From Roseateles sp. XES5 (lineage in GTDB: Bacteria > Pseudomonadota > Alphaproteobacteria > Rhizobiales > Rhizobiaceae): a stretch of 64,000 nt of DNA. The translations under genes were made by a program, and so were the position numbers. The DNA is taken from NCBI RefSeq assembly GCF_020535545.1, contig NZ_CP084754.1, positions 310,001-374,000 on the forward strand, in the 5' to 3' direction. This document shows, piece after piece, positions 1 through 64,000 of this stretch (positions are counted from its first letter, which is position 1; each line of letters opens with the position of its first letter). The notes beneath the pieces were generated by a model, which was not told where the DNA came from, searched no databases, and was given only the letters and a program-made list of their open reading frames with translations.

Positions 1-33
1 GGCGCCGGACAGGCCGGCGCCAGGGAGAACCCG

Positions 34-555
34 ATGAAGACCCTGATATCCACGTTCAGTGCCGCCTGCCTCGCGCTCGCCGCCACCTTTGCTGCCGCCG
101 CCGACAAGCCGACGGATCCGCAGATCGCCCATATCGCCTACAGCGCCGGCGTCATCGACGTGGAGGCCGCCAAGCTCGCGCTGACCAAGACGAAGAATGC
201 CGACGTGAAGGCCTTCGCGGAATCGATGCAGAAGGACCACGAGGCCGTCAACGACATGGCGCTCGCGCTCGTCAAGAAGCTGAACGTGACGCCGGAAGAC
301 AATGCCACCAGCCAGGCGCTGGCCAAGGCGGCGGAGGAAAAGCGCGCCGAACTCGGCAAACTCGACGGCGCGGCCTTCGACAAGGCCTATATCGACAACG
401 AGGTCGCCTATCACAAGCAGGTCAACGGCGCGCTGGAGACGCTGCTGATCCCCTCCGCCCAGAACGCTGAGCTGAAGGGCCTGCTGGAAACCGGCCTGAA
501 GCTGTTCCAGGGCCATCAGCAGCATGCCGAGCACGTCGCCGCGGGCCTGAAATGA
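34..555 (+). CDS. DUF4142-family exported protein
   Basis: Secreted helical protein of 173 aa. Residues 1 to about 22 form a signal peptide (Lys at position 2, hydrophobic core, AAA end). The rest is Ala/Lys/Glu-rich helix with the spacing typical of DUF4142, a ferritin-like four-helix family of the periplasm, and a His-rich end (GHQQHAEH). The start follows an AGGGAG ribosome site. The stop overlaps the ATG of the cupredoxin gene by 4 bp (ATGA), so the two are translationally coupled. The family has no established biochemical role. The pairing with a copper protein suggests periplasmic metal or redox stress, but that is inference. Confidence 0.85.
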   Translation: MKTLISTFSAACLALAATFAAAADKPTDPQIAHIAYSAGVIDVEAAKLALTKTKNADVKAFAESMQKDHEAVNDMALALVKKLNVTPEDNATSQALAKAAEEKRAELGKLDGAAFDKAYIDNEVAYHKQVNGALETLLIPSAQNAELKGLLETGLKLFQGHQQHAEHVAAGLK

Positions 556-884
556 GCGGCGGCCTTCTCAACCGGCGACAGGTGCTGGTGACGGGCGCCG
601 CGGTTCTGGCCGGCGCGCGCTTCGCCCGCGCCCATAACGGCACCGTGCATGTCACCATCGAGAAGCTCGCCTTCCAGCCCGCCGAGATCGAGGTGAAGGC
701 GGGTGAGACGATCGAGTGGACGAACAAGGATCCCTTTGCCCATACCGCCACCGTCAAGGGTGGATGGGAGGTGGTCATTCCACCCGGGAAAGTGGCGACG
801 CATGTGGCGAGCCCCGGCGATACGGTCGCCTATTACTGCCGCTTCCACCCCAACATGAAGGGGCGGATCAAAATCGCCTCCTGA
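552..884 (+). CDS. Cupredoxin (amicyanin/plastocyanin-like) small blue copper protein
   Basis: 110 aa periplasmic type-1 copper electron carrier. An Arg-Arg pair at residues 8-9 followed by a hydrophobic run to about residue 27 looks like a short Tat-type signal. The copper ligand set is complete: His64, then Cys96, His99 and Met102 in a short C-x-x-H-x-x-M loop as in amicyanin and pseudoazurin. It is coupled to the DUF4142 gene by a 4 bp overlap. The electron partner is unknown; no amine dehydrogenase is visible nearby. It could act in copper handling rather than respiration. Confidence 0.88.
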   Translation: MSGGLLNRRQVLVTGAAVLAGARFARAHNGTVHVTIEKLAFQPAEIEVKAGETIEWTNKDPFAHTATVKGGWEVVIPPGKVATHVASPGDTVAYYCRFHPNMKGRIKIAS

Positions 885-889
885 GAGAG

Positions 890-921
890 GCCATTGCCGG
901 GCACCTGCGCCCGGCAATGGC
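890..921 (+). terminator. Perfect 13-bp hairpin between cupredoxin gene and folE
   Basis: Arms 890-902 (GCCATTGCCGGGC) and 909-921 pair perfectly around a 6-nt loop. It lies 6 bp after the cupredoxin stop. No U-tract follows, so it is either a Rho-dependent end point, an mRNA-stabilising hairpin or a weak intrinsic terminator. It separates the metal-protein pair from folE. Confidence 0.6.
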
Positions 922-967
922 TGCAAGCCCGCAAGAAACAGGTTCCGCGTAGAAAGGCAGATCGCCC

Positions 968-1579
968 ATGGACGCCATAGTCACCCATTTTCCGCGTGTC
1001 GATGATCCGTCGAGCCGCCCCTCCCAGAAGGAAGCGGAAGACGCCGTCCGCGTTCTCCTGCGCTGGGCCGGCGACGACCCGGAACGCGAAGGTCTGCTCG
1101 ATACGCCCAAGCGCGTGGCGAAAGCCTATCGTGAACTCTTCTTCGGCTACGACCTTGCCGCCGAGGACGTGCTCGGCCGCACCTTCGAGGAGGTTGCCGG
1201 CTACGACGACATGGTGCTGGTGAAGGACATTCCCTTCTTCTCGCACTGCGAACATCACATGGTGCCGATCATCGGCAAGGCGCATGTCGCTTATCTGCCG
1301 AACGGCCGGGTGCTCGGCCTGTCCAAGATCGCCCGCGTGGTGGAGATCTTCGGCCGCCGCCTGCAGACGCAGGAGACGATGACGGCGCAGATCGCCAGGT
1401 CCATCGACGAAACGCTGAACCCGCGGGGCGTCGCCGTGATGATCGAGGCCGAGCATATGTGCATGGCCATGCGCGGCATCCAGAAACAGGGCTCGACAAC
1501 GCTCACCACCACCTTTACCGGTGCCTTCAAGACCGAGCCGACCGAACAGGTCCGGTTCATGACGATGATCCGGAGCTAG
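968..1579 (+). CDS. folE: GTP cyclohydrolase I
   Basis: 203 aa, the normal length for FolE. It converts GTP to 7,8-dihydroneopterin triphosphate, the first step of folate synthesis, in the cytoplasm as a homodecamer. The zinc ligands are present: Cys94 and His97 in SHCEHH and Cys165 in HMCMAMRG. The GLSKIARVV and [11 protein letters not shown] segments are also typical. ATG at 968 follows a GGCAGATC leader with only weak ribosome-site similarity. The TAG stop is formed by the left edge of an intergenic repeat. It appears to be monocistronic. Confidence 0.97.
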
Positions 1580-1682
1580 AGCCATTTCCAGCCGAAGCGG
1601 CACCACGCCAGCGTCGGATAATGTGACAAAAACAAGAGCCTAGACAATTCCGTTGAACCGGACTTCACCGGAATTGTCTAGG
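1577..1682. repeat. Rhizobial palindromic intergenic repeat, copy R1
   Basis: Starts TAGAGCCATTTCCAGCCGAAG, contains GTCGGATAATG and an AAAAACAA tract, then a 17-bp hairpin with one mismatch (arms 1641-1657 and 1664-1680). It matches copy R6 near 61.7 kb in layout, but the hairpin arms differ by compensating changes. The left TAG is the folE stop. The right end, read on the minus strand, supplies the TAG stop of the GGDEF gene. It sits between two convergent genes and may act as a two-way terminator. Confidence 0.85.
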
Positions 1683-3648
1683 CCGGCGCGCCTTCCCGGC
1701 ATTGGAACAGGCAGGTCCGGCCACGGCCACCGGTTTTGGCGCGATAGAGCGCCGTGTCGGCCCGGTCGATGATCTGGCCGACCGAAAGGTCGGGGCCGCC
1801 GTCTCCGGCAATGCCGGCGCTGAAGCCGACGGCGGCCGTCGCATCGGGATGAGGCTTGATCCGTCCAGCCTCCCGGCGCAGGTCTTCCAGAGCGGTGACG
1901 CAATCCGCCGGACCATGGCCGGGGAAGACGATCAGGAACTCTTCTCCACCCCAGCGCCCCATGATCACCTCCGCCGGCAGTTTGGCGCGCGCTGCGGCGG
2001 CGATGCCCTTCAGCACGAGATCACCCGCCAGATGGCCGTAGGTGTCATTGATCGCCTTGAAGTGATCGAGGTCGACAAGGGCGACGGAAAAGGCGCGATC
2101 GCTGGCCCGCATCTCGGCCAGCAGCGCCGTTGCACGATCGAGGATATGCCGCCGGTTCGGCAGGCCCGTCAGCGGATCCGTGTTGGCCATATCGACCAAC
2201 CGCCGCCGGTGGCCGATATCCAGATAGTGCAGGCGGCAGAAGACGGCGAGCGCCAGAATCAGGGCGGCGACGGATACCAGCAGGCTCGTCCGCTTGGCAT
2301 CCGCCGCGTTTCTCTCGGCGTGCAGCGTCCGTTGCAGCGTCTCGGCCTTCGCCGCCTGAAGGCCGGCGGCGAATTGCGCGGCAAGAATGAGCGTCTGCCG
2401 CGCGGTCGCGGCCTCTTTCCAGAGCCGGTAGCGGTCGATGTATTGATGCAGGTCCGCCAGCGCCCCTGCAAGATCGCCGGTTCGTTGGTTGGCCTCGGCG
2501 CGCAGGCGGAACGGCTCGAACGCATTCAGCAGCGCCGGTCCCTTATCGGCCGCGATGAGGGCATCCAGGCGGGCGCGGGCCTCGTCGGTCCGGCCCTCGG
2601 CAAGGCCGATCTCGGCCAGCAGCAGTTCGGCATGCGGCAGGCCGGCCTCGTCCAGCCGGGCGAATTCCGCCCGCGCCCGCATGCAGTGCCGCCGCGCCGA
2701 CTGCCATTGCGCAAGCCCGATGAAGGCACGGCAGAATTCCTTGTCGACATAGGCCGCGCCGACGCTTGCCGCCGACCGCCGGTGCGAGGCGCCCGCGCGC
2801 TCCAGTTCCTGGAGCGCTTCGGGAAAGCGGCGAAGATTGTTCAGGTAAATCCCGCGGAAGCCATGCGCCATGGCGAGCAGGAAGTCGTTGCCCTGCGCCG
2901 TCTCGAAATCGATGACCGCCTGATTGAGTTCCAGCGCGGCGGTATCGTTGCCGACATTGCTCCAAAGCCGGGCGAGAAGCCGGGTGGCTTCCGCATGCGC
3001 CAGGGAAAACCCTCGCCCCTCGCTGCGTCGATAGGCATCGAACAGCTGGCGTGCGGCCGCACTGAAATCACCGCTCATGCGGTGGATGCTGCCGAGCGCG
3101 ATGGCAAGGCACAGGCTGCGTCCGGTATCGGGCGCACGCACGGCGGCATGCTCCACCTGCGGACGCAGGACGACGAGGTCCACAGCGCGAAACGTGTTCG
3201 TGGAAACGATCCAGAGCAATTCGGCGCGGGCCTCGCTGTTCTCCGACAGGGGGAGTTCCAGTCCCTGCAATGCGATGCGCCGCGCTTCGGTGGCCTGCGA
3301 GAGGCGTCCGTATCCTTCCGCCTGCAGGGCCAGGAGCCGGCCGCGGATTTCCGGCGGCAGGATTCCCCTGCCCGCCAGCGCCGAACCGGCCATGCGGGAG
3401 GCTGCGGCCGGATCGCGGCCCAGCATGGCGCTGATCGGCAGCAGCAGGGGATCGGCGACGGGCAGGCAGGATGCAAGCGCCGCCGCCGCGGGCAGAAGGA
3501 AGAAAAGGACCGCAAGGAAGACGCGGCATGCCCATCGCGCCGCCCGAAAGCCGAGCGCCGGGGCCATGGAGCGGGTTCCGGGACGGTGTAAGGCCATTTC
3601 CACCGCGACGACCGGCAAGGGGCCGCGACAGCCTGGTTGCCGTGCCAT
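1678..3648 (-). CDS. Membrane-anchored diguanylate cyclase with TPR-like sensor region
   Basis: 656 aa from the ATG four bases after the upstream stop. A better signal sequence begins at internal Met28 (position 3567), so the start is uncertain. A hydrophobic export signal (about residues 41-60) leads to a long helical, Ala/Leu/Arg-rich repeat region (about 80-430) resembling TPR units. A second membrane segment (LLVSVAALILALAVF) precedes a C-terminal GGDEF domain with an intact GGEEF active site at 567-571 and DPLTGLPNRR. The expected activity is synthesis of cyclic-di-GMP from two GTP. It is coupled to the MHYT-GGDEF-EAL gene, so both may tune the same c-di-GMP pool. Confidence 0.88.
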   Translation of the reverse strand: MARQPGCRGPLPVVAVEMALHRPGTRSMAPALGFRAARWACRVFLAVLFFLLPAAAALASCLPVADPLLLPISAMLGRDPAAASRMAGSALAGRGILPPEIRGRLLALQAEGYGRLSQATEARRIALQGLELPLSENSEARAELLWIVSTNTFRAVDLVVLRPQVEHAAVRAPDTGRSLCLAIALGSIHRMSGDFSAAARQLFDAYRRSEGRGFSLAHAEATRLLARLWSNVGNDTAALELNQAVIDFETAQGNDFLLAMAHGFRGIYLNNLRRFPEALQELERAGASHRRSAASVGAAYVDKEFCRAFIGLAQWQSARRHCMRARAEFARLDEAGLPHAELLLAEIGLAEGRTDEARARLDALIAADKGPALLNAFEPFRLRAEANQRTGDLAGALADLHQYIDRYRLWKEAATARQTLILAAQFAAGLQAAKAETLQRTLHAERNAADAKRTSLLVSVAALILALAVFCRLHYLDIGHRRRLVDMANTDPLTGLPNRRHILDRATALLAEMRASDRAFSVALVDLDHFKAINDTYGHLAGDLVLKGIAAAARAKLPAEVIMGRWGGEEFLIVFPGHGPADCVTALEDLRREAGRIKPHPDATAAVGFSAGIAGDGGPDLSVGQIIDRADTALYRAKTGGRGRTCLFQCREGAPA

Positions 3649-3651
3649 CGG

Positions 3652-6069
3652 TTACTCGCCCTGCGTCAACCGTGCCGGGCGGGCAGGCCCGCTCTGCGCA
3701 GCCGCACCGGTATATTGCCAGAGATCGGCAATTGGCTGTGGCCTGCCGACGAGATAGCCCTGTACTTCCTGGCATTCCTCGCTGCTGAGGAAATCGAGTT
3801 CTCCGGCCGTCTCGACGCCTTCGGCGAGAACGGGCAGCGCGAGGCCCCGGCCGAGACCGAGGACGGCGCGCACGATCGTCGCCGCCTGTCCGTTCCCGTC
3901 GACCGAGCGGATGAAGGAGGCGTCGATCTTGATCTTGTCGAAGGGAAACGCACGCAGGTTGGAGAGTGAGGAATAGCCCGTTCCGAAATCGTCCATGGCG
4001 ATGCGCACGCCGAGCGCTTTCAACTGCCGCAGCGTGGCGAGCGCGCGGTTGAAGTCGCGAATGAGGGCGGTCTCGGTGATTTCCAGCTCAAGGCGATGGG
4101 GCGCAAGCCCTGTCTGAAGCAGGGTCTCGTGCACAAGCTGCGCGAAATGAGCGCTGTGCAGCTGGACCGGTGAAACATTGACGGCGATGCCGAGCGGGCG
4201 CACCCAGCTTGCAGCCTCCTGGCAGGCTTCGCGCAGGACCCATTCGCCGATCGGCAGGATAAGCCCGCATTCCTCGGCGATGGGAATGAACATGTCCGGC
4301 CCGATGCGACCGCGCGCGCGGCTGTGCCAACGCAGCAGCGCTTCGAAGCCGACGACCTCCCGGTCGGCGGTGCGGGCCTGCGGCTGGTAGACGAGCGAGA
4401 GTTCGCCGCGCACGATCGCATGCCGCAGGTCGTGCTCGATGCGGCGACGCTCGCGAACCTGATCGCCCATGGCGGTTTCGAAGAACCGGTAGATACCGCG
4501 GCCATCCGCCTTCGCACGGTAGAGCGCAGTGTCGGCATGGCTCATGAGCGCGGTCCGGTCGGATGCGTCGGCCGGATAGACGGCGATGCCGATGCTTGTG
4601 GAAATCAGGCCCTCGGTGCTGGCGGCGCTTTCGTTTTCCGCCCGCAACGCCTCCAGTATGCTTTCGGCGATCCGGCCGGCCTGCAGGGGATTGCCAAGGC
4701 CGGGTGCGATGACGGCGAACTCGTCGCCGCCGAGCCGTGCCATCAACTGACCCTTCCGCAGCACCTTGGAGGCGGTCTGCGCCACCTTCTGCAACAGCTT
4801 GTCGCCCGCCGCGTGGCCGAACAGGTCGTTGACCTCCTTGAAGCGGTCGAGATCGAGGCAGAGCACGGCGAGATGGGTGCCGCTCATCGAACCGTCGGGC
4901 TGGTGCGCGGCGATCTGCTCGTCGAGGGTCGTGTTGAAACTGTTGCGGTTGGCAAGGCCCGTCAGCGTATCGTGATGGGCCAGGAAATGGATGCTGTTTT
5001 CCGCCTTCTTGCGGGCGCGCAGGTCCCGGACGGCGATGGCCGTGTGCGTTTCATTGGCAAAGCCGATCGGCCGCGAGATCACCTCGACGTCGATCACGGC
5101 GCCATCGGCGGGACAAAGCCAGGTTTCGAAGGCGACATTGGGTTTTTCCGTCAACTGGCGGCGAGCCGCCTCCTCGGGAAGGAAGGTGGCAAGATCGGCG
5201 CCGACCAATTGCTCCTGCCGGCACCCGGCAAGTGCCTCGAAGCTGGCATTGGCCGAGACGATGGCGCCCGCATGGCAGACTAGCAGGCCTTCAAAGGCGG
5301 CGTTGGCGAGGCCGCGCATGCGCTCCGCCTCCCGCTCGGCCAGCCGCCGGTCGCGGACATCCAGCGCCAGCGCCGCGAAGGTCAGCAGCAGGATCGTAAA
5401 GGCCGCGACCGAGACCAGCACGGCCAGCCAGGCCGTCGGAATGGCCATCGGGGAGACCTCGAAACGCGGATCCGGCACGATGGCCGCCGCGCCCATGGCG
5501 GTGAAATGATGGCTGACGATGGCGACCGTCAGCAGCAGCGTCCCGCCAGCCAGCGCCGCCTTCGAGCGGTCGCGCAGTCCGACCGGCAAGGCGAGAGCGC
5601 CGATCCCCGTGCCAAGCGCGATCGACACGGCCACCAGCAGCGGATCCCATTCGATGCGGCCGGGAATCTCGAAGGCGGCCATGCCCGTATAGTGCATGAC
5701 GGCAATGCCGCCGCCGACGACGGCACCGCCCGACCAGCGGGAAAACTGAAAACCGGTGAGCGCAACGGCAAGACCGAGCCGCGTCAGCAGGATCGCGTCA
5801 ACCAGCGAGACAGCCGTCAGGGTGATGTTGTAGCCGGTCGGCATGGCCGGGGAAAAGGCGAGCATGGCGATGAAGTGGGTGGCCCATATGCCGAAGCCCG
5901 TCGCCGTCGCGGCGACCCACAGCCAGACCACGCGCAGCTTGCCTTCCGTGCGCAGCACATGATGCATGAGATTGATCGCGGAAAACGAAGCCAGGGTGCA
6001 CACCAGCCCGGCAAGGGCGACGAGACGGAAATCGTGCTCATTCACGAGGCAGTTATAGACGGTCAGCAT
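3652..6069 (-). CDS. MHYT-PAS-GGDEF-EAL cyclic-di-GMP signalling protein
   Basis: 805 aa. Residues 1-235 form a seven-helix MHYT sensor, proposed in the family to bind copper and sense O2, CO or NO. Three motifs are visible: ATHF near 63, MHYT at 125-128 and HHFTAM at 187-192. A PAS-like segment (about 250-350) follows, then GGDEF with intact GGDEF at 447-451, then EAL with EAL at 576-578, ELEITETALI, DDFGTGYSSLS and LAEGVET. Both cyclase and phosphodiesterase sites look complete, so the net activity cannot be read from sequence. It is first of a two-gene unit with the downstream GGDEF protein. Confidence 0.93.
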   Translation of the reverse strand: MLTVYNCLVNEHDFRLVALAGLVCTLASFSAINLMHHVLRTEGKLRVVWLWVAATATGFGIWATHFIAMLAFSPAMPTGYNITLTAVSLVDAILLTRLGLAVALTGFQFSRWSGGAVVGGGIAVMHYTGMAAFEIPGRIEWDPLLVAVSIALGTGIGALALPVGLRDRSKAALAGGTLLLTVAIVSHHFTAMGAAAIVPDPRFEVSPMAIPTAWLAVLVSVAAFTILLLTFAALALDVRDRRLAEREAERMRGLANAAFEGLLVCHAGAIVSANASFEALAGCRQEQLVGADLATFLPEEAARRQLTEKPNVAFETWLCPADGAVIDVEVISRPIGFANETHTAIAVRDLRARKKAENSIHFLAHHDTLTGLANRNSFNTTLDEQIAAHQPDGSMSGTHLAVLCLDLDRFKEVNDLFGHAAGDKLLQKVAQTASKVLRKGQLMARLGGDEFAVIAPGLGNPLQAGRIAESILEALRAENESAASTEGLISTSIGIAVYPADASDRTALMSHADTALYRAKADGRGIYRFFETAMGDQVRERRRIEHDLRHAIVRGELSLVYQPQARTADREVVGFEALLRWHSRARGRIGPDMFIPIAEECGLILPIGEWVLREACQEAASWVRPLGIAVNVSPVQLHSAHFAQLVHETLLQTGLAPHRLELEITETALIRDFNRALATLRQLKALGVRIAMDDFGTGYSSLSNLRAFPFDKIKIDASFIRSVDGNGQAATIVRAVLGLGRGLALPVLAEGVETAGELDFLSSEECQEVQGYLVGRPQPIADLWQYTGAAAQSGPARPARLTQGE

Positions 6070-6404
6070 TCCCGGTGGCTCCGTTGCGGCTTCGCTGTCG
6101 GCGGGCGGCCGATGCTCAAATCATTCTCGACGGTCAGCCCGCAGGTGCCGGATGCGACGTCCGCAGATCACCCACCCCGTTCGTCCCGCCCCCAGGGCGC
6201 GCGCCGTCTCTCCGGCAGGCGAGGGAAGCCGGCTTCGCGGATTGCTGATGACGGGAGGTAGGCATGCCCTCATGGCATAGAGGCTGTTCCGCTACGAAAT
6301 CTCGCACCGAATTGTTAAATCGCAATTAAAGAATAAATAGTCCCGAATAATAATCGCAGATTGCACAGTATATATTACGCACCATAAATATTATTTAGAA
6401 GAAT
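6070..6404. other. Intergenic region upstream of the MHYT-GGDEF-EAL gene
   Basis: 335 bp with no supported gene. The half next to 6070 is GC-rich and should carry the promoter of the minus-strand c-di-GMP operon. About 6300-6400 is sharply AT-rich (runs such as AATAATAATCGC and TATATATTACG), beyond the 3' end of the LysR gene. No tRNA or clear terminator hairpin is seen. Confidence 0.6.
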
Positions 6405-7361
6405 TCATGATGTTGAGTTTTCCTCATCTACTGAAAGAACACCACCCGCTACCCCGCCCGGGTCTGCGGGAGGACTTTCGGCCGGCGCGGCCATTGCTCT
6501 CCGCGCGCGCCGGGCCGCGATCTTGACGATCCACGCACAGAACGCGTCGATCAGCGGCTCGTGGCGCCGGGCGTGCTTGATGTTGATGTAGTAGGCGCGC
6601 CCGGAGGGCATGCGATGACGGGAGGCGAGCACGACGCTGCCCTCCTTCAGGGACCGCTCCGCCAGAAAATCCGGAACAAGCGCGACGCCGACACCGGCCA
6701 TCGCCATTTCCAGCCCGAAGACATAGTGGCTTGCGCCGACAAGGGCGGATCGCTCGAAGGCAGACGGCCACAGATCGCCGGCGGTGCGGGCAAAGGCCTG
6801 CCAATCGTCGCCGAAGGTCGCCTCGTCGACATCATGGGTGATGAGCTGCTGCCCCGCATCGGCCTGCTTCGCCACGGCAATCAGCGTCTCGTCGAAGAGC
6901 TTGGCGGACCAGTAGCCCGACTTCAGCGGCGTGGTGGAGAAGAAGACGTCGGCGATGCGGTCGCTGAGGTCGGTATCTTCCGCATACATCTTCACCCGCA
7001 GATGGTTGCGCCATTTCGCCTGCCCCATGGCATTGAGATGGGGAATGAACCAGCCGAGACCGAAGCAACTGCACATGGTCACCCGCAGGAAGCGGCTGGA
7101 CGCCGCGATGCCGTCGCGAACGGAGGAGTCGATCTCGGAGAAGGCGTATTTCAGGCTTTCGGCGATCTGCCGCCCCCGGTCGGTAAAGGCGATGTTGCGG
7201 CCCTGCTTGACGAACAGCTCCTCGCCGATCTGTTCGCGCAGGCTGCGCAACTGATGGCTGACGGCGCTGGACGTGATACCGAGCTCGCGCGCCGCACCGG
7301 CCAGCGACGCGTGCCGATAGACGCATTCGAACACCTGCAGCGACCGAATATTGTAATACAT
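6405..7361 (-). CDS. LysR-family transcriptional regulator
   Basis: 318 aa from the ATG at 7361, which has AGGA seven bases upstream. The longer reading frame to 7436 has no such site. The N-terminal winged helix-turn-helix (LQVFECVYRHASLAGAARELGITSSAVSHQLRSL) is followed by a substrate-binding domain of the GcvA type, and a proline-rich tail ends the protein. It is divergent from the secreted protein gene at 7624, with 262 bp between them. The effector is unknown. Confidence 0.9.
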   Translation of the reverse strand: MYYNIRSLQVFECVYRHASLAGAARELGITSSAVSHQLRSLREQIGEELFVKQGRNIAFTDRGRQIAESLKYAFSEIDSSVRDGIAASSRFLRVTMCSCFGLGWFIPHLNAMGQAKWRNHLRVKMYAEDTDLSDRIADVFFSTTPLKSGYWSAKLFDETLIAVAKQADAGQQLITHDVDEATFGDDWQAFARTAGDLWPSAFERSALVGASHYVFGLEMAMAGVGVALVPDFLAERSLKEGSVVLASRHRMPSGRAYYINIKHARRHEPLIDAFCAWIVKIAARRARRAMAAPAESPPADPGGVAGGVLSVDEENSTS

Positions 7362-7493
7362 CCGCCTGTCCTGTTCCGACCCGCCATCAGAAGGATCGGG
7401 AACAAAGTGCATCGGCGCGCCGTCACCCCACAACACATAAATGCGCAGAGCTGAATATTTTACCGCGTCTATTTTGAATATTAGACCATCAGA

Positions 7494-7506
7494 CTCAACA
7501 GTTGAG
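7494..7506. promoter_or_regulatory. Short palindrome in the LysR/secreted-protein intergenic region
   Basis: CTCAAC-A-GTTGAG is a 6+1+6 perfect palindrome. Just to its left TGAATATT occurs twice (7452-7459 and 7475-7482), 23 bp apart, roughly two helix turns. The position between divergent genes fits a LysR operator, though the classical T-N11-A form is not obvious. Confidence 0.35.
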
Positions 7507-7623
7507 CAGACCTAAACATCGCGCCGTGCAAAAAATTCCAAATGACAGGCGGTGTCGCGCCAGCCCTTGCAATCGGTCTTCAAGCCAGCAAAGTATCCAC
7601 GCGAATCCCAAATGGAGTTTTCC

Positions 7624-8205
7624 ATGCATCAGTCCATACTTACTGCCGCCGTCGTGCTCGCGGGAGCCCTGTTTGCTTCCACTGCCCAGGCGCAGGTTCC
7701 CTTCTTCAACGCCTCCTGTCCCGGCCGGGTGGACGTGCACGCCGATGACGGCGGCCCGGTCTTCATCAACGGCAAGCAGGCCAGACTGAAACGCTTCAGC
7801 AACAGCTATTACGAAGCCCGCCTCGGCAGGCTCACCATCTCCATCAGCGTCAATCCGGACGGAAGCCCCGACATCTCCTATACTGCGGCCGGCGGCGGCA
7901 ATGGCGTGTGCCGTGTGAAGGGCGGCCGCGCCGCCGAGATGCAGGATGACGGCGATGATGACGGCTATGTCGAAACCCGGCCGAGACGCCGCTCCAGCGG
8001 TGTCGCCCCCGCCATGATGCCGGCTTTCTGCCGCGGCGAAGCCTCGGCGCAGTTTGGTGTCCGGCCAACGCGCATCACGACCAACATGGCCTTCCGAAGC
8101 GGCAAGGGCTATGTGGTGCAGGGCAATTATCCGGATGGAAACGGCCGCGCCGCCTTCTTCAATTGCTGGTTCGACAGGGACGGCAATTTCGTCTCGGTCA
8201 ATTGA
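7624..8205 (+). CDS. Secreted four-cysteine protein of unknown function
   Basis: 193 aa starting at ATG 7624, which has GGAG six bases upstream; an in-frame start at 7552 is less likely. Residues 1 to about 23 are a signal peptide ending AQA. The mature protein carries four cysteines in two pairs: NASC and GVC in the first half, AFC and FFNC in the second. An acidic, Arg-rich linker separates them (QDDGDDDGY, RPRRRS). The layout suggests two small disulfide-closed beta modules. I do not recognise the family. The CPBP protease gene begins 8 bp after the stop, so the two are probably co-transcribed. Confidence 0.75.
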   Translation: MHQSILTAAVVLAGALFASTAQAQVPFFNASCPGRVDVHADDGGPVFINGKQARLKRFSNSYYEARLGRLTISISVNPDGSPDISYTAAGGGNGVCRVKGGRAAEMQDDGDDDGYVETRPRRRSSGVAPAMMPAFCRGEASAQFGVRPTRITTNMAFRSGKGYVVQGNYPDGNGRAAFFNCWFDRDGNFVSVN

Positions 8206-8213
8206 GGCCCGGC

Positions 8214-8969
8214 ATGGCATCGCGGCAGGACGCCCTCGAGGCCCCGGAATATCCCGACGACCTGCCGTTCTATGACGGCCGTCCTGTCGCGATCGCTTCG
8301 TGGGGTTGGCTGGCCGTCGTTGCCGCGGTGCCCCTCGCCTTCTTCATCCTGTCCGTGTCGGGGCCGGTGGCCTCGACACAGGCAGCGGCACTGCTGCCGA
8401 CATTCCTCTTTGCCGGCCTGCCGCTTGCAGCGCTTGCCCTTGCCGCCGGTCGGCACTGGACCGCTCTGTTCCGCCCTTATGGCCCGAAGGCATTCGGCGT
8501 CTCCCTCCTCTTCGCCCTCGCCACGCTCGCCGTTTCCGGCGTGGTGGCCCTCGCGCTGCAGATCCTCGTTCCCATGCAGCCCAACCCCATCCTGGCGGCG
8601 CTCGCGCAGATGGGAGCCGCTGAGACCGCCCTGTTCTTCGCGCGTACCATTGTCCAGCTTGTCGGCGAGGAGGTGGCGACCATCCTGCCGCTGCTCGCCA
8701 TCCTGTGGTTCGCCCATGAACGGCTTGGCCTTTCCAGAAGGGTGGGTCTCGCGCTGGGCATCGTGCTGTCGACGGTCTGGTTCTCCGCCATGCACCTGCC
8801 CACCTATGACTGGAATCCTCTCCAGTGTTTCGGCATTATCGGCAGCAGCCGCCTCGTCCTGACGGCAGCCTATGTCCTGACGCGAAACCTCTGGGTCTCC
8901 GCGGGTGCGCATATCCTCAACGACTGGTCTCTCTTCGTCCTCAGCCTCGCCATCCCCGACGAGGCATGA
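8214..8969 (+). CDS. CPBP-family intramembrane metalloprotease
   Basis: 251 aa membrane protein with about seven to eight hydrophobic helices. The Abi/CPBP motifs are present: EE in LVGEEVATIL, FSAMH and GAHILND. The usual EExxxR Arg is not seen. ATG at 8214 is preceded by GAGG and lies 8 bp after the secreted-protein stop. Family members cleave transmembrane substrates, as in prenyl-protein processing, bacteriocin immunity or anti-sigma release. The 3' end faces the amidase gene with 12 bp between. Confidence 0.8.
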   Translation: MASRQDALEAPEYPDDLPFYDGRPVAIASWGWLAVVAAVPLAFFILSVSGPVASTQAAALLPTFLFAGLPLAALALAAGRHWTALFRPYGPKAFGVSLLFALATLAVSGVVALALQILVPMQPNPILAALAQMGAAETALFFARTIVQLVGEEVATILPLLAILWFAHERLGLSRRVGLALGIVLSTVWFSAMHLPTYDWNPLQCFGIIGSSRLVLTAAYVLTRNLWVSAGAHILNDWSLFVLSLAIPDEA

Positions 8970-8981
8970 AACGACGCCAGC

Positions 8982-10337
8982 CTATCCGAGCAGGCCCTCG
9001 ACCGCAGCCGCCATCGCCAGAAGGCGGTCGTCGTTGCCTTTCGGCGCGGAGACGAGAAGCCCGACCGGCAAGCCGTCCGCATTCACGCCACAGGGCAGCG
9101 AGACACCGCACCAGTCGAGGAAATTGCCGATCAGCGTGTTGCGCAGGGTCTTGCCGTTCGTCTGGAAGAACAGGTCTTCGTCTTCGACGAGCGGCTGGAG
9201 CGCCGGTGCCACATGCGGCAAGGTCGGGCTCAGCACGAGTTCCGCCGGCCCCAGCCGCGCCTCGAAGGCGGCGGTCAGGCGCTCGCGGGCGTCAAGGGTC
9301 TCCACATAGTCGGCGAGCGTGATCTTCTCCCCCAGCAGCGTGCGCTTGACGACCCGCGGGTCCATGTCGGCCGCCTCGGGGCCGGTGATGCGCGCGCGAT
9401 GAAGCACGAAGGCCTCGGCGGTGACCAGCGCGCCGTGTTTCGCCATCAGGTCGAAGATCGCGGAGAATTCCGGAAAGGCGGCGCGACGGACGCGGGCGCC
9501 GGCGCGCGCCAGACGCTCCACCGCGGTCTCGAAGACTGAAACGACAGCCGGTTCCGCCCCATCGAAAACCACCGTCTCGGGAATGACGAAGGAGAGGTCG
9601 GCCGGGTCGAAACGCGGCAGGACGTCCGCCGCCGGCAGGCCGCGCATCGCCGCGTCGATCCAGACGGCGTCCTGTACCGTGCGGCAGAGGGGGCCGAGGG
9701 AATCGAGGCTCTTGGCCAGCGGAAAAACCCCGTCCATCGCATAGCGCCCGCGCGTTGCCTTGTAGCCCACGACGCCGTTGAAGGCCGCGGGAATGCGCAC
9801 CGATCCACCGGTATCCGTGCCGATGGAAACCGGCACGAGACCGGCTGCGACCGCCACGCCCGAACCGGAGGAGGAGCCGCCCGGAACGCGGTGCTGGCCG
9901 GCGGGTGACGCCGGGTTGCGCGGCGTGCCGTAATGCGGATTGATGCCGAGGCCGGAGAACGCGAACTCGCTCATGTTCACGCGGCCGATATTGACCATGC
10001 CTGCCTCGGCAAGCGCGCGGACCACGGCGGCATCCCGTGTTGCCGGGGCGCTCGTCTGCAGCACGCGGGAGCCGGCCGTCGTCGGCAGGCCCTCGATATC
10101 GAACAGGTCCTTCCAGGCGACCGGGATGCCTTCCAGCACGCCGCGGGAGCGCCCGTCGCGCAGCCGTTTGCGGGCCGCCGCTGCCTCCGCCCGCGCCCGG
10201 GCCGCCGTCACGTTCGTGAAGATGGCTCTGTCCGGATGCGCCGCGATGCCGGCCAGCGTCTCTTCAGCAAGGTCGAGCGGATCGAGCGCGCCGGATTGCA
10301 GGAGGATGGAAAGCTGGGCGATCGAACGGGCCGGCAT
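8982..10337 (-). CDS. Amidase-signature hydrolase (candidate half-amidase)
   Basis: 451 aa. The Ser-cisSer-Lys triad is complete: Lys76 in AWKDLFD, Ser155 in GGSSSGSG and Ser179 in GTDTGGSV. It hydrolyses an amide to acid and ammonia; relatives include GatA, AtzF and many catabolic amidases. It is last of the 12-gene minus-strand operon, 2 bp after the cytoplasmic binding-protein gene. If the upstream NodB-type enzyme opens a cyclic imide, this enzyme would cut the resulting half-amide. That role is inference; nicotinamidase- or allophanate-type substrates remain possible. Confidence 0.88.
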   Translation of the reverse strand: MPARSIAQLSILLQSGALDPLDLAEETLAGIAAHPDRAIFTNVTAARARAEAAAARKRLRDGRSRGVLEGIPVAWKDLFDIEGLPTTAGSRVLQTSAPATRDAAVVRALAEAGMVNIGRVNMSEFAFSGLGINPHYGTPRNPASPAGQHRVPGGSSSGSGVAVAAGLVPVSIGTDTGGSVRIPAAFNGVVGYKATRGRYAMDGVFPLAKSLDSLGPLCRTVQDAVWIDAAMRGLPAADVLPRFDPADLSFVIPETVVFDGAEPAVVSVFETAVERLARAGARVRRAAFPEFSAIFDLMAKHGALVTAEAFVLHRARITGPEAADMDPRVVKRTLLGEKITLADYVETLDARERLTAAFEARLGPAELVLSPTLPHVAPALQPLVEDEDLFFQTNGKTLRNTLIGNFLDWCGVSLPCGVNADGLPVGLLVSAPKGNDDRLLAMAAAVEGLLG

Positions 10338-10339
10338 GG

Positions 10340-11575
10340 TCAGATGTCCTTTTCTGCGCGCCCGACCAGCTGCATCCAGCGGCGGACGAGATAGTTGTGT
10401 TCATCCATGGTGGTGTTCCACACGGCGATGCCGTTGGCGCGCTGCCAGTAGGAGCCGCCGCTGCGCACCGCGCCGCGCTTGATGCGGATCGTGCCGTCGG
10501 GGCCCGGCAGGTCCTCGCGCGCCGGAAGCCCCTCGTACCAGTAGTCCCATTCGGCCGCCGTCATGTAGCGGCGCGAGCGCTCGGGCGTGGAAATGTAGTA
10601 GCCCTGGCGGGCGACCACGGCGCCCGGCCAGCCGGAGATCCACCAGTTGAGATAGTCATAGGCGACGTCGAGCATGCGGCCCGAAAGATGGCGCGAAAGG
10701 CAGAGCCCGCCATGCCAGGCGCGATACCCTTCCACCGGTGCCGCCTGCTCGACGGGAAAGCCCTGGTTGTTGAGAATGCCGATGCCCGTCGACCACATGC
10801 TCTGGATGTCGGTCTCGCCGTGGATCATCAGGCGCGCGGCGTCCTCCGCCGTGCGCCAGAAGCTGCGGAAGAACCCGGCCTTGCGCCGCGCTTCCAGGAT
10901 ATCGATAAGCTGGTCGATCTCGTCGACCGTCATGTTGCCGATATTGCCGAAGCTCATCAGGCCGGCCGCCTGGGCCGCGAGCGCCGCATCGAAAATGCCG
11001 ATGGCCGGCTCGTCGACGAGGGCGGCCCGGCCGCTCCAGCGCTCGTCGAGCAGCGCCGCCCAGCTGGCTACCGGCGGCGCGTGTTCCAGCGCGTCGCTGC
11101 GATAGGCGAAGCTGTCGAAATTATGGGTCGTCGGCAGCATGGAAATGCGCCCGGTCGGCGTATCGCCAAGGGCAAGGCTCGGCTGCACATAGAGCTTGCG
11201 CGCCGGCACGTCCCCCTGCCCCATGCGGGCGCTCGGGCCGATCTGGCCGATCTTCGTCAGGTCGTTGATCTCGTCCCAGAGCGCAATGCGCGAAATCTCG
11301 ATCGGCTGGATGGCCCGCCAGTACCAGACGATATCGAGATTGTGGAAGCACTGGTCGTAGATGTCGTAGCTGTCGGGCTCCTGCGCGGCCTTGTGCTGGG
11401 TGACGATGAAATCGTTGTTGTCGAAGCAGACATCGATGCCGAGATCGGCCTCGGCCTTCAGCCGCAATTCCTCCAGAAGGGAGATCGCGGTTCCCAGCAC
11501 GCGCAGCTTCGGCCGGCCGGCCGTGTGGACAGCCGGGGCAGCGGGGGCCACTTTCGGGGAATGCTTGTTCATCAA
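10340..11575 (-). CDS. Solute-binding-protein homologue without export signal
   Basis: 411 aa, related to the exported binding protein at 15109-16341. Shared features are YDIYDQ near YDCWEI, GYYIS near GYYSP, YWYEGLP near FWYEGKP, and a C-terminal RSGGSYWQR segment. The N-terminus (MMNKHSPKVAPAAPAVHTAG) is hydrophilic with no hydrophobic core, lipobox or twin-arginine, so the protein appears cytoplasmic. The ATG overlaps the CobW stop (ATGA). Possible roles are a cytoplasmic ligand carrier or sensor, or a binding-fold enzyme. Read-through of a lost signal is possible but no better upstream start exists because CobW occupies it. Confidence 0.8.
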   Translation of the reverse strand: MMNKHSPKVAPAAPAVHTAGRPKLRVLGTAISLLEELRLKAEADLGIDVCFDNNDFIVTQHKAAQEPDSYDIYDQCFHNLDIVWYWRAIQPIEISRIALWDEINDLTKIGQIGPSARMGQGDVPARKLYVQPSLALGDTPTGRISMLPTTHNFDSFAYRSDALEHAPPVASWAALLDERWSGRAALVDEPAIGIFDAALAAQAAGLMSFGNIGNMTVDEIDQLIDILEARRKAGFFRSFWRTAEDAARLMIHGETDIQSMWSTGIGILNNQGFPVEQAAPVEGYRAWHGGLCLSRHLSGRMLDVAYDYLNWWISGWPGAVVARQGYYISTPERSRRYMTAAEWDYWYEGLPAREDLPGPDGTIRIKRGAVRSGGSYWQRANGIAVWNTTMDEHNYLVRRWMQLVGRAEKDI

Positions 11576-12648
11576 GGGCTCTGGGCGTTGCGGATCTGCG
11601 TTGCTGCCTCAGGCTGCGGGCGGTCCTCGGCGTTCCCGGCAAGCGCGAAGGCGTTGAAGGACCGTTTCAACAGGTTCACGTCGAGACCGTCAACAATAAA
11701 GACGAGGCGCGAGGATCGTTCCGAAGATGGCCAGCCGGCAAGATGGACCGGCGGATGAACGAGATGCTGCACGCCGTGCACCGCAACGGGGCGCTCCTCG
11801 CCCGCAAGCGCCAGGATGCCCTTCACCCGGAGCACCCGGCTGCCGTGGCGATTGAGCAGCATGGTCAGCCAGACGCCGAACCCCGTCCAGTCGATCGGCG
11901 TGTCGACCGCAATGACGAAGGAGGAGATCGCGGTGTGCTGCGCCACGCCCTCCGCCGTCACCTGCAATGCCGGAGTATCGCAATAAAAGCCGCTCGGCGA
12001 CTGGAGCTTGGCCACCCGCTGCGCGATATCGTCCCCGAAAAGCGCCTCCGCGCCCGGGCCGTCATCGCCGGCGATCAGGCGCAGGGCGTCGGGATTGAGC
12101 TCCGCAAGGCGGGACAGGAGGCGGGAAAGGTCCGTATTGCCGGTGCAAAGATCCGTTTTCGTGATGACGAGCCGGTCGGCGATGGCGGCCTGCCGGGTGG
12201 ATTCCACGTAGGTATCGAGCTGGGAGAGACCGTTGACCGCATCGACGGTCGCCACGACGCTGCCGGCGCGGAAATGGTGGCGCAGCACGGGATCGGATTT
12301 CAGCGTCGACAGAACCGGAAAGGGATCGGCAAGGCCTGTGCTTTCGATGACGACACGGGTGAAGGCCGGAATGAGGCCGCGCTCGCGCCTTGAATGCAGG
12401 TCGCGCAGCGCTTCGGCCAGCTCGCCGCGCACCGTGCAGCACACGCAGCCCGATTGCAGCAGAACCATGGTCTCGTCGATGCGCTCGACGAGATGGTGGT
12501 CGAGGCCCACGTCGCCGAACTCGTTGATGAGCACCGCCGTGTCCGCAAGGGCCGGATCGGCAAGCAGGCGCTTCAACAGCGTCGTCTTGCCGGATCCGAG
12601 AAAACCGGTGAGGAGATGAACAGGCGTGAAGGCAGGACTGTCAGCCAC
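11572..12648 (-). CDS. CobW/G3E-family GTP-binding metallochaperone
   Basis: 358 aa from a GTG at 12648 that has GGAGG six bases upstream, overlapping the small-protein stop by 8 bp; the ATG at 12681 would overlap far more. P-loop GFLGSGKT is at 15-22, the metal-binding C-x-C-C (GCVCC) has Cys68, Cys70 and Cys71, the guanine-specificity motif is TKTD, and a CobW C-terminal domain follows. G3E GTPases load metal into target enzymes. In this operon the likely client is the metal-dependent NodB-type hydrolase. Client and metal are inference. Confidence 0.9.
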   Translation of the reverse strand: MADSPAFTPVHLLTGFLGSGKTTLLKRLLADPALADTAVLINEFGDVGLDHHLVERIDETMVLLQSGCVCCTVRGELAEALRDLHSRRERGLIPAFTRVVIESTGLADPFPVLSTLKSDPVLRHHFRAGSVVATVDAVNGLSQLDTYVESTRQAAIADRLVITKTDLCTGNTDLSRLLSRLAELNPDALRLIAGDDGPGAEALFGDDIAQRVAKLQSPSGFYCDTPALQVTAEGVAQHTAISSFVIAVDTPIDWTGFGVWLTMLLNRHGSRVLRVKGILALAGEERPVAVHGVQHLVHPPVHLAGWPSSERSSRLVFIVDGLDVNLLKRSFNAFALAGNAEDRPQPEAATQIRNAQSP

Positions 12649-12970
12649 CGCTGGCCTCCATGCGCGCAATGAACGTGGCATCGAGCGGATCGCAGGGCCG
12701 CCCCGAAAGCCTTTCGGCCGCCGGCCACAGATGGCCGAGATCCTCGATCATCTCGCTTTTGCCCGTGCGGGTGGCCAGCACGAAGGCCGAGCCCTGCCAG
12801 TCGGAAAGGCTCATGCCGAAGGCGGCGAGCACGCGGTTGGCGGCCGCGACGCGCCGGGCGCGCTCCCGCCGCCGGTCGAGCCGCTCGACATTGCGGGTGA
12901 AGACGCCGGGCCGGGCCGCCGCATCCGTCCAGTGCTCGTTTCCGCCAATGACGCCGCACAGCGAACACAT
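12641..12970 (-). CDS. Small CSLCG protein, CobW partner candidate
   Basis: 109 aa starting at ATG 12970 with GGAG eight bases upstream. The N-terminus MCSLCGVIGGNEHW carries a C-x-x-C pair and His14, a possible metal site. The rest is Arg/Ala-rich helix followed by LSDWQGSAFVLATRTGKSEMIEDLGHLWPAAE. I cannot assign a named family. It is translationally coupled to CobW (8 bp overlap), which suggests metal delivery or a metal-loaded small subunit for the hydrolase encoded just upstream. No signal peptide. Confidence 0.75.
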   Translation of the reverse strand: MCSLCGVIGGNEHWTDAAARPGVFTRNVERLDRRRERARRVAAANRVLAAFGMSLSDWQGSAFVLATRTGKSEMIEDLGHLWPAAERLSGRPCDPLDATFIARMEASGG

Positions 12971-12994
12971 GGTCTTCTCCTTTCCGAATACGGA

Positions 12995-13018
12995 CGGGAG
13001 CGGGCTGGCCCGCTCCCG
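12995..13018 (-). other. Intercistronic hairpin upstream of the small CxxC gene
   Basis: Arms CGGGAGCGGGC (12995-13005) and its complement at 13008-13018 form an 11-bp GC stem with a two-base centre, 7 bp past the hydrolase stop. There is no U-tract. It may protect the upstream mRNA 3' end or reduce expression of the downstream genes. Confidence 0.5.
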
Positions 13019-13025
13019 CATTGCA

Positions 13026-13907
13026 TCACTTCTTGCGCGGGAACCGCTTGGCGAAGTCGTCGGCCATCTCGTTCATCGTCACGAACCGCACGCCCGGATG
13101 CTTGCTCATATGGGCATAGAGCCGCTCCAGCATCATCAGCACCTGCGGCCGGCCGGCGACGTCGGGGTGGATGGTGATCGGGAAGACCGCATAGTCCATC
13201 TCGCGGTAGACCCAGTCGAACTGGTCGCGCCACATTTCCTCGATCTGGCGCGGATTGACGAAGCCGTGGCTGTTCGGCGACTTCTTGATGAACATCATCG
13301 GCGGCAGGTCGTCGAGATACCACGAGGCCGGGATTTCGATGAGATCGGTCTCGTGGCCGCGCTTCAGCGGCACCATCCAGTCGGACGGCTTTTGGGAATA
13401 GTCGATCTTCGTCCAGCTATCGCCGACACGCACATAATAGGGCGTGAAGTCGTTGTGCATCAGCGAGTGGTCGTACTTGATGCCACGCTCGAGCAGCAGC
13501 TCGTTCGTGACGTTGGAGAACTCCCACCAGGGCGCGACATAGCCGGTCGGGCGCTTGCCCGAGAGCTTGGTGACGAGATCGATGCACTTGTCGAGCACCT
13601 CCGTCTCCTGCTCGCGGGTCATCGCGATCGGGTTTTCATGCGTATAGCCATGGATGCCGATTTCATGGCCGGCATCGGCGACGGCCTGCATCTGCTCTGG
13701 GAAGGTCTCGATCGAGTGGCCCGGGATGAACCAGGTCGTCTTGATGCCGAGACGTTCGAAGAGCTTCAGGAGCCGCATGCTGCCGACCTCGCCGGCAAAC
13801 AGGCCGCGCGAGATGTCGTCGGGCGAATCCTCGCCGCCATAGGAGCCGAGCCATCCTGCCACGGCATCCACGTCGATGCCGAAACCGCACAAAATCTCTT
13901 TCGCCAT
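13026..13907 (-). CDS. NodB/polysaccharide-deacetylase-fold hydrolase (imidase-like)
   Basis: 293 aa from ATG 13907 with AGGAGA six bases upstream. Metal-site residues are visible: Asp12 and Asp14 in [14 protein letters not shown] and His86/His90 in HGYTHE. It has no signal peptide, so it is unlikely to act on wall polysaccharide. Cytoplasmic NodB-fold enzymes of this length include cyclic-imide hydrolases and PuuE allantoinase. The setting, with an ABC importer and an amidase, favours ring opening of an imported cyclic imide or ureide. Allantoinase activity is an alternative, but no ureide genes are nearby. Confidence 0.8.
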
Positions 13908-13945
13908 TGGGTATCTCCTTGGTTCCCTGAAATAGTCCTGGGTAA

Positions 13946-15040
13946 TCAATGGGCCGGAATGACCGTCGCCTCGGCGGGGTTCCAGCTCAAGAGGACGGAT
14001 GTGCCGGCCGGGAAAGCGCCCGGACGGTATTTGTCGACATGGGCTTCGAGCGCGACGGCCCGGCCGTCCTGAAGCCGCGCCGTCAGATGCGCGATATGGC
14101 CGACAACCTCCGAGCGTTCGATGCGGGCGTCGATGCGGTTCTTGGCCCCGGCCAGCACCCCCTCGCCCGCCGCATGCACCTCGATCGCCTCGGCCGGCAC
14201 GACGAGATTGACGCGCCCCTTGTCGGCGAGCGCGCCATTGGCGCGGCCGGAGAGCGTGCCGATCCCGGTCGTCACGACCACGTCCTCGCCCTCGCTGCCC
14301 GCGACTTCGCCGGGCAGCACGGTGTTGCGACCGATGAACTGGGCGACGAAGGGCGTATTGGGGCGGGTATAGAGCTGATGGGGCGGGCTCACCTGCTCCA
14401 CGCGCCCCTGGTTCATCACCACGATGCGGTCGGACAGCGCCAGCGCTTCCGACTGGGCATGCGTGACGAAGATGAAGGTGACGCCGAGGCTTTTCTGCAG
14501 AAGCTTGAGCTCGTTCTGGATCGCCTTGCGCAGGTTCGCATCGAGCGCACCGAGCGGTTCGTCGAGCAACAGGATATCCGGCTCGACGACAAGGCCGCGC
14601 GCGAGCGCGATGCGCTGGCGTTGGCCGCCGGAGAGCTTTTCCGGCTTGCGCTCGGCGATGTCCTCCAAGCCGAGCGTGGCGAGGATGCGGTCCACCTTCG
14701 CCTCGCGGTCGGCCTTCGCGACGCCCTTGACCTCCAGCCCGTAGCCGACATTGCGGCGCACGCTCATATGCGGGAAGAGCGCATAGTTCTGGAAGATCAT
14801 CGAGGTCGGGCGACGCTGCGGCGGCACGTCGTTCATGCGCTCGCCGCGGATCAGCATGTCGCCGGAGGAAATGCCCTCGAAGCCGGCGATCATGCGCAGC
14901 GTCGTCGTCTTGCCGCAGCCCGAGGGGCCAAGGAAGGCGATGAACTCGCCCTTGCTGACGGAAAGGTTGAAGTCGATGACGGCGGGCGTGCCGTTGTCGT
15001 AGACCTTGCCGACGGAGTTGAGTTCCAGGTCGAAAATCAT
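13946..15040 (-). CDS. ABC importer ATPase, PotA type (second copy)
   Basis: 364 aa. Walker [13 protein letters not shown], signature [12 protein letters not shown] and Walker [13 protein letters not shown] are intact, and a TOBE-like C-terminal domain follows (about 240-364). It energises uptake through two MetI-type permeases. It lies between the binding protein and the hydrolase. The operon already has an ATPase gene at its head (19732-20805). The two may form a heterodimer or serve two transporters; only one permease pair is encoded here. Confidence 0.93.
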
Positions 15041-15068
15041 GGGGGAGATCTCCCGAATTGCCGGTCAG

Positions 15069-15095
15069 GGACCGGGGCCACGCGCGCCCCGGTCC
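15069..15095 (-). other. Hairpin after the binding-protein gene
   Basis: GGACCGGGG (15069-15077) pairs with CCCCGGTCC (15087-15095) around a 9-nt loop, 13 bp past the binding-protein stop and before the ATPase. Stem-loops at this place commonly protect the abundant binding-protein mRNA and lower the downstream genes. Confidence 0.55.
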
Positions 15096-15108
15096 GCTCG
15101 TCTTGGGA

Positions 15109-16341
15109 TCAGGCGTTGAGGAATTCGTCCCACTTCTGGATGAGGTGATCGTATTCTTCCGGCCACTGGTGCCAGTAGGCGACGTTCTTGGAACGCTCTT
15201 CCAGCGAGCCGCCATCACGCAGGTCGCCTTCCTTGATGCCGCGCTCTTCCGCGCCGACCCAGGGCTTGCCCTCGTACCAGAAAGCGTATTTCTCCGGCGC
15301 CATGACGTCCTTGATGTTGGTCGACGGCGAGTAGTAGCCCTGTTCGGAGACGGCGATGCCCGGCTCGCCCGAGAGCCAGTAGTCGGCATAGGCGATGACG
15401 GCATCGCGGTTGCTCGTGCCCGCAATCATCGAGGGGCCGATGGCCCAGCCGCGATATCCTTCTTTCGGAATGGCGTATTTGGCGGCCTTGCCCTGCGCCT
15501 TGACGGCCATGACGGCCGGTTGCCAGGCGTCGGAAACGACCATTTCACCCGATGCCATGAGGTTCACCAGTTCGCCGAAATCGCCCCAGAGCGCCCGGAA
15601 CTGACCTTCCTTCTTTTTGGAGATGAGGAAGGCGGCCGCCTCGTCGATTTCGGCGGCGGTCGGGTTGCCCGGGTTCTTCACGTCGGAAAGGCCGAGCGAA
15701 TTCATGGCCATGATGGCCTGACCGAAGGCGATGAGCGGGTCGGTGTTGAGGCCCGACTTGCCCTTCCACTTCGGATCGAAGATGCAGGCCCAGGTGTTGG
15801 CTTCCTCGGCGGAGACGACGTCCGGATTGTAGCCGATGGAGTCGTAGTTGTAGACGGCGGGCACCATGTTGAGCACGGTCTGGGCTTCGTCCGCCCAGAT
15901 CTGGCCGACGATCTGCGCGGCGCGGTCCCACTTGTCGCTGGCCGTGGTGAAGGTATCGCGGATGTTCGCCCAGTTCTTCAGCGATGCAGCCGGGATCGTC
16001 TCGACATTGTCGGTCATGACGATGGAGGGCAGGCGCTCGGCGATGATTTCCCAGCAGTCGTAATCCTTCGAGCCGGAAAGGATTTTCGTCTGCGCATCGG
16101 GGAAGGTCGCGGCCGTGCCCGACGTGCCGCCGACGCCGGAGGCCTTCTTGAATTCTTCCAGGATGCGTTCCTGCACCGTCACCGAAAGACCGATGGTGCG
16201 AAGCTGCTGGCCGGCAAGGTCAGCGGCCTGCGCAAAGGCCGTGCGCGAGGACAGGAGGGAGGTGCCGCCGCCCATCGCCAGCGCCATCACCCCGGCCGAG
16301 CGCTTGAGGAGCGAGCGGCGATTGATTTGCGAGTTGAACAT
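15109..16341 (-). CDS. Periplasmic solute-binding protein, PotD-like
   Basis: 410 aa. The N-terminus carries a twin-arginine signal (NRRSLLKRS) and hydrophobic core ending near FAQA at about residue 38, so it is probably exported folded by Tat. The mature part has the two-lobe polyamine-type (PotD/PotF) binding fold, including [20 protein letters not shown] and [15 protein letters not shown]. It delivers substrate to the two permeases at 17932-19686. The ligand is unknown; a cyclic imide or amide is inferred from the enzymes in the operon. Confidence 0.9.
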
Positions 16342-16415
16342 GTCTCTTCTCCAGTTTGCTTATCGTTCCCCGAAGCCGCTTTGCGGCTCCTTTTCGCCCG
16401 CCCTTTCGAGGCGGC

Positions 16416-17183
16416 TCAGTACCGGCCCACGAGAAGGCCGCCATCCACGACCAGCACCTGGCCGGTCATGTATCTCGCGCTGTCGGAGGCGAGGAACGCG
16501 GCGACATCGGCGATGTCCTCTCCCGTCCCGAGCCGCCCCATCGGAATGAACTCCGCCGCCTTTTCCGCTCCCGCCGGCCCGAGCGAATTCTCCTCGGAAA
16601 GCAGTTGGGCGGTGCGGATGTAGCCGGGTGCGATACCGTTCACGCGCACGCCGTCGCGCGCCATTTCCACCGCAAGCCCGCGCACGAGGCCGACGACGCC
16701 GGACTTTGCCGCCGAATAGTGCACGTGCTCGTCCCAGCCATAGGCGACGCCCATGATGGAGGAGAGTGCGATGACGGCGCCGGATTTGCGGGCGCGCATG
16801 CCGGGCGCCGCGGCGCGCACGAGACGGAAGATGCCCTTCAGGTCGATGTCGAAGGTGAGGTCCCACTTCTCGTCGGTGAGATCGGCCAGCGGCGTGCGAT
16901 GGGCGATGCCGGCATTGGCGACGACGACGTCGATCCGCCCGTGCCGCGCCTCGACATCGGCGACGAGCGCGTCGGTCCCCGCCGTCGAGCGGACGTCATA
17001 GAGATGGAATTCCGCCGAGCCGCCGGCGCCGGTGATGGCCGCGACCGTCGCGCGGCCTTCCCTCTCCAGGATATCGGTCACCACCACGTGGTCGCCGAGT
17101 GCACCGAAGGCTTTCGCGGTGGCGGCGCCGATGCCGATGCCGGCGCCGGTGACGATGACGATGCGTTTCCTGTCTGCAGTCAT
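16416..17183 (-). CDS. Short-chain dehydrogenase/reductase
   Basis: 255 aa from ATG 17183 with GGAG seven bases upstream; the longer frame to 17348 overlaps the preceding gene. The N-terminal cofactor motif TGAGIGIG, NAG motif (VVANAGIAH), catalytic Tyr-x-x-x-Lys (HYSAAKSG) and PGYIRT are present. It is a classical NAD(P)-dependent oxidoreductase. It forms a tandem pair with the SDR immediately upstream in the operon. Substrate unknown; probably a hydroxy or keto derivative of the imported compound. Confidence 0.88.
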   Translation of the reverse strand: MTADRKRIVIVTGAGIGIGAATAKAFGALGDHVVVTDILEREGRATVAAITGAGGSAEFHLYDVRSTAGTDALVADVEARHGRIDVVVANAGIAHRTPLADLTDEKWDLTFDIDLKGIFRLVRAAAPGMRARKSGAVIALSSIMGVAYGWDEHVHYSAAKSGVVGLVRGLAVEMARDGVRVNGIAPGYIRTAQLLSEENSLGPAGAEKAAEFIPMGRLGTGEDIADVAAFLASDSARYMTGQVLVVDGGLLVGRY

Positions 17184-17197
17184 GGGTGTCTCCGAAT

Positions 17198-17932
17198 TCA
17201 AAGCATGACGTCGCCGGAATTGGGTCCGAGCGTTTGTCCGACGAAGAGGCTGGCGGCGGGGGATGCGAGGAAGGCGACGGTTTCGGCCACCTCCTCCGGC
17301 TCGCCGAAGCGGCCGAGCGGCAGGCCGGCGCGCTTGGCCGCGCGCCACTCCTCCGAAAGCTGCATGACCAGCGGCGTGTTGATGGGGCCGGGCGCGACGG
17401 CGTTGACCCGCACGCCGCGGGCGGAAACCTCGCGGGCCAGCGCCTTGGTCATGCCGATGATGGCGGCCTTGGCGCCGGAATAGTGCACGAGTTCGACGCC
17501 GCCGATCTGGCCGAGCTGCGAGGCGACGTTGACGACGACGCCGGCCCCCGCGGCGAGCATTGCCGGCAGCACCGCCTTGGTCATCAGGAAGGTGCCGCGC
17601 ACATGCACGGCGAACATGCGGTCGAAGTCGCCGACCTCGAGGGTCTCGAACAGCGCCTGATGGGCGATGCCGGCATTGTTGACGAGCAGCGTGACCGCGC
17701 CATGCGCCGCGACGGCGGCAAGATGGATGGCGGCGGCGTCCGCCTCGCTCGCGACATCGCCGGCCACGGCGACGGCCCGGCCGTCCGCCGCCCGGATTTC
17801 CCCGGCCACCGCCGCGGCGCGCTCGAGGGAAAGGTCGTTGACCGTGACGGCATAACCGTCGGCGGCGAGTTTCAGGGCGATGGCGCGGCCGATGCCGGAG
17901 CCCGCGCCGGTGACGAGAGCGCTGCCCGCCAT
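17198..17932 (-). CDS. Short-chain dehydrogenase/reductase
   Basis: 244 aa from ATG 17932; a GTG one codon earlier is also possible. Motifs TGAGSGIG, NNAG, the active-site HYSGAKAA (Tyr, Lys) and PGPINTP are complete. The start overlaps the permease stop (TGATG), with AGGAGG upstream. It is similar in layout to the next SDR, suggesting an old duplication with diverged substrate. Co-transcription with the importer points to catabolism of the imported substrate. Confidence 0.88.
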   Translation of the reverse strand: MAGSALVTGAGSGIGRAIALKLAADGYAVTVNDLSLERAAAVAGEIRAADGRAVAVAGDVASEADAAAIHLAAVAAHGAVTLLVNNAGIAHQALFETLEVGDFDRMFAVHVRGTFLMTKAVLPAMLAAGAGVVVNVASQLGQIGGVELVHYSGAKAAIIGMTKALAREVSARGVRVNAVAPGPINTPLVMQLSEEWRAAKRAGLPLGRFGEPEEVAETVAFLASPAASLFVGQTLGPNSGDVML

Positions 17933-18777
17933 CACGCCTCCTCCTGGATCGCCATGCGCTTGGCGCGGCGCACCGACAGGCCCATCAGCACGGCATAGGT
18001 TCCGAGCAGCGCGAAGGAGAACAGGGTCGTCAGCACGCCGAAGGCGAAGACGTTCGGGTGCACTTCCACCGAGAAGGTGCCGTAGATGGCGAGCGGCAGC
18101 GTCAGGTCCCGGCCCGAGGCGAAGAGCGTGCGCGAAAACTCGTCATAGGACAGCGTGAAGGCGAAGAGCATGGCCGAGAGCACGCCGGGGAAGATCAGCG
18201 GGAAGGTGACCTTGCGGAAGGTGCGCGCCGGGGTGACGCCGAGCGACCAGGCCGCCTCTTCCACGCTCGGATCGAAGCGGTTGAAGATCGCCAGCATGAC
18301 GAGGAAGGCGAAGGGGAAGGTATAGACGACATGCAGCACGAAGGCCGTGCCCCACCAGTGCCGGTCGATGCCGAGCGTGTTGGCGACCAGCGCCATGCCG
18401 AGACCGACGAGCACGCCGGGAACCATCATGCCGAGCACGATGAGGTAGAAGACGACGCCCGAGCCGCGGAACTTCCGGCGGAAGGCCTGGGCGGCGGTGA
18501 CGCCCAGCACGGTAGAGACGATCATCGTCATCACGGCGAGCGCCAGGGAGCGCACCAGAGCCTGCTCGATGGGCAGCGGGGCGATGCGCGAGGGCGGCGT
18601 TAGGCCGAAGAGGTGTTTGTACCAGTAGGTCGACCATTCGATGATCGGGAATTGCGGGCCGCCCTCTGGTCCGGTCTGGAAGGACAGGATCGCGAGCACC
18701 GCGAGCGGGCCATAGAGGAAGACGATGAACAGCGTCGTATAGAAGCCGAGGCCGAGCTTGATGCCGGATGCGTTCAT
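17932..18777 (-). CDS. ABC permease, PotC/MetI type
   Basis: 281 aa with about six transmembrane helices and the EAA coupling loop (EEAAWSLGVTPARTFRKVTFPLI). It resembles PotC/PotI. It begins 3 bp after the partner permease stop and overlaps the first SDR by 3 bp. With the PotB-type partner it forms the membrane channel of the importer. Confidence 0.92.
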   Translation of the reverse strand: MNASGIKLGLGFYTTLFIVFLYGPLAVLAILSFQTGPEGGPQFPIIEWSTYWYKHLFGLTPPSRIAPLPIEQALVRSLALAVMTMIVSTVLGVTAAQAFRRKFRGSGVVFYLIVLGMMVPGVLVGLGMALVANTLGIDRHWWGTAFVLHVVYTFPFAFLVMLAIFNRFDPSVEEAAWSLGVTPARTFRKVTFPLIFPGVLSAMLFAFTLSYDEFSRTLFASGRDLTLPLAIYGTFSVEVHPNVFAFGVLTTLFSFALLGTYAVLMGLSVRRAKRMAIQEEA

Positions 18778-18780
18778 GGC

Positions 18781-19686
18781 TCAGAGTTCCTTCCTGAGAT
18801 CGACGACCCGCAGCATGGCCGCGACGACCGCGCCCATCAGGATGGTCAGCACCACGCCGGCGACGGCGGCGAAGGCCCATTTCAGCGAACCGACCTGGGT
18901 GACGATGATGTTGCCGAGCAGGTTGACCTTGCGGCCGGAAAGGGCGGCGGAGGTGGCAAATTCACCGAGCACCATGACGGAGACGAAGATCGCGCCCACC
19001 ACAACGCCCGGCATGGAGAGCGGCAGGATGATGGTGCGGAAGATGCGCCAGAAGCCCGCGCCGAGATCCTGCGCCGCCTCGATGACCGAAGGATCGATGC
19101 GGCCGAGCATGAAGGCGATCGGCCCGACCATGAAGACGCAATAGATCTGCGTCATGCCGATGATGACGGAGAGTTCGGAGAACAGCAGCACCTCGATCGG
19201 CTGCGTGATGAGCCCGATCTTCATCAGGATCATGTTGATCGCCCCCTCCTTGCCGAGCATCGGCCGCCAGGCGAGCACGCGGATGAGGAAGGAGGTCCAG
19301 AACGGAATGACGCAGAGCACCAGCAGCGCCGTCGAGAGCGTCTTGTTCTTGACGAAGAGCCCGACGAAGAGAGCGGCCGGATAGCCGACGAGCAGCGTGG
19401 CGACCAGCACGATCAGCCAGATGCGGATCGTCGTCCAGAGCGCGCCGAGATAGGTCTCGGACGAGAAGAAGGTGACCCAGCTCTTCAGCGTCAGCGTCGG
19501 CTCAATCTTGAAGGTGGTCTGCGTCCAGAAGGAAACGTAGACCATCATCAGGATGGGGGCGACGAGGAAGAGCAGCATCCACAGGACGCCGGGAGCGAGC
19601 AGAAGGGCCGTGCGGTCGGGCTGCTTGCGGGTGGAAGGCGCCGCCGCTTCGACGGGCGTGTCATGGCTGGTGGCGGCCATCGTCAT
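18781..19686 (-). CDS. ABC permease, PotB/MetI type
   Basis: 301 aa with six predicted helices and an EAA loop (IEAAQDLGAGFWRIFRTIILPLSMPG). ATG 19686 has GGAG eight bases upstream; the Met two codons later is an alternative. It is partner of the PotC-like permease immediately downstream. The hydrophilic start (AATSHDTPVEAAAPSTRKQ) is cytoplasmic. Confidence 0.92.
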   Translation of the reverse strand: MTMAATSHDTPVEAAAPSTRKQPDRTALLLAPGVLWMLLFLVAPILMMVYVSFWTQTTFKIEPTLTLKSWVTFFSSETYLGALWTTIRIWLIVLVATLLVGYPAALFVGLFVKNKTLSTALLVLCVIPFWTSFLIRVLAWRPMLGKEGAINMILMKIGLITQPIEVLLFSELSVIIGMTQIYCVFMVGPIAFMLGRIDPSVIEAAQDLGAGFWRIFRTIILPLSMPGVVVGAIFVSVMVLGEFATSAALSGRKVNLLGNIIVTQVGSLKWAFAAVAGVVLTILMGAVVAAMLRVVDLRKEL

Positions 19687-19731
19687 CTCTCATTCTCCGG
19701 GTGGACAGGGGCGGGACCGGCGACTTGGGTT

Positions 19732-20805
19732 TCAATCGAAGACAAGGGCGTCCTCCCGTTTCCAGACGAGGGCGTAGCGGGCCTTCTCCTCGAAGGCTTC
19801 CGGCGCGGCATGGCTGAGATGGGTCTCCACCTCGAAGACGCGGCCGTCGTCGAGCGTGAAGAACGAGTTGATCGCCGCCCCGGAATACTCGCTGGCGACG
19901 AAGCTCGCCTCGATGCGCACCTCGTCGCCAGCGGCCGCCGCATCCCGGGGGCGGATTGCGACGCGGTCATAGCGGATGGCGTAGGCCGGCTTGCCGGACG
20001 TTTGCCGGGTGCCGCCCAGCGCCAGCCGGCCGACGGGGCTCTCGAAGGCATCGCCCGAAACCGCGCCGGGGAAAATGTTGTAGCAGTTGAGGAACCGCGC
20101 CACGTCGGCCGAGGCCGGGCGGCTGTAGAGCGTTCCGGCATCGGCCGACTGGGCGATGCGGCCGCGATCGAGGACCAGCACGGTATCGCCCATGGCCAGC
20201 GCCTCGGTCTCCGAGCCGGTGACATGGAGGAAGGTGACGCCGCAGCGCTCGCGGATGGTGCGCAGTTCGCCGCGCATGCGGGTGCGCAGATTGGCATCGA
20301 GCGCGCCGAGCGGCTCGTCGAGCAGCACCATGCTCGGTTCCGTCACCAGCGTGCGGGCAAGCGCCACGCGCTGCTTCTGGCCGCCGGAAATCTGCGTGAC
20401 CGCCCGGTCCTCCAGGCCCGAAAGACCGACGAGGCCGACCATGTCGCGCACCTTCGCGCTCACGACCTTCGGATCCGTCACCGGATCGACGGTGCGGTTC
20501 TCGAGGCCGAAGGCGATATTCTGCGCGACGCTCAGATGCGGGAAGAGAGCGAAGTTCTGGAAGACGAAGCCGATGCCGCGCTCATGCGGCGGCACGCCGT
20601 CGACGCGCTTGCCGGCAAAGAGGATTTCCCCGCCGTCCGGCTGCTCGAATCCGGCGATGACGCGCAGGAGCGTCGTCTTGCCCGATCCGCTCGGCCCCAG
20701 CAGCGAGACATAGGAATTTTCCGACAGCGCCGCATCGACGCCGGCAAGCGCCGGCACGCCGGAGAAGGCCTTGTGCACATTCTTCAGTTGGAGGACGGCT
20801 GACAC
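19732..20805 (-). CDS. ABC importer ATPase, PotA type (first copy)
   Basis: 357 aa from a GTG start at 20805 (GGGA upstream). Walker A GPSGSGKTTLLR, signature ISGGQKQRVALA, Walker [12 protein letters not shown] and a TOBE-type C-terminus are present. It is first gene of the 12-gene operon running to 8982. It differs from the second PotA-like ATPase in the same operon, notably SGGQK and the shorter N-terminus. Confidence 0.92.
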   Translation of the reverse strand: MSAVLQLKNVHKAFSGVPALAGVDAALSENSYVSLLGPSGSGKTTLLRVIAGFEQPDGGEILFAGKRVDGVPPHERGIGFVFQNFALFPHLSVAQNIAFGLENRTVDPVTDPKVVSAKVRDMVGLVGLSGLEDRAVTQISGGQKQRVALARTLVTEPSMVLLDEPLGALDANLRTRMRGELRTIRERCGVTFLHVTGSETEALAMGDTVLVLDRGRIAQSADAGTLYSRPASADVARFLNCYNIFPGAVSGDAFESPVGRLALGGTRQTSGKPAYAIRYDRVAIRPRDAAAAGDEVRIEASFVASEYSGAAINSFFTLDDGRVFEVETHLSHAAPEAFEEKARYALVWKREDALVFD

Positions 20806-21007
20806 TCTGTTCCCACCAGTTCAGGCCAGGATCTTTCGCGCAAGGCTCCGCAATCCATCGGACGCGCGAGGGCGGCCGAAGACGGCAAAAGGCTCCCGTT
20901 CGCGCCTCGATCAGAGGTGCGGCGTAGCGTCGATCCTGAGCATTTCGTTTCGTTCCACCTGCGACGCCTCTTCCGGGCGTCTTGTTATCAAAACCATTGC
21001 ATGAATG

Positions 21008-21023
21008 ATTTTTGTATTCAATA
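21008..21023. promoter_or_regulatory. Candidate GntR operator, site 1
   Basis: ATTTTTGTATTCAATA, identical to the site at 21238. The core TTG-TATT-CAA is an imperfect palindrome of the size bound by GntR/FadR dimers. It lies about 200 bp upstream of the imide-operon start. Confidence 0.55.
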
Positions 21024-21237
21024 GCCTTTTTAGAAATTTCTACCGTGAAGAGAAAACCGCTGCACGACCAAAGGATTCCCGCCGCGGACGCGCCCTCTTT
21101 GCGGCCGACGCTATCTCTTTTTCTGCTCATTCCCTGCGCATTGTGCGCAAAATTCAACCCTGCAGCTTAACCACAACCAACGCCGTCCGACTCGCCGCAC
21201 CCTTTCCGGCCCAGCACCTCAAGGCAAAGAATATTCA

Positions 21238-21253
21238 ATTTTTGTATTCAATA
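21238..21253. promoter_or_regulatory. Candidate GntR operator, site 2
   Basis: Same 16 bases as site 1, in the same orientation, 230 bp away and 80 bp before the regulator start. ATATTCAA just to its left adds a further half-site. The position fits autoregulation, with possible looping between sites. Confidence 0.55.
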
Positions 21254-21333
21254 ATCATTTATGTCATCCTTTCCTTACGGCGGAGAATGCGTCAGAGTGC
21301 GGCCCTCCAAGAGGCCGACGGATACGGGGATCC

Positions 21334-22344
21334 ATGAAAGACGAGCAGGCAGCCACCAGCACCCAGCGGCGCTACGCGATCGCCGAGGACGTGCTGCGCA
21401 GCAATATCGAAACGGGCACGCTGCCGCCCGGCCTCGTGCTGCTGGAAGGCCCCATCGCCGACATCCTGCAGACGTCCCGCGCGCCCGTGCAACGAGCGCT
21501 GCAGACGCTGGAGGCGGAAGGGCTCGTGCATCGCTTTTCCGGCCGCGGCTTCCTCGTCGGTCCACCCGGGGCCGATATCGAGCCGAACCGCACCGACATC
21601 AAGGCGCTCGGCCTGATCGTGCCGCGCCACGCGGACGAGGCCCTGCAAAGCCGCTCCTCCTGGGAGCGCATCTACAACCAAGTCGAGGCGGATGTGGCGG
21701 GCTGCGTGGTCTTCGGGCGCTACCGCATCATCGAGATGGAGATCGCCAACCATTTCAATGTCAGCCGCACCGTCGTGCGCGACGTGCTGACGCGCCTGCG
21801 CGAACGCGGGCTGGTGCGCAAGAACCAGAGCTCGCACTGGATCGCCGGTCCCCTCACCGCGCAGACGGTGAAGGATCATTTCGTTCTGCGCGCGATGCTT
21901 GAGCCATCGGCGATCCGCCTTGGTGCGCGCGCCGTCAGCCAGGCGCGGCTGGAGGCGCTGCTGAAGCGCCTGCGCGCCGCCGAGGAGACGAGCGCCACCG
22001 GCTCGCTGCGTGAAAGCGAGGCCATCCAGACCGAGTTCATCGAATGCTGTGTGCTGGCCGCACCGAACGAACGGCTGAAGGATCTCGTACGCAACAACCT
22101 GCTGCCCGTGACGGCGACCGACCGGCTGCTGCGCCGCCTCGGCCTGCCGGGCGATCCCGCCATCATCACGGAACTGCGGCTGGTGGCCGAGCTTCTGCTG
22201 CGCGGAGCGACGGAATCGGCGGTCTCGATGATGGAAACCCATCTCGAAGCCTCGCTGAACCGCACCATCGCGCAGATGAAGATCGTCGCGATCATTCCGG
22301 GACCGGGCGTCACGGCGGCATATCTCACGCCCATTCTCGACTGA
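21334..22344 (+). CDS. GntR-family regulator with two winged-helix domains
   Basis: 336 aa. Residues about 12-75 form one GntR winged helix (RRYAIAEDVLRSNIETGTL through APVQRALQTLEAEGLVHR). Residues about 105-170 form a second (MEIANHFNVSRTVVRDVLTRLRERGLVRK). A helical effector domain of the FCD type follows. Tandem DNA-binding domains are uncommon in GntR proteins and fit recognition of extended or paired sites. It is divergent from the imide operon and is the obvious candidate regulator of it. The ligand is probably a substrate or hydrolysis product. Confidence 0.88.
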   Translation: MKDEQAATSTQRRYAIAEDVLRSNIETGTLPPGLVLLEGPIADILQTSRAPVQRALQTLEAEGLVHRFSGRGFLVGPPGADIEPNRTDIKALGLIVPRHADEALQSRSSWERIYNQVEADVAGCVVFGRYRIIEMEIANHFNVSRTVVRDVLTRLRERGLVRKNQSSHWIAGPLTAQTVKDHFVLRAMLEPSAIRLGARAVSQARLEALLKRLRAAEETSATGSLRESEAIQTEFIECCVLAAPNERLKDLVRNNLLPVTATDRLLRRLGLPGDPAIITELRLVAELLLRGATESAVSMMETHLEASLNRTIAQMKIVAIIPGPGVTAAYLTPILD

Positions 22345-22397
22345 GCGGGAAGAGCATGTCCAAAGCCGCCGTCGCTCCGTAGACACAGCGCCCTCCC

Positions 22398-23369
22398 CTA
22401 GGCCAGCGCTTCGCGCAGCCGTTCAAGCCCGGCCTGGCGCGCCTTGCGCGCCGCCAGCGCCTCTTCCATCGTCACCTTGACGAAGCGGGTGGGCGTGTGC
22501 GGCTGGAGCTGGCCGATCAGGTCCATGTCGGCGGAAATGACCGTCCCGACCATGAAATAGCCGCCGCCGGAAACGGCATCCCGGTGCAGGATGATCGGCT
22601 CCGTGCCGCCGGGCACCTGGATCGATCCGTAGGGATAGCAGCTGTCGACGATGTTGGACGGGTCGGAACCGGCCCCGAAAGGCTGCTCACGATCGACGAA
22701 GTCGAGCTTGCGGCCCCCCTTGAAGCGATAGCCCATGCGGTCCGCCTCGTTCGCCACCTTCCATTCGTCGGCAAAGAAATTCTGCTGCGATTCCTCCGTC
22801 ACGCGGTGCCAGTAGAGGCCGGGAAGCACCCGCAATTCCGCCGGAAGGCCGGGCCTGCGGCGCAGCGTCTCGGGCACGCTCCTGCCCTCGCCGGCAAGGC
22901 TGCCCTTGCCGACCGGCAGTTCGTCGCCGGCCGCCAGCGGCCGGCCCTTGTAGCCGCCGAGTGCGCCGATCGGGTAGGTCGAGCGGCTGCCGAGCGCTTC
23001 CGGCACATCGATGCCGCCGGAAACGGCGATGCAGATCCGTGCCCCGGATTTCAGGAAATCGAAGGTCAGCGTCTGGCCGGCCTTGACCTTGAAGGCGGTC
23101 CAGCCCGGCTGGGAAACGCCGTCGACCTTGGCCGGCATGTCCGCGCCGGTGACGGCAACCAGCGCGTCCTCGGTGAATTCCAGCTTCGGGCCGATGAAGA
23201 CGGCCTCCAGTCCGGCAGCCCCCTCGTCGTTGCCGACGAGCAGGTTCGCCGCGCGCATGGCGAGGCGGTCCATCGCCCCGCCGACGGGAATGCCGAGATG
23301 GAAGTAACCCGGGCGGCCGAGATCCTGGACGGTGGTCGCAAGACCGTGATGGAGAACCTTAATGGCCAT
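22398..23369 (-). CDS. pxpC: Biotin-dependent carboxyltransferase / 5-oxoprolinase subunit PxpC
   Basis: 323 aa of the KipA/PxpC family (VLHHGLATTVQDLGRPGY start, GIPVGGAMD, LEAVFIGPKLEF). In E. coli PxpA, PxpB and PxpC together hydrolyse 5-oxoproline to glutamate with ATP. The same fold forms the carboxyltransferase part of urea carboxylase. It overlaps pxpB by 11 bp and ends a five-gene operon (pxpA, carrier, carboxylase, pxpB, pxpC). Confidence 0.92.
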   Translation of the reverse strand: MAIKVLHHGLATTVQDLGRPGYFHLGIPVGGAMDRLAMRAANLLVGNDEGAAGLEAVFIGPKLEFTEDALVAVTGADMPAKVDGVSQPGWTAFKVKAGQTLTFDFLKSGARICIAVSGGIDVPEALGSRSTYPIGALGGYKGRPLAAGDELPVGKGSLAGEGRSVPETLRRRPGLPAELRVLPGLYWHRVTEESQQNFFADEWKVANEADRMGYRFKGGRKLDFVDREQPFGAGSDPSNIVDSCYPYGSIQVPGGTEPIILHRDAVSGGGYFMVGTVISADMDLIGQLQPHTPTRFVKVTMEEALAARKARQAGLERLREALA

Positions 23370-24233
23370 TGATCATGCCCTCCAGCTTGGCATTGGTGCC
23401 GTCGATGTCGTTCTGGAATTCCCGGAGGTCGAAGCTCACCTCGCGGATCGGCGGGGCAAAGCGCCCCCTGTCGACATCTTCCACGGCCTGATCGTAGGCG
23501 TCGCGGTCGATCGGCTTGAACTTCACGATATCGCCCGGGCGGAAGAAGACCATGAAATCCCGCAGGTAGCTCGTCGTCTGCGTGGGATCGAAGATCGGCA
23601 TGGGCGTGATGCCGAACATCTGGTAACCGCCCGCGCCGCGCACCGAATAGATGCAGCCGAAACAGCCGCCGTGGCCGACCGTGAGGCGCGGCGTATCCGT
23701 GCGCGGCCGCAGGTATTTCGGCACCTGGATCTGCCGCTTGCGCTCCACCATCTGATACATGAAGGGCAGGCCCGCGACGAAGCCGACCATGGACACGAAC
23801 CAGGGCGAGCCGGAATGCGCGCCGACGAAGTCATCGACAGAACCGTAGCCGTTGATGCGCGCGGCATAGTCGAGGTCGGTGCCCGCCGGCTCCTGGTGAC
23901 GCTCGCGAAAGCGCATCAGGGTCTCGTGCGTCCAGGGATCGTTGTAGAAGACCGGGATTTCGACGATGCGCGTCTTCAGCACCGGCTCGGCCCGTTCCGC
24001 CGCACCCTCGATCGCCTTCACTTCCTTCAGCACGTCGTCGGGATGGATGACATCGGGATTGAACTTGATCTGGAAGGAGGCATTGGCCGGGCAGATCTCG
24101 GTGACGCCCCTGATCCCGCTTTCCCTGACACCCTTGGCCATGGAGAGACTCTTGAAGAAGGCCTCCAGCGACATTTCCTCGCTGCATTCGACGAAGAGGT
24201 GCTCGTCGCCCCCGAATGTGTATCTGGTGCTCA

Positions 24234-24234
<1 letters not shown>
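23359..24234 (-). CDS. pxpB: 5-oxoprolinase subunit PxpB (KipI family)
   Basis: 291 aa from the ATG at 24234, which shares one base with the carboxylase stop (TGATG). KipI-family features include GGDEHLFVECSEEMS, HSGSPWFVSMVGFVAGLPFMY and RTDTPRLTVGHGGCFG. Partner of PxpC: the two are fused in many organisms and correspond to the C-terminal part of urea carboxylase. It is slightly longer than the usual 220-240 aa, with an extra N-terminal portion. Confidence 0.9.
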
Positions 24235-25615
<1,381 letters not shown>

Positions 25616-25619
<4 letters not shown>

Positions 25620-25858
25620 GCCTCCACCTCGGCGATCACCTGGCCCGCCATGACGGGCTCCTCGTTGTCGACGAGGAAGGTAATGTTCCTGCCCTCGACG
25701 CCGGCCGGCACTTCCTGGAAGGTCTTCATGACCTCGATGAGCCCGATCGCCTCGCCGCTCGCGACGCTGTCGCCATCCGCCTTGAACGGCGGCACGTCCG
25801 GCGAGGACGCCCGGTAGAACGTGCCCGGCAGGGGGGATCTGATCTCGATCTTGCTCAT
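25616..25858 (-). CDS. Small biotin carboxyl carrier protein
   Basis: 80 aa from ATG 25858 with GGAGAG upstream. It is a single biotinyl domain with the target lysine Lys45 in EVMKT, and SPLPGTFY near the N-terminus. It lacks the long proline-rich N-terminal region of AccB, so it is a minimal carrier. It accepts carboxyl from the adjacent carboxylase; PxpB/PxpC are the likely transferase partners. Confidence 0.9.
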
Positions 25859-25882
25859 GATGTCTCTCTCCACTTTGTAAGG

Positions 25883-26659
25883 TCAGCGCGCGGCCATGGC
25901 CGAAACCGGCGCAATGCGAATGCCTGCTCCCACCAGAGCCTCGCGCATCTGGCGCACGATCTCGAAGGCGCCGAGCGTATCGGAATGGAAGCAGATGGAT
26001 TCAAACGCGATGTCGATGTCGTTGCCCTTGACGGTCCGCACCTTGCCCTCCTGGCAGGCACGCAGGACCTTGCGGGCAATGGCGGCCGGATCGGGCCGCC
26101 CGGCATCGCGGGTGAAGACGATGGAGCCGCTGTCGTCGTAGTCGCGGTCGGCATAGAACTCGCGCACCACGGGCTGCCCCGCCTCCCGGGCCGCCCGGAA
26201 CGTCGCCGAACCGCCCATGCAGAAGATGGAGGCATTCGGCTCGACCGTGCGCATGTATTGCACGAAGATCTGCGAAAGCTCCGGATTGACCGCCATTTCC
26301 ATATAGAGCGCACCGTGGGGCTTCACGTGCTGCAGGCGCACGCCGTGCCGGTGGGCGAATTCCCTGATGGCGCCGACCTGGTAGATCACGTCATTGACGA
26401 GTTCCTTGGCCGTGCCAGCGATCTTGCGGCGGCCGAAGCCCTGGAGATCGTTGTAGCCGGGATGGGCGCCGATGCCGACGCCATGCTCGGCCGCCAGCCG
26501 CACCGTCTCGTCCATCAAGTTCGGGTCGCCGGCATGGAAGCCCGCGGCGATATTGGCGGAACTGATCAGCGGCATCAGGCAGGCGTCATCGGTATCGCCG
26601 ACGCGCCAGCGACCGAAGGCCTCGCCCATGTCGCAATTGATATCGACGACCTCACGCAC
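25883..26659 (-). CDS. pxpA: 5-oxoprolinase subunit PxpA (LamB/YcsF family)
   Basis: 258 aa. The family hallmark is [20 protein letters not shown] at the N-terminus, followed by [22 protein letters not shown] and VKPHGALY. PxpA is the ring-opening subunit of bacterial 5-oxoprolinase. It is first gene of the operon, with a 220-bp regulatory region shared with the divergent LysR gene. The presence of biotin enzymes leaves open a different cyclic amide as substrate. Confidence 0.93.
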
Positions 26660-26743
26660 TGCCTCTTCCCCGCTTTTTTCTCCACCAAGGACACGCTAGG
26701 CCCTTTACCTCCTTTTGAAAAATTATATTTTCATATCCATGAA

Positions 26744-26763
26744 TTCTGAAAATCAGAACGGTA
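26744..26763. promoter_or_regulatory. Candidate LysR binding site, promoter-proximal arm of a 15-bp inverted repeat
   Basis: TTCTGA-AAA-TCAGAA (26744-26758) is a perfect 6+3+6 palindrome. Bases 26749-26763 (AAAATCAGAACGGTA) reappear inverted at 26857-26871. It lies between divergent pxpA and lysR. Confidence 0.6.
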
Positions 26764-26856
26764 CGCCTCTTTTTGTTGCATCGCAAAATCATGATAAAAC
26801 AAAAGGATAAGGCGAATTCGTCTGTATTGGCCCGACTTGGCGCTCAATTCGCAATC

Positions 26857-26871
26857 TACCGTTCTGATTTT
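26857..26871. promoter_or_regulatory. Candidate LysR binding site, second arm
   Basis: TACCGTTCTGATTTT is the exact reverse complement of 26749-26763. It sits 8 bp before the ATG of the LysR gene, where binding would repress the regulator's own expression. Confidence 0.6.
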
Positions 26872-26879
26872 TCGATACC

Positions 26880-27815
26880 ATGTCGCAACAAACCAGAAGG
26901 ACGTGCACAGCCTTGACGCTCAGCCTCCGCCAGATCCGCTACTTTGTCGCGACCGCAGAACTCGGCCAGATTTCGCAGGCCGCCATCGACCTCTCCATCT
27001 CCCAGTCCGCCGTCACGACGGCCATCAAGGAACTCGAGCGGACCGTCGGCGTCAGCCTGTTCCTGCGCACGCCGCACGGCATGGACCTGACGCCCGCCGG
27101 GCGGCAGTTTCTGTCGCACGCCTACGAGATCCTGAAGAAGGTGGACGAGGCGACGCATCTCAATGTGGTCAGCAGCGAGATCGAGGGCACGCTCACCGTC
27201 GCGGCGACCTATACCGTGATCGGCTACTTCCTGCCGCTGCATATCGAGCGGCTGCGCCGGCTGTTTCCAAGGCTTGAAATCCAGCTTTTCGAGCTCAACC
27301 GCGAATCCATCGAAGAAGGGCTCCTCAGCAACCGCTACGACATGTCGGTGCTGCTGACCTCGAACATCCTGAACCCGGCACTGGTGACCGAGAAGGTGCT
27401 GAGCTCGACGCGCCGGCTCTGGCTGCCGGCGCAGCATCCGCTGCTGCAGGCCGAAACGGTGGGACTAAGGGAAATCGCCGACGAGCCCTACATCATGCTG
27501 ACGGTCGACGAGGCCGCCCATTCCGCCCTCAAATACTGGAGCGCCACGCCCTACCAGCCGCGCGTGATCCTGCGCACGTCGTCGGTGGAGGCGGTGCGCT
27601 CGCTGGTCGCCAACGGCCAGGGCGTCGCCATCCTCTCCGACATGGTGCACCGGCCCTGGTCGCTCGAGGGCCGGCGCATCGAGACGGTCAATATCAGCGA
27701 TCCCGTGCCCGCCATGGACGTCGGTCTCGCCTGGCGGCGGAACATGGAGCTGACGCCGCCCATGCTCGCCTTCCGCTCCTATTTCCAGCAGGCCTTCCAC
27801 CTGCCGGAACGCTGA
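26880..27815 (+). CDS. LysR-family regulator of the oxoprolinase-like operon
   Basis: 311 aa from ATG 26880; no strong ribosome site, and a downstream TTG in front of TLSLRQIRYF is an alternative start. Winged HTH (LRQIRYFVATAELGQISQAAIDLSISQSAVTTAIKELE) and a LysR effector domain are present. It is divergent from pxpA and shares with it a region carrying inverted sites. Its TGA abuts the NCS1 permease stop with no base between. Probable regulator of pxpA-C and perhaps the permease/hyuAB genes. Confidence 0.88.
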   Translation: MSQQTRRTCTALTLSLRQIRYFVATAELGQISQAAIDLSISQSAVTTAIKELERTVGVSLFLRTPHGMDLTPAGRQFLSHAYEILKKVDEATHLNVVSSEIEGTLTVAATYTVIGYFLPLHIERLRRLFPRLEIQLFELNRESIEEGLLSNRYDMSVLLTSNILNPALVTEKVLSSTRRLWLPAQHPLLQAETVGLREIADEPYIMLTVDEAAHSALKYWSATPYQPRVILRTSSVEAVRSLVANGQGVAILSDMVHRPWSLEGRRIETVNISDPVPAMDVGLAWRRNMELTPPMLAFRSYFQQAFHLPER

Positions 27816-29171
27816 TCAGCCCGCGGCGAGGAACCACGAGCGCCGTGCCTGCGTGAGGCCCGCCGCATAGATCACGAAGGCGATGAGCGCGGTCGCCGGC
27901 GCCGAGAGCTCGGCATAGGCCCCGCCCCAGACATGGAGCCAGATCCCGACGGCGGCCGCGACGAACCAGGCGGCGATGCCGAGGGGATTGAAGGCCGGCA
28001 CATGGCTGGAGCGATATTCGATAACGCTGCCGACGAGGGCCGCGTAGCGGTCGATCAGGATATGCGCCATGGCGACGGCGACCCAGGCGACGACGAAGAT
28101 GCCCTGATAGGCGAGCGCCGAGAGCAGGTAGGTGAAGACGTCGGCCAGCATCAGCACATAGACGATGGCGCCGACCGCGACGGCCCAGCCGATGCGCCCG
28201 AAGGGCAGCCGGCCGAAGAGCTGGACAAGCGCCTCCAGGTTCACGGCGGCAAGGTAGTAGTTCGCCGTGTTGACACGCGTCTGCGTGACCCAGACGAAGA
28301 GCAGGCCCCAGATGCCCATGAGCTTGAGGAGCGCCAGCAGCACGCTGACCTCGGAGAGCGCGCCAAGATCCGGCACCGTGCCGATCATGAACATGCCGAA
28401 GAGACCGCTCACCAGGAAGGCCATGGCATAGAAGGGCGTGCCGAAATTGAACCAGGCATGATAGCCGGCATCCTCCTCGCGGCCGAAGCGGGCATAGTCG
28501 AAGGTGAACATCATCAGCACCCAGACGCCCATGTAATAGACGAAGCAGGACCACCAGCCACCGGCCGGCGCGCCGGCTTCCGGACCGAGGTTCAGCCACC
28601 TGTCGCTATAGCCGTATTCCCCGATGGCGAGCACGACCGCGACGACGAGGCCGAGGATGTAGAAAGGCAGCAGCACGCCGTTGAACTTGTCGAGCCAGGT
28701 CTGGATGCTGCCGAAGATCAACGGCACGCTGTAGAGCACGACGATCAGCGCGGCGAGCGGATAGGAGATCGACGGCAGGATCGTGGTGATGCCGACGGCA
28801 ATCACCGATCCTTCGAAGACGGCATAGTAGATGGCCGTGGCGCAGAAGATCAGCGTCGCCAGCCCCGCCCCGACATTGCCGAACAGCACGCGTGAAAACA
28901 GCGCCACAGACAACCCGGTGCGGATGGCGAAACGGCTCAGCACCGCATTGACGACGCCATAGACGACGATCGACAGCACGATGCCGATGATGGCGTTGCG
29001 CGTGCCGAAATTGAGCGCCATGGCGGCGCCGACGACGATGTAGAAGACCGCGCTGCACACCGCCCACCAGGCCATGGTGAGCGCGCCTTTCGGCATGCGC
29101 GCAAGCGGCGGCACCGCCATATTGGAAAAATCCGAGCTATCGCCCTCGGCGGCCGATGGATTGCCTGCCAT
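27816..29171 (-). CDS. NCS1-family nucleobase/hydantoin-type permease
   Basis: 451 aa with about 12 hydrophobic helices. The layout and motifs are those of the cytosine permease (CodB)/NCS1 family, including FGTRNAIIGI, FSRVLFGNVGAG and NTANYYLAAVNLEAL. NCS1 carriers take up cytosine, allantoin, hydantoins and other small ring amides by H+ or Na+ symport. It lies 55 bp downstream of hyuA on the same strand, so hydantoin or a related cyclic amide is the likely substrate. Confidence 0.9.
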   Translation of the reverse strand: MAGNPSAAEGDSSDFSNMAVPPLARMPKGALTMAWWAVCSAVFYIVVGAAMALNFGTRNAIIGIVLSIVVYGVVNAVLSRFAIRTGLSVALFSRVLFGNVGAGLATLIFCATAIYYAVFEGSVIAVGITTILPSISYPLAALIVVLYSVPLIFGSIQTWLDKFNGVLLPFYILGLVVAVVLAIGEYGYSDRWLNLGPEAGAPAGGWWSCFVYYMGVWVLMMFTFDYARFGREEDAGYHAWFNFGTPFYAMAFLVSGLFGMFMIGTVPDLGALSEVSVLLALLKLMGIWGLLFVWVTQTRVNTANYYLAAVNLEALVQLFGRLPFGRIGWAVAVGAIVYVLMLADVFTYLLSALAYQGIFVVAWVAVAMAHILIDRYAALVGSVIEYRSSHVPAFNPLGIAAWFVAAAVGIWLHVWGGAYAELSAPATALIAFVIYAAGLTQARRSWFLAAG

Positions 29172-29194
29172 TCCCGTCCCTCCCTGTTGCAGAC

Positions 29195-29223
29195 GGCCGC
29201 CCCGCCACGAAGCGGGGCCGGCC
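29195..29223 (-). other. Hairpin between hyuA and the NCS1 permease gene
   Basis: GGCCGCCCCGC pairs with GCGGGGCCGGCC, a 7-bp core stem plus four further pairs with one bulged base, loop CACGAA. It begins four bases past the hyuA stop. It may stabilise hyuA mRNA or act as a partial terminator before the permease. Confidence 0.5.
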
Positions 29224-29226
29224 TTC

Positions 29227-31305
29227 CTATTCCCGTGTCAGCAGATAGCTGCCGCTTTCGTGCAGCACGCTCGCCCAGCCGGGCTCGATGACGATGGTGG
29301 TCGTCACCTCCTCGATGATGGCCGGCCCGTGGATGCGCGCCCCTGCGCCGAATTTCGCGCCGTCATAGACGGGCGTGGACGTCGCCTTGCCGGACTGGTC
29401 GAAGATCGCGTCGCGATGCCCCTTCAGGGCCTGTTCGGCCGTGCCGCCGGCGGCGAGCGTCGGCGGACGCACCTTTTCGATGCGGCCATAGAGCGTGGAT
29501 TCCAGATTCACCACCTCGACCGCGCTGTGGCGTTCGGCATAGGTGTAGAGTTCCTCATGCCGGGCGTGGAAGGCGTCCTTGACCTTCTCGATGGTGGTCT
29601 CGTCGATCGGGAAGGTGCCGATGTCGACGGTGCATTCGTGCACCTGGCCGACATAGCGCATGTCGATCGAGCGCTTGATGTCGATGGCCTCGGGCGCAAA
29701 GCCGTCCGCCTCGAGATGCACCACCCCCTTCGCCTCGATCTCCTTGAAGAGGCTGTCGATGCGCGCATAGGCGGCCGCATTGTCGAGGCGCACCGGCGCC
29801 GGCGCCATGTAGTTGTACTTCACGTCGGAGATGATCTGGCCGAAGGCGCACAGGCCCGAGGCGAGCTTGGGCAGGATGATCGTGTCGATGCCCATTTCCC
29901 GCGCCAGCGCCGTGATATGCGCCGCCGTCGCGCCCCCTGCCCCGACCAGCACGAAATCGCGCGGGTCGTAGCCGCGCTCGACCGAGACGCGCCGGATGCC
30001 GTTGACCATGTTGTTGTTGACGATGGCGAACATGCCGTAGGCCGCCTGCTCGACCGAGATGCCGAGCGGCTCGGCGACCCGCGCCGCCGCGGCCCTTGCC
30101 TTGCCGACATCGAGCGGCAGCTTGCCCCCGAGCAACCCTTCGGGGTTGAGATAACCGAGCACGAGATTGGCGTCCGACGTGGTGGGCTCCACGCCGCCCC
30201 GGCCGTAGCAGGCCGGTCCCGGCTCCGAGCCGGCCGATTGCGGGCCGACCTGGAGCAGGCCGAGCGGATCCACCCAGCCGATGGAGCCGCCGCCCGCGCC
30301 CAGCGTCTCCACCTGGATCATCGGAACGCCGATCCGGTAACGCAGGAAGTCGATGTTCTTGTTGAGATTGGTCTGGCCGTTGCGGGTCAGCGTGATGTCG
30401 AAGGACGTGCCGCCCATATCGACGGTGATGACATTCCTGTGGCCGAAGGGCGCGCCGGCATAGAGCCCCGCCTGCGGCGCGGAGGCCGGGCCGGAATTGA
30501 TGGCGTAGACGGAACGGTCGGTCATCACCTGGCCGACGGCGAGCCCGCCATTGGACTGGAAGTACCGCACCGGCTGCTTGGCGCCGAGCGAGCGGAAATA
30601 GGCATCCACCGCCGTGATGTAGCGCCGCATGACGGGTGCGAGATAGGCGTTCGTCACCGCCGTCGAGGTGCGGGTGTATTCGCGCACCTGCGGATAGAGG
30701 TCGCTGCCCACGGTCAGGATCGCATCCGGCATCATCCCGCGCACGATCGCGGCCGCACGCCGTTCGTGCGCGGGATCGAGCACCGACCAGACGAAGGAGA
30801 TGGCGACGGTCTCGACGCCTTCCTTCAGGAACAGCCGGCAGGCCTCGCGGACATCGTCCTCATGCAGCGGCGTGCGGATCGAGCCATCGGAGAGCACCCG
30901 CTCACGCACGCCGCGCCGGAGGTAACGCGGCACGAGCATGGTCGCGGCCGGATAATCCGGATCGTAGCGGTAGCCGTCTTCCTTGTGGCCATTGCGGATC
31001 TCGATGGAATCCTCGTGGCCCGCCGTGCAGATCAGCCCCGTCAGGCCGCCGCGATGGGTGATGAGCGCATTGAGGCCGACGGTGGTGCCGTTGATGCAGA
31101 GGTCGCAATTGGCGATGATCTCGCCGATCGGCTTGCCGAGATCGGCGGCGATCAGCCCGAGACCGGTCTCGATGGCCCTGGTCGGGTCAGAGGGGGTGGA
31201 CAGCGCCTTGAACAGCTTGACCTCACCGGTCGCCCGGTCGGCGATGACGAAGTCGGTGAAGGTGCCGCCGGCGTCGATGCCGAGACGGTAGGAGTGCATG
31301 GTCAT
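29227..31305 (-). CDS. hyuA: Hydantoinase/oxoprolinase subunit A
   Basis: 692 aa from ATG 31305, with AAGGAAG upstream. The ATPase-fold signature GIDAGGTFTDF lies at residues 8-18, with VDMGGTSFD and VGAGGATAAHI further on. The HyuA/HyuB pair performs ATP-dependent opening of N-methylhydantoin, 5-oxoproline or other lactams, HyuA carrying the ATP site. Lies between hyuB and the NCS1 permease. The exact substrate cannot be read from sequence. Confidence 0.93.
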   Translation of the reverse strand: MTMHSYRLGIDAGGTFTDFVIADRATGEVKLFKALSTPSDPTRAIETGLGLIAADLGKPIGEIIANCDLCINGTTVGLNALITHRGGLTGLICTAGHEDSIEIRNGHKEDGYRYDPDYPAATMLVPRYLRRGVRERVLSDGSIRTPLHEDDVREACRLFLKEGVETVAISFVWSVLDPAHERRAAAIVRGMMPDAILTVGSDLYPQVREYTRTSTAVTNAYLAPVMRRYITAVDAYFRSLGAKQPVRYFQSNGGLAVGQVMTDRSVYAINSGPASAPQAGLYAGAPFGHRNVITVDMGGTSFDITLTRNGQTNLNKNIDFLRYRIGVPMIQVETLGAGGGSIGWVDPLGLLQVGPQSAGSEPGPACYGRGGVEPTTSDANLVLGYLNPEGLLGGKLPLDVGKARAAAARVAEPLGISVEQAAYGMFAIVNNNMVNGIRRVSVERGYDPRDFVLVGAGGATAAHITALAREMGIDTIILPKLASGLCAFGQIISDVKYNYMAPAPVRLDNAAAYARIDSLFKEIEAKGVVHLEADGFAPEAIDIKRSIDMRYVGQVHECTVDIGTFPIDETTIEKVKDAFHARHEELYTYAERHSAVEVVNLESTLYGRIEKVRPPTLAAGGTAEQALKGHRDAIFDQSGKATSTPVYDGAKFGAGARIHGPAIIEEVTTTIVIEPGWASVLHESGSYLLTRE

Positions 31306-31315
31306 GTCAGGTCTT

Positions 31316-31386
31316 CCTTGGAGCATTTCCAGCAAAGGTGCGAAACGCGTCCTTGCGTCCGGAAAATGCGATAAAACAAAGCGTTA
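31316..31386. repeat. Rhizobial intergenic repeat, copy R2
   Basis: GGAGCATTTCCAGC, then GTCCGGAAAATGCG, AAAACAAAGCG and TTAAAG: a second subfamily of the palindromic repeats. It lies between hyuB and hyuA. Read on the minus strand its edge supplies the TAA stop of hyuB and it ends just before the hyuA ribosome site. Confidence 0.75.
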
Positions 31387-33144
31387 AAGACTGGTGCGAA
31401 GCCGTTCGGTCTCGGCCGCATCGACCGCAAGGGTCTCCCGGTTCGTGATGGCGACGCCATAGTCGAGCCGTGCGCCCTCGATGGACACCAGGCCGTTGCG
31501 CACGTCCGAGACGACCTTTTCCACCGGCCGCTCGAAGGGATTGCCGAAGCCCCCGCCGCCGGGATTGAGATTGGTGATCGTCTCGCCCGGCCGGATGGTC
31601 TCGATGATGTTCTTGCGCTCGACCTCGACCTTCCCGCTGCGGCGCAATTCGACGCGCCCCACCTTGGTATCGACCATGGCGGATGTCGCACCGGCCGCGC
31701 CCATCGCGGGAATGCGCCGGCCTTCGCCGAAGCCGATGCACAGCATGTCGCCGTTGAGCGGCTCGACTTCCCAGGCCGTGCCCGAGCCGCCGCGGAACTT
31801 CCCGGCCCCGCCGGAATCGGTCATCAGCGAATAGCGGTGAATGACGATGGGATATGAATATTCCAGGAGTTCCACATCGCCGGAGGTGAGCGCGCCGAAG
31901 CAGCATTCCGGGCCGACGGCGTGCCAGCCGTCCTGTTTCGGGGTCGCCCCGCCGCCGGAGATGATGGTGGCGAGAACCATGGTGACGAATTCCTCGTTGG
32001 TGCGGGAATCGCGGCCGGCGATGTTGAGGCCGTTGGCATGCCCCCAGGAGGCCGAGACCTTGGAAGGCACCGCCTTCTCGAAGGCCAGCCGCACGGCGTC
32101 CGTCAGCGTCTCCATCGGCGTCGTCGTGCAGTTCATGTGCGGGGCCGGCTCCTGGGCATTGCAGAGCGTGCCCTTCGGCCCGAAATCGACGCTGACGCAG
32201 CGATAGAGCCCCTCGTTGTAGGGCGGCGGCAGGGCGGCGAACATCATCAGGCCGAGATAGACGCCCGAATGGGAATTGCCCTCGTAGGAATTGATGAAAT
32301 AGGGCACCTGCGGCGGGCTATCGATGGCGATATGGCAGGCATCGCCCGTGATCGTGACCGTCGCCTTGATTTCGAAATCGCCGAAGCCGTGGCCGGCATC
32401 CTCCAGGATCGCCGCCCCTTCATAGGTGCCGTCGGGCACGGTGGAAATGAGGGCGCGCATATGCTTGTCCGCCATGTCGAGCAGCGTGTCGACGCAGGCG
32501 TCCACCTGTTCCTTGCCGTATTTGTCGAGCATGGCGATGAGGTTGCGCTCCCCCACCTGGCAGGCGCCGATCAGGGCGCGGAAATCGCCTTCCTGGTCGC
32601 GGCGGGCGCGCATGTTGGTAAGGATCATGTTGAGCACGTCATGGCGCGGCTTGCCGCGGTCCCAGATCTTCACCGGCGGAATGCGCAGGCACTCGGCATA
32701 GATCTCGGTGGCGTTGGGGTTGTAGCCGGCCGGCACGGGGCCGCCGATATCGGTGAGATGCCCCTTGCAGACCGTCCAGTAGACCAGCTCGCCCTTGTAG
32801 AAGACCGGCTTGTACATGCAGGTATCGATGGCGTGGCTGCCGCCGAAGGCCGGATCGTTGTGCAGGATCAGGTCGCCTTCGTGGATGTCGTCGCCGAAGA
32901 AGGCCGCCACCGCCTTCATGGCGGGGATGAGCGAGCCGAGATGGATCGGGATGTCCTGGCCCTGCAGGATCATCTCCGGCCGGCCATTGAAAAGCGCGGT
33001 CGAATAGTCGTGCGCCAGGTTAAAGACCGACGAACGGGCCGTTTTCTCCAGCGCGAGCGTCATTTCGCGCTGGGTGGTTTCGAGCATGCCGCGCACCACC
33101 GAAAGGGTGATCGGATCTATCTTGGACGTCTGGGTATGAAGCAT
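31384..33144 (-). CDS. hyuB: Hydantoinase/oxoprolinase subunit B
   Basis: 586 aa from ATG 33144; a GTG three codons earlier is possible and neither has a clear ribosome site. HyuB features include DPITLSVVRGMLETTQREM, LAHDYSTALFNG, GDLILHNDPAFGGSHAID and GGGGFGNPFERP near the end. It is the catalytic metal-binding partner of HyuA. It is first gene of the hyuB-hyuA-permease unit and divergent from the AraC gene. Confidence 0.93.
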   Translation of the reverse strand: MLHTQTSKIDPITLSVVRGMLETTQREMTLALEKTARSSVFNLAHDYSTALFNGRPEMILQGQDIPIHLGSLIPAMKAVAAFFGDDIHEGDLILHNDPAFGGSHAIDTCMYKPVFYKGELVYWTVCKGHLTDIGGPVPAGYNPNATEIYAECLRIPPVKIWDRGKPRHDVLNMILTNMRARRDQEGDFRALIGACQVGERNLIAMLDKYGKEQVDACVDTLLDMADKHMRALISTVPDGTYEGAAILEDAGHGFGDFEIKATVTITGDACHIAIDSPPQVPYFINSYEGNSHSGVYLGLMMFAALPPPYNEGLYRCVSVDFGPKGTLCNAQEPAPHMNCTTTPMETLTDAVRLAFEKAVPSKVSASWGHANGLNIAGRDSRTNEEFVTMVLATIISGGGATPKQDGWHAVGPECCFGALTSGDVELLEYSYPIVIHRYSLMTDSGGAGKFRGGSGTAWEVEPLNGDMLCIGFGEGRRIPAMGAAGATSAMVDTKVGRVELRRSGKVEVERKNIIETIRPGETITNLNPGGGGFGNPFERPVEKVVSDVRNGLVSIEGARLDYGVAITNRETLAVDAAETERLRTSL

Positions 33145-33385
33145 CGTGTTCACGCTGGTTGAGGGCGAGAACCGACGGCCCGGAAACCGGTCGTATGGTT
33201 GAAATGTCTGTTCCCTGGGCCGCCGGCATCTGTCGCGCCGTTGAAGCCGGGTTCAATCTAGGCAGAGTTTTTCAGGCCGGTCTTTGCAGGCAGGGAACAA
33301 CGAATTGCGCGGGAATGCACAAGCTGCCATTTTCGTTGCCTGGCAGAAATCCTGTGCGTACCTTTGCCTGAAGAGGGGAAGCCGC

Positions 33386-34351
33386 ATGAAGACGAGCATC
33401 ACCACAAGCGCGACGCGCGCTCCGGACCGCAGCCGCCACTGGCACGAGGCCATCGCTTCGGCCTATTTTCCGCTCGACCTTCGCTTTCGCGATGCCGACC
33501 GCTTTTCCGGCGACCTGACGACCTGGCGGTTCGGGGATGTCTCGATTTCACGGCTGACCTGCGACGCGCTGCAGTATCTCCGTCTGCCGCATCACTTTCG
33601 CGGCGCGCGGGAAGAGGAATTCCTGGTGACCGTGCCGGCCAAGGCGGAGGTCTTCTTCTCGCAATGCGGCCGGGAGGTGAATTGCCGGCCGGGCGGGTTC
33701 TTCCTCGAGCGCAGCAGCGAACCCTACCAGTTCAGCCATGCGGAGGCGGCGGACATGTGGGTGCTGAAGGTGGAGGCCGATGCGCTCGGCGGCCGCATGC
33801 GGGCGCCGGACCGCTTCTGCACATTGCAGTTCGAAGCCAACAACGGCGCCGGCGGCCTGTTCACGGACATGCTGCACCTCCTGCCCGGCCGCTTCGACGG
33901 CATGACGCAGGAGGCGCGCACGACGGTCGGCCGCCAGCTCGTCGATCTCCTGGTTCTTGCGATCAAGGCCGACGAACGCGTGCTGACGTCAGGCAATTCC
34001 ACCGTCCGCAGCGCCCATCTCGCCCGCATCGAAACCTTTGTGCGCGCCAATCTCCAGGATTTCCATCTCGACCCGGAGCGCATTGCCCGTGCCTGCGGTA
34101 TCTCCACGCGCTACCTGCACGAGCTGTTCAAGGACACGGACCAGACGGTGAGCAGCTGGATCCGCGACCAGCGCCTATCCGCCAGCCGCGAGGCGCTGGA
34201 AGATCCGGACAACGTCCAGACCGCCGCCGAAATCGCCTATAGCTGGGGCTTCGGCGACCAGACCCAGTTTTCCCGGACCTTCAAGGCCCATTTCGGCCTG
34301 CCGCCGGGCGAATACCGCGAAAGAGCCCGCACCGGCAGGCCTTCCCCATGA
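33386..34351 (+). CDS. AraC-family transcriptional activator
   Basis: 321 aa from ATG 33386 with GAGGGG eight bases upstream. The N-terminal ligand-binding domain is of the AraC-binding-2 (FeaR-like) type (residues about 40-200: PLDLRFRDADRFSG, FFLERSSEPYQF). The C-terminal double HTH contains RACGISTRYLHELFK and IAYSWGFGDQTQFSRTFKAHFG. Divergent from hyuB with 241 bp between, so it may activate hyuBA and the permease. Confidence 0.9.
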   Translation: MKTSITTSATRAPDRSRHWHEAIASAYFPLDLRFRDADRFSGDLTTWRFGDVSISRLTCDALQYLRLPHHFRGAREEEFLVTVPAKAEVFFSQCGREVNCRPGGFFLERSSEPYQFSHAEAADMWVLKVEADALGGRMRAPDRFCTLQFEANNGAGGLFTDMLHLLPGRFDGMTQEARTTVGRQLVDLLVLAIKADERVLTSGNSTVRSAHLARIETFVRANLQDFHLDPERIARACGISTRYLHELFKDTDQTVSSWIRDQRLSASREALEDPDNVQTAAEIAYSWGFGDQTQFSRTFKAHFGLPPGEYRERARTGRPSP

Positions 34352-34375
34352 ACAGGCCCACCGCGTGAAAGGGTC

Positions 34376-35065
34376 TCAGCGTTTCGCTTCGAGGAGTTTC
34401 ACCATCGCCGTGTAGCCGCGGGCGCGGGCATGGGAAAGGGGCGTTACCCCGTCGCGATCCGCGATCGAGGCGTCGGCACCGGCCTTGAGCAGCAGGCCCA
34501 GGACCTGCTGGTGGTCGGAGCCGCCATCGCCCAGCACCACGGCCTCCATGAGCGCCGTCCATCCGAGATTGTTGACATGGTCGAGCGGGGCGCCGGCCGC
34601 GATCAGGCGGCGGACCACCTCGACGCGCCCGAGATGCGCGGCGGCGATCAGCGCCGTGCCGGCATAGCGGCTGGTCGTCAATTTGGGATCGTTGCCCAGT
34701 TCGATGGCGAGCGACATCAAGTCCGGATCGTCGGCCACCGCGGCGATGGTGACGACGTCGTAGTCCTGGTCTTCCAGCGCGTTCATGTCGGCGCCGGCCT
34801 TTGCCAGGGCGCGCAGGGCATCGTCGTTGGATGCGAAGGCCGCGACATGGGCCGGCGTCCGGCCGTGCCCGTCGCGCGCGTTGACATCCATGCCGGCGGC
34901 GGCGAGACGGCGGATCTCGGCGACGTCGCCGTTCTGGGCGGCGCGATGCAGCCCTTCATAGGCCGCGATTTCGGATGTCGACGGCGCCGTCTGCGCATGC
35001 GCGACGGTCGTTGCGGCAAGCGGCATGGACACAAGCGATATGGAAACGAGGATCGCGCGCAGCAT
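34376..35065 (-). CDS. Exported ankyrin-repeat protein
   Basis: 229 aa from ATG 35065 with GGGAG upstream. A signal peptide ends about residue 25 (ATTVAHAQ). Four to five ankyrin units follow (AAQNGDVAEIRRLAAAGMDV, GRTPAHVAAF, GTALIAAAHLGRVEVVRRLI, GWTALMEAVVLG, GVTPLSHARARG). Periplasmic ankyrin proteins act as binding scaffolds, in some cases with catalases. It lies 59 bp downstream of a GlcG/HbpS-like gene on the same strand and is probably in its operon. Confidence 0.88.
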   Translation of the reverse strand: MLRAILVSISLVSMPLAATTVAHAQTAPSTSEIAAYEGLHRAAQNGDVAEIRRLAAAGMDVNARDGHGRTPAHVAAFASNDDALRALAKAGADMNALEDQDYDVVTIAAVADDPDLMSLAIELGNDPKLTTSRYAGTALIAAAHLGRVEVVRRLIAAGAPLDHVNNLGWTALMEAVVLGDGGSDHQQVLGLLLKAGADASIADRDGVTPLSHARARGYTAMVKLLEAKR

Positions 35066-35124
35066 GGAGAGCACTCCCTGAAAATGGAGCGGCCCACACG
35101 AGGTGGGCCGCATCTTCGTCTGGC

Positions 35125-35610
35125 TTATTCGGCAGCGCCGATGGCCTTCAGGCCGGCAGCCGCGCAACCGGCATCGATATCGCCCGACGGAGCGCCGCCG
35201 ACGCCGATGCCGCCGACCAGAGCCTTGCCAAACTTGATCGGCAGGCCGCCGGCCTGGATGACCATGCGGGCATCCATGTCGCGCAGGCCGTCGTTTGCCG
35301 GCTTGGAAGCGATGAACTCAGCAAGGCCGGCCGTGTCGCGGCCCATGGCAGCCGAGGTGAAAGCCTTGCCTTCAGCGCTGGAGCCGGTGTGCGGGCCGGA
35401 ATTGTCGCCCTTGAGCAGAACCTTGGTCGAGCCGTCGCGGGCTACGATGGCGACGCTGACATTGTGACCTTCGGCAAGGCAAGCCTGCAGCGCGGCGTCT
35501 GCCGCCTTGTTGGCGAGCGCGACCGGCAGGTAGGGAACGGTCGGCAGTTCCTGTGCGGTGGCGGCGAGCGGAGCGAGGACTGCAGCGGCGAGAACGATAG
35601 TGCGGATCAT
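35125..35610 (-). CDS. Exported GlcG/HbpS-family haem-binding-like protein
   Basis: 161 aa. The signal peptide is MIRTIVLAAAVLAPLAATAQ. The DUF336/GlcG fold is indicated by ALQACLAEGHNVSVAIVARDG, KAFTSAAMGRDT and GGLPIKFGKALVGGIGVGGAPSGD. HbpS, a relative, binds haem or iron in the secreted state and takes part in redox sensing; many homologues have no known role. Expressed with the ankyrin gene, suggesting an envelope oxidative-stress pair. Confidence 0.85.
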   Translation of the reverse strand: MIRTIVLAAAVLAPLAATAQELPTVPYLPVALANKAADAALQACLAEGHNVSVAIVARDGSTKVLLKGDNSGPHTGSSAEGKAFTSAAMGRDTAGLAEFIASKPANDGLRDMDARMVIQAGGLPIKFGKALVGGIGVGGAPSGDIDAGCAAAGLKAIGAAE

Positions 35611-35862
35611 GGTGTCTTCCTTTCGATGTTTGATGAGAGGAAATTAGCCCGCCCGTCGCCGCGCCGATATTCGTAGACCTCGCGCCGGCCTCGGTAGTTC
35701 TACGGAGACGGGTGTGAAGGGGACAGGCGAGATCAATCCGTTTCCGCGCACAGGCGGCCGGCATGCGCCGATCCCACCTTTAAAGGCCAAAAGTCGCTAC
35801 GCGCCGCGCCTTGATTCACCCCTTGAGAGTGACTACCACGGTGGCTCGCCTGGATTTTCAAA

Positions 35863-37218
35863 ATGCGCAGCGTGATCTCCTTTCCCTTCCCAGAAACCGC
35901 CCCCGTCGAGCATGCCGGACCGTTGCCGGCAGCCTCCGACGTCGTGATCATCGGCGGCGGCGTCATCGGCGTCACCACGGCGCTCTATCTCGCCAAACGC
36001 AACGTCTCCGTGACGCTCCTCGAAAAAGGGCGCGTCGCGGCCGAGCAGTCCTCGCGAAACTGGGGCTGGATCCGCAAGCAGGGGCGCGATGCGGACGAAC
36101 TTCCCATCGTGATGGAGGCCTGCCGCCTGTGGCAGGAACTGGCCGAAGAGTGCGGCGAGGATATCGGGCTCACGCAGGCCGGCGTCACCTATCTTGCCCA
36201 TTCCGACAAGGACATGGCCGGGTTCGGCACCTTCATGAAGATCGCCGCCGAACATGGCCTCGACACCCGTCTTCTCGACGGAAACGAGACCGCCGGCCTC
36301 TTCAAGGGCGCGTCGCGGCGCTATGCCGGCGCGATGATCACGCCGTCCGACATGCGCGCCGAACCCTGGCTCGCCGTGCCGGCCCTTGCCCGGCTCGCCG
36401 CGCGGCTCGGCGTCCGGATCGTCGAAAATTGCGCCGCGCGGGCGCTCGACATCTCCGGTGGCAGGATCAGCGGCGTCTGGACGGAGGCGGGGCGTGTCGC
36501 GACCTCTACCGTCCTGGTAGCCGGTGGGGCCTGGTCGTCCCTCTTCCTGCGCAAGCATGGCATATCCATTCCGCAGCTCAGCGTGCTCGCAACCGTCGCG
36601 GCCACGCAGGCCTTGCCCGAGGTCCATGCGGGCGCGGCCGCCGAAAAGCATATCGCCTTCCGGCGCCGGCAGGACGGCGGCTACACCCTCGCGCCCGGCG
36701 GCAGCAGCCTGCTCTATCTGGGACCGGATGCGTTCCGGCACGCGCCGAAATACATGCCCGCGCTGATGAACAATCCCTTCGGCACCCGCTACAGTCCGGC
36801 AGCCCCGGCGACCTATCCCGACAGCTGGTCGACGCCGCGCGACTGGGCGCCCGATGCCGTCAGCCCCTTCGAGAAAAGGCGCATCCTCAACCCGGCGCCG
36901 GAGAGCGCGGGCCTGCGTGCCATCGAGCGCAATTTCCTCGACCTTTTCCCCCATCTCCAGCGCATTTCCTTCAAGGCGACCTGGGCCGGCATGATCGACG
37001 CCATGCCCGACGTGGTGCCCATCGTGGACCGTGCGGCGGCCATAGACGGCCTGCTCGTGGCGACCGGCATGAGCGGCCACGGCTTCGGCATCGGGCCGGG
37101 CATCGGCCGCGTCGTCGCCGACCTCATCCAGGGCAATGCGACCGGGCACAATCTTCATCGTTTCCGCCTCGGGCGTTTCAGCGACGGCAGCCCCATCCAG
37201 TTGGGGCCGGCCCTCTAA
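35863..37218 (+). CDS. FAD-dependent amino-acid oxidase/dehydrogenase, DadA-like
   Basis: 451 aa. The N-terminal Rossmann FAD motif VVIIGGGVIGVTTALYLAKR is near residues 27-46, with the GRVAAEQSSRNWGWIRKQGRD segment typical of the DAO/DadA family. The C-terminal VDRAAAIDGLLVATGMSGHGFGIGPGIGR closes the FAD fold. It probably oxidises a D-amino acid, proline- or glycine-type amine to an imine. The stop is TAA at the edge of repeat R3. An EamA exporter gene follows on the same strand. Confidence 0.88.
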   Translation: MRSVISFPFPETAPVEHAGPLPAASDVVIIGGGVIGVTTALYLAKRNVSVTLLEKGRVAAEQSSRNWGWIRKQGRDADELPIVMEACRLWQELAEECGEDIGLTQAGVTYLAHSDKDMAGFGTFMKIAAEHGLDTRLLDGNETAGLFKGASRRYAGAMITPSDMRAEPWLAVPALARLAARLGVRIVENCAARALDISGGRISGVWTEAGRVATSTVLVAGGAWSSLFLRKHGISIPQLSVLATVAATQALPEVHAGAAAEKHIAFRRRQDGGYTLAPGGSSLLYLGPDAFRHAPKYMPALMNNPFGTRYSPAAPATYPDSWSTPRDWAPDAVSPFEKRRILNPAPESAGLRAIERNFLDLFPHLQRISFKATWAGMIDAMPDVVPIVDRAAAIDGLLVATGMSGHGFGIGPGIGRVVADLIQGNATGHNLHRFRLGRFSDGSPIQLGPAL

Positions 37219-37290
37219 CGCATGTCCAGCCGAAGCGGCATCGCTTCGGCGTCGGACAATGCGGCACAACAACAGGCAAGGGCATTTCGA
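37216..37290. repeat. Rhizobial intergenic repeat, copy R3 (partial)
   Basis: TAACGCATGTCCAGCCGAAG with a perfect 9-bp hairpin GCCGAAGCG-GCAT-CGCTTCGGC (37229-37250), then CGTCGGACAATG and ACAACAACAGG. This matches the left half of R1 and R6; the right-hand long hairpin is absent. The left edge provides the stop of the DadA-like gene. Confidence 0.8.
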
Positions 37291-37297
37291 GGTATCC

Positions 37298-38197
37298 ATG
37301 AGCTCCGGATTGATCGACACGAAACCGCTGGCGGGCATTGCGCTCGCCTCGGCCGGCTATGCCTGTTTTTCCATGCAGGATGCGCTGGTGAAATGGATGA
37401 TCGCGACCTACGAGGTGCCGCAGATCCTTTTCATGCGCAGCCTCGTCATCGTCGTGATATCAGGCGTGCTGATGCGCGTGCGCCACCATCCCTCGATCCT
37501 GAAAAGCCCCTATCGCGGCACGGTCGTGCTGCGGGCGGCCCTGATGCTCATCGCCTGGCTGCTCTACTACAACGCCGCGCGCAGTCTCGGCCTCGCCGAA
37601 CTCACGACGCTCTATTTCTCCGCACCGATCATCACGGTCTTCCTGTCGATCCTCGTTCTCAAGGAGGCCGTCGGGGCGGGACGCTGGATTGCCTGCATCG
37701 GCGGCTTTGCGGGCGTGGTGATCGCGGCCAATCCGTCGCATTCCCCCCATCTCATCCCCGCCGCCATGTGCCTCGTCGCGGGGTTCTGCTGGGCGTGGAG
37801 CACGATTCTCATCCGGCTGGTGAGCCGCAGCGAAAGCACGCTGACACAGATGTTCGCCACGAGCCTGCTGTTCGGCCTCGCCTGCGCGGTCTCCTTCCCC
37901 TGGATCTGGCGCACGCCCGATGCGGAGGGCTGGATGCTGATGATCGGCCTCGGCCTGATCGCGACGCTCGGCCAGTTCCTGCTCTACGAGGGCTTCCGCT
38001 ACGCGCCGGCATCCGCCCTGGCGCCGGTCGAATATACCGGCCTGATCTGGGCCTTCGCCTATGGCTACGCGATCTGGGCGGAAATCCCCGCCTGGAACGT
38101 CTTCCTCGGAGCCCTGCTCATCGTCGCCTCCAGCATGGTCCTCGTGCTCTGGGAACGCCGAAGCGAGATTTCCGCAAGGAACCGTGCGGCCGCGTGA
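37298..38197 (+). CDS. EamA/DMT-superfamily transporter
   Basis: 299 aa from ATG 37298 with GAGG upstream. Ten predicted membrane helices in two EamA repeats (first about 10-140, second about 150-290). Typical segments are GYACFSMQDALVKWMI and LYFSAPIITVFLSILVLKEAVG. Such carriers export amino acids or metabolites. Downstream of the DadA-like gene, from which it is separated by repeat R3. Confidence 0.9.
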   Translation: MSSGLIDTKPLAGIALASAGYACFSMQDALVKWMIATYEVPQILFMRSLVIVVISGVLMRVRHHPSILKSPYRGTVVLRAALMLIAWLLYYNAARSLGLAELTTLYFSAPIITVFLSILVLKEAVGAGRWIACIGGFAGVVIAANPSHSPHLIPAAMCLVAGFCWAWSTILIRLVSRSESTLTQMFATSLLFGLACAVSFPWIWRTPDAEGWMLMIGLGLIATLGQFLLYEGFRYAPASALAPVEYTGLIWAFAYGYAIWAEIPAWNVFLGALLIVASSMVLVLWERRSEISARNRAAA

Positions 38198-38267
38198 GCG
38201 TCATCGCGACGCCGGCGGGCCAACCATGATACCCTTGCCCCACAAAACCGCACGATCGGAAGCCTTC

Positions 38268-38642
38268 ATGTTCGACCACGTCAAGTTCGGCGTCAGCGAC
38301 TACGCCGCAAGCAGGACATTCTTTCTCAAGGCGCTCGAACCGCTCGGCGCCGGTATCGTGGGGGAGGGCGCGCCATCCTATGGCATCGAGCTCAGTGCAA
38401 AGGGCCAGGCGTCGCTGTGCCTCTACCAGACCGGGGAGAAACCGGCGCCTCTTCACATCGCCTTCGCGGCCGAAACCCGTCAGCAGGTCGATGCCTTCTA
38501 CCGGACGGCCCTCGCGGCGGGCGGCACGGACAATGGCCCACCTGGCCTACGCCCGCGCTATCACGCCAACTACTACGCCGCCTTCGTCATCGGCCCGGAC
38601 GGACACAATATCGAAGCGGTCTGCCACGCGCCCGAGGGCTGA
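38268..38642 (+). CDS. Glyoxalase/VOC-superfamily protein
   Basis: 124 aa from ATG 38268 (GGAAG upstream). It starts MFDHVKFGVSDYAASRTFF, with two beta-alpha-beta-beta-beta modules typical of VOC proteins and ending GPDGHNIEAVCH. Metal ligands would be His4 and the C-terminal Glu, as in many lactoylglutathione-lyase-like members. Substrate unknown. Confidence 0.85.
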   Translation: MFDHVKFGVSDYAASRTFFLKALEPLGAGIVGEGAPSYGIELSAKGQASLCLYQTGEKPAPLHIAFAAETRQQVDAFYRTALAAGGTDNGPPGLRPRYHANYYAAFVIGPDGHNIEAVCHAPEG

Positions 38643-38681
38643 CCTCCGGCAAGAAGCAACCTTCAGCGGCGGTCCGCCGGA

Positions 38682-39212
38682 TCAGGCAGGACCATAGGTC
38701 AAGCGGATCACGTCCCCATCGATCCGGTCATGCGCCAGAAGGCGAAGCGGCGGGCGGGGTCCGGCAAAATAGGGGTCGCCGTGCCCCAGCACGACGGGGT
38801 GCAGATAGATCCGGTACTCGTCGATCAGCCCGAGGTCGGTGAGGCTTTTCGCCAGGTTCGGGCCGGCGACTTCGATCTCGCCATCGTGCTCGGCCTTCAG
38901 GGCGCGGACCGCACCCTCGAGATCCTTTCCGACAAGGCTGGCATTGGGGCCGACGGATGTCAGGGTGCGAGAGACGACCCATTTCTGCTGCTTCCGCCAG
39001 GCGGCCGCGAAGGCACGCTCGTCCTCGCCCCATTCGGGATGCTCGTCGTCCCAGTAGCGCATGATGTCATAGATCCGACGGCCATAGATGCTGCCCACCT
39101 GCCCCTCGGCCTCCCGGATGAAATGGCGAAAGAGCCCCGGGCCCGGCGCAAACTTCATATGGTCGACGTACCCGTCGAGGGACTGGTTCATTCCGAATAC
39201 GAGCCTGGCCAT
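38682..39212 (-). CDS. Dihydrofolate reductase/RibD C-terminal-like protein
   Basis: 176 aa from ATG 39212 with GGGGAGG upstream. Resembles the YyaP/RibD_C family: LVFGMNQSLDGYVDH, GRRIYDIM, WVVSRTL, EVAGPNLAKSLTDLGLIDEYRIYLHPVVLGHG. NADPH-dependent reductase fold; most members have no assigned substrate. Convergent with the VOC gene. Confidence 0.85.
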   Translation of the reverse strand: MARLVFGMNQSLDGYVDHMKFAPGPGLFRHFIREAEGQVGSIYGRRIYDIMRYWDDEHPEWGEDERAFAAAWRKQQKWVVSRTLTSVGPNASLVGKDLEGAVRALKAEHDGEIEVAGPNLAKSLTDLGLIDEYRIYLHPVVLGHGDPYFAGPRPPLRLLAHDRIDGDVIRLTYGPA

Positions 39213-39307
39213 CGCCGCCGCCTCCCCTGATACACCCCATGATCTAGGCCCGGAACACGAGCCGGCCAGGAGTAGAGCCAATTAAAGGCGCAGCGACAAT
39301 CGATATT

Positions 39308-40255
39308 CTACGGTGCGACCAGGTCCCGGCGCGCATTGCGGCGGATCGTCTGGGGCGGCTGGCCGAGGGTTCGCAGGAAGGCGCGGCGCATGCGGTCGCT
39401 GTCGGCAAAGCCGGTTTCCACCGCGATGACATCCATGGAATGGCGGCCCTGCTCCATCAGCAGGCGCGCCGCCTCCACGCGCAAGGTCTCGACAGCCTTG
39501 GCGGGCGATTGCCCCGTCTCGGAGCGGAAGGCCCGGCTGAACTGGCGAGCGCTGAGGCCGGCTGCATCGGCAAGTTCCTCGACGGACAGCACATTGCGCA
39601 GGTTCGCCTTGGCATAGCTGACCGAACGCTGGATCCGGTCCGATTTCGGATCCATCTCCAGCAGGGCGGAAAACTGCGACTGGCCGCCGGTGCGCCGATG
39701 ATAGACGACGAGCTTGCGGGCGACGTCGCGGGCAACCGCCTGCCCGTGGTCCTTCTCGATCATCGCCAGCGCAAGATCGATGCCCGCCGTCATGCCCGCC
39801 GACGTCCAGACATTGCCATCGACGATGAAGATGCGGTCCTCTTCCACCTTGATAGCCGGAAAGCGCTCGCGCAGCAGGCGGGCGAAAGCCCAATGCGTCG
39901 TCGCACGCCGCCCGTCGAGGAGGCCGGCTTCGGCAAGAACGAAGGCCCCCGTGCAGGGCGCCGCCACCCGCCGCGCCGTATCGAACGCATTGCGAGCAAA
40001 GGCGATGACGGCGGGCGTCACCGGCGGCACGGCCGCGCCGGAGCCGATCATCACCGTATCGTAGACGGTCTCGCCGAAGGCCCTGGTGAGAACGCCGAAA
40101 CCGGCGGAGGACCTGACCTCCCCGCCGGTCTCGGAAAGCAGATCGATGGCATAGGCCTCTTCGCCGAGCGCCAGATTGGCCATCTCGAAGGCCGTGACCG
40201 CGGCAAAGCCCATCAGCTGGAAATCCGGGAAGACGACATAGCCTATCGTGTGCAT
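39308..40255 (-). CDS. GlxA-type regulator: DJ-1/PfpI domain plus AraC HTH
   Basis: 315 aa from ATG 40255. The amidotransferase-like DJ-1/PfpI domain (about 1-190) has the nucleophile-elbow Cys in AAPCTGAFVLAEAGLLDGRRATTHW. The C-terminal AraC HTH includes LADAAGLSARQFSRAFRSETG and AVETGFADSDRMRRAFLRTLG. Regulators of this type often control glycine betaine, arginine or detoxification genes. It lies just downstream of the SDR gene on the same strand. Confidence 0.9.
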   Translation of the reverse strand: MHTIGYVVFPDFQLMGFAAVTAFEMANLALGEEAYAIDLLSETGGEVRSSAGFGVLTRAFGETVYDTVMIGSGAAVPPVTPAVIAFARNAFDTARRVAAPCTGAFVLAEAGLLDGRRATTHWAFARLLRERFPAIKVEEDRIFIVDGNVWTSAGMTAGIDLALAMIEKDHGQAVARDVARKLVVYHRRTGGQSQFSALLEMDPKSDRIQRSVSYAKANLRNVLSVEELADAAGLSARQFSRAFRSETGQSPAKAVETLRVEAARLLMEQGRHSMDVIAVETGFADSDRMRRAFLRTLGQPPQTIRRNARRDLVAP

Positions 40256-40325
40256 TGCCCATCCGATCCTGTCTGAAATCGCCGGATGCAGCATATTCAC
40301 GCCATCCAGCGATGCACAATAGCCG

Positions 40326-41129
40326 TTATGCGCGCCCGACCTGATAGCGGTCGGCCGGCCTGTTGCGCGAGAGGTTCGGCCGCAGCCGCTGGCGGGCGGC
40401 CTCGAAGGTCTCCCAGTCGGCGGTATCCGGCAGCGAGGGGATGGTGATCGTCTCGCCCAGATCGAGCCCGGCAAGCGCCGCATCCACCATGTCTTCGGCG
40501 GACATGACGATCTCGCTCGGCACCATCTCCAGCGGCGTGCCGGAAAGGCCCCAGAAATCGGTCGCCGTCGCACCGGGCAACACGGCCTGGACGCGGACAT
40601 TGCTTTCGGCCAACTCAGCCTGGAGCGCCCGGCTAAGCGCCAGCACGAAAGCCTTGCTGGCGCCATAGACACTATTGAGCGCCTCCGGCACGATGCCGAC
40701 GATCGATGCGATGTTGACGACCGTGCCGCCGCCGCGGGCGACGAAACCGGGGATTGCGGCATGGGTCAGGCGCGTCAGCGCATTGACGTTGAGCGTGATC
40801 ATGTCCTCCATCCTGTCGATATCGGACACGAGCAACGGCCCGGTCGCGCCGATGCCGGCATTGTTGACCAGCATGGTGATGCTGGCATCCGCCTTCAGCA
40901 GCGCCTCGACGCGGCCGAGATCGGCCTTGTTGCCAAGGTCTGCGGCAAGAACCTCCACGGCACGGCCCGTCTCGTCCGTGAGACGCCGGGCGAGATCGTC
41001 GAGCCGCGTCCTGTTGCGCGCGACGAGGATGAGATCATAGCCCCTGCGCGCCAGACGATCCGCATAGATCGCGCCGATGCCGGAGGACGCTCCGGTTATC
41101 AGCGCCGTTCCATTTCCATTGCCAGTCAT
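40326..41129 (-). CDS. Short-chain dehydrogenase/reductase
   Basis: 267 aa from ATG 41129 with AAGGAG six bases upstream. TGASSGIG cofactor motif, NNAG, and active site Tyr-Gly-Ala-Ser-Lys (VYGASKAF). The DltE/YqjQ-like C-terminal part (SAEDMVDAALAGLDLGETITIPSL) indicates the general-stress SDR subgroup. It precedes the GlxA-type regulator with 70 bp between. Confidence 0.88.
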   Translation of the reverse strand: MTGNGNGTALITGASSGIGAIYADRLARRGYDLILVARNRTRLDDLARRLTDETGRAVEVLAADLGNKADLGRVEALLKADASITMLVNNAGIGATGPLLVSDIDRMEDMITLNVNALTRLTHAAIPGFVARGGGTVVNIASIVGIVPEALNSVYGASKAFVLALSRALQAELAESNVRVQAVLPGATATDFWGLSGTPLEMVPSEIVMSAEDMVDAALAGLDLGETITIPSLPDTADWETFEAARQRLRPNLSRNRPADRYQVGRA

Positions 41130-41240
41130 GATGAACTCCTTGGTTTCAATCGACGAGGCAATGTTAGATCGGAAACCGCATGTCTCAAATGTCATATATC
41201 CTGCAATTCAGGACATGCCTTTTGGGCCTGCAGGCGTCCT

Positions 41241-42680
41241 TCACCAGGCCCAGCCTTTCGCACGGTGGCCCGTCAATCCAGCCATGCGGAGCGTTCGCTC
41301 GATAGCGCCGCCGATCGAGAGAACCGTCTCGTCGGCATAACGCCGGCCGACGATCTGCAGGCCGACGGGCAGGCCATCGTCCGCAAGCCCCGCCGGCACC
41401 GACAAGGCCGGGCATTGCGGGAGGAGATTGAAGGGGCAGGTCATGTCGAGGCCGCGGAAGCGCCCGTCCGGCAGGTCGGCGACATAGTCGTTGTCGTCGG
41501 CATCGGCCGGAGGCGCCGTGACGGCGCAGGTCGGGCAGAGCAGCGCATCGTAGCGGGCAAGCACCGCGGAGAGATCCCTCCACATCCGCGTGCGCAGCAG
41601 TTCCACCCGCTTGTAGGCCACCGCGCTCAACGTCCGGCCGCGTTCGACGAGATCGACGACGATCGGGTCCATGCGGTCCCGATGCCCCTCCAGCGCCTCG
41701 CCGAAAAAGGCGGCCATGAACACGCACCACAGATCGTACCATTGGTCGTTGACGGCCCGTGTCCAGCCGATCTCGACGGGCTCGACCACGGCGCCCGCCG
41801 CCCGCAGCGCATCGACCGCCGAGAGGATCGATGCCTGCACCGACGTCTCCACGCTGTAGTAGCCGAGGTCGAGCGAAAGGGCGAAGCGGCGGCCGGCGAG
41901 CGGACGGGCCGCGGCCTCCTCCAACGAAAAGGCACACGGCAACGAGAAGATATCCGCGTCGTCGGGTCCTGCCGCGGCGGCCATGAAGGCGACGGCATCT
42001 CCCGTCGTGCGCGCCAGCGGGCCGAAGTGGGAAATGCTGTCGAAGGTGCTGGGCAGGATGGTCATGGGAATGCGCCCAAGGCTCGGCTTGAGGCCGACGG
42101 TGCCCGTGAAGGCCGCCGGAATGCGCACCGAGCCCCCCATGTCCGTGCCCTCGGCGAAGGGCACGACACCGGTGGCAACCGCGACCGCCGAACCGCCGGA
42201 AGAGCCGCCGCTGGTTCGCGCCGGGTTCCAGGGATTGCGCGTGATGCCCCAGCGCGGGCTGGCGGTGAAGCTGGAATGGGCAAATTCCGGCGTCGTCGTC
42301 TTGCCGATGAGGATGGCGCCCGCCGCTTCCAGCCGCTCGATACAGAGGGCGCTTTCGTCGGGCACCCAATCCGCGCGCGACCAGGAGCCGAGCGTCGTCA
42401 GGTCGCCCTTCGTCGGCGTCAGGTCCTTGGCAGCGAAGGGTACGCCGAGAAGCGCGGGCAGAGCACCGCCCTCTGCCCGGCGCCGGTCCGTCGCCCGGGC
42501 GGCGGCAAGCGCCGCCTCCTCGCGCACGACCGTGAAAGCGTTCAATGCGGAATTGACGATCTTCGCCCGCCGGAGGGATTCGGCGACCACCGTCTCGGCG
42601 GAGAAATGCCCCGCGCGGATGCCATCGGCGATTTCGGTTGCCGGCAGATCGAGCGGATGGGGGTGAGAAACTGTCTGCAT
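41241..42680 (-). CDS. Amidase-signature hydrolase
   Basis: 479 aa. The triad is Lys85 (FAAKDLTP), Ser160 (GGSSGGSA) and Ser184 (GTDMGGSV), all present. Related to the operon amidase at 8982 but clearly distinct. Divergent from a LuxR-type regulator; an APC permease gene lies beyond that. The three could form an amide-compound uptake and hydrolysis unit with its own regulator. Substrate unknown. Confidence 0.9.
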   Translation of the reverse strand: MQTVSHPHPLDLPATEIADGIRAGHFSAETVVAESLRRAKIVNSALNAFTVVREEAALAAARATDRRRAEGGALPALLGVPFAAKDLTPTKGDLTTLGSWSRADWVPDESALCIERLEAAGAILIGKTTTPEFAHSSFTASPRWGITRNPWNPARTSGGSSGGSAVAVATGVVPFAEGTDMGGSVRIPAAFTGTVGLKPSLGRIPMTILPSTFDSISHFGPLARTTGDAVAFMAAAAGPDDADIFSLPCAFSLEEAAARPLAGRRFALSLDLGYYSVETSVQASILSAVDALRAAGAVVEPVEIGWTRAVNDQWYDLWCVFMAAFFGEALEGHRDRMDPIVVDLVERGRTLSAVAYKRVELLRTRMWRDLSAVLARYDALLCPTCAVTAPPADADDNDYVADLPDGRFRGLDMTCPFNLLPQCPALSVPAGLADDGLPVGLQIVGRRYADETVLSIGGAIERTLRMAGLTGHRAKGWAW

Positions 42681-42729
42681 GGCGGCAAACTCCGTGCTAG
42701 GTCTTGGCTTCAGGGAACGGGGACGGATC

Positions 42730-43494
42730 GTGGCAGACGGCGCGGCAGCCTATATAGACCAATGGAATGCCGGCCTTGCCGCGGCGGTGGCGACCCTTGG
42801 CGAAGCGGGTTTCCCCGCGGCACTGGAACAGGCGCTGCGCCATCTCGTCCCCTTCGAAATGATGAACGGCTTTGCCTATGCGGCGGGCGGCAAGGCCTTC
42901 GACCTCGACAACGCACGCATCGTCGGCGACCGGACCACCATCGTCGACCACTATCTTGCCGGCGCCTATATCCTCGATCCGTTCTATGACGCGGTGCGCA
43001 ACAGCCCGACGGGCGGCATCCTGATCATGCGGCGGCTTGCTCCCGACCGCTTCGCCGAAACGGAATATTACCGCCGCCACTACCAGGCGACGGGCATTGT
43101 CGACGAGGTCGGCTTCATTCTGAAACTGCCGCATGCCGATGCGGTCCTTTCGCTGTCGCGCATCGGGGACGTGCCGGCGTTTTCCCGGCGCGATATTGCC
43201 CGGCTGGAAAGCGCCGCCCCGGTGGTGCGGGCACTTTGCCAACGACACTGGCATGACCGCTTCAGCCCGCCGGATGTCGAGGAAAAGGCGGCGGCGGCGA
43301 TCAGCCATCCGCTGCTGTCGAAACGGGAACTGGAGATCGTGACCCTGATCCTGAAGGGTCACTCCACCTATTCCATCGCCGCCACGCTCGCCCTTTCGCC
43401 GAACACCGTGAAGGTCCACCGCCGCCAGGCCTATGCCAAGCTCACCATTTCCAGCCAGGCGGAACTCTTCCATCTCTTCCTCAGCCGGCGCTGA
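42730..43494 (+). CDS. LuxR-family transcriptional regulator (solo)
   Basis: 254 aa from a GTG at 42730 preceded by GGGGA seven bases upstream. The ATG at 42679 would share two bases with the amidase start on the other strand and is unlikely. The C-terminal LuxR/GerE HTH is clear (LSKRELEIVTLILKGHSTYS, LSPNTVKVHRRQAYAKL). The N-terminal domain has no sure match to acyl-homoserine-lactone binding, and no synthase is nearby. Its stop abuts that of the APC permease. Confidence 0.85.
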   Translation: MADGAAAYIDQWNAGLAAAVATLGEAGFPAALEQALRHLVPFEMMNGFAYAAGGKAFDLDNARIVGDRTTIVDHYLAGAYILDPFYDAVRNSPTGGILIMRRLAPDRFAETEYYRRHYQATGIVDEVGFILKLPHADAVLSLSRIGDVPAFSRRDIARLESAAPVVRALCQRHWHDRFSPPDVEEKAAAAISHPLLSKRELEIVTLILKGHSTYSIAATLALSPNTVKVHRRQAYAKLTISSQAELFHLFLSRR

Positions 43495-44826
43495 TCATTC
43501 GGCGAACTCCACCTCCGGCGGGGCAAGCTGGAAGAAGCGCGTGAGATAGGCAAGGTAGCCGATGCCGATGACAAGCCAGAGGATACCGAGCACCTTGGCA
43601 TGGCTGTCGAGGTTCCACAGCAGGAACAGGTCGCACAGGGCGCCAGCCGCCGGAACGATCAGCCCGAGCACCGGACCGAGCGGCCGCACGACCGCATGGC
43701 TCTTGAGATAAAGCGCCATCACCGAGACGTTCACGGCGGTGAAGGCGAGGAAGGCGCCGAAATTGATGAAGGACGTCGAGGTGGTGATGTCGAGCGTCAG
43801 CGCGAGCAGGCCGACGATGCCGACGAAGATCAGGTTGAGCACGGGCGTGCGCCATTTCTCGTGCAGCTTGCCGAAGATGCCGGCGGGCAGCACGCCGTCG
43901 CGTCCCATGGCAAAAAGCAGCCGGCCGACGCTCGCCTGCGCGGCAAGGCCCGAGGTGAACTGCGCCACCACAAGCGTTGCAAGGAACACCGTGACGAAGA
44001 GGTCTCCGCCGATCATCAGGGCGATTTCCGATGCGGCGGAATCGACCGAGGCGAAGGTGCCGCCCGGATGGGCAAGCTGCGTGACATAGGCCGAACCCGT
44101 GAAGATGAGGCCGCCGATGACGGCGATGATCATGATCGCCTTCGGCATGGTGCGGGTCGGCTCGCGCGTTTCTTCCGTCAAGGTCGAGACGGCGTCGAAG
44201 CCGAGGAACGAATAGGCCGCGATGGCGGCGCCGGCGATGGAAGCGCCGAACGGCACCCCGGTCTCGAAGAACGGCCGGACCGAGACAAGCCCGCCGGGAC
44301 CGTTCAAGGCCATGACGTAGCGTGCTGCGAGCGCGACGAAGGCGATCAGCACCGAAAGCTGCACCAGCATGAGCACGACGTTGACGCGGTTGGCAAAGGC
44401 AATGCCGACGACGTTGACGGCCGTCGTCAGCACGATGAAGCCGACGATCCACATCCAGGCCGGCACGGCCGGAAAGGCCGCGGTGAGATAGGCCGCGCCG
44501 ATCAGCCAGATCACCATCGGCAGGAAGAAATAGTCGAGCAGCACCGCCCAGCCGACGAGAAAGCCGACACCGGAATTGAGGGATCTGCGGGCATAGGTAT
44601 AGGCGGAACCGGCGACCGGATAGACTTTCGCCATGACGCCGTAACTTGCCGCCGTCAGGAAAATCGCCAGCGCCGCGATGAAATAGGCCATCGCCGTCGT
44701 GCCCTGGCTCACCGATGCCAGGGCGCCGAACGTGCCGAACACGATCATCGGCGTCATATAGGCAAGGCCAAACAGAACGACGGACCACAGGCCGAGCGTC
44801 CGGTCGAGTTTGATTGTTTGTGTCAT
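43495..44826 (-). CDS. APC-family amino acid/polyamine permease
   Basis: 443 aa with about 12 helices. APC features: GLWSVVLFGLAYMTPMIVFGTFG, GSAYTYARRSLNSGVGFLVGW and SFLGFDAVSTLTEETREPTRTMP. It resembles putrescine/amino-acid importers of the PuuP type. It converges on the LuxR gene with zero spacing (TGATCA). Regulation by LuxR cannot be read from sequence. Confidence 0.9.
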   Translation of the reverse strand: MTQTIKLDRTLGLWSVVLFGLAYMTPMIVFGTFGALASVSQGTTAMAYFIAALAIFLTAASYGVMAKVYPVAGSAYTYARRSLNSGVGFLVGWAVLLDYFFLPMVIWLIGAAYLTAAFPAVPAWMWIVGFIVLTTAVNVVGIAFANRVNVVLMLVQLSVLIAFVALAARYVMALNGPGGLVSVRPFFETGVPFGASIAGAAIAAYSFLGFDAVSTLTEETREPTRTMPKAIMIIAVIGGLIFTGSAYVTQLAHPGGTFASVDSAASEIALMIGGDLFVTVFLATLVVAQFTSGLAAQASVGRLLFAMGRDGVLPAGIFGKLHEKWRTPVLNLIFVGIVGLLALTLDITTSTSFINFGAFLAFTAVNVSVMALYLKSHAVVRPLGPVLGLIVPAAGALCDLFLLWNLDSHAKVLGILWLVIGIGYLAYLTRFFQLAPPEVEFAE

Positions 44827-44939
44827 GTTCCCCTCCTCCAGGTCTTGGGGTGAAAGGTCGGGGAAGTCGCGGGCAAAGCCAATAACCCCAGGGTGTTATG
44901 CCGCCCGACGACAGGCCTGTGCCCGGCCCCGCCGTTTCC

Positions 44940-44959
44940 GGTTCGAAGAGAAGAACCGG
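44940..44959 (+). promoter_or_regulatory. Ada-type motif, site 4 (divergent copy)
   Basis: GGTTCGAAGAGAAGAACCGG, followed by AGTTTG. It matches the consensus GATTTGAAAGCAAGGACCGG at 14 of 20 positions, plus AGTTTG as in site 2. It lies 87 nt before the SnoaL-like gene. Confidence 0.55.
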
Positions 44960-45046
44960 AGTTTGGCGACCGCCGCGCTCCGATATCCCTCTCGCAGGTC
45001 ATCGAACGGTTTCGATGCCCGCCCGACTGGAAGAGAGGATTTCTCC

Positions 45047-45502
45047 ATGAGCAAAGAAGAAGACAACAAGGCCGTCGTCGTTCGCTGGTTCACCGAATTC
45101 TGGGGCAAGACCGTCAATCTCGCCGTCGTCGACAAGATCGCCCATCCCGATATGCTGCTGCACTATTCCCTGCACGAACCGCGTCGCGGCCGCGAGGACA
45201 TCAAGGCCTTCATGACCGATTTCCGCGCCGCCTTTCCCGACCTCAACTTCTGGGGCACGGCGGACCTGATCGCCGAGGGCGACCATGTCGTCGGCCAGTG
45301 GGAAGGCGGCGGCACGCATACCGGTGCGGGCTGGGACGATCTCCTGCCCGGCTACGATGCGCTTCCTGCCGCGACCGGCCGCAAAATGCACTTCACCGGC
45401 AAGACCGTGCTGAAGGTGGTCGACGGCATGATCGTCGAGGAGCACGGCCTCGACGACGGCCTGACGGCGATGATGCAGCTTGGGCTGATCCGCAAGGCCT
45501 GA
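45047..45502 (+). CDS. SnoaL-like (NTF2-fold) protein near the ada operon
   Basis: 151 aa from ATG 45047 with GAGAGGA upstream. SnoaL/ester-cyclase type NTF2 fold: NKAVVVRWFTEFWGK, PDMLLHYSLHEPRRGREDIKAFM, FPDLNFWGTADLIAEGDHVVGQWEGGGTH, GRKMHFTGKTVLKVVDGMIVEEH. Such proteins bind or isomerise small hydrophobic compounds; the specific role is unknown. An Ada-like motif precedes it and ada follows, so it may belong to the alkylation response, though its motif is the weakest of the set. Confidence 0.85.
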   Translation: MSKEEDNKAVVVRWFTEFWGKTVNLAVVDKIAHPDMLLHYSLHEPRRGREDIKAFMTDFRAAFPDLNFWGTADLIAEGDHVVGQWEGGGTHTGAGWDDLLPGYDALPAATGRKMHFTGKTVLKVVDGMIVEEHGLDDGLTAMMQLGLIRKA

Positions 45503-45637
45503 CGAAGGGGCGCCCGCCCGCCGGGCTCCATGCAACATTGCGAGAGAACGGGAGGCGCGCACGGATCCGGTGCGGGCCTCCCCGCTTCTGCCGCGCAGCA
45601 AAGCCGGGCCAGCGCAAGAACCGGGTGGTTTTCGTTC

Positions 45638-45657
45638 GATTTGAGAGCAAGGATCGG
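45638..45657 (+). promoter_or_regulatory. Ada-type motif, site 1, upstream of ada
   Basis: GATTTGAGAGCAAGGATCGG followed by AGTGTG; 18 of 20 positions match sites 2 and 3. It ends 57 nt before the ada ATG. The AAAGC-like core resembles the AAAGC of the E. coli Ada box. Probably Ada autoregulation. Confidence 0.75.
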
Positions 45658-45714
45658 AGTGTGGCCGGCGCCGATCGGCGGCACGATCATGCCAGACCCA
45701 TCCGAGCAGAGACC

Positions 45715-46836
45715 ATGGACACGACCATCCGGCCCGCATCACCCCTTCCCCCCTCACCGGCTTCCGTTGCGGACGATCCCCGCTGGGCGCGTGTCCTCGC
45801 GCGTGACAAGTCCGCCGACGGCCAGCTCTGGTATTCCGTTTCGACGACCGGCGTCTATTGCCGGCCCTCCTGTCCGTCGCGCGCCGCGAACCCGAAGAAC
45901 GTCGCCCTGCATGACACGCTCGAAAGCGCTCGCGCGACCGGCTTCAGGCCCTGCCGCCGCTGCAATCCCGATGGCCCGACGCTCGAATGCGAGAATGCCG
46001 CGCTCGTCGCGAAAGCCTGCCGCATCATCGAGGACAGCGAGGAAGAGCCGTCACTGGAGGCGCTGGCGGCCGCCGTCGACCGCAGTCCGAGCTATTTCCA
46101 TCGCATGTTCAAGGCATCGACGGGGCTGACCCCGAAGGCCTACGCCGCCGGACAGCGCGCGAAGAAGGTGCGGCAAGGCCTCGAAACCGGCACCAGCATC
46201 ACCGAGGCGATGTATGACGCTGGCTTCAATTCGAGTGGCCGCTTCTATGAGAAATCGAACGGCATGCTTGGCATGACGCCGACGCAGTATCGCGCGGGAG
46301 GCACCAACGAGGACATCAAGTTCGCCGTCGGCCAGTCCTGTCTCGGCGCGATCCTCGTGGCGTCCAGCACGAAGGGCGTCGCCGCGATCCTGCTCGGCGA
46401 CGACCCGGAGGCGCTGGTGCGCGATCTGCAGGATCGGTTTCCGAAGGCACGCCTGATCGGCATGGACCGCGACTATGAAGCGCTGGTCGCCCGTGTCTGC
46501 GGTTTCGTCGAAAATCCGGGCATTGGTCTCGACTTGCCGCTCGACGTCCGCGGCACCGCATTCCAGCGCCGGGTATGGCAGGTCCTGCAGGAGATTCCCG
46601 TCGGCGAACGCCTCTCCTATTCGCAGGTCGCCCGCCGCATCGGCGCGCCGCGCGCCCGGCGGGCAGTCGCCGGCGCGTGTGCCGCCAATACCCTTGCGGT
46701 CGCCATTCCCTGCCATCGCGTCGTTCGCAACGACGGCGCGCTTTCCGGCTACGCCTGGGGCGTCGACCGCAAGCGCGCCCTGCTCGACCGGGAAGCGCTC
46801 CAGCCCTCGACCGCGCTTGCCGGACGAAGCGCATGA
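45715..46836 (+). CDS. ada: Bifunctional Ada: DNA methyl-acceptor regulator and O6-methylguanine methyltransferase
   Basis: 373 aa. The N-terminal zinc domain has Cys49, Cys53, Cys80 and Cys83 (VYCRPSC, PCRRC); Cys49 corresponds to the methylphosphotriester acceptor. The AraC-type DNA-binding part spans about 95-195 (LAAAVDRSPSYFHRMFKASTG). The C-terminal methyltransferase has acceptor Cys333 in IPCHRV. When methylated at the N-terminus Ada activates its regulon. It overlaps alkA by 4 bp and alkB follows, the classical adaptive-response operon. Confidence 0.97.
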   Translation: MDTTIRPASPLPPSPASVADDPRWARVLARDKSADGQLWYSVSTTGVYCRPSCPSRAANPKNVALHDTLESARATGFRPCRRCNPDGPTLECENAALVAKACRIIEDSEEEPSLEALAAAVDRSPSYFHRMFKASTGLTPKAYAAGQRAKKVRQGLETGTSITEAMYDAGFNSSGRFYEKSNGMLGMTPTQYRAGGTNEDIKFAVGQSCLGAILVASSTKGVAAILLGDDPEALVRDLQDRFPKARLIGMDRDYEALVARVCGFVENPGIGLDLPLDVRGTAFQRRVWQVLQEIPVGERLSYSQVARRIGAPRARRAVAGACAANTLAVAIPCHRVVRNDGALSGYAWGVDRKRALLDREALQPSTALAGRSA

Positions 46837-47474
46837 ACCTTTTTTCACGTTACGATGATTCCGTTGCCTTCCTTGCGGGCCAGGGCGAGGACTGGGCAAG
46901 GCTGATCGATCTGGTCGGGCCATGCCGGCACGATCCCAAGGCCGCCCGTGAACCCTATGAGGCGCTCGTGCGGGCGATTGCCTACCAGCAACTGACGGCC
47001 AAGGCCGGCGACGCGATCATCGGCCGCCTCAAGGGGCTCTTCGCGGACCGGGATTTCCCCACCCCGGACGATCTCGTCGCAGCCAGGTTCGATGCACTAC
47101 GGGCCTGCGGCTTTTCAGCCAGCAAGATCGGCACCATCAAGGCCATTGCACAGGGAACGCTGGACGGCCTGATCCCCGCCCGCACGATCGCGGCCACCAT
47201 GGATGACGAGGCGCTGATCGAGCGCATGATCGCCATCAAGGGCATCGGCCGCTGGACGGTCGAAATGCTGCTGATGTACGCGCTGGAGCGGATGGACGTT
47301 CTGCCCGTCGACGATTTCGGCGTTCGCGAAGGCTACCACGTCCTGAAATCGCTGCCCGAGCAGCCGAAGCCGAAGCAGCTGCGCGCGATCTCGAAGGCCT
47401 GGTCGCCCCATCGCACGGTGGCAGCCTGGTATCTCTGGCGTGTCCCGCGCGAGCGTGGAAACGTTTTGAAATGA
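46833..47474 (+). CDS. alkA: DNA-3-methyladenine glycosylase II (AlkA-like)
   Basis: 213 aa HhH-GPD glycosylase. The helix-hairpin-helix IKGIGRWTVEM is near 135-145 and the catalytic Asp lies in VDDFGVREG (Asp160/161). It lacks the extra N-terminal domain of E. coli AlkA and is the size of yeast Mag1-type enzymes. It excises alkylated purines. The ATG overlaps the ada stop (ATGA). Confidence 0.93.
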   Translation: MNLFSRYDDSVAFLAGQGEDWARLIDLVGPCRHDPKAAREPYEALVRAIAYQQLTAKAGDAIIGRLKGLFADRDFPTPDDLVAARFDALRACGFSASKIGTIKAIAQGTLDGLIPARTIAATMDDEALIERMIAIKGIGRWTVEMLLMYALERMDVLPVDDFGVREGYHVLKSLPEQPKPKQLRAISKAWSPHRTVAAWYLWRVPRERGNVLK

Positions 47475-47515
47475 CCCCGCCCTTCGATCAACGGAACATC
47501 CGATAGGCAGAACCG

Positions 47516-48166
47516 ATGCCCGATCTGTTTGACAGGCTTGCGCCCGCAGACCCCGCGACCGAGATCATGGCGGAGGGTGCGGTGCTGCTGCGCGGCGCGG
47601 CCCTTCCCTACGAAAAGGCCCTGCTTGCCGCGCTCGACGATATCACCGCTTCGTCGCCCTTCCGGCACATGGTCACGCCGGGTGGCTTCACCATGTCGGT
47701 GGCGATGACGAATTGCGGGGCGGCCGGCTGGGTCACCGATCGCACCGGCTATCGCTACGACCGCACCGATCCGCAAACCGGTCTGCCCTGGCCCACCATG
47801 CCGGATTGTTTCCTCGATCTGGCGATCACGGCGGCGGCGCGGGCAGGCTATCCGGACTTTCGCCCCGATGCCTGCCTGATCAACCGCTACGAGCCCGGCA
47901 CCCGCCTGACCCTGCACCAGGACAAGGACGAGCAGGACTTCCGCCAGCCCATCGTCTCGGTGTCCCTGGGCCTGCCGGCGGTCTTTCTGTTCGGCGGCCT
48001 GCGGCGCGCCGAGCCCGTGCAGAAATATGCGCTGCGGCATGGCGACGTCGCCGTCTGGGGCGGCCCGTCACGGCTTTTCCATCACGGCGTTCCCGAATTG
48101 AAGGACGGCTTCCACGAGACCGTCGGACGCATGCGCATCAATCTGACCTTCCGGGGCGCTCTCTAG
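47516..48166 (+). CDS. alkB: AlkB 2-oxoglutarate/Fe(II) DNA demethylase
   Basis: 216 aa. Iron ligands His134 and Asp136 (LHQDKDE) and His190 (FHHGV); 2-oxoglutarate-binding Arg207 and Arg213 in RINLTFR. It oxidatively removes methyl groups from 1-methyladenine and 3-methylcytosine. It begins 41 bp after alkA. Its TAG stop is the first triplet of repeat R4. Confidence 0.96.
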   Translation: MPDLFDRLAPADPATEIMAEGAVLLRGAALPYEKALLAALDDITASSPFRHMVTPGGFTMSVAMTNCGAAGWVTDRTGYRYDRTDPQTGLPWPTMPDCFLDLAITAAARAGYPDFRPDACLINRYEPGTRLTLHQDKDEQDFRQPIVSVSLGLPAVFLFGGLRRAEPVQKYALRHGDVAVWGGPSRLFHHGVPELKDGFHETVGRMRINLTFRGAL

Positions 48167-48264
48167 AGTTTGTCAGGGAAAAGTGGGAACCGGTTTTCCC
48201 GAAAGGACAAACGAAAACAAAAGAATTTAGAGCATGTCTGGTTCAATCTGAACCTGACATGCTC
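48164..48264. repeat. Intergenic repeat R4 (68-bp unit plus hairpin)
   Basis: 48164-48231 (begins TAGAGTTTGTCAGGG, ends GAATTTAGA) occurs inverted at 52362-52429 with one mismatch in 68. A second hairpin follows at 48230-48264, 16-bp arms with one mismatch (GAGCATGTCTGGTTCA). The first triplet is the alkB stop. May end alkB transcription. Confidence 0.9.
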
Positions 48265-48366
48265 AAGCCCTCGGACGCCCTGCCGTTCGACGAGAACAAT
48301 CGAAATGCGGCGGGCGGGCGTTAACGGGTCCGCCCGCCGCAACGACCAGAACAAGGAACCACGCTC

Positions 48367-48615
48367 ATGTGCTCGCGGGGCGGATCCGACGCCAGGACGA
48401 GCCGGCGCAAGCGACCTGGAACGGACGCCGCCGGCATGCCTGGAGCACGCACCCGGGGAAACGCCGACAAGGCGCTCGTAATGGCATTCATCGGCGAGCT
48501 TATGGCCGCTGGCCATGCCGAGCTGCAGATGCGCGACAATGGCGAGGCCGAAGTCCGCTTCGCCTCCGGCGAGATCTATCTTCTCACGGAGACCACGATC
48601 CTCAGGCTCGCCTGA
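48367..48615 (+). CDS. Small hypothetical protein in the Ada island
   Basis: 82 aa from ATG 48367 with AAGGA eight bases upstream; Met24 (48436) is an alternative. The first 35 residues are Arg/Gly-rich and low in structure. The end (MAFIGELMAAGHAELQMRDN, then AEVRFASGEIYLL) has regular helix and strand character, which argues for a real protein. No family recognised. It lies between repeat R4 and the Ada-type motif of ogt, and has no such motif itself. Confidence 0.5.
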   Translation: MCSRGGSDARTSRRKRPGTDAAGMPGARTRGNADKALVMAFIGELMAAGHAELQMRDNGEAEVRFASGEIYLLTETTILRLA

Positions 48616-48657
48616 GCCGGCAAGCTTGAGCACCGGCCGGCAAGCCGGCCTTTCTTG

Positions 48658-48677
48658 GATTTGAAAGCAAGGACCGG
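48658..48677 (+). promoter_or_regulatory. Ada-type motif, site 2, upstream of ogt
   Basis: GATTTGAAAGCAAGGACCGG followed by AGTTTGACG. The 20-mer is identical to site 3. TTTGAC just after it may be the -35 box. It ends 62 nt before the ATG of the ogt-like gene. Confidence 0.8.
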
Positions 48678-48739
48678 AGTTTGACGCGGCAGCCCCGGCC
48701 CTAAGGTTCAGCCATCCCATCAAGCACGGAGTGACGGCA

Positions 48740-49306
48740 ATGAACCTGATCCTTAAAATGAATGCGCTGCGGCCGAGGCTGCAGGTAAAATCTTCCGCGA
48801 CGCCCGCTGACATCCTGTCCTATGCCATCGCCGATTGCGACCTCGGCAAGGTGTTGGTCGCGCGCAGCGCAAAGGGTGTCTGCGCAATCCTGCTCGGTGA
48901 CGATGCAGAGGAACTGACCGCCGATCTCGCTGCCCGCTTCCCGAAATCCACGCTCGTCCTTGGCGAGGAGGCCGTGAAGGGAGATGTCGCCGAAATCTTG
49001 CGCTACATGGCAAAACCCTCCGGCGGCCTTCACCTGACGCTCGACATGCGCGGCACGCCGTTCCAGCGCCGCGTCTGGGAAAAGCTTCTGACCATCCCGG
49101 CTGGCCAGACGGTCAGCTACCGGGACCTGGCGCGCTGGATCAGCCCGCTGGCCAGCCCGCGCGCCGTCGGCAATGCCTGCGCCGCCAACCCGCTCGCGCT
49201 GGCCATCCCCTGCCACCGCGTCCTGCGCGGCACGGGGGAACTCGCCGGTTATCGCTGGGGCATCGAGCGCAAACGCACTCTCATCGAGAAGGAAGCTTCG
49301 GCATGA
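48740..49306 (+). CDS. ogt: Methylated-DNA-protein cysteine methyltransferase (Ada C-domain type)
   Basis: 188 aa from ATG 48740; a GTG at 48731 is less well spaced. Acceptor Cys158 lies in IPCHRV, with RGTPFQRRVWEKL and GNACAANPLALA. It is closer in layout to the Ada C-terminal domain than to site-3 Ogt: the KGVCAILLGDD segment matches Ada KGVAAILLGDD. It repairs O6-alkylguanine. It overlaps the next gene by 4 bp. Confidence 0.93.
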   Translation: MNLILKMNALRPRLQVKSSATPADILSYAIADCDLGKVLVARSAKGVCAILLGDDAEELTADLAARFPKSTLVLGEEAVKGDVAEILRYMAKPSGGLHLTLDMRGTPFQRRVWEKLLTIPAGQTVSYRDLARWISPLASPRAVGNACAANPLALAIPCHRVLRGTGELAGYRWGIERKRTLIEKEASA

Positions 49307-50052
49307 GCAGGACCGCGATCAATCAGGACCCGTCTTCCGCGGAAGTATCCGCGGAAGCCCGGATTGCCGCCTATGACTGGCAGGGGCTTGCCGGCGAACT
49401 TGACGGCTTCGGCTGCGCCGTGCTGCCCGGCCTCCTCACGCCCGAGGAATGCGCCAGCCTCGCATCGCTCTATCCCGAGCAAAGCCATTTCCGCAGTCAT
49501 ATCGTCATGGCGCGGCATGGCTTTGGCAAGGGCGAATACCGCTACTTCAGATATCCACTGCCCGATCTCGTGGGCGACCTGCGTACGGCGCTCTATCCGC
49601 GCCTTGCCGGCGTCGCCAACCACTGGAACGAACGGATGGAACTGGACCAGCGTTTCCCCTGCACGCATGCCGCCTTCCTGCAGCAATGCCATGCCGCCGG
49701 CCAGACCCGGCCAACACCGCTCCTGCTGCAATATGGCCCCGGCGATTTCAACTGTCTTCACCAGGATCTCTACGGCGACCTCGCCTTTCCGATCCAGGTC
49801 GCGATCCTGCTCTCGGAGCCGGGCCGCGACTTCACCGGCGGCGAATTCGCCTTGACCGAGCAACGTCCGCGCATGCAGAGCCGCGTCGAGGTCGTACCGC
49901 TTCGCCAAGGTGACGCCGTCGCCTTCGCCGTCCACAATCGTCCCGTCCAGGGCACGAAGGGCAATTACCGCGTGAACCTGCGCCACGGCGTCAGCCGCGT
50001 CCGCTCCGGCATGCGCCATACCGTCGGCATCATCTTCCACGACGCGCGCTGA
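49303..50052 (+). CDS. 2OG-Fe(II) oxygenase, co-expressed with ogt
   Basis: 249 aa. The double-stranded beta-helix ligands are His153 and Asp155 (CLHQDLYGDL) and His211 (AVHNRPVQG), with Arg238 for 2-oxoglutarate. It is a prolyl-hydroxylase-like group, not AlkB: the AlkB RxNxTFR end is missing and VGIIFHDAR takes its place. It overlaps ogt (ATGA) and so falls under Ada-motif site 2. It could be a second nucleic-acid demethylase or a protein hydroxylase in the alkylation response. Function not known. Confidence 0.88.
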   Translation: MSRTAINQDPSSAEVSAEARIAAYDWQGLAGELDGFGCAVLPGLLTPEECASLASLYPEQSHFRSHIVMARHGFGKGEYRYFRYPLPDLVGDLRTALYPRLAGVANHWNERMELDQRFPCTHAAFLQQCHAAGQTRPTPLLLQYGPGDFNCLHQDLYGDLAFPIQVAILLSEPGRDFTGGEFALTEQRPRMQSRVEVVPLRQGDAVAFAVHNRPVQGTKGNYRVNLRHGVSRVRSGMRHTVGIIFHDAR

Positions 50053-50110
50053 CGGCGCGCTGCCGATTGTCCCATCCGCTGCTGCGATCCGCCCTTTACG
50101 GATCGCAGCA

Positions 50111-50665
50111 CTACCAGCCGGGATAGAGCGCGTAGAGCCGGGCCCAGTCCCGCAAGGCGCCGCTGCCGCGCAGACAGGCAATCGCCTCGGCGGCATGCCA
50201 GGTGCATGGCACGCGGCGCAGCCAGACATTGTCCTTCCCCGCCCGATAGAGCCAGACGATGGACGCGGCCATCATCTGGCGGACCTCGGGCATCGCGCGA
50301 TAGTCGGCCCGCCACAGCGCCATGCTGGACGGGTCCACGTCGTCCCGATGATAATCGTAACCGGTCGGCCGGATCGCATGATGATAGGGCGCGTGCCCGT
50401 CATCGCGGAACAAGGCTCCCAGAGCATAGAGATCGATGACATCGCGCAAATGACGGTCGAACGGGCGCGCGACGCCTGCCATGGGCTGCAGGAGATCGAT
50501 CCCGAGCATATCGGAGAGCCGTTCGATGTCGTCCTCGTCCAGTTCGAGCCGCGCCGCGACCAGCCGCGCCAGGCGGTAGCCGGGAAAACGGTCGCGCGCG
50601 GCGTCGACGGATGCGAAGGACAGCCGGATGACATCGAGCGGCTCGGCCAGGGGAACAGCCGCCAT
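50111..50665 (-). CDS. Hypothetical protein co-transcribed with the second methyltransferase
   Basis: 184 aa from ATG 50665, one base after the methyltransferase stop, so it is strongly coupled. No signal peptide or membrane helix. Features are LDEDDIERLSDMLGIDLLQPM, an HRDDVDPSSMALWRADYRAMPEVRQMM segment and several His/Tyr clusters (PYHHAIRPTGYDYH). I do not recognise a family. Under Ada-motif site 3 it is a good candidate for an undescribed alkylation-response factor. Confidence 0.75.
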   Translation of the reverse strand: MAAVPLAEPLDVIRLSFASVDAARDRFPGYRLARLVAARLELDEDDIERLSDMLGIDLLQPMAGVARPFDRHLRDVIDLYALGALFRDDGHAPYHHAIRPTGYDYHRDDVDPSSMALWRADYRAMPEVRQMMAASIVWLYRAGKDNVWLRRVPCTWHAAEAIACLRGSGALRDWARLYALYPGW

Positions 50666-50666
50666 G

Positions 50667-51176
50667 TCATTCCGCCGCAACGCGCCGTTCGCGGGCCAGA
50701 AGCGCCTGCTTGCGGCGGACACCCCATCGATAGCCGGAAATCGAGCCATCCTTCTTGATGACACGATGGCAGGGCACGATCACGGCGATGGGATTGCCGG
50801 CGATCGCGGCCGTCACCTCCCGCGGATCGCGTGAACCGAGCCGCGCCGCCAGCGCCCCGTAATTCGTGGTCTGGCCGGCAGGAGTGTCCTGCAGCATGCG
50901 CCAGACCTGAACCTCATAGGGGGTGCCGCGCAGATCGAGCGGCAGCTCGCAAGGCCTTGCGGGATCGTCGATCGCACCGGCCAGGATATCGATCATGCCG
51001 GCAAGCTCTTCCGGACGATGGTCGAGCGCAGCGTCCGGAAACCGGGCGCGCAGCGCGTCCTCCATCGCGGTGCGCATGGCGCTGAATTCGAGCGCCACGA
51101 TCCCGCTGTCCGACACGGCGACGACAAAATCGCCAAGGGAACTGGTTCCCCACGCAAATCGAATGGTTTCACGCAT
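50667..51176 (-). CDS. Methylated-DNA-protein cysteine methyltransferase (second)
   Basis: 169 aa. Acceptor Cys136 in VPCHRV, with RGTPYEVQVWRML, and SGYRWGVRRKQALL near the end. It is a stand-alone Ogt-type enzyme, the third O6-alkylguanine methyltransferase domain in 6 kb. Site 3 lies 59 nt upstream. The downstream hypothetical gene is in the same unit. Confidence 0.94.
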   Translation of the reverse strand: MRETIRFAWGTSSLGDFVVAVSDSGIVALEFSAMRTAMEDALRARFPDAALDHRPEELAGMIDILAGAIDDPARPCELPLDLRGTPYEVQVWRMLQDTPAGQTTNYGALAARLGSRDPREVTAAIAGNPIAVIVPCHRVIKKDGSISGYRWGVRRKQALLARERRVAAE

Positions 51177-51235
51177 CGTCCTGACCTCTCGTTCGTTGTG
51201 AAGTCAGTCTAGAGACCGATGCGCCTGGCCACCCT

Positions 51236-51255
51236 CCGGTCCTTGCTTTCAAATC
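51236..51255 (-). promoter_or_regulatory. Ada-type motif, site 3, upstream of second methyltransferase
   Basis: On the minus strand GATTTGAAAGCAAGGACCGG, identical to site 2 over 20 bases, then AGGGTGG. It ends 59 nt before the ATG at 51176. Confidence 0.8.
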
Positions 51256-51435
51256 GAATTCCGGTCGACGGCGACAAAAGTCGCGGCGCCAGTCGATCAT
51301 CGGCGACAACGACGGCTTCTCACCGGCCGCCCCACTCCGTTTCGCGATGAATATCTCGGATATCGCCGTTCCGGCCGGCCGGCGCGAGTTCAGTGGAGGC
51401 GCATTCCAGACCGAGGCAGGCTTGTTGAGCGAGTC

Positions 51436-52347
51436 TCAGCCCAGCCTGCTGATACCGTCGAAGAAAACCTGAACAACATCAGAAACCTTTGCATCGACGC
51501 AGACGCTGACGCGTTGCGACTTGCGCTCCGTCAGCGACGTCTTGCCTGCCGTGTCGCCGGTCAGGCAGACATCGACATCGCCCTCCTGAACTGTGAACAG
51601 CTCGGGTCTTGTCGCCGCGATAATTGTCGCCGGATCGTGCAAGCTGCATCCCGGCGCTCCGCGGTCGAGGTAAACATCGATGTAGAGGTCCGAAATCGCC
51701 GCAAGGAACCCGCCAAACGTCGGTGAACGTCTTTTGAGTTCAGCGAAATCGGCTTTTGTCATCGACGTCCGGTCAGTGACATCGAGACCGACGAGAGTGA
51801 CCTCAGCCCCGGAGTCGAAGACGATCTGTGCGGCGTCCGGATCGTTGTAGATATTGGCTTCTGCATAGGCCGTCACATTGCCGGTAGCGTGCACCACGCC
51901 TCCCATAACGACGATTCTCGCGACGTTCGAGGCAAATTCCGGATCACGCTCGATTGCCATGGCAATGTTGGTGAGCGGGCCGATCGCGAATACGACAAGC
52001 TGGCCTTTCTGCTCTTTGGCCTTGGCAACAAGGAAGTCGGCAGCATCGTGATCGACGGCATGTGTTTTGATCGCGGGGGCATCGAGGGCGCCAAGACCCT
52101 GCTTGCCATGAATCCAGAACACCGGTTCCCAAGGACGCCTCTTGAGAGGAGAGGACGCGCCCTGGGCAACAGGAACGTGTCGTCCCAGCATTTCAACGAG
52201 GTGGAGAGCGTTGCGTGTGGACATTTCAACTGGAACATTCCCGTAGACAGTTGTCAGCCCGATCAGGTCGATCTCGGGACAGGACGCCGCAAAGAAGATT
52301 GCCATCGCGTCGTCGATACCGGGGTCAGTGTCGATAATTGCCTTCAT
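51436..52347 (-). CDS. Inosine/uridine-preferring nucleoside hydrolase
   Basis: 303 aa. The calcium-site motif DTDPGIDDAMA is at residues 6-16 (Asp6, Asp8, Asp12, Asp13) and the later active-site segment SLHDPATI is present. It splits ribonucleosides into base and ribose in the cytoplasm. It lies 79 bp beyond the ABC ATPase stop, after repeat R5, as the probable last gene of the LacI-controlled operon. It would act on nucleosides released by the SahH-like and deaminase steps. Confidence 0.93.
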   Translation of the reverse strand: MKAIIDTDPGIDDAMAIFFAASCPEIDLIGLTTVYGNVPVEMSTRNALHLVEMLGRHVPVAQGASSPLKRRPWEPVFWIHGKQGLGALDAPAIKTHAVDHDAADFLVAKAKEQKGQLVVFAIGPLTNIAMAIERDPEFASNVARIVVMGGVVHATGNVTAYAEANIYNDPDAAQIVFDSGAEVTLVGLDVTDRTSMTKADFAELKRRSPTFGGFLAAISDLYIDVYLDRGAPGCSLHDPATIIAATRPELFTVQEGDVDVCLTGDTAGKTSLTERKSQRVSVCVDAKVSDVVQVFFDGISRLG

Positions 52348-52361
52348 GTCGTTTCGGTGTC

Positions 52362-52429
52362 TCTAAATTCTTTTGTTTTCGTTTGTCTTTTCGGGAAAAC
52401 CGGTTCCCACTTTTCCCTGACAAACTCTA
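52362..52429. repeat. Intergenic repeat R5, inverted copy of R4
   Basis: On the minus strand it begins TAGAGTTTGTCAGGG and ends GAATTTAGA, matching R4 (48164-48231) at 67 of 68 positions. The TAG is the ABC ATPase stop. It separates the ATPase from the nucleoside hydrolase and could reduce read-through. Confidence 0.9.
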
Positions 52430-53455
52430 GGCGTTGATCGACTGTCGGCCTGCCGACTGCAATTTTCCCTGTGCATCAAAGCGATAGAGGCCAGCCTCGT
52501 TGGGCGATAGGGCGACCTGGTCCCCTATTGCGTATTTGGCCTTTCCAGGTTGCCGCGCAATAACCGGAGCTTGCGAGCCTATATCGACCCAGATGTGGTT
52601 GTCCGCGCCCAGGTTTTCCGAATGAATGACCCGTCCAGCCCAAACGCCATTTTCCGGGACGATCTCGACGGCTTCAGGCCTCAGGCCAAGCGTATGCGTG
52701 TTGAAAACAGCCGCATGCTCGCCGGTTAGAAAATTCATCTTCGGCGATCCGATAAAACCGGCGACGAACAGGGACTGCGGTTTTTCATAAAGTTCCATTG
52801 GCGTGCCGATCTGTTCGATTCGCCCTCCGTTCAGCACCACGATACGGTCTGCCAAAGTCATGGCCTCGACCTGGTCGTGTGTGACGTAGATGATGGATGC
52901 ATGAGGCATTTGCACCTTGAGCTGCGCCATCTCCAGGCGCATGTGCACGCGCAGATCGGCGTCCAGATTGGACAGTGGCTCATCGAACAGGAACACCTTG
53001 GGGTCACGCACGAAGGCGCGGCCAATCGCCACTCGTTGCCGCTGCCCGCCCGACAACTGCGACGGCAGCCGGCCGAGCAGCTCGGTCAAATGCAGTTTCC
53101 GGGCAGTTGTCTCGACTTTGGCGCGGATCGCCTCTTTGTCGAGACCTTGCATCTTCAGGGAAAACGCGATGTTGTCGAAGACAGTCATATGCGGATAGAG
53201 GGCGTAGTTCTGGAACACCATCGCCATGCCGCGCTTTGCGGGATCGATGTTCTCGATCGGCCTGCCGTCTATGGTCATTGTCCCGCCGGAAATGCTCTCC
53301 AGACCGGAGATGCAGCGTAGTAATGTCGACTTGCCGCATCCAGATGGACCGACGAAGGCAATAAACTCGCCCGTGTTGACGTGCAGGCTGATATTCTTGA
53401 GGACGTGAAATGCGCCGAAGCTTTTTTCAAGTCCGCTGATCCTAAGTTCCGACAT
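52427..53455 (-). CDS. CUT1 ABC importer ATPase, UgpC/MalK-like
   Basis: 342 aa from ATG 53455. Walker A GPSGCGKSTLL, signature [12 protein letters not shown], Walker B FLFDEPLSNLD and a C-terminal regulatory domain are present. The start overlaps the amidohydrolase by 14 bp. CUT1 ATPases usually serve sugar importers. Here the operon enzymes point to nucleoside-like substrates. Confidence 0.93.
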   Translation of the reverse strand: MSELRISGLEKSFGAFHVLKNISLHVNTGEFIAFVGPSGCGKSTLLRCISGLESISGGTMTIDGRPIENIDPAKRGMAMVFQNYALYPHMTVFDNIAFSLKMQGLDKEAIRAKVETTARKLHLTELLGRLPSQLSGGQRQRVAIGRAFVRDPKVFLFDEPLSNLDADLRVHMRLEMAQLKVQMPHASIIYVTHDQVEAMTLADRIVVLNGGRIEQIGTPMELYEKPQSLFVAGFIGSPKMNFLTGEHAAVFNTHTLGLRPEAVEIVPENGVWAGRVIHSENLGADNHIWVDIGSQAPVIARQPGKAKYAIGDQVALSPNEAGLYRFDAQGKLQSAGRQSINA

Positions 53456-54743
53456 CGACGCCTCCCAACACATAATTGCAGCGACGGTCGTGCGCGATAC
53501 ATCCGCCGGCAACCGTCAATACGCAACAGCCCTCCCCTTGCTCCACCAAGGCCTGCTCGACGCGGTCGCCCTTTACTTCGACCGCAAACAACGCAAAGTC
53601 CGCCGGACCGCCCGCACGAAGCGTGCCGTATCCTGCATCGGCCATACCGAGTGCCCGCGCGCCGCCGACAGTCGCAGCTTCAAAAAGACGGGACATGAGA
53701 TCACCGTCGTCATAACCTTGATCGCGGGCGATCTCGGCCAGCATCCTGACGTCGGCCATCAGATCGAGCGAAGGGCTGGATGCAAGGGAATCGGTCCCGA
53801 CCGCAAGGTCATGGCCTTCGCGCAGGTATGCGGCGACGGGTGCCTTCTCCAGGCCAATTGTCGCGTTCGACCGGGGGCAAAGTGCGACCCGTGTTCCGCT
53901 GTCTCGCAGCAGATCGCGCTGATGGCGATCGACATAGACGCCATGGGCAATGTGAGTGCATGGGGAGAGCAGACCGAGACTGTTCGCGAAGGTGGCTGAC
54001 TTCATGCCGGCGCCACCCTGGCGAATGAGCTGATACTCATCCCGAAGGTCTCCATAGATAGCGAGGACCCTTGGGTCACCCGAAAGATAGAGCGCCTCTT
54101 CAACCGACGATTCTGCCAAGTGCGAATGAAGCCGCAGACCCCGGCTGCCAGCGATCTTTACAAGATCGGCCACAACTTGCGGGTCGACGCTATAGGGAGC
54201 ATGGGGCGACAGGCCTGCCGGTGTGGTCCCGATTTGCTCCAGTCTTGCGAGCAATGCATCTCGGCCGCCTTCGCGCCACGAACGATTGGTTTCGGCGATG
54301 ACTTCCAGAAACTCGATACCTGTCGCATTCGCGGCGCCGATAGCGCCACGGGCGGAGGTGTCGGTGACCACGTCCGAGAACACGGTGGTTCCCGTGGCGA
54401 GCCCCAAACCTACACCTTTTGTCGCGGCGGTGCTCCAGCTCCGTGAATCATTGACCGCCAGATAGAGCACTTCGAATGCATCGCTCCAGTCTTCGAAATC
54501 TCTGTATTGACCGCGGCCAAGGCTGTCGAAATCACTGTACTGGAGGTGCGTGTGCGCGTTGACCAGCCCCGGCGTCATGACACCCTCGGACCACTGGACA
54601 GGCAGCGATCGCCATTGCGAGGGAATTTGCTGTACCGGCCCGAGCCAGGCGATCCGCGCATCTTCAACCACGACCGCTGCCTCGCGAAGAGGCGGCGTTC
54701 CCACCGGCACAATCCAGTCAGCCCCGAAAACGCTACTTTTCAC
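53442..54743 (-). CDS. TRZ/ATZ-type amidohydrolase, nucleoside-deaminase-like
   Basis: 433 aa from a GTG at 54743 with GGAGG five bases upstream, overlapping the permease end by 11 bp. Metal motifs: HTH after MTPGLVNA, SPHAPYSV, HSHLAESSVEE and GTDSLASS. The HLAES glutamate marks deaminases of the MtaD (methylthioadenosine/SAH deaminase) and aminodeoxyfutalosine deaminase branch. It converts an adenine nucleoside to the inosine form. Two SahH-like genes in the operon support an SAH-like substrate. Confidence 0.88.
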   Translation of the reverse strand: MKSSVFGADWIVPVGTPPLREAAVVVEDARIAWLGPVQQIPSQWRSLPVQWSEGVMTPGLVNAHTHLQYSDFDSLGRGQYRDFEDWSDAFEVLYLAVNDSRSWSTAATKGVGLGLATGTTVFSDVVTDTSARGAIGAANATGIEFLEVIAETNRSWREGGRDALLARLEQIGTTPAGLSPHAPYSVDPQVVADLVKIAGSRGLRLHSHLAESSVEEALYLSGDPRVLAIYGDLRDEYQLIRQGGAGMKSATFANSLGLLSPCTHIAHGVYVDRHQRDLLRDSGTRVALCPRSNATIGLEKAPVAAYLREGHDLAVGTDSLASSPSLDLMADVRMLAEIARDQGYDDGDLMSRLFEAATVGGARALGMADAGYGTLRAGGPADFALFAVEVKGDRVEQALVEQGEGCCVLTVAGGCIAHDRRCNYVLGGVDVGT

Positions 54744-55560
54744 TACCGCCTCCAAATCCTGCTGCCAGCGACTTCTGTGCGAGCACAAACACCAGAAGCA
54801 TGGGTATGAGCGACACGAGAGCAGCCCCCGCCTGGCCCTGAAGATTGACGGTTTCACGCGTCGACAGCGTCGTCGCCGCCAGTGTGAGCGTATAAGCCGA
54901 AGGATCGCCCTGCAGCAGGGTCGCCGCAACGAGCAGGTCGCCAAAGGTCCACACGAAAACGAGCGCGATCACCGACGCCAGCGCGGGTCGGGACAAGGGT
55001 ACGCCGATATGCCAGAAGCTTCGTATGACACCGGCACCGTCAAGCCTTGCGGCCTCGAGTACCTCTTCGGTCAATGACTGACGGAAGAAGGTTTGGATCA
55101 GATAGATCGCAAACGGGAGGCTGGCGACACCCTCGATGATGCCGGCAATCGCGACATTGTTGATCAAACGCATGCCGGCGAGAACGACAAATACCGGGAT
55201 CAGCCAGGCAACGATCGGCACCGCATAGCCTGCGATGAGAATGACGCTGAGCTTCGACGCGACCCGCCCCTTGTGCAGCCGGAACCAGAATGCGCCCGGC
55301 AGTGCGGTTGAAATGCACACGAGGCAGGCGATGACCGACACCACCAGCGACATCAAAAGTGCCTGACCGAGATTGGCTTGCGTCCAGGCGAGCACGATGT
55401 TGTCGATTGTAAACGACTTGGGCAGACCGCCCGGAGCGGACACGTAATCCTGCCGTGTACGCAATGCAGTTCCGACGAGAAACAGCAGCGGAACAATGAA
55501 GACCAGGCTGATCAAGGTCATGATCGCCGTCTTGACCTTGCTGACAGAGCTACCGTTCAT
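54733..55560 (-). CDS. CUT1 ABC permease, MalG-like
   Basis: 275 aa from ATG 55560. Six helices with EAA loop (LEAARLDGAGVIRSFWHIGVPLSRPALA). Coupled by ATGA to the partner permease upstream and by an 11-bp overlap to the amidohydrolase downstream. Confidence 0.93.
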   Translation of the reverse strand: MNGSSVSKVKTAIMTLISLVFIVPLLFLVGTALRTRQDYVSAPGGLPKSFTIDNIVLAWTQANLGQALLMSLVVSVIACLVCISTALPGAFWFRLHKGRVASKLSVILIAGYAVPIVAWLIPVFVVLAGMRLINNVAIAGIIEGVASLPFAIYLIQTFFRQSLTEEVLEAARLDGAGVIRSFWHIGVPLSRPALASVIALVFVWTFGDLLVAATLLQGDPSAYTLTLAATTLSTRETVNLQGQAGAALVSLIPMLLVFVLAQKSLAAGFGGGSEK

Positions 55561-56498
55561 CGCGCCAGCTCCCTTGCAAGTCCCGCGCGATGGCTTGGGC
55601 GGCGCAGACCAGCTACGGCCACCCTGCAAAGATACGCCATCGCCGGAAACAGTATGATCGCGGCGACGAGGGTAACGGACTGCGCCGCTGCCGTTCCGTA
55701 AAATCCGAACCGCATGAATTGCTGGTATATGGTGAAATCCATCGTCGCGCTGGCAAGCCCCGGGCCACCACCCGTGAGCACATAGATCCAGCCGAACATG
55801 AACAGGAAGATCGAGATGACCTGAAACATCGCCCAGAACGAAACGGTCAGCTTCACACTGGGTACGGCGATGTACCAGAACTCGCTCCAGAAGCCTGCGC
55901 CATCAAGCTTGGCCGCCTCGAAGATTGAGGTTGGCACTGCCGCGAAAGCCGCCGAGAAGATAAGAACGCCTGTTCCGAAGCTGACCCAAAGAACCAGGAA
56001 TATAACGACCGGCTTTACATAGTCGGCGTCGGTCAGCCACGGATGCGCCAGGGCGCCAAGCCCCATGGCCGTCAGCGCCGCATTCACCGGGCCGTCGGTG
56101 GTCAGGAGCGTGCGGAAGATAAGGCCCACGATTGCCGGCGACATAACCGCGGGAAGAAAATAGATCGACCGGAAAAGGCCGGGACACCAGACGCCATCAC
56201 GCAACGCGAAAGCCACGACCAGCGGCGCCAGGACCCAAAGGGGCAGGCCGAGCAGATAGAAAAGCTGATTGCCCACCACGGTCCAGAAATCACGATCGGC
56301 AAACAATGCCCGGTAATTGTCGAGACCTATGAAAGGTGAAACGCCTCCCGGCTGCCAATCATGAAGCGACTGAAACCCGACGTAAAGAAGGGGAAAGAAG
56401 ATGACCAGGCCGACGAGAATGATGGCTGGCAGAACAAGCACCAGACCACCATCTATCGAGGCTCGCCAACTGTTTCTCATGAACGCGTTCATTGCCAT
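55557..56498 (-). CDS. CUT1 ABC permease, MalF-like
   Basis: 313 aa, about six helices, EAA loop FEAAKLDGAGFWSEFWYIAVP. It begins 18 bp after the binding-protein stop. Mets at residues 1, 3 and 7 are all possible starts. Forms the translocation channel with the next gene. Confidence 0.92.
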   Translation of the reverse strand: MAMNAFMRNSWRASIDGGLVLVLPAIILVGLVIFFPLLYVGFQSLHDWQPGGVSPFIGLDNYRALFADRDFWTVVGNQLFYLLGLPLWVLAPLVVAFALRDGVWCPGLFRSIYFLPAVMSPAIVGLIFRTLLTTDGPVNAALTAMGLGALAHPWLTDADYVKPVVIFLVLWVSFGTGVLIFSAAFAAVPTSIFEAAKLDGAGFWSEFWYIAVPSVKLTVSFWAMFQVISIFLFMFGWIYVLTGGGPGLASATMDFTIYQQFMRFGFYGTAAAQSVTLVAAIILFPAMAYLCRVAVAGLRRPSHRAGLARELAR

Positions 56499-56516
56499 GC
56501 GCCTTCGCTGCCGATC

Positions 56517-57815
56517 TCACTTGATCTTGGAATATGCGCTTTGCGCCGCGTCGATGAACTCTTTCGTGGGCATGGTGCCACTCAACAAGGGAACGGCATT
56601 TCGTTCGATCACGGCCAGAACGGGCAGCGGATAGGCGGCAAAGCCCGTATGGTTTTCCTTGTTGGCCAGCAGGGCCAGGTATTCCGCCTGGATCTCGGTG
56701 GCCTTCGACGCCTTGAAATCTGCAAGGTTCGGCGGGACTGCAATCCGGTCCCACAGTTTTTCCTGAGCTTCCTTTCCGGCAATGAAGTTGACGAAAGCGG
56801 CAGCTGCTTCCGGATTCTTCGTCCATTTCGTCACCGCCCAACCGCCCTCGGCACCGGCGTCGATCATGCTCGCGTGGACAGAATTGGGTACCTGAGGCAA
56901 GGGCAGCACAATGGTATCGGTCTGATCCGAAGAGGCGCTCGCCGCACCGTTTACGTTGCCGACGATATGCATCGCTGATTCGCCCGACGAATACTGGATC
57001 GTGGTGTCGTCATACATGTTGCGACCCAGCGATCTATCATCGCCGAAGCATCCGGCGGCATTCATTTCGAGAACGTAGTTGGCGGCATCGACAAAGATCT
57101 TGTCGTCCATTTTCAACTCGCCCTTGACCCATTTGGCGAGCGTGGGCTTGTCCATCATCTGGCTGGTGAACATGTACATGTACGTTTCCAGCAGATAGCC
57201 GTCCTTCCAGCCCGAAGATATCGGCTGGATACCCTTCTGTGAAAGAGACTTGCAGGTCTCCAGCAGACCTGACCACGTTGCGGTTGCCGTCTTGGGATCG
57301 ATGCCGGCCTCGGCAAACTTCTTTACATTCGCCAGCATGACATAGCCGTAGCTGCCGGTGGGGACGATGTAGAGATTGCCGTCGATCGAGTAGTTTTCGT
57401 CGACGAACTTAAGCTGGGGACGCAGATCGGCCGAGATCACGTCTTGCAGCGGAAACAGGCCGTTCTTGTAGCTGTAGGCCTGTGCCGCACCATACATGGT
57501 GATGACGTCGGGCCCGCTCTGCGCCACCAGGGAATTGCGTACTTGGTCGAAATAGGTGCCGTAGGGCATGTCGACGAGGTTTATCGTCACCTGCGGATGC
57601 AGCGCCTGAAAGTCCTTGATAAGCTCATTGTAGGCCTCCGGCCCGGCCGGGTAGTTGCTCGGCAGGAAAGACCAGACCGTCAAGGTCGCCTTGGCATCCG
57701 GAATCGGACCCGTGCTCAGTTTATCGGCAGGGCCCGACTCGCCCGAGCAGCCCGCCAAAACCACCGTCAACCCAAGTACCGCGGTTGACGCCATCATCCC
57801 TTTTGAACGCTTCAT
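56517..57815 (-). CDS. CUT1 solute-binding lipoprotein
   Basis: 432 aa from ATG 57815 (GAGG six bases upstream); the ATG at 57827 is possible. Lipobox VLAGC with Cys23 marks a lipoprotein, less usual for a binding protein in Gram-negatives. Family-1 binding-protein features include LTVWSFLPSNYPAGPEAYNELIKDF and WAVTKWTKNPEAAAAFVNFI. It captures the ligand for the permeases downstream. Confidence 0.93.
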   Translation of the reverse strand: MKRSKGMMASTAVLGLTVVLAGCSGESGPADKLSTGPIPDAKATLTVWSFLPSNYPAGPEAYNELIKDFQALHPQVTINLVDMPYGTYFDQVRNSLVAQSGPDVITMYGAAQAYSYKNGLFPLQDVISADLRPQLKFVDENYSIDGNLYIVPTGSYGYVMLANVKKFAEAGIDPKTATATWSGLLETCKSLSQKGIQPISSGWKDGYLLETYMYMFTSQMMDKPTLAKWVKGELKMDDKIFVDAANYVLEMNAAGCFGDDRSLGRNMYDDTTIQYSSGESAMHIVGNVNGAASASSDQTDTIVLPLPQVPNSVHASMIDAGAEGGWAVTKWTKNPEAAAAFVNFIAGKEAQEKLWDRIAVPPNLADFKASKATEIQAEYLALLANKENHTGFAAYPLPVLAVIERNAVPLLSGTMPTKEFIDAAQSAYSKIK

Positions 57816-57831
57816 TTTTGCCCTCATCCCG

Positions 57832-59067
57832 TTACCAGCTGCGCATTGCCAATTCGAGTTCTTCGGTCATCGGTTCCACTACACCGCCCTCATGGAGCAG
57901 GCGGATTTCGGCTACGGCCCGCTCGGCGCCCGGCGGAATATCGTAAAGTCCGGGCGCCCGTCTCGAACCGTCGACCACCAGTTGCTCGACAGCGATCGCC
58001 TGAAGCGACAGCGACAGATCCATGACCTCGATCGGGTTGCCCTCGGCCCCTGAACAATTGACGCAATCGCCGTCTGCGACGACCCGGATACGCGCGCCAC
58101 CGGGCAAAACGTACTCGACAACGTCTGCGCGCACGTCCTTTGCCGTGCCCAGCGTGCGCAGATAGTCCATCGGCAATTCGAAGCTGCCTCCGCCCGCGGT
58201 GCAGAGGAACGCCCCATCCCGCATTGCGCGCACATGCGCCTCCGTCACCACACCCGCGATACCCGTCGAAGCGAAAACGACTTCCGCTGTCGGGACGGCA
58301 AGCGCGACGCTTCGCGCCGAAAAACCATCGTGAACCGCCTGCAACGCCTTGATGGGGTCCAATTCGGCCACGACCACGCGAGCGCCAAGCGCTGCGGCGT
58401 GCTTTGCCACGCCCTTGCCTACCCAGCCGTAACCAATAACGAGGACTTCGCGGCCGGCGAGCTGCAGGTTGGTGACATCAAGAAAGGCCATCACGCAGGA
58501 CTGGCCCGTGCCATAAACATTGTCGAACAGGTGTTTGACAGGTGAATCGTTCACCGCGATGACCGGTATGCGAAGCTCGCCTGCTTCTTCCATGACGCGC
58601 AACGGCCTCACGCCGCTGGTCGTCTCCTCCGCCGCCCCAATCATCCGTGAGACCAGTGCCGGAAACTCCCGATGCGCAAGCCGGATGACACTGGCTCCAT
58701 CGTCGATGATTATCTCCGGATCGGTGTGCAGGAATGCGCGCGCATGATCGAGATCTTCCTCGTCACCCGCCGAAGAATGCGCGAACACCTCGATACCTTG
58801 CGCCCTCAGGGCGTCGGCCGTAGCGTCGTCAGTCGAATTGCCGGCGCAATAGACGCTCACATGCGCACCCGCATCGCGCAGCATGAGCACCAAAGAGGCC
58901 GTCTTCGGTTCCAACACGAGCGCGACGCCAATCCGTCGACCACGGACAGTACCGCTCGCGACGAGACGCTGTTCGATTGAACGAAGGACGGGCATGCCGC
59001 GCCGCGCCCATGCAATACGTCGGGCGCCGGCTTCCGCGCGGTGGATCGTTTCGGTTCTGTTTGTCAT
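57832..59067 (-). CDS. SahH-like protein B, with altered GHF site
   Basis: 411 aa from ATG 59067, overlapping the upstream paralogue stop (ATGA). Compact archaeal/thermophile-type S-adenosylhomocysteinase fold. Catalytic equivalents are present: Asp122/123 (IDDGA), Glu147/148 (EETTSG), Lys178 and Asp182 (NDSPVKHLFDN). The NAD motif is GYGWVGKGVA. The conserved NxGHFDxEID segment is replaced by TAGGGSFELPMD, losing the active-site His. It may use a different thioether nucleoside or be a partner of paralogue A. Confidence 0.88.
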   Translation of the reverse strand: MTNRTETIHRAEAGARRIAWARRGMPVLRSIEQRLVASGTVRGRRIGVALVLEPKTASLVLMLRDAGAHVSVYCAGNSTDDATADALRAQGIEVFAHSSAGDEEDLDHARAFLHTDPEIIIDDGASVIRLAHREFPALVSRMIGAAEETTSGVRPLRVMEEAGELRIPVIAVNDSPVKHLFDNVYGTGQSCVMAFLDVTNLQLAGREVLVIGYGWVGKGVAKHAAALGARVVVAELDPIKALQAVHDGFSARSVALAVPTAEVVFASTGIAGVVTEAHVRAMRDGAFLCTAGGGSFELPMDYLRTLGTAKDVRADVVEYVLPGGARIRVVADGDCVNCSGAEGNPIEVMDLSLSLQAIAVEQLVVDGSRRAPGLYDIPPGAERAVAEIRLLHEGGVVEPMTEELELAMRSW

Positions 59068-60344
59068 GATCTGGTCAATCCTTCGATCCACTGCGCGATA
59101 TCGTCCTGCTGCTCGGAACGCGCGGCATCCAGCCTGATGCCCATACTCTCGAGCTTTGCCATGGCGATCGCGTTGTCGAGCGCCGCTGGGATCACGTGAA
59201 CACCCGGCTGAAGGCCGCCTGTCACCAGATGGTGCGCACCCAGCGCCTGAACCGCGAAAGTAAGATCCATGATTTCGACCGGGTGGCCGCTGCCCCCGGC
59301 GATATTGACCAGTGCTCCGCCCGACAGAACATGCAGCTCGCGGTCGTTCAACCGGAAGGTCGTGATGCCCTCCCGCGGCTCAACGCGGTCGAGGGCTGCT
59401 GCAGCCAGCGCATCAACATCGATCTCAAGATCGTGATGTCCGGCGTTTGCGAGCATGACGTCATCGTCAAGATAACCGAACTCCTTTTCGCCAATGGCGC
59501 GCATGCCTCCGGTGGCGGTCACCACCATGGTCGAACCCGGGAGCATGTCGGCGGCGCAACCCACTCGATGACCGTCCATCAGGGCTTCCAGGGCGCGGAC
59601 CGGATCGATCTCGATCACCCTCGTGCTGGCACCCATCGCCTTTGCATAGAGCGCAACCCCGCGTCCGACATAACCGTAGCCGACAACGGCGACCCTGGCC
59701 CCCGCAATCTGGCGATTGCTCAGCCGCAAGATCGCTTGCAGGCTGGTTTGCCCGGTGGCGTATCTATTGTCGAACAGATGCTTGCAGCGCGCGTTGTTGG
59801 CGGTCAGCGCAGGGAAAGGCAGCTTGCCGGCCAGATAGAGCGCCTCCAGACGTGCGGTGCCGGTCGTCGTTTCTTCGGAAACACCCTTTAGTCTGGCAAA
59901 AAGCTCCGGGCGAAACTTCGCCATCCGCATGGTCAACTCGGCCCCGTCGTCAATGACATAGTCGGGCTGCCAATCCGCTGCGGCAAGCAGTTCGCGCTCC
60001 CACGAGACATGATCGCCGTCGGGCTCCGAAACGACCTCGAGGCCACGTGCCCTCAACGCCTGGACAACGGATCCGCTGGTGGTACGAGGATTGCTGCCTG
60101 CAACGGCGACTTCCGCACCGGCGTCGGCCAAAACGGTCGCAAGGAAGGCCGTCTTCGCCTCCAGATGCACCACCACGGCAATCTTGACGCCGCGCAACGC
60201 GCCATCCCCGATCACGTTGCGTACGAAGCCGTTGATCACCGGTGAGTGACGATCCACCCAATCTATCCTGGCAACGCCTTCCAGCACGTCCGGAGACCCA
60301 TTGCCGATGCCCGGATACTGGAGCTCCCTACTCGATTCCATCAT
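59064..60344 (-). CDS. SahH-like protein A (archaeal-type S-adenosylhomocysteinase)
   Basis: 426 aa. Catalytic residues aligned with the family: Asp132/133 (IDDGAELT), Glu157/158 (EETTTG), Lys188 and Asp192 (NNARCKHLFDNRYATGQTS), GHHDLEID near 302-308. NAD motif GYGYVGRGVA is at 222-231. FDNRYATGQTS is typical of the short archaeal/Thermotoga form, unlike the longer housekeeping AhcY of alphaproteobacteria. It would split SAH, or S-inosylhomocysteine, into homocysteine and nucleoside. First gene of the LacI-controlled operon. Confidence 0.9.
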   Translation of the reverse strand: MMESSRELQYPGIGNGSPDVLEGVARIDWVDRHSPVINGFVRNVIGDGALRGVKIAVVVHLEAKTAFLATVLADAGAEVAVAGSNPRTTSGSVVQALRARGLEVVSEPDGDHVSWERELLAAADWQPDYVIDDGAELTMRMAKFRPELFARLKGVSEETTTGTARLEALYLAGKLPFPALTANNARCKHLFDNRYATGQTSLQAILRLSNRQIAGARVAVVGYGYVGRGVALYAKAMGASTRVIEIDPVRALEALMDGHRVGCAADMLPGSTMVVTATGGMRAIGEKEFGYLDDDVMLANAGHHDLEIDVDALAAAALDRVEPREGITTFRLNDRELHVLSGGALVNIAGGSGHPVEIMDLTFAVQALGAHHLVTGGLQPGVHVIPAALDNAIAMAKLESMGIRLDAARSEQQDDIAQWIEGLTRS

Positions 60345-60391
60345 GTCGAATGCCCTATCGGATCGTTTGATAAACGGTCTGTTCCTGGCAA

Positions 60392-60405
60392 TCTAAGCGC
60401 TTAGA
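60392..60405. promoter_or_regulatory. LacI-type operator
   Basis: TCTAAGCGCTTAGA is a perfect 14-bp palindrome with the central CG typical of LacI/PurR-family sites. A weaker CAAGCGCTGC follows at 60418-60427. It is 47 bp before the operon start and 103 bp before lacI. Confidence 0.8.
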
Positions 60406-60508
60406 AATTGAGCTTGTCAAGCGCTGCCAAGACAATCTGTTGAACTCAGGAAGGGTTTTCTGGTAATCGCGATAGACGGAAGGTCAGCAATTCAGAGGCA
60501 GATCGCGA

Positions 60509-61492
60509 TTGTCAGGACGCACGCAACGCCCAACTTTGGCCGACGTCGCGAGGCTTGCTGGAACCTCGACGGCTGTCGTGAGCTACGTTCTAAACGATGG
60601 CCCGCGCCGCGTTTCCTCAAAGACCAGAGCGCAGGTGGAATCTGCGATCGCCGCACTCAACTACCGGCGAAATCCACTCGCCAGCGCATTGATGGCGGGT
60701 GCTTCAAACCTCATCGGCCTCATCGTGCCGGATTCCTCGAATGCCTTCTTCAGCGAACTTTCCCGCGAATTCGAGCGCGAAGGCAAAGCGCGCGGATATC
60801 TCACGCTGCTCGGCAATTCAGCCTACGATTCTGCCGCCGAGGAAGAATATGAGCGGGCCATGTCGGACCTGCGCCCACGTGGCATCTTCGTGACCAGCAT
60901 CAATGGCGAGCCGGCGAAACTCGACGGTTGCCCGCGCATCTTCGTCCATTCCGCGCCGCCGGGCGTAACAGACCCCTGCGTGGTCTTCGACGATTTCGGC
61001 GGCGGTGTCGAAGCCACCCGCCACCTCATCGACCGAGGCTATCGGGACATCCATTGCGTGGCGGGCCCGAACGATTTCGGTCCTTCGGGAAAGCGTGTTG
61101 GCGGCTGGCTCCACGCCATGAACGAGGCAGGACTTACGACCACGGCTCGGCTTCACCGCGTGCCTTACGAACGGATTGGAGCCGCACGTGTGGCCCGGAT
61201 ACTGTTATCCGGAGCCACCCCACCACGCGCTCTTTTCGCGGCGACGGATGAGCAGGCGCTGGCTATCCTCAGGGTTGCGGGAGAGCTCGGCATGAAAGTT
61301 CCCGATGACGTGGCGATCGCTGGATTTGACGGCATTCGCGAGGCTCTCGACGGCAGTGTGCGCCTTACAACCCTGAGCCTGCCTTTTCGCGAACTGGCGG
61401 AGCGTGCGTTCAAGATGCTTGATACATGGACCAGCGGCGATGCACGGTCATGTGTGATTTCCGGCTCACTGACGATTGGGGAAACAACCTGA
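60509..61492 (+). CDS. LacI-family transcriptional regulator
   Basis: 327 aa from a TTG at 60509; AGAGG lies about ten bases upstream. HTH: TLADVARLAGTSTAVVSYVLND, hinge with NYRRNPLASALM, then a periplasmic-binding-like sensor domain. A CG-centred palindrome lies between it and the SahH-like operon on the other strand. It is the likely repressor of that operon. The ligand could be a nucleoside. Confidence 0.92.
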   Translation: MSGRTQRPTLADVARLAGTSTAVVSYVLNDGPRRVSSKTRAQVESAIAALNYRRNPLASALMAGASNLIGLIVPDSSNAFFSELSREFEREGKARGYLTLLGNSAYDSAAEEEYERAMSDLRPRGIFVTSINGEPAKLDGCPRIFVHSAPPGVTDPCVVFDDFGGGVEATRHLIDRGYRDIHCVAGPNDFGPSGKRVGGWLHAMNEAGLTTTARLHRVPYERIGAARVARILLSGATPPRALFAATDEQALAILRVAGELGMKVPDDVAIAGFDGIREALDGSVRLTTLSLPFRELAERAFKMLDTWTSGDARSCVISGSLTIGETT

Positions 61493-61674
61493 TCCACCCC
61501 CGTCTGCAACGCGACCGCTCGATCGCGCTGCATGCCGGTCAACCAGGCTTCGACGTCTTGCAGCTCACCTGCACGAACAGAGCAGCGGCGCTCCAGTCCT
61601 GGCTGTTCATTGGCGTTCTACGCGCCTCAGGCATCCTGAGGATCTCGCGCCGAAGATGGGATGCCGCACTTGCT

Positions 61675-61779
61675 AGAGCATTTCCAGCCGAAGCGGGATC
61701 GCTTCGGCGTCGGATAATGCTGTAAAAACAAAAAGCCAGAGCATTTCCGGTGAACCCGATTTCACCGGAAATGCTCTAG
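61675..61779. repeat. Rhizobial palindromic intergenic repeat, copy R6 (complete)
   Basis: Begins AGAGCATTTCCAGCCGAAG, with hairpin GCCGAAGCG-GGAT-CGCTTCGGC, CGTCGGATAATG and AAAAACAAAA, then a perfect 17-bp hairpin (61738-61754 with 61761-61777, loop CCCGAT). It is the fullest copy in the window and the reference for R1 and R3. It occupies the middle of the 449-bp space between lacI and the 61942 gene; the rest of that space holds the Ada-like motif pair and no gene. Confidence 0.9.
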
Positions 61780-61816
61780 GCACTCGATGCGCCGCAACAC
61801 TCAGTTTACGGCGCTG

Positions 61817-61836
61817 CCTATCCTTGCCTTCAAATC
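61817..61836 (-). promoter_or_regulatory. Ada-type motif, site 5a (minus strand)
   Basis: On the minus strand GATTTGAAGGCAAGGATAGG: 17 of 20 match the consensus. It faces away from site 5b. No gene begins within 100 bp downstream of it on that strand. Confidence 0.55.
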
Positions 61837-61861
61837 GCATTCCGGGTCGGCGCCGATTTCC

Positions 61862-61881
61862 GATTTGAAGGCAACATTCGG
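61862..61881 (+). promoter_or_regulatory. Ada-type motif, site 5b
   Basis: GATTTGAAGGCAACATTCGG then AGCGCAG; 15 of 20 match. Ends 60 nt before the ATG at 61942, the same spacing as sites 1-3. Confidence 0.65.
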
Positions 61882-61941
61882 AGCGCAGGCACCCGGGCAG
61901 CAAGCCTATCGTCGGCGGCAAGAAAACCGATGGAGCTGCAC

Positions 61942-62331
61942 ATGGACACCCCCGATATCTACGATCCGCAGGACCTGGGGCGCCGGCAACGGATGGCCGC
62001 CGCCCGCCGCCAGCGCGAAAGCACGCGCCTGGCGCTGCTTGACGACCTCCTCGACGCCCAACGGCGCACGGACGGGCTGAAGCGCTGGATCGCCGCCCTC
62101 TCCCGCCCTGAAAACGGCGATCCACATCCCGAGCTGCAACGCATGGCCGGATGGGCCACCGCCCAGCTCGATACGCTGGAGCGCGCCCTCAGCCCGGAGC
62201 AGATCGCCGCGACAGTGCGAGAGCGGGACCTATTTCCGAACGTCGACCCTCTCGACGACCCGAAGGGCGAGCCGCCGTGCGCCCGCATCTGGGGCCACTC
62301 CGCCGCGCTCTGGCACATCAATTCCGCCTGA
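61942..62331 (+). CDS. Hypothetical protein with Ada-type upstream motif
   Basis: 129 aa from ATG 61942 with GGAG six bases upstream; ATG 61930 is less well placed. A helical, Arg/Ala/Leu-rich soluble protein (RRQRMAAARRQRESTRLALL, then DDLLDAQRRTDGLKRWIAAL), with a conserved-looking WGHSAALWHI end. No domain recognised. It stands outside any operon and has the Ada-type motif pair upstream, 15 kb from ada. A candidate alkylation-response protein of unknown action. Confidence 0.65.
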   Translation: MDTPDIYDPQDLGRRQRMAAARRQRESTRLALLDDLLDAQRRTDGLKRWIAALSRPENGDPHPELQRMAGWATAQLDTLERALSPEQIAATVRERDLFPNVDPLDDPKGEPPCARIWGHSAALWHINSA

Positions 62332-62631
62332 TTGAACCATCGAGCCGCACGGAGGGAAAACTCATGCTGACCTTGCTGCATGGTCTGCACGCCATCGCCG
62401 CACAACGCGGCGACGGCCTGCGCCCCGAACTGCGCGGAGCGCGCCACACCACCCCCGCATCGCCCCATAGCGAAGGCACGGTGACGCACCGCGCCGTCGT
62501 TCCGAATGCATCCGGGAAATCCCAAGGCGGGCATCCCCATCAGCGGGCTCGGCCAAATGGCGCGCCGATTGGTGGCGAGCCCCCGTCAAGTCCAAGACGG
62601 ATGCGGCAGACCCGCCTCGACGAAGACCAGT
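62332..62631. other. Intergenic region without supported gene
   Basis: 300 bp. A frame opening at 62364 after GGAGGG runs past the end of the ABC ATPase gene on the other strand and is Pro/Arg/His-rich; I do not accept it as a gene. No hairpin with a U-tract was found. Confidence 0.5.
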
Positions 62632-63702
62632 CTAAACCTTCTTGCCTGCCTCATCGAAGAAATGCAGGTTCGCCGCGGGAAGCCGGACGGTGACCTGGCC
62701 CTCGATGCCGAGGAACCGGCGGTCGAGTGTGAAGGCCTTGAAGGCGATGGAGCCGAGCTTCAGGTGCACGATGATGCCGAAGCCGGTTGGTTCGACGAGA
62801 TCGACGGTGGCCGTCATCGCATCGGGGCCTTCCGCGCCGAGAACGACATGTTCCGGCCGGATGCCGAGCGTTGCGCGCGCGCCGTCGGCAAGGTCGGCGG
62901 CGTTGTCGAGCGTCAGCACCATGAAGCCGGAAAGCGTGAAGCGGGCCGCCCCGTCGGCTGCCGCATACTGCCCCTCGAAGAAGTTCATGCCCGGCGAACC
63001 GATGAAGCTGGCGACGAAGAGGTTGGCAGGATTGTCGTAAAGTTCGAGCGGGCTGCCGACCTGCTGGATGACGCCGCCATGCATGGCGACGATCCGGTCC
63101 GCCAGGGTCATGGCCTCGATCTGGTCGTGGGTGACATAGATCGAGGTGGCGCCGAGATCCTGGTGCATCTTCTTGATCTCGGCGCGCATCTGCTCGCGCA
63201 GGCGCGCATCGAGGTTGGAAAGCGGCTCGTCGAACAGGAAGGCCTTCGGCTCGCGCACGATGGCGCGGCCCATGGCGACGCGCTGGCGCTGGCCGCCGGA
63301 AAGCGCCTTCGGGCGGCGTTCCATCAGAGGCTCGAGTCCGAGCTTGCCGGCCGCCCCGGCCACCACGGCGGCAATCTTCTCCTTGGCGGTTTTGCGCAGC
63401 CGCAGGCTGTAGCTCATGTTCTGCGCCACATTCATGTTCGGGTAGAGCGCGTAGCTCTGGAACACCATGGCGATGTCACGCTCCTTGCTGGGCAGGTGGG
63501 TGACGTCGCGGTCGCCGATCTCGATGCGGCCGGCGCTGGGGTGCTCCAGGCCGGCAATCATGGCCAGCAGGGTGGACTTGCCGCAGCCCGAGGGGCCGAC
63601 CAGGATCAGGAACTCGCCCTCCCTGATTTCAAGGTCGACGCCGTGCAGCACCGGATAGGCACCGTAGGACTTGCGGATAGCGGCGATATCGATGGATGCC
63701 AT
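62632..63702 (-). CDS. CUT1 ABC importer ATPase, UgpC/MalK-like
   Basis: 356 aa. Walker A GPSGCGKSTLLA, signature [12 protein letters not shown], Walker B FLFDEPLSNLD and a C-terminal OB-type regulatory domain are present (MTATVDLVEPTGFGIIVHLKLG). It begins 4 bp after the stop of the permease gene that runs off the window. Independent of the LacI operon ATPase, though of the same subfamily. Likely sugar or glycerol-phosphate type substrate; unknown. Confidence 0.92.
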   Translation of the reverse strand: MASIDIAAIRKSYGAYPVLHGVDLEIREGEFLILVGPSGCGKSTLLAMIAGLEHPSAGRIEIGDRDVTHLPSKERDIAMVFQSYALYPNMNVAQNMSYSLRLRKTAKEKIAAVVAGAAGKLGLEPLMERRPKALSGGQRQRVAMGRAIVREPKAFLFDEPLSNLDARLREQMRAEIKKMHQDLGATSIYVTHDQIEAMTLADRIVAMHGGVIQQVGSPLELYDNPANLFVASFIGSPGMNFFEGQYAAADGAARFTLSGFMVLTLDNAADLADGARATLGIRPEHVVLGAEGPDAMTATVDLVEPTGFGIIVHLKLGSIAFKAFTLDRRFLGIEGQVTVRLPAANLHFFDEAGKKV

Positions 63703-63706
63703 TGGA

Positions 63707-64000
63707 TTAGCCTTTCACGGCGCCGGCCGTCAGGCCCTGCACGAGATAACGTTGGATCAACAGGAAGAACAGGCAGGCGGGGATGAGCGCCAGGACGCCG
63801 GCCGCCATCATCTGCCCGAAGTCGACCGAGAATTTCGATACGAAGGAGAGCAGCCCGACGGGGAATGTCGCCGCCTCGTTGCCGGAGATCAGCATCAGCG
63901 AGAACAGCAGCTCGCTCCAGGCCGCCGTGAAGACGAAGCCGAGGGTCGCGGCGATCCCCGGCAGCGTCAGCGGTAGGATGATCTGGCGGAAGGCGACGAA
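63707..64000 (-). CDS. CUT1 ABC permease, MalG-like (cut by window end)
   Basis: Only the last 97 codons and stop are inside the window. They show the EAA-loop end FRQIILPLTLPGI and three hydrophobic helices (TLGFVFTAAWSELLFSLMLI, MMAAGVLALIPACLFFLLI) ending VQGLTAGAVKG, as in MalG/UgpE proteins. The remainder lies to the right. Operon partner of the ATPase at 62632. Confidence 0.88.
   Translation of the reverse strand, partial: FVAFRQIILPLTLPGIAATLGFVFTAAWSELLFSLMLISGNEAATFPVGLLSFVSKFSVDFGQMMAAGVLALIPACLFFLLIQRYLVQGLTAGAVKG

Follow-up and report, generated by a model that had tools for sequence, protein, structure and literature searches.

Does a 20-nt motif that recurs in front of repair genes serve as the operator of the Ada protein encoded beside it, and if so, how would Ada read it? 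The motif stands out in the window (the whole 64,000-nt stretch of DNA analysed here), and a sequence-only reading had proposed it as the element of a five-unit Ada regulon of this lineage and unlike the E. coli Ada box beyond AAAGC. The features discussed are collected in Table 1, and the three parts of the motif are called A box (GAT), B box (GCAA) and X box (CGGAG).

Table 1. Predicted operators and genes of the window
Feature	Position	Strand	Basis or remark
Degenerate predicted Ada operator upstream of SnoaL	44940..44961	+	A box GGT, B-box position AGAA, CGGAG X box intact
SnoaL-like protein, 151 aa	45047..45502	+	Pfam PF07366
Predicted Ada operator of ada	45638..45659	+	GAT A box, N6, GCAA B box, N4, CGGAG X box
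ada, 373 aa; Ada zinc domain, AraC domain with two helix-turn-helices, O6-methylguanine methyltransferase	45715..46836	+	Pfam PF02805, PF12833, PF01035
alkA-like HhH-GPD DNA glycosylase	46833..47474	+	Pfam PF00730
alkB, DNA oxidative demethylase	47516..48166	+	Pfam PF13532; NF011930, 347.2 bits (cut-off 267)
Predicted Ada operator of ogt1	48658..48679	+	GAT-N6-GCAA-N4-CGGAG; kept before ogt1 in G010, G011, G014, G020
ogt1, O6-methylguanine-DNA methyltransferase	48740..49306	+	Pfam PF01035, TIGR00589
PF09859 oxygenase (Oxygenase-NA)	49303..50052	+	Pfam; overlaps ogt1 end
217-aa protein	50111..50764	-	Overlaps ogt2 end; homologous stretch beside ogt2 in G014, G020, G003
ogt2, second O6-methylguanine-DNA methyltransferase	50667..51176	-	Pfam PF01035, TIGR00589
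Predicted Ada operator of ogt2	51234..51255	-	GAT-N6-GCAA-N4-CGGAG; kept in G003, G010, G011, G014, G020
A/B boxes lacking an X box and a -10; possible relic	61815..61836	-	GAT-TTGAAG-GCAA-GGAT-AGGCA; inverted to 61862 site
Predicted Ada operator of 61942 gene	61862..61883	+	GAT-N6-GCAA-N4-CGGAG; kept before orthologues
129-aa protein, predicted new Ada regulon member	61942..62331	+	Operator position; homologue search

Motif copies and the units behind them

The 20-mer is exact at 48658-48677(+) and 51255-51236(-) and matches at 18/20 positions at 45638(+), 15/20 at 61862(+) and 14/20 at 44940(+). A recount in the sequence reproduced all five coordinates and match counts of the sequence-only reading, as well as the 57-62 nt it gave between motif and start codon in four of the five units (57 bases for ada, 62 for ogt1, 59 for ogt2 and 60 for the 61942 gene). 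It had missed a sixth copy, 17/20, at 61836-61817(-), which is possibly a relic. The window holds four matches with at most three mismatches, compared with none in 100 dinucleotide shuffles, and five places at 15/20 or better and nine at 14/20 or better, compared with 0-1 and 0-5, respectively, in six mononucleotide shuffles; against these six, score alone does not make the 14/20 match at 44940 significant. The motif's genome-wide frequency, which the sequence-only reading had named as a check, proved low, with five matches of at most three mismatches in 5.81 Mb and none for the reversed control, and on this count we reject a genome-wide repeat. The matches at G000:C1:706746, which is without CGGAG, and at G000:C1:2951866, with a B box GCAT although CGGAG is kept, were rejected as regulon members.

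The putative -10 of ada is CACGAT (45682-45687); those of the other strong sites are TAAGGT (48702-48707) for ogt1, TAGACT (51211-51206) for ogt2 and TATCGT (61907-61912, 23 bases past the X box) for the 61942 gene, and no clear -35 hexamer was seen at the window sites. Across 114 sites a sigma70-type -10 was found at a fixed spacing: TAnnnT lies at offset 22 past the X box in 36 of them (no other offset exceeds 3, and shuffles reach 7 at most), and offset 23 is an A in 104. The strict TAnnnT rule thereby recognizes a clear -10 in about a third of the sites, and the ada sequence of the window falls outside it.

The alkA-like gene, whose frame overlaps the end of ada, is probably the operon partner of ada, and the 217-aa gene probably that of ogt2. 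Pfam and NCBIfam searches gave no match for either the 217-aa or the 129-aa protein. For the latter 17 homologues were found, the best in Shinella sp. G-2 (94%); the operator is kept before its orthologues in G014, G020 and G003, where it is divergent from ogt2, and no site lies upstream of three more distant homologues (L082, L083 and L084). At the SnoaL locus the degenerate site is followed by a -10-like TATCCC at 44984-44989, the promoter is homologous in G020 and G003, and in L319 an exact motif precedes a SnoaL gene whose product is 70% identical to the window's. This site is weak alone, and with the backing of synteny and the distant homologue it is perhaps an operator. The proposed five-unit regulon is supported for ada, ogt1, ogt2 and the 61942 gene; the 44940 unit ranks below these four, and the evidence for it is comparative.

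Conservation of the motif across genomes

In a sample of 135 Ada loci, 134 of them alphaproteobacterial, 89 have GCAA-N4-CGG upstream, against a mean of 3.7 and a maximum of 8 in shuffles, and GCAA and CGG at other spacings from 0 to 10 were found in 3-11. The left half behaves alike, [AG]AT-N6-GCAA being present in 67 of the 135 (shuffles: mean 2.8, maximum 8), with 21 loci at N7 and 5-10 at the remaining spacings. A search with the exact 22-mer pattern returned at least 119 stretches, of which the 80 listed hold 81 sites in named genomes. Among these listed matches, 69 of the 81 sites have a homologue of one of the genes in the window behind them, namely Ada (44), stand-alone methyltransferases (18), the oxygenase (6) and SnoaL (1), so that relatives of the PF09859 oxygenase have in some other genomes an exact operator of their own. 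Again among the matches listed, exact copies were found in front of ada in Alpha-, Beta- and Gammaproteobacteria and in a planctomycete, and "of this lineage" was thus too narrow a description.

Within the genus, where an operator was called with at most three mismatches to the 20-mer plus CGGAG, 6 of 21 genomes have operators: G003 and five, the window's among them, that encode a close Ada (81-100% identity). The operator predicted before ada is kept in relatives. The recurrence of the motif before ada, ogt1, ogt2 and the 61942-type gene within the genus, its position before ada across the Alphaproteobacteria and the genes downstream of the exact matches in named genomes all support the earlier proposal, and we conclude that it very probably serves Ada as an operator.

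Ada residues and a proposed three-part operator

The window's Ada carries its three domains in one protein and scores 428.7 bits against the Ada equivalog model NCBIfam NF011964 (cut-off 345), as expected of an EcAda-like protein. By alignment, its C49 corresponds to E. coli C38, and R56, R82 and R130 are kept as the counterparts of R45, R71 and R118, whereas the E. coli base-contact residues F114 and H115 are replaced by S126 and Y127. R176, in the second helix-turn-helix, aligns with the arginine of RLHD in a Cada2-like protein of the genus, with no gap nearby. The PDB chains found for the Ada N terminus comprise 92-146 residues and end short of this second helix-turn-helix.

In a count made blind to the X box over 106 loci with an A/B site, the X box was present at 74 and absent at 14 of the loci with R176, and present at 2 and absent at 16 of those with another residue. 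Among the matches listed, the 41 Ada proteins that lie behind an exact motif and are aligned over this position all have RFY. The association has its exceptions: L096 and L098 have P at position 176 and nevertheless keep CGGAG, and 36 of 123 R176 loci have no GCAA-N4-CGG upstream, including L086 and L087 (Ada 75% identical) and G012 (L114; Ada 55% identical). On the tree, residue 176 and the X box gave 3 independent pairs on supported branches and 6 on all branches (sign test, median p 1), and residue 177, compared with the last X-box base, changed once; as tests of whether the association goes beyond shared descent, both are weak because there are too few independent changes. From a correlation that is strong in counts and includes few independent changes, we infer a contact between R176 and the X box.

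We are confident, short of certainty, that the motif is a three-part operator of an E. coli-type Ada, with the third part recognized by the second helix-turn-helix. C49 would accept the methyl group of a phosphotriester in DNA, upon which Ada would bind three elements in a row: the zinc domain (R56, R82) would read the A box, the first helix-turn-helix (R130) the B box six bases further on, and the second (R176 of RFYE) the X box four bases past the B box. Bound Ada would then lie just upstream of a sigma70-type -10 (TAnnnT, usually 22 bases past the X box) that lacks a clear -35 partner, and because of this position we propose that it activates ada(-alkA-alkB), ogt1 and the oxygenase gene, ogt2 and the 217-aa gene, and the 61942 gene, with the SnoaL gene as a possible further target. 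What the analysis documents is sequence, geometry, conservation and gene content, from which binding, its dependence on methylation, the operons and induction are inferred.

Other explanations for the shared sequence

CGGAG could instead be a core-promoter element for RNA polymerase, such as an odd -35 or a contact of alpha or sigma, with Ada reading the A and B boxes only. It does sit just ahead of where a -35 would normally be, with 22 bases between it and the -10, the window sites have no good -35 hexamer, and the tree test gives no proof of a protein-DNA link. However, CGG is absent at 16 of 18 A/B sites of proteins without R176, and the Cada2-like genes of the genus have an upstream CGG at the same distance from GCAG (15 of 16 genomes by eye, the window's included). 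In the Cada2 system itself, according to the accessible text of PMC10957082, induction is abolished when the entire B+X motif is scrambled, and promoter binding is compromised by R114A, which alters the arginine of RLHD. We regard a core-promoter role as unlikely, though it deserves to be kept in mind.

A second alternative is that control of the sites lies, entirely or in part, not with Ada but with the genome's own Cada2-like regulator (G000:C1:1677225), reading B+X. This protein has RLHD and a GCAG-N4-CGG upstream of its own gene, and G003 has sites and no close Ada. Yet a Cada2-like match is present in all 21 genus genomes and the sites in six, the A box is conserved in the sites with no comparable conservation visible by eye upstream of the Cada2-like genes, and throughout the class such sites are found in front of ada itself, which leaves such control improbable. 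Finally, ada, ogt1 and ogt2 have a methyltransferase domain in common, and as paralogues they could have carried a copied promoter with them. The likeness is nevertheless limited to the operator and -10, with intervening bases that vary (by eye); the operator is found as well in front of the 61942 gene, which is no homologue, of PF09859 oxygenases and of SnoaL, and different classes have retained it. Duplicated promoter DNA was rejected since no shared flanks were seen, and we give a duplication residue almost no credence. The three-part operator of Ada is the reading we retain.

Comparison with known systems

The left part of the window motif is the E. coli A box and B box at the same spacing, which brings the motif nearer to E. 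coli than the sequence-only reading held; the difference claimed beyond AAAGC does not hold in that form, and what does differ is the added CGGAG. The alkA box of E. coli, AATATGAAAGCAA (AAT-ATGAAA-GCAA), and the window's GATTTGAAAGCAA (GAT-TTGAAA-GCAA) are identical at 11 of 13 bases, and the 2 of 13 positions that differ leave order and six-base spacing equal. An E. coli-type A box, six bases and a B box GCAA ahead of the -10 are present at 45638, 48658, 51255 and 61862, and not at 44940. The domain make-up of the two Ada proteins is also equal, and the distance from B box to -10, 31 in the window, is nearer to that of E. coli ada and aidB than of alkA, with the E. coli -10s placed by our own assignment. 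In contrast, the A box of E. coli ada, alkA and aidB is AAT, with A where the four strong window sites have G; these E. coli promoters are without CGGAG at that spacing past the B box, where it is conserved in the window between B box and -10; and E. coli Ada has S in the place of R176. The alkA and gcdH Ada boxes of Pseudomonas putida also have six bases between A box and GCAA, and the accessible text of PMC3788762 does not mention a third element.

The right part resembles Caulobacter Cada2, whose operator, as described in the accessible text of PMC10957082, consists of a B box GCAA and an X box CGG without an A box, and whose regulator is without the A-box domain; EcAda-like and Cada2-like features are contrasted there among tabulated bacteria. 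The four strong sites have GCAA-N4-CGG, and the second helix-turn-helix of both regulators contains an arginine, in RLHD for Cada2 and in RFYE for the window's Ada. The published B-X spacer is 3 bases and the window's 4, and the window sites carry all of A, B and X, the A box being conserved and Ada having PF02805. In the literature searched by topic, mostly non-subscription text without figures, no EcAda-like protein was found with an A+B+X operator, and the matches listed for the motif strings in literature text all look unrelated by title and abstract.

We lean, with some reserve, towards A+B+X being a widespread operator of EcAda-like proteins in Alpha- and Betaproteobacteria and partly beyond, of which E. 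coli and Cada2 would be opposite reductions, with a regulon including the 129-aa and SnoaL-like proteins. If this is true, zinc domain, first and second helix-turn-helix would read DNA in series, and E. coli, which lacks the X box and R176, and Cada2, which lacks the A box and the zinc domain, would not be separate paradigms. A local motif would become a precise, testable map of DNA recognition by a well-known DNA-damage switch, the 22-base operator with its -10 would be a pattern for predicting Ada regulons, new members included, in many bacteria, and the sites described here would suggest how two published forms of the adaptive response, presented as distinct, may be connected.

Motif sites in the window

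The motif is a 20-mer (a 22-mer with the full X box) made of an A box, GAT, six free bases, a B box, GCAA, four free bases and an X box, CGGAG. The five sites named by the sequence-only reading were all recovered with the scores and start-codon distances it had claimed, and an additional sixth copy was found. At up to three mismatches there are four matches in the window, against none in 100 shuffles, and five in the whole genome, where the reversed pattern gives none. The ada, ogt1 and ogt2 sites read GAT-TTGARA-GCAA and the 61862 site GAT-TTGAAG-GCAA. In all five, CGGAG lies four bases past GCAA (past AGAA at 44940) and is followed 22 or 23 bases further on by a -10-like hexamer (TAAGGT, TAGACT, TATCGT, TATCCC, and CACGAT for ada); across Ada loci, the -10 stands at a fixed 22-base distance where TAnnnT occurs.

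Motif sites and neighbouring features in the window
Feature	Position (strand)	Match	Remarks
SnoaL gene site	44940 (+)	14/20	degenerate
ada site	45638 (+)	18/20	
ogt1 site	48658 (+)	20/20	
ogt2 site	51255 (-)	20/20	
Block between ogt2 and the 61942 gene	51436-61492		by eye from translations: nucleoside hydrolase-like gene, ABC transporter parts, amidohydrolase-like gene, two tandem adenosylhomocysteinase-like genes, LacI-type regulator
Arms agagcatttcc...ggaaatgctct	61675-61780		by eye; next to the promoter of the 61942 gene; may be a rhizobial intergenic repeat
Inverted pair of A/B boxes, GATTTGAAGGCAA	61815-61875		minus-strand box without X box or -10; possibly the relic of a lost divergent unit
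Sixth copy	61836-61817 (-)	17/20	
61942 gene site	61862 (+)	15/20	

Genes behind the sites

The ada product has a zinc domain, an AraC-type domain and a methyltransferase and scores above the Ada model cut-off; its gene is followed by those for an HhH-GPD glycosylase and then alkB. A PF09859 oxygenase gene comes after ogt1, and in a relative (G020) three copies of it, 57-86% identical to the window's, lie in the Ada island (L065:8637-11539), one with its own weak operator. After ogt2 comes a gene for a 217-aa protein which, like the 61942 gene product, has no match in Pfam or NCBIfam; the 61942 protein has 17 homologues, the closest in Shinella sp. G-2 at 94%. In the window, 10.6 kb separate the ogt2 operator from that of the 61942 gene; in three relatives (G014, G020 and G003) the genes themselves adjoin, divergently oriented and with 44-45 bases between operators.

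The 14/20 match at 44940 is present as described, but its score alone is within chance expectation. Its flanks are homologous to the SnoaL-orthologue promoters of G020 (L065:3244) and G003 (L071:8606), which carry GATTCAAAGGCATGAAACGGAG, and an exact motif lies upstream of a 70%-identical SnoaL gene in a Schlesneria MAG (L319). It is therefore plausible that the SnoaL gene belongs to the regulon and that, in the window, its operator has decayed.

Conservation and specificity

Among the window's genome and 100 relatives (101 in all), the 13 matches with at most two mismatches are confined to six genomes; 12 precede ada, ogt1 or ogt2, and the other is a copy truncated where its contig ends. Scores from a weight matrix trained on these same genus sites serve for description alone. 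Strong sites lie before ada, ogt1, ogt2 and a 61942-type gene in the window's genome, G014 and G020, before ada, ogt1 and ogt2 in G010 and G011, and before ogt2 and a 61942-type gene in G003, whose genome has no close Ada. At the G003 locus (L071), the operators of ogt2, the 61942-type gene and SnoaL are almost identical to those of G020, and would be either orphans or under the control of the Cada2-like protein. Distant Ada matches (32-33%) occur in G012, G014 and G015; the second Ada at L040 (G015) and L060 (G012), at about 33% identity, keeps the zinc domain and lacks the arginine of RFYE (R176).

An exact 22-mer scan with one genome per species returned at least 119 stretches, and the 80 listed held 81 sites. 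In 69 of these 81, a homologue of a window gene starts 20-260 bases downstream. Classed by coverage, the 69 comprise 44 Ada genes (3 cut by the sequence end), 6 oxygenases, 1 SnoaL and 18 stand-alone methyltransferases, of which 10 are nearest to ogt1, 2 to ogt2 and 6 to the Ada end; RFY is present in all 41 listed Ada proteins covering position 176. The other 12 listed sites have no such frame downstream, the sequence ending there in two. Frequent occurrence before unrelated genes, which the sequence-only reading had set as a refuting outcome, was not seen among the 81 sites. Exact motifs also precede genes of other kinds than the window's, all candidates for further Ada targets: by eye, EamA-type transporters at L337 and L345, flavin-reductase-like proteins at L336 and L383, a PLP-decarboxylase-like protein at L354 and L370, and a membrane protein at L313.

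Searches with Ada residues 1-211 gave matches in 32 of 218 genomes of the family (E limit 1e-35), 99 of 387 of the class (1e-30) and 85 of 397 of the phylum (1e-30), these sets overlapping. GCAA-N4-CGG lies upstream in 89 of 135 Ada loci (134 alphaproteobacterial and E. coli; shuffle mean 3.7), and other spacings in 3-11 each. Of 46 loci from outside the class, E. coli among them, 13 have it, against a shuffle mean of 1.3 and a maximum of 5; N5 occurs in 6 and [AG]AT-N6-GCAA in 29. All 198 loci together give 115 with GCAA-N4-CGG and 103 with the A/B part. By eye, many loci without GCAA-N4-CGG combine an altered first recognition helix with the lack of an A/B site; in most from the E. coli group (f214), A/B boxes are present without a CGG at that spacing. 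The Ada of L111 and L113 has SSNFYA in the second helix, and the upstream element has diverged to ATTTAAAAAkAAGATTTGCrG.

The X box and the second helix-turn-helix

A set of 106 loci was picked for having an A/B site, by a rule blind to the X box. CGG comes next in 74 of the 88 that have R176 and in 2 of the 18 that do not (Fisher p 4e-9); counted by genus, the figures are 46 of 58 and 1 of 10 (p 5e-5). A sign test on the tree was not significant, with only 3 independent pairs on supported branches and 6 on all. The 54 sites of proteins with F177 end in CGGAG (38), CGGGA (11) or otherwise (5), and 29 of the 32 with L, V or I at 177 have CGGAT, a single change on the tree. The two-helix domain profile matches MarA, Rob and SoxS across both helices, and N-terminal Ada chains stop short of the second helix. 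In AraC-type domains the second helix-turn-helix contacts DNA roughly one turn further downstream than the first, a spacing that the 8-base offset fits. Our best inference is that the second helix-turn-helix touches the X box.

Comparison with known Ada operators

AAT-N6-GCAA is present upstream of E. coli ada, alkA and aidB, whose A and B boxes are described in PMC4437013, and the alkA box is identical to the ogt1/ogt2 form at 11 of 13 positions. For Caulobacter Cada2, which has no A-box domain, PMC10957082 reports the use of GCAA and CGG and compromised binding when the RLHD arginine is changed. By eye, RLHD is present in all 16 Cada2-like genes examined of 21 in the genus, the window genome's included, and GCAG-N4-CGG lies upstream of 15, the exception being L045; in the alignment, R176 of Ada stands opposite the RLHD arginine of a Cada2-like protein (L043) with no nearby gap. 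Ada loci of one genus lacking R176 (L236, L237, L238) have GCAA-N3-CGGGG in place of N4, the spacing reported for Cada2. In the set tabulated in PMC10957082, E. coli-like features occur in EcAda-like organisms and Caulobacter features in Cada2-like ones. The predicted operator and its regulon are strongly supported by comparison, and the motif is very probably an Ada operator in a version uniting the E. coli and Caulobacter elements.
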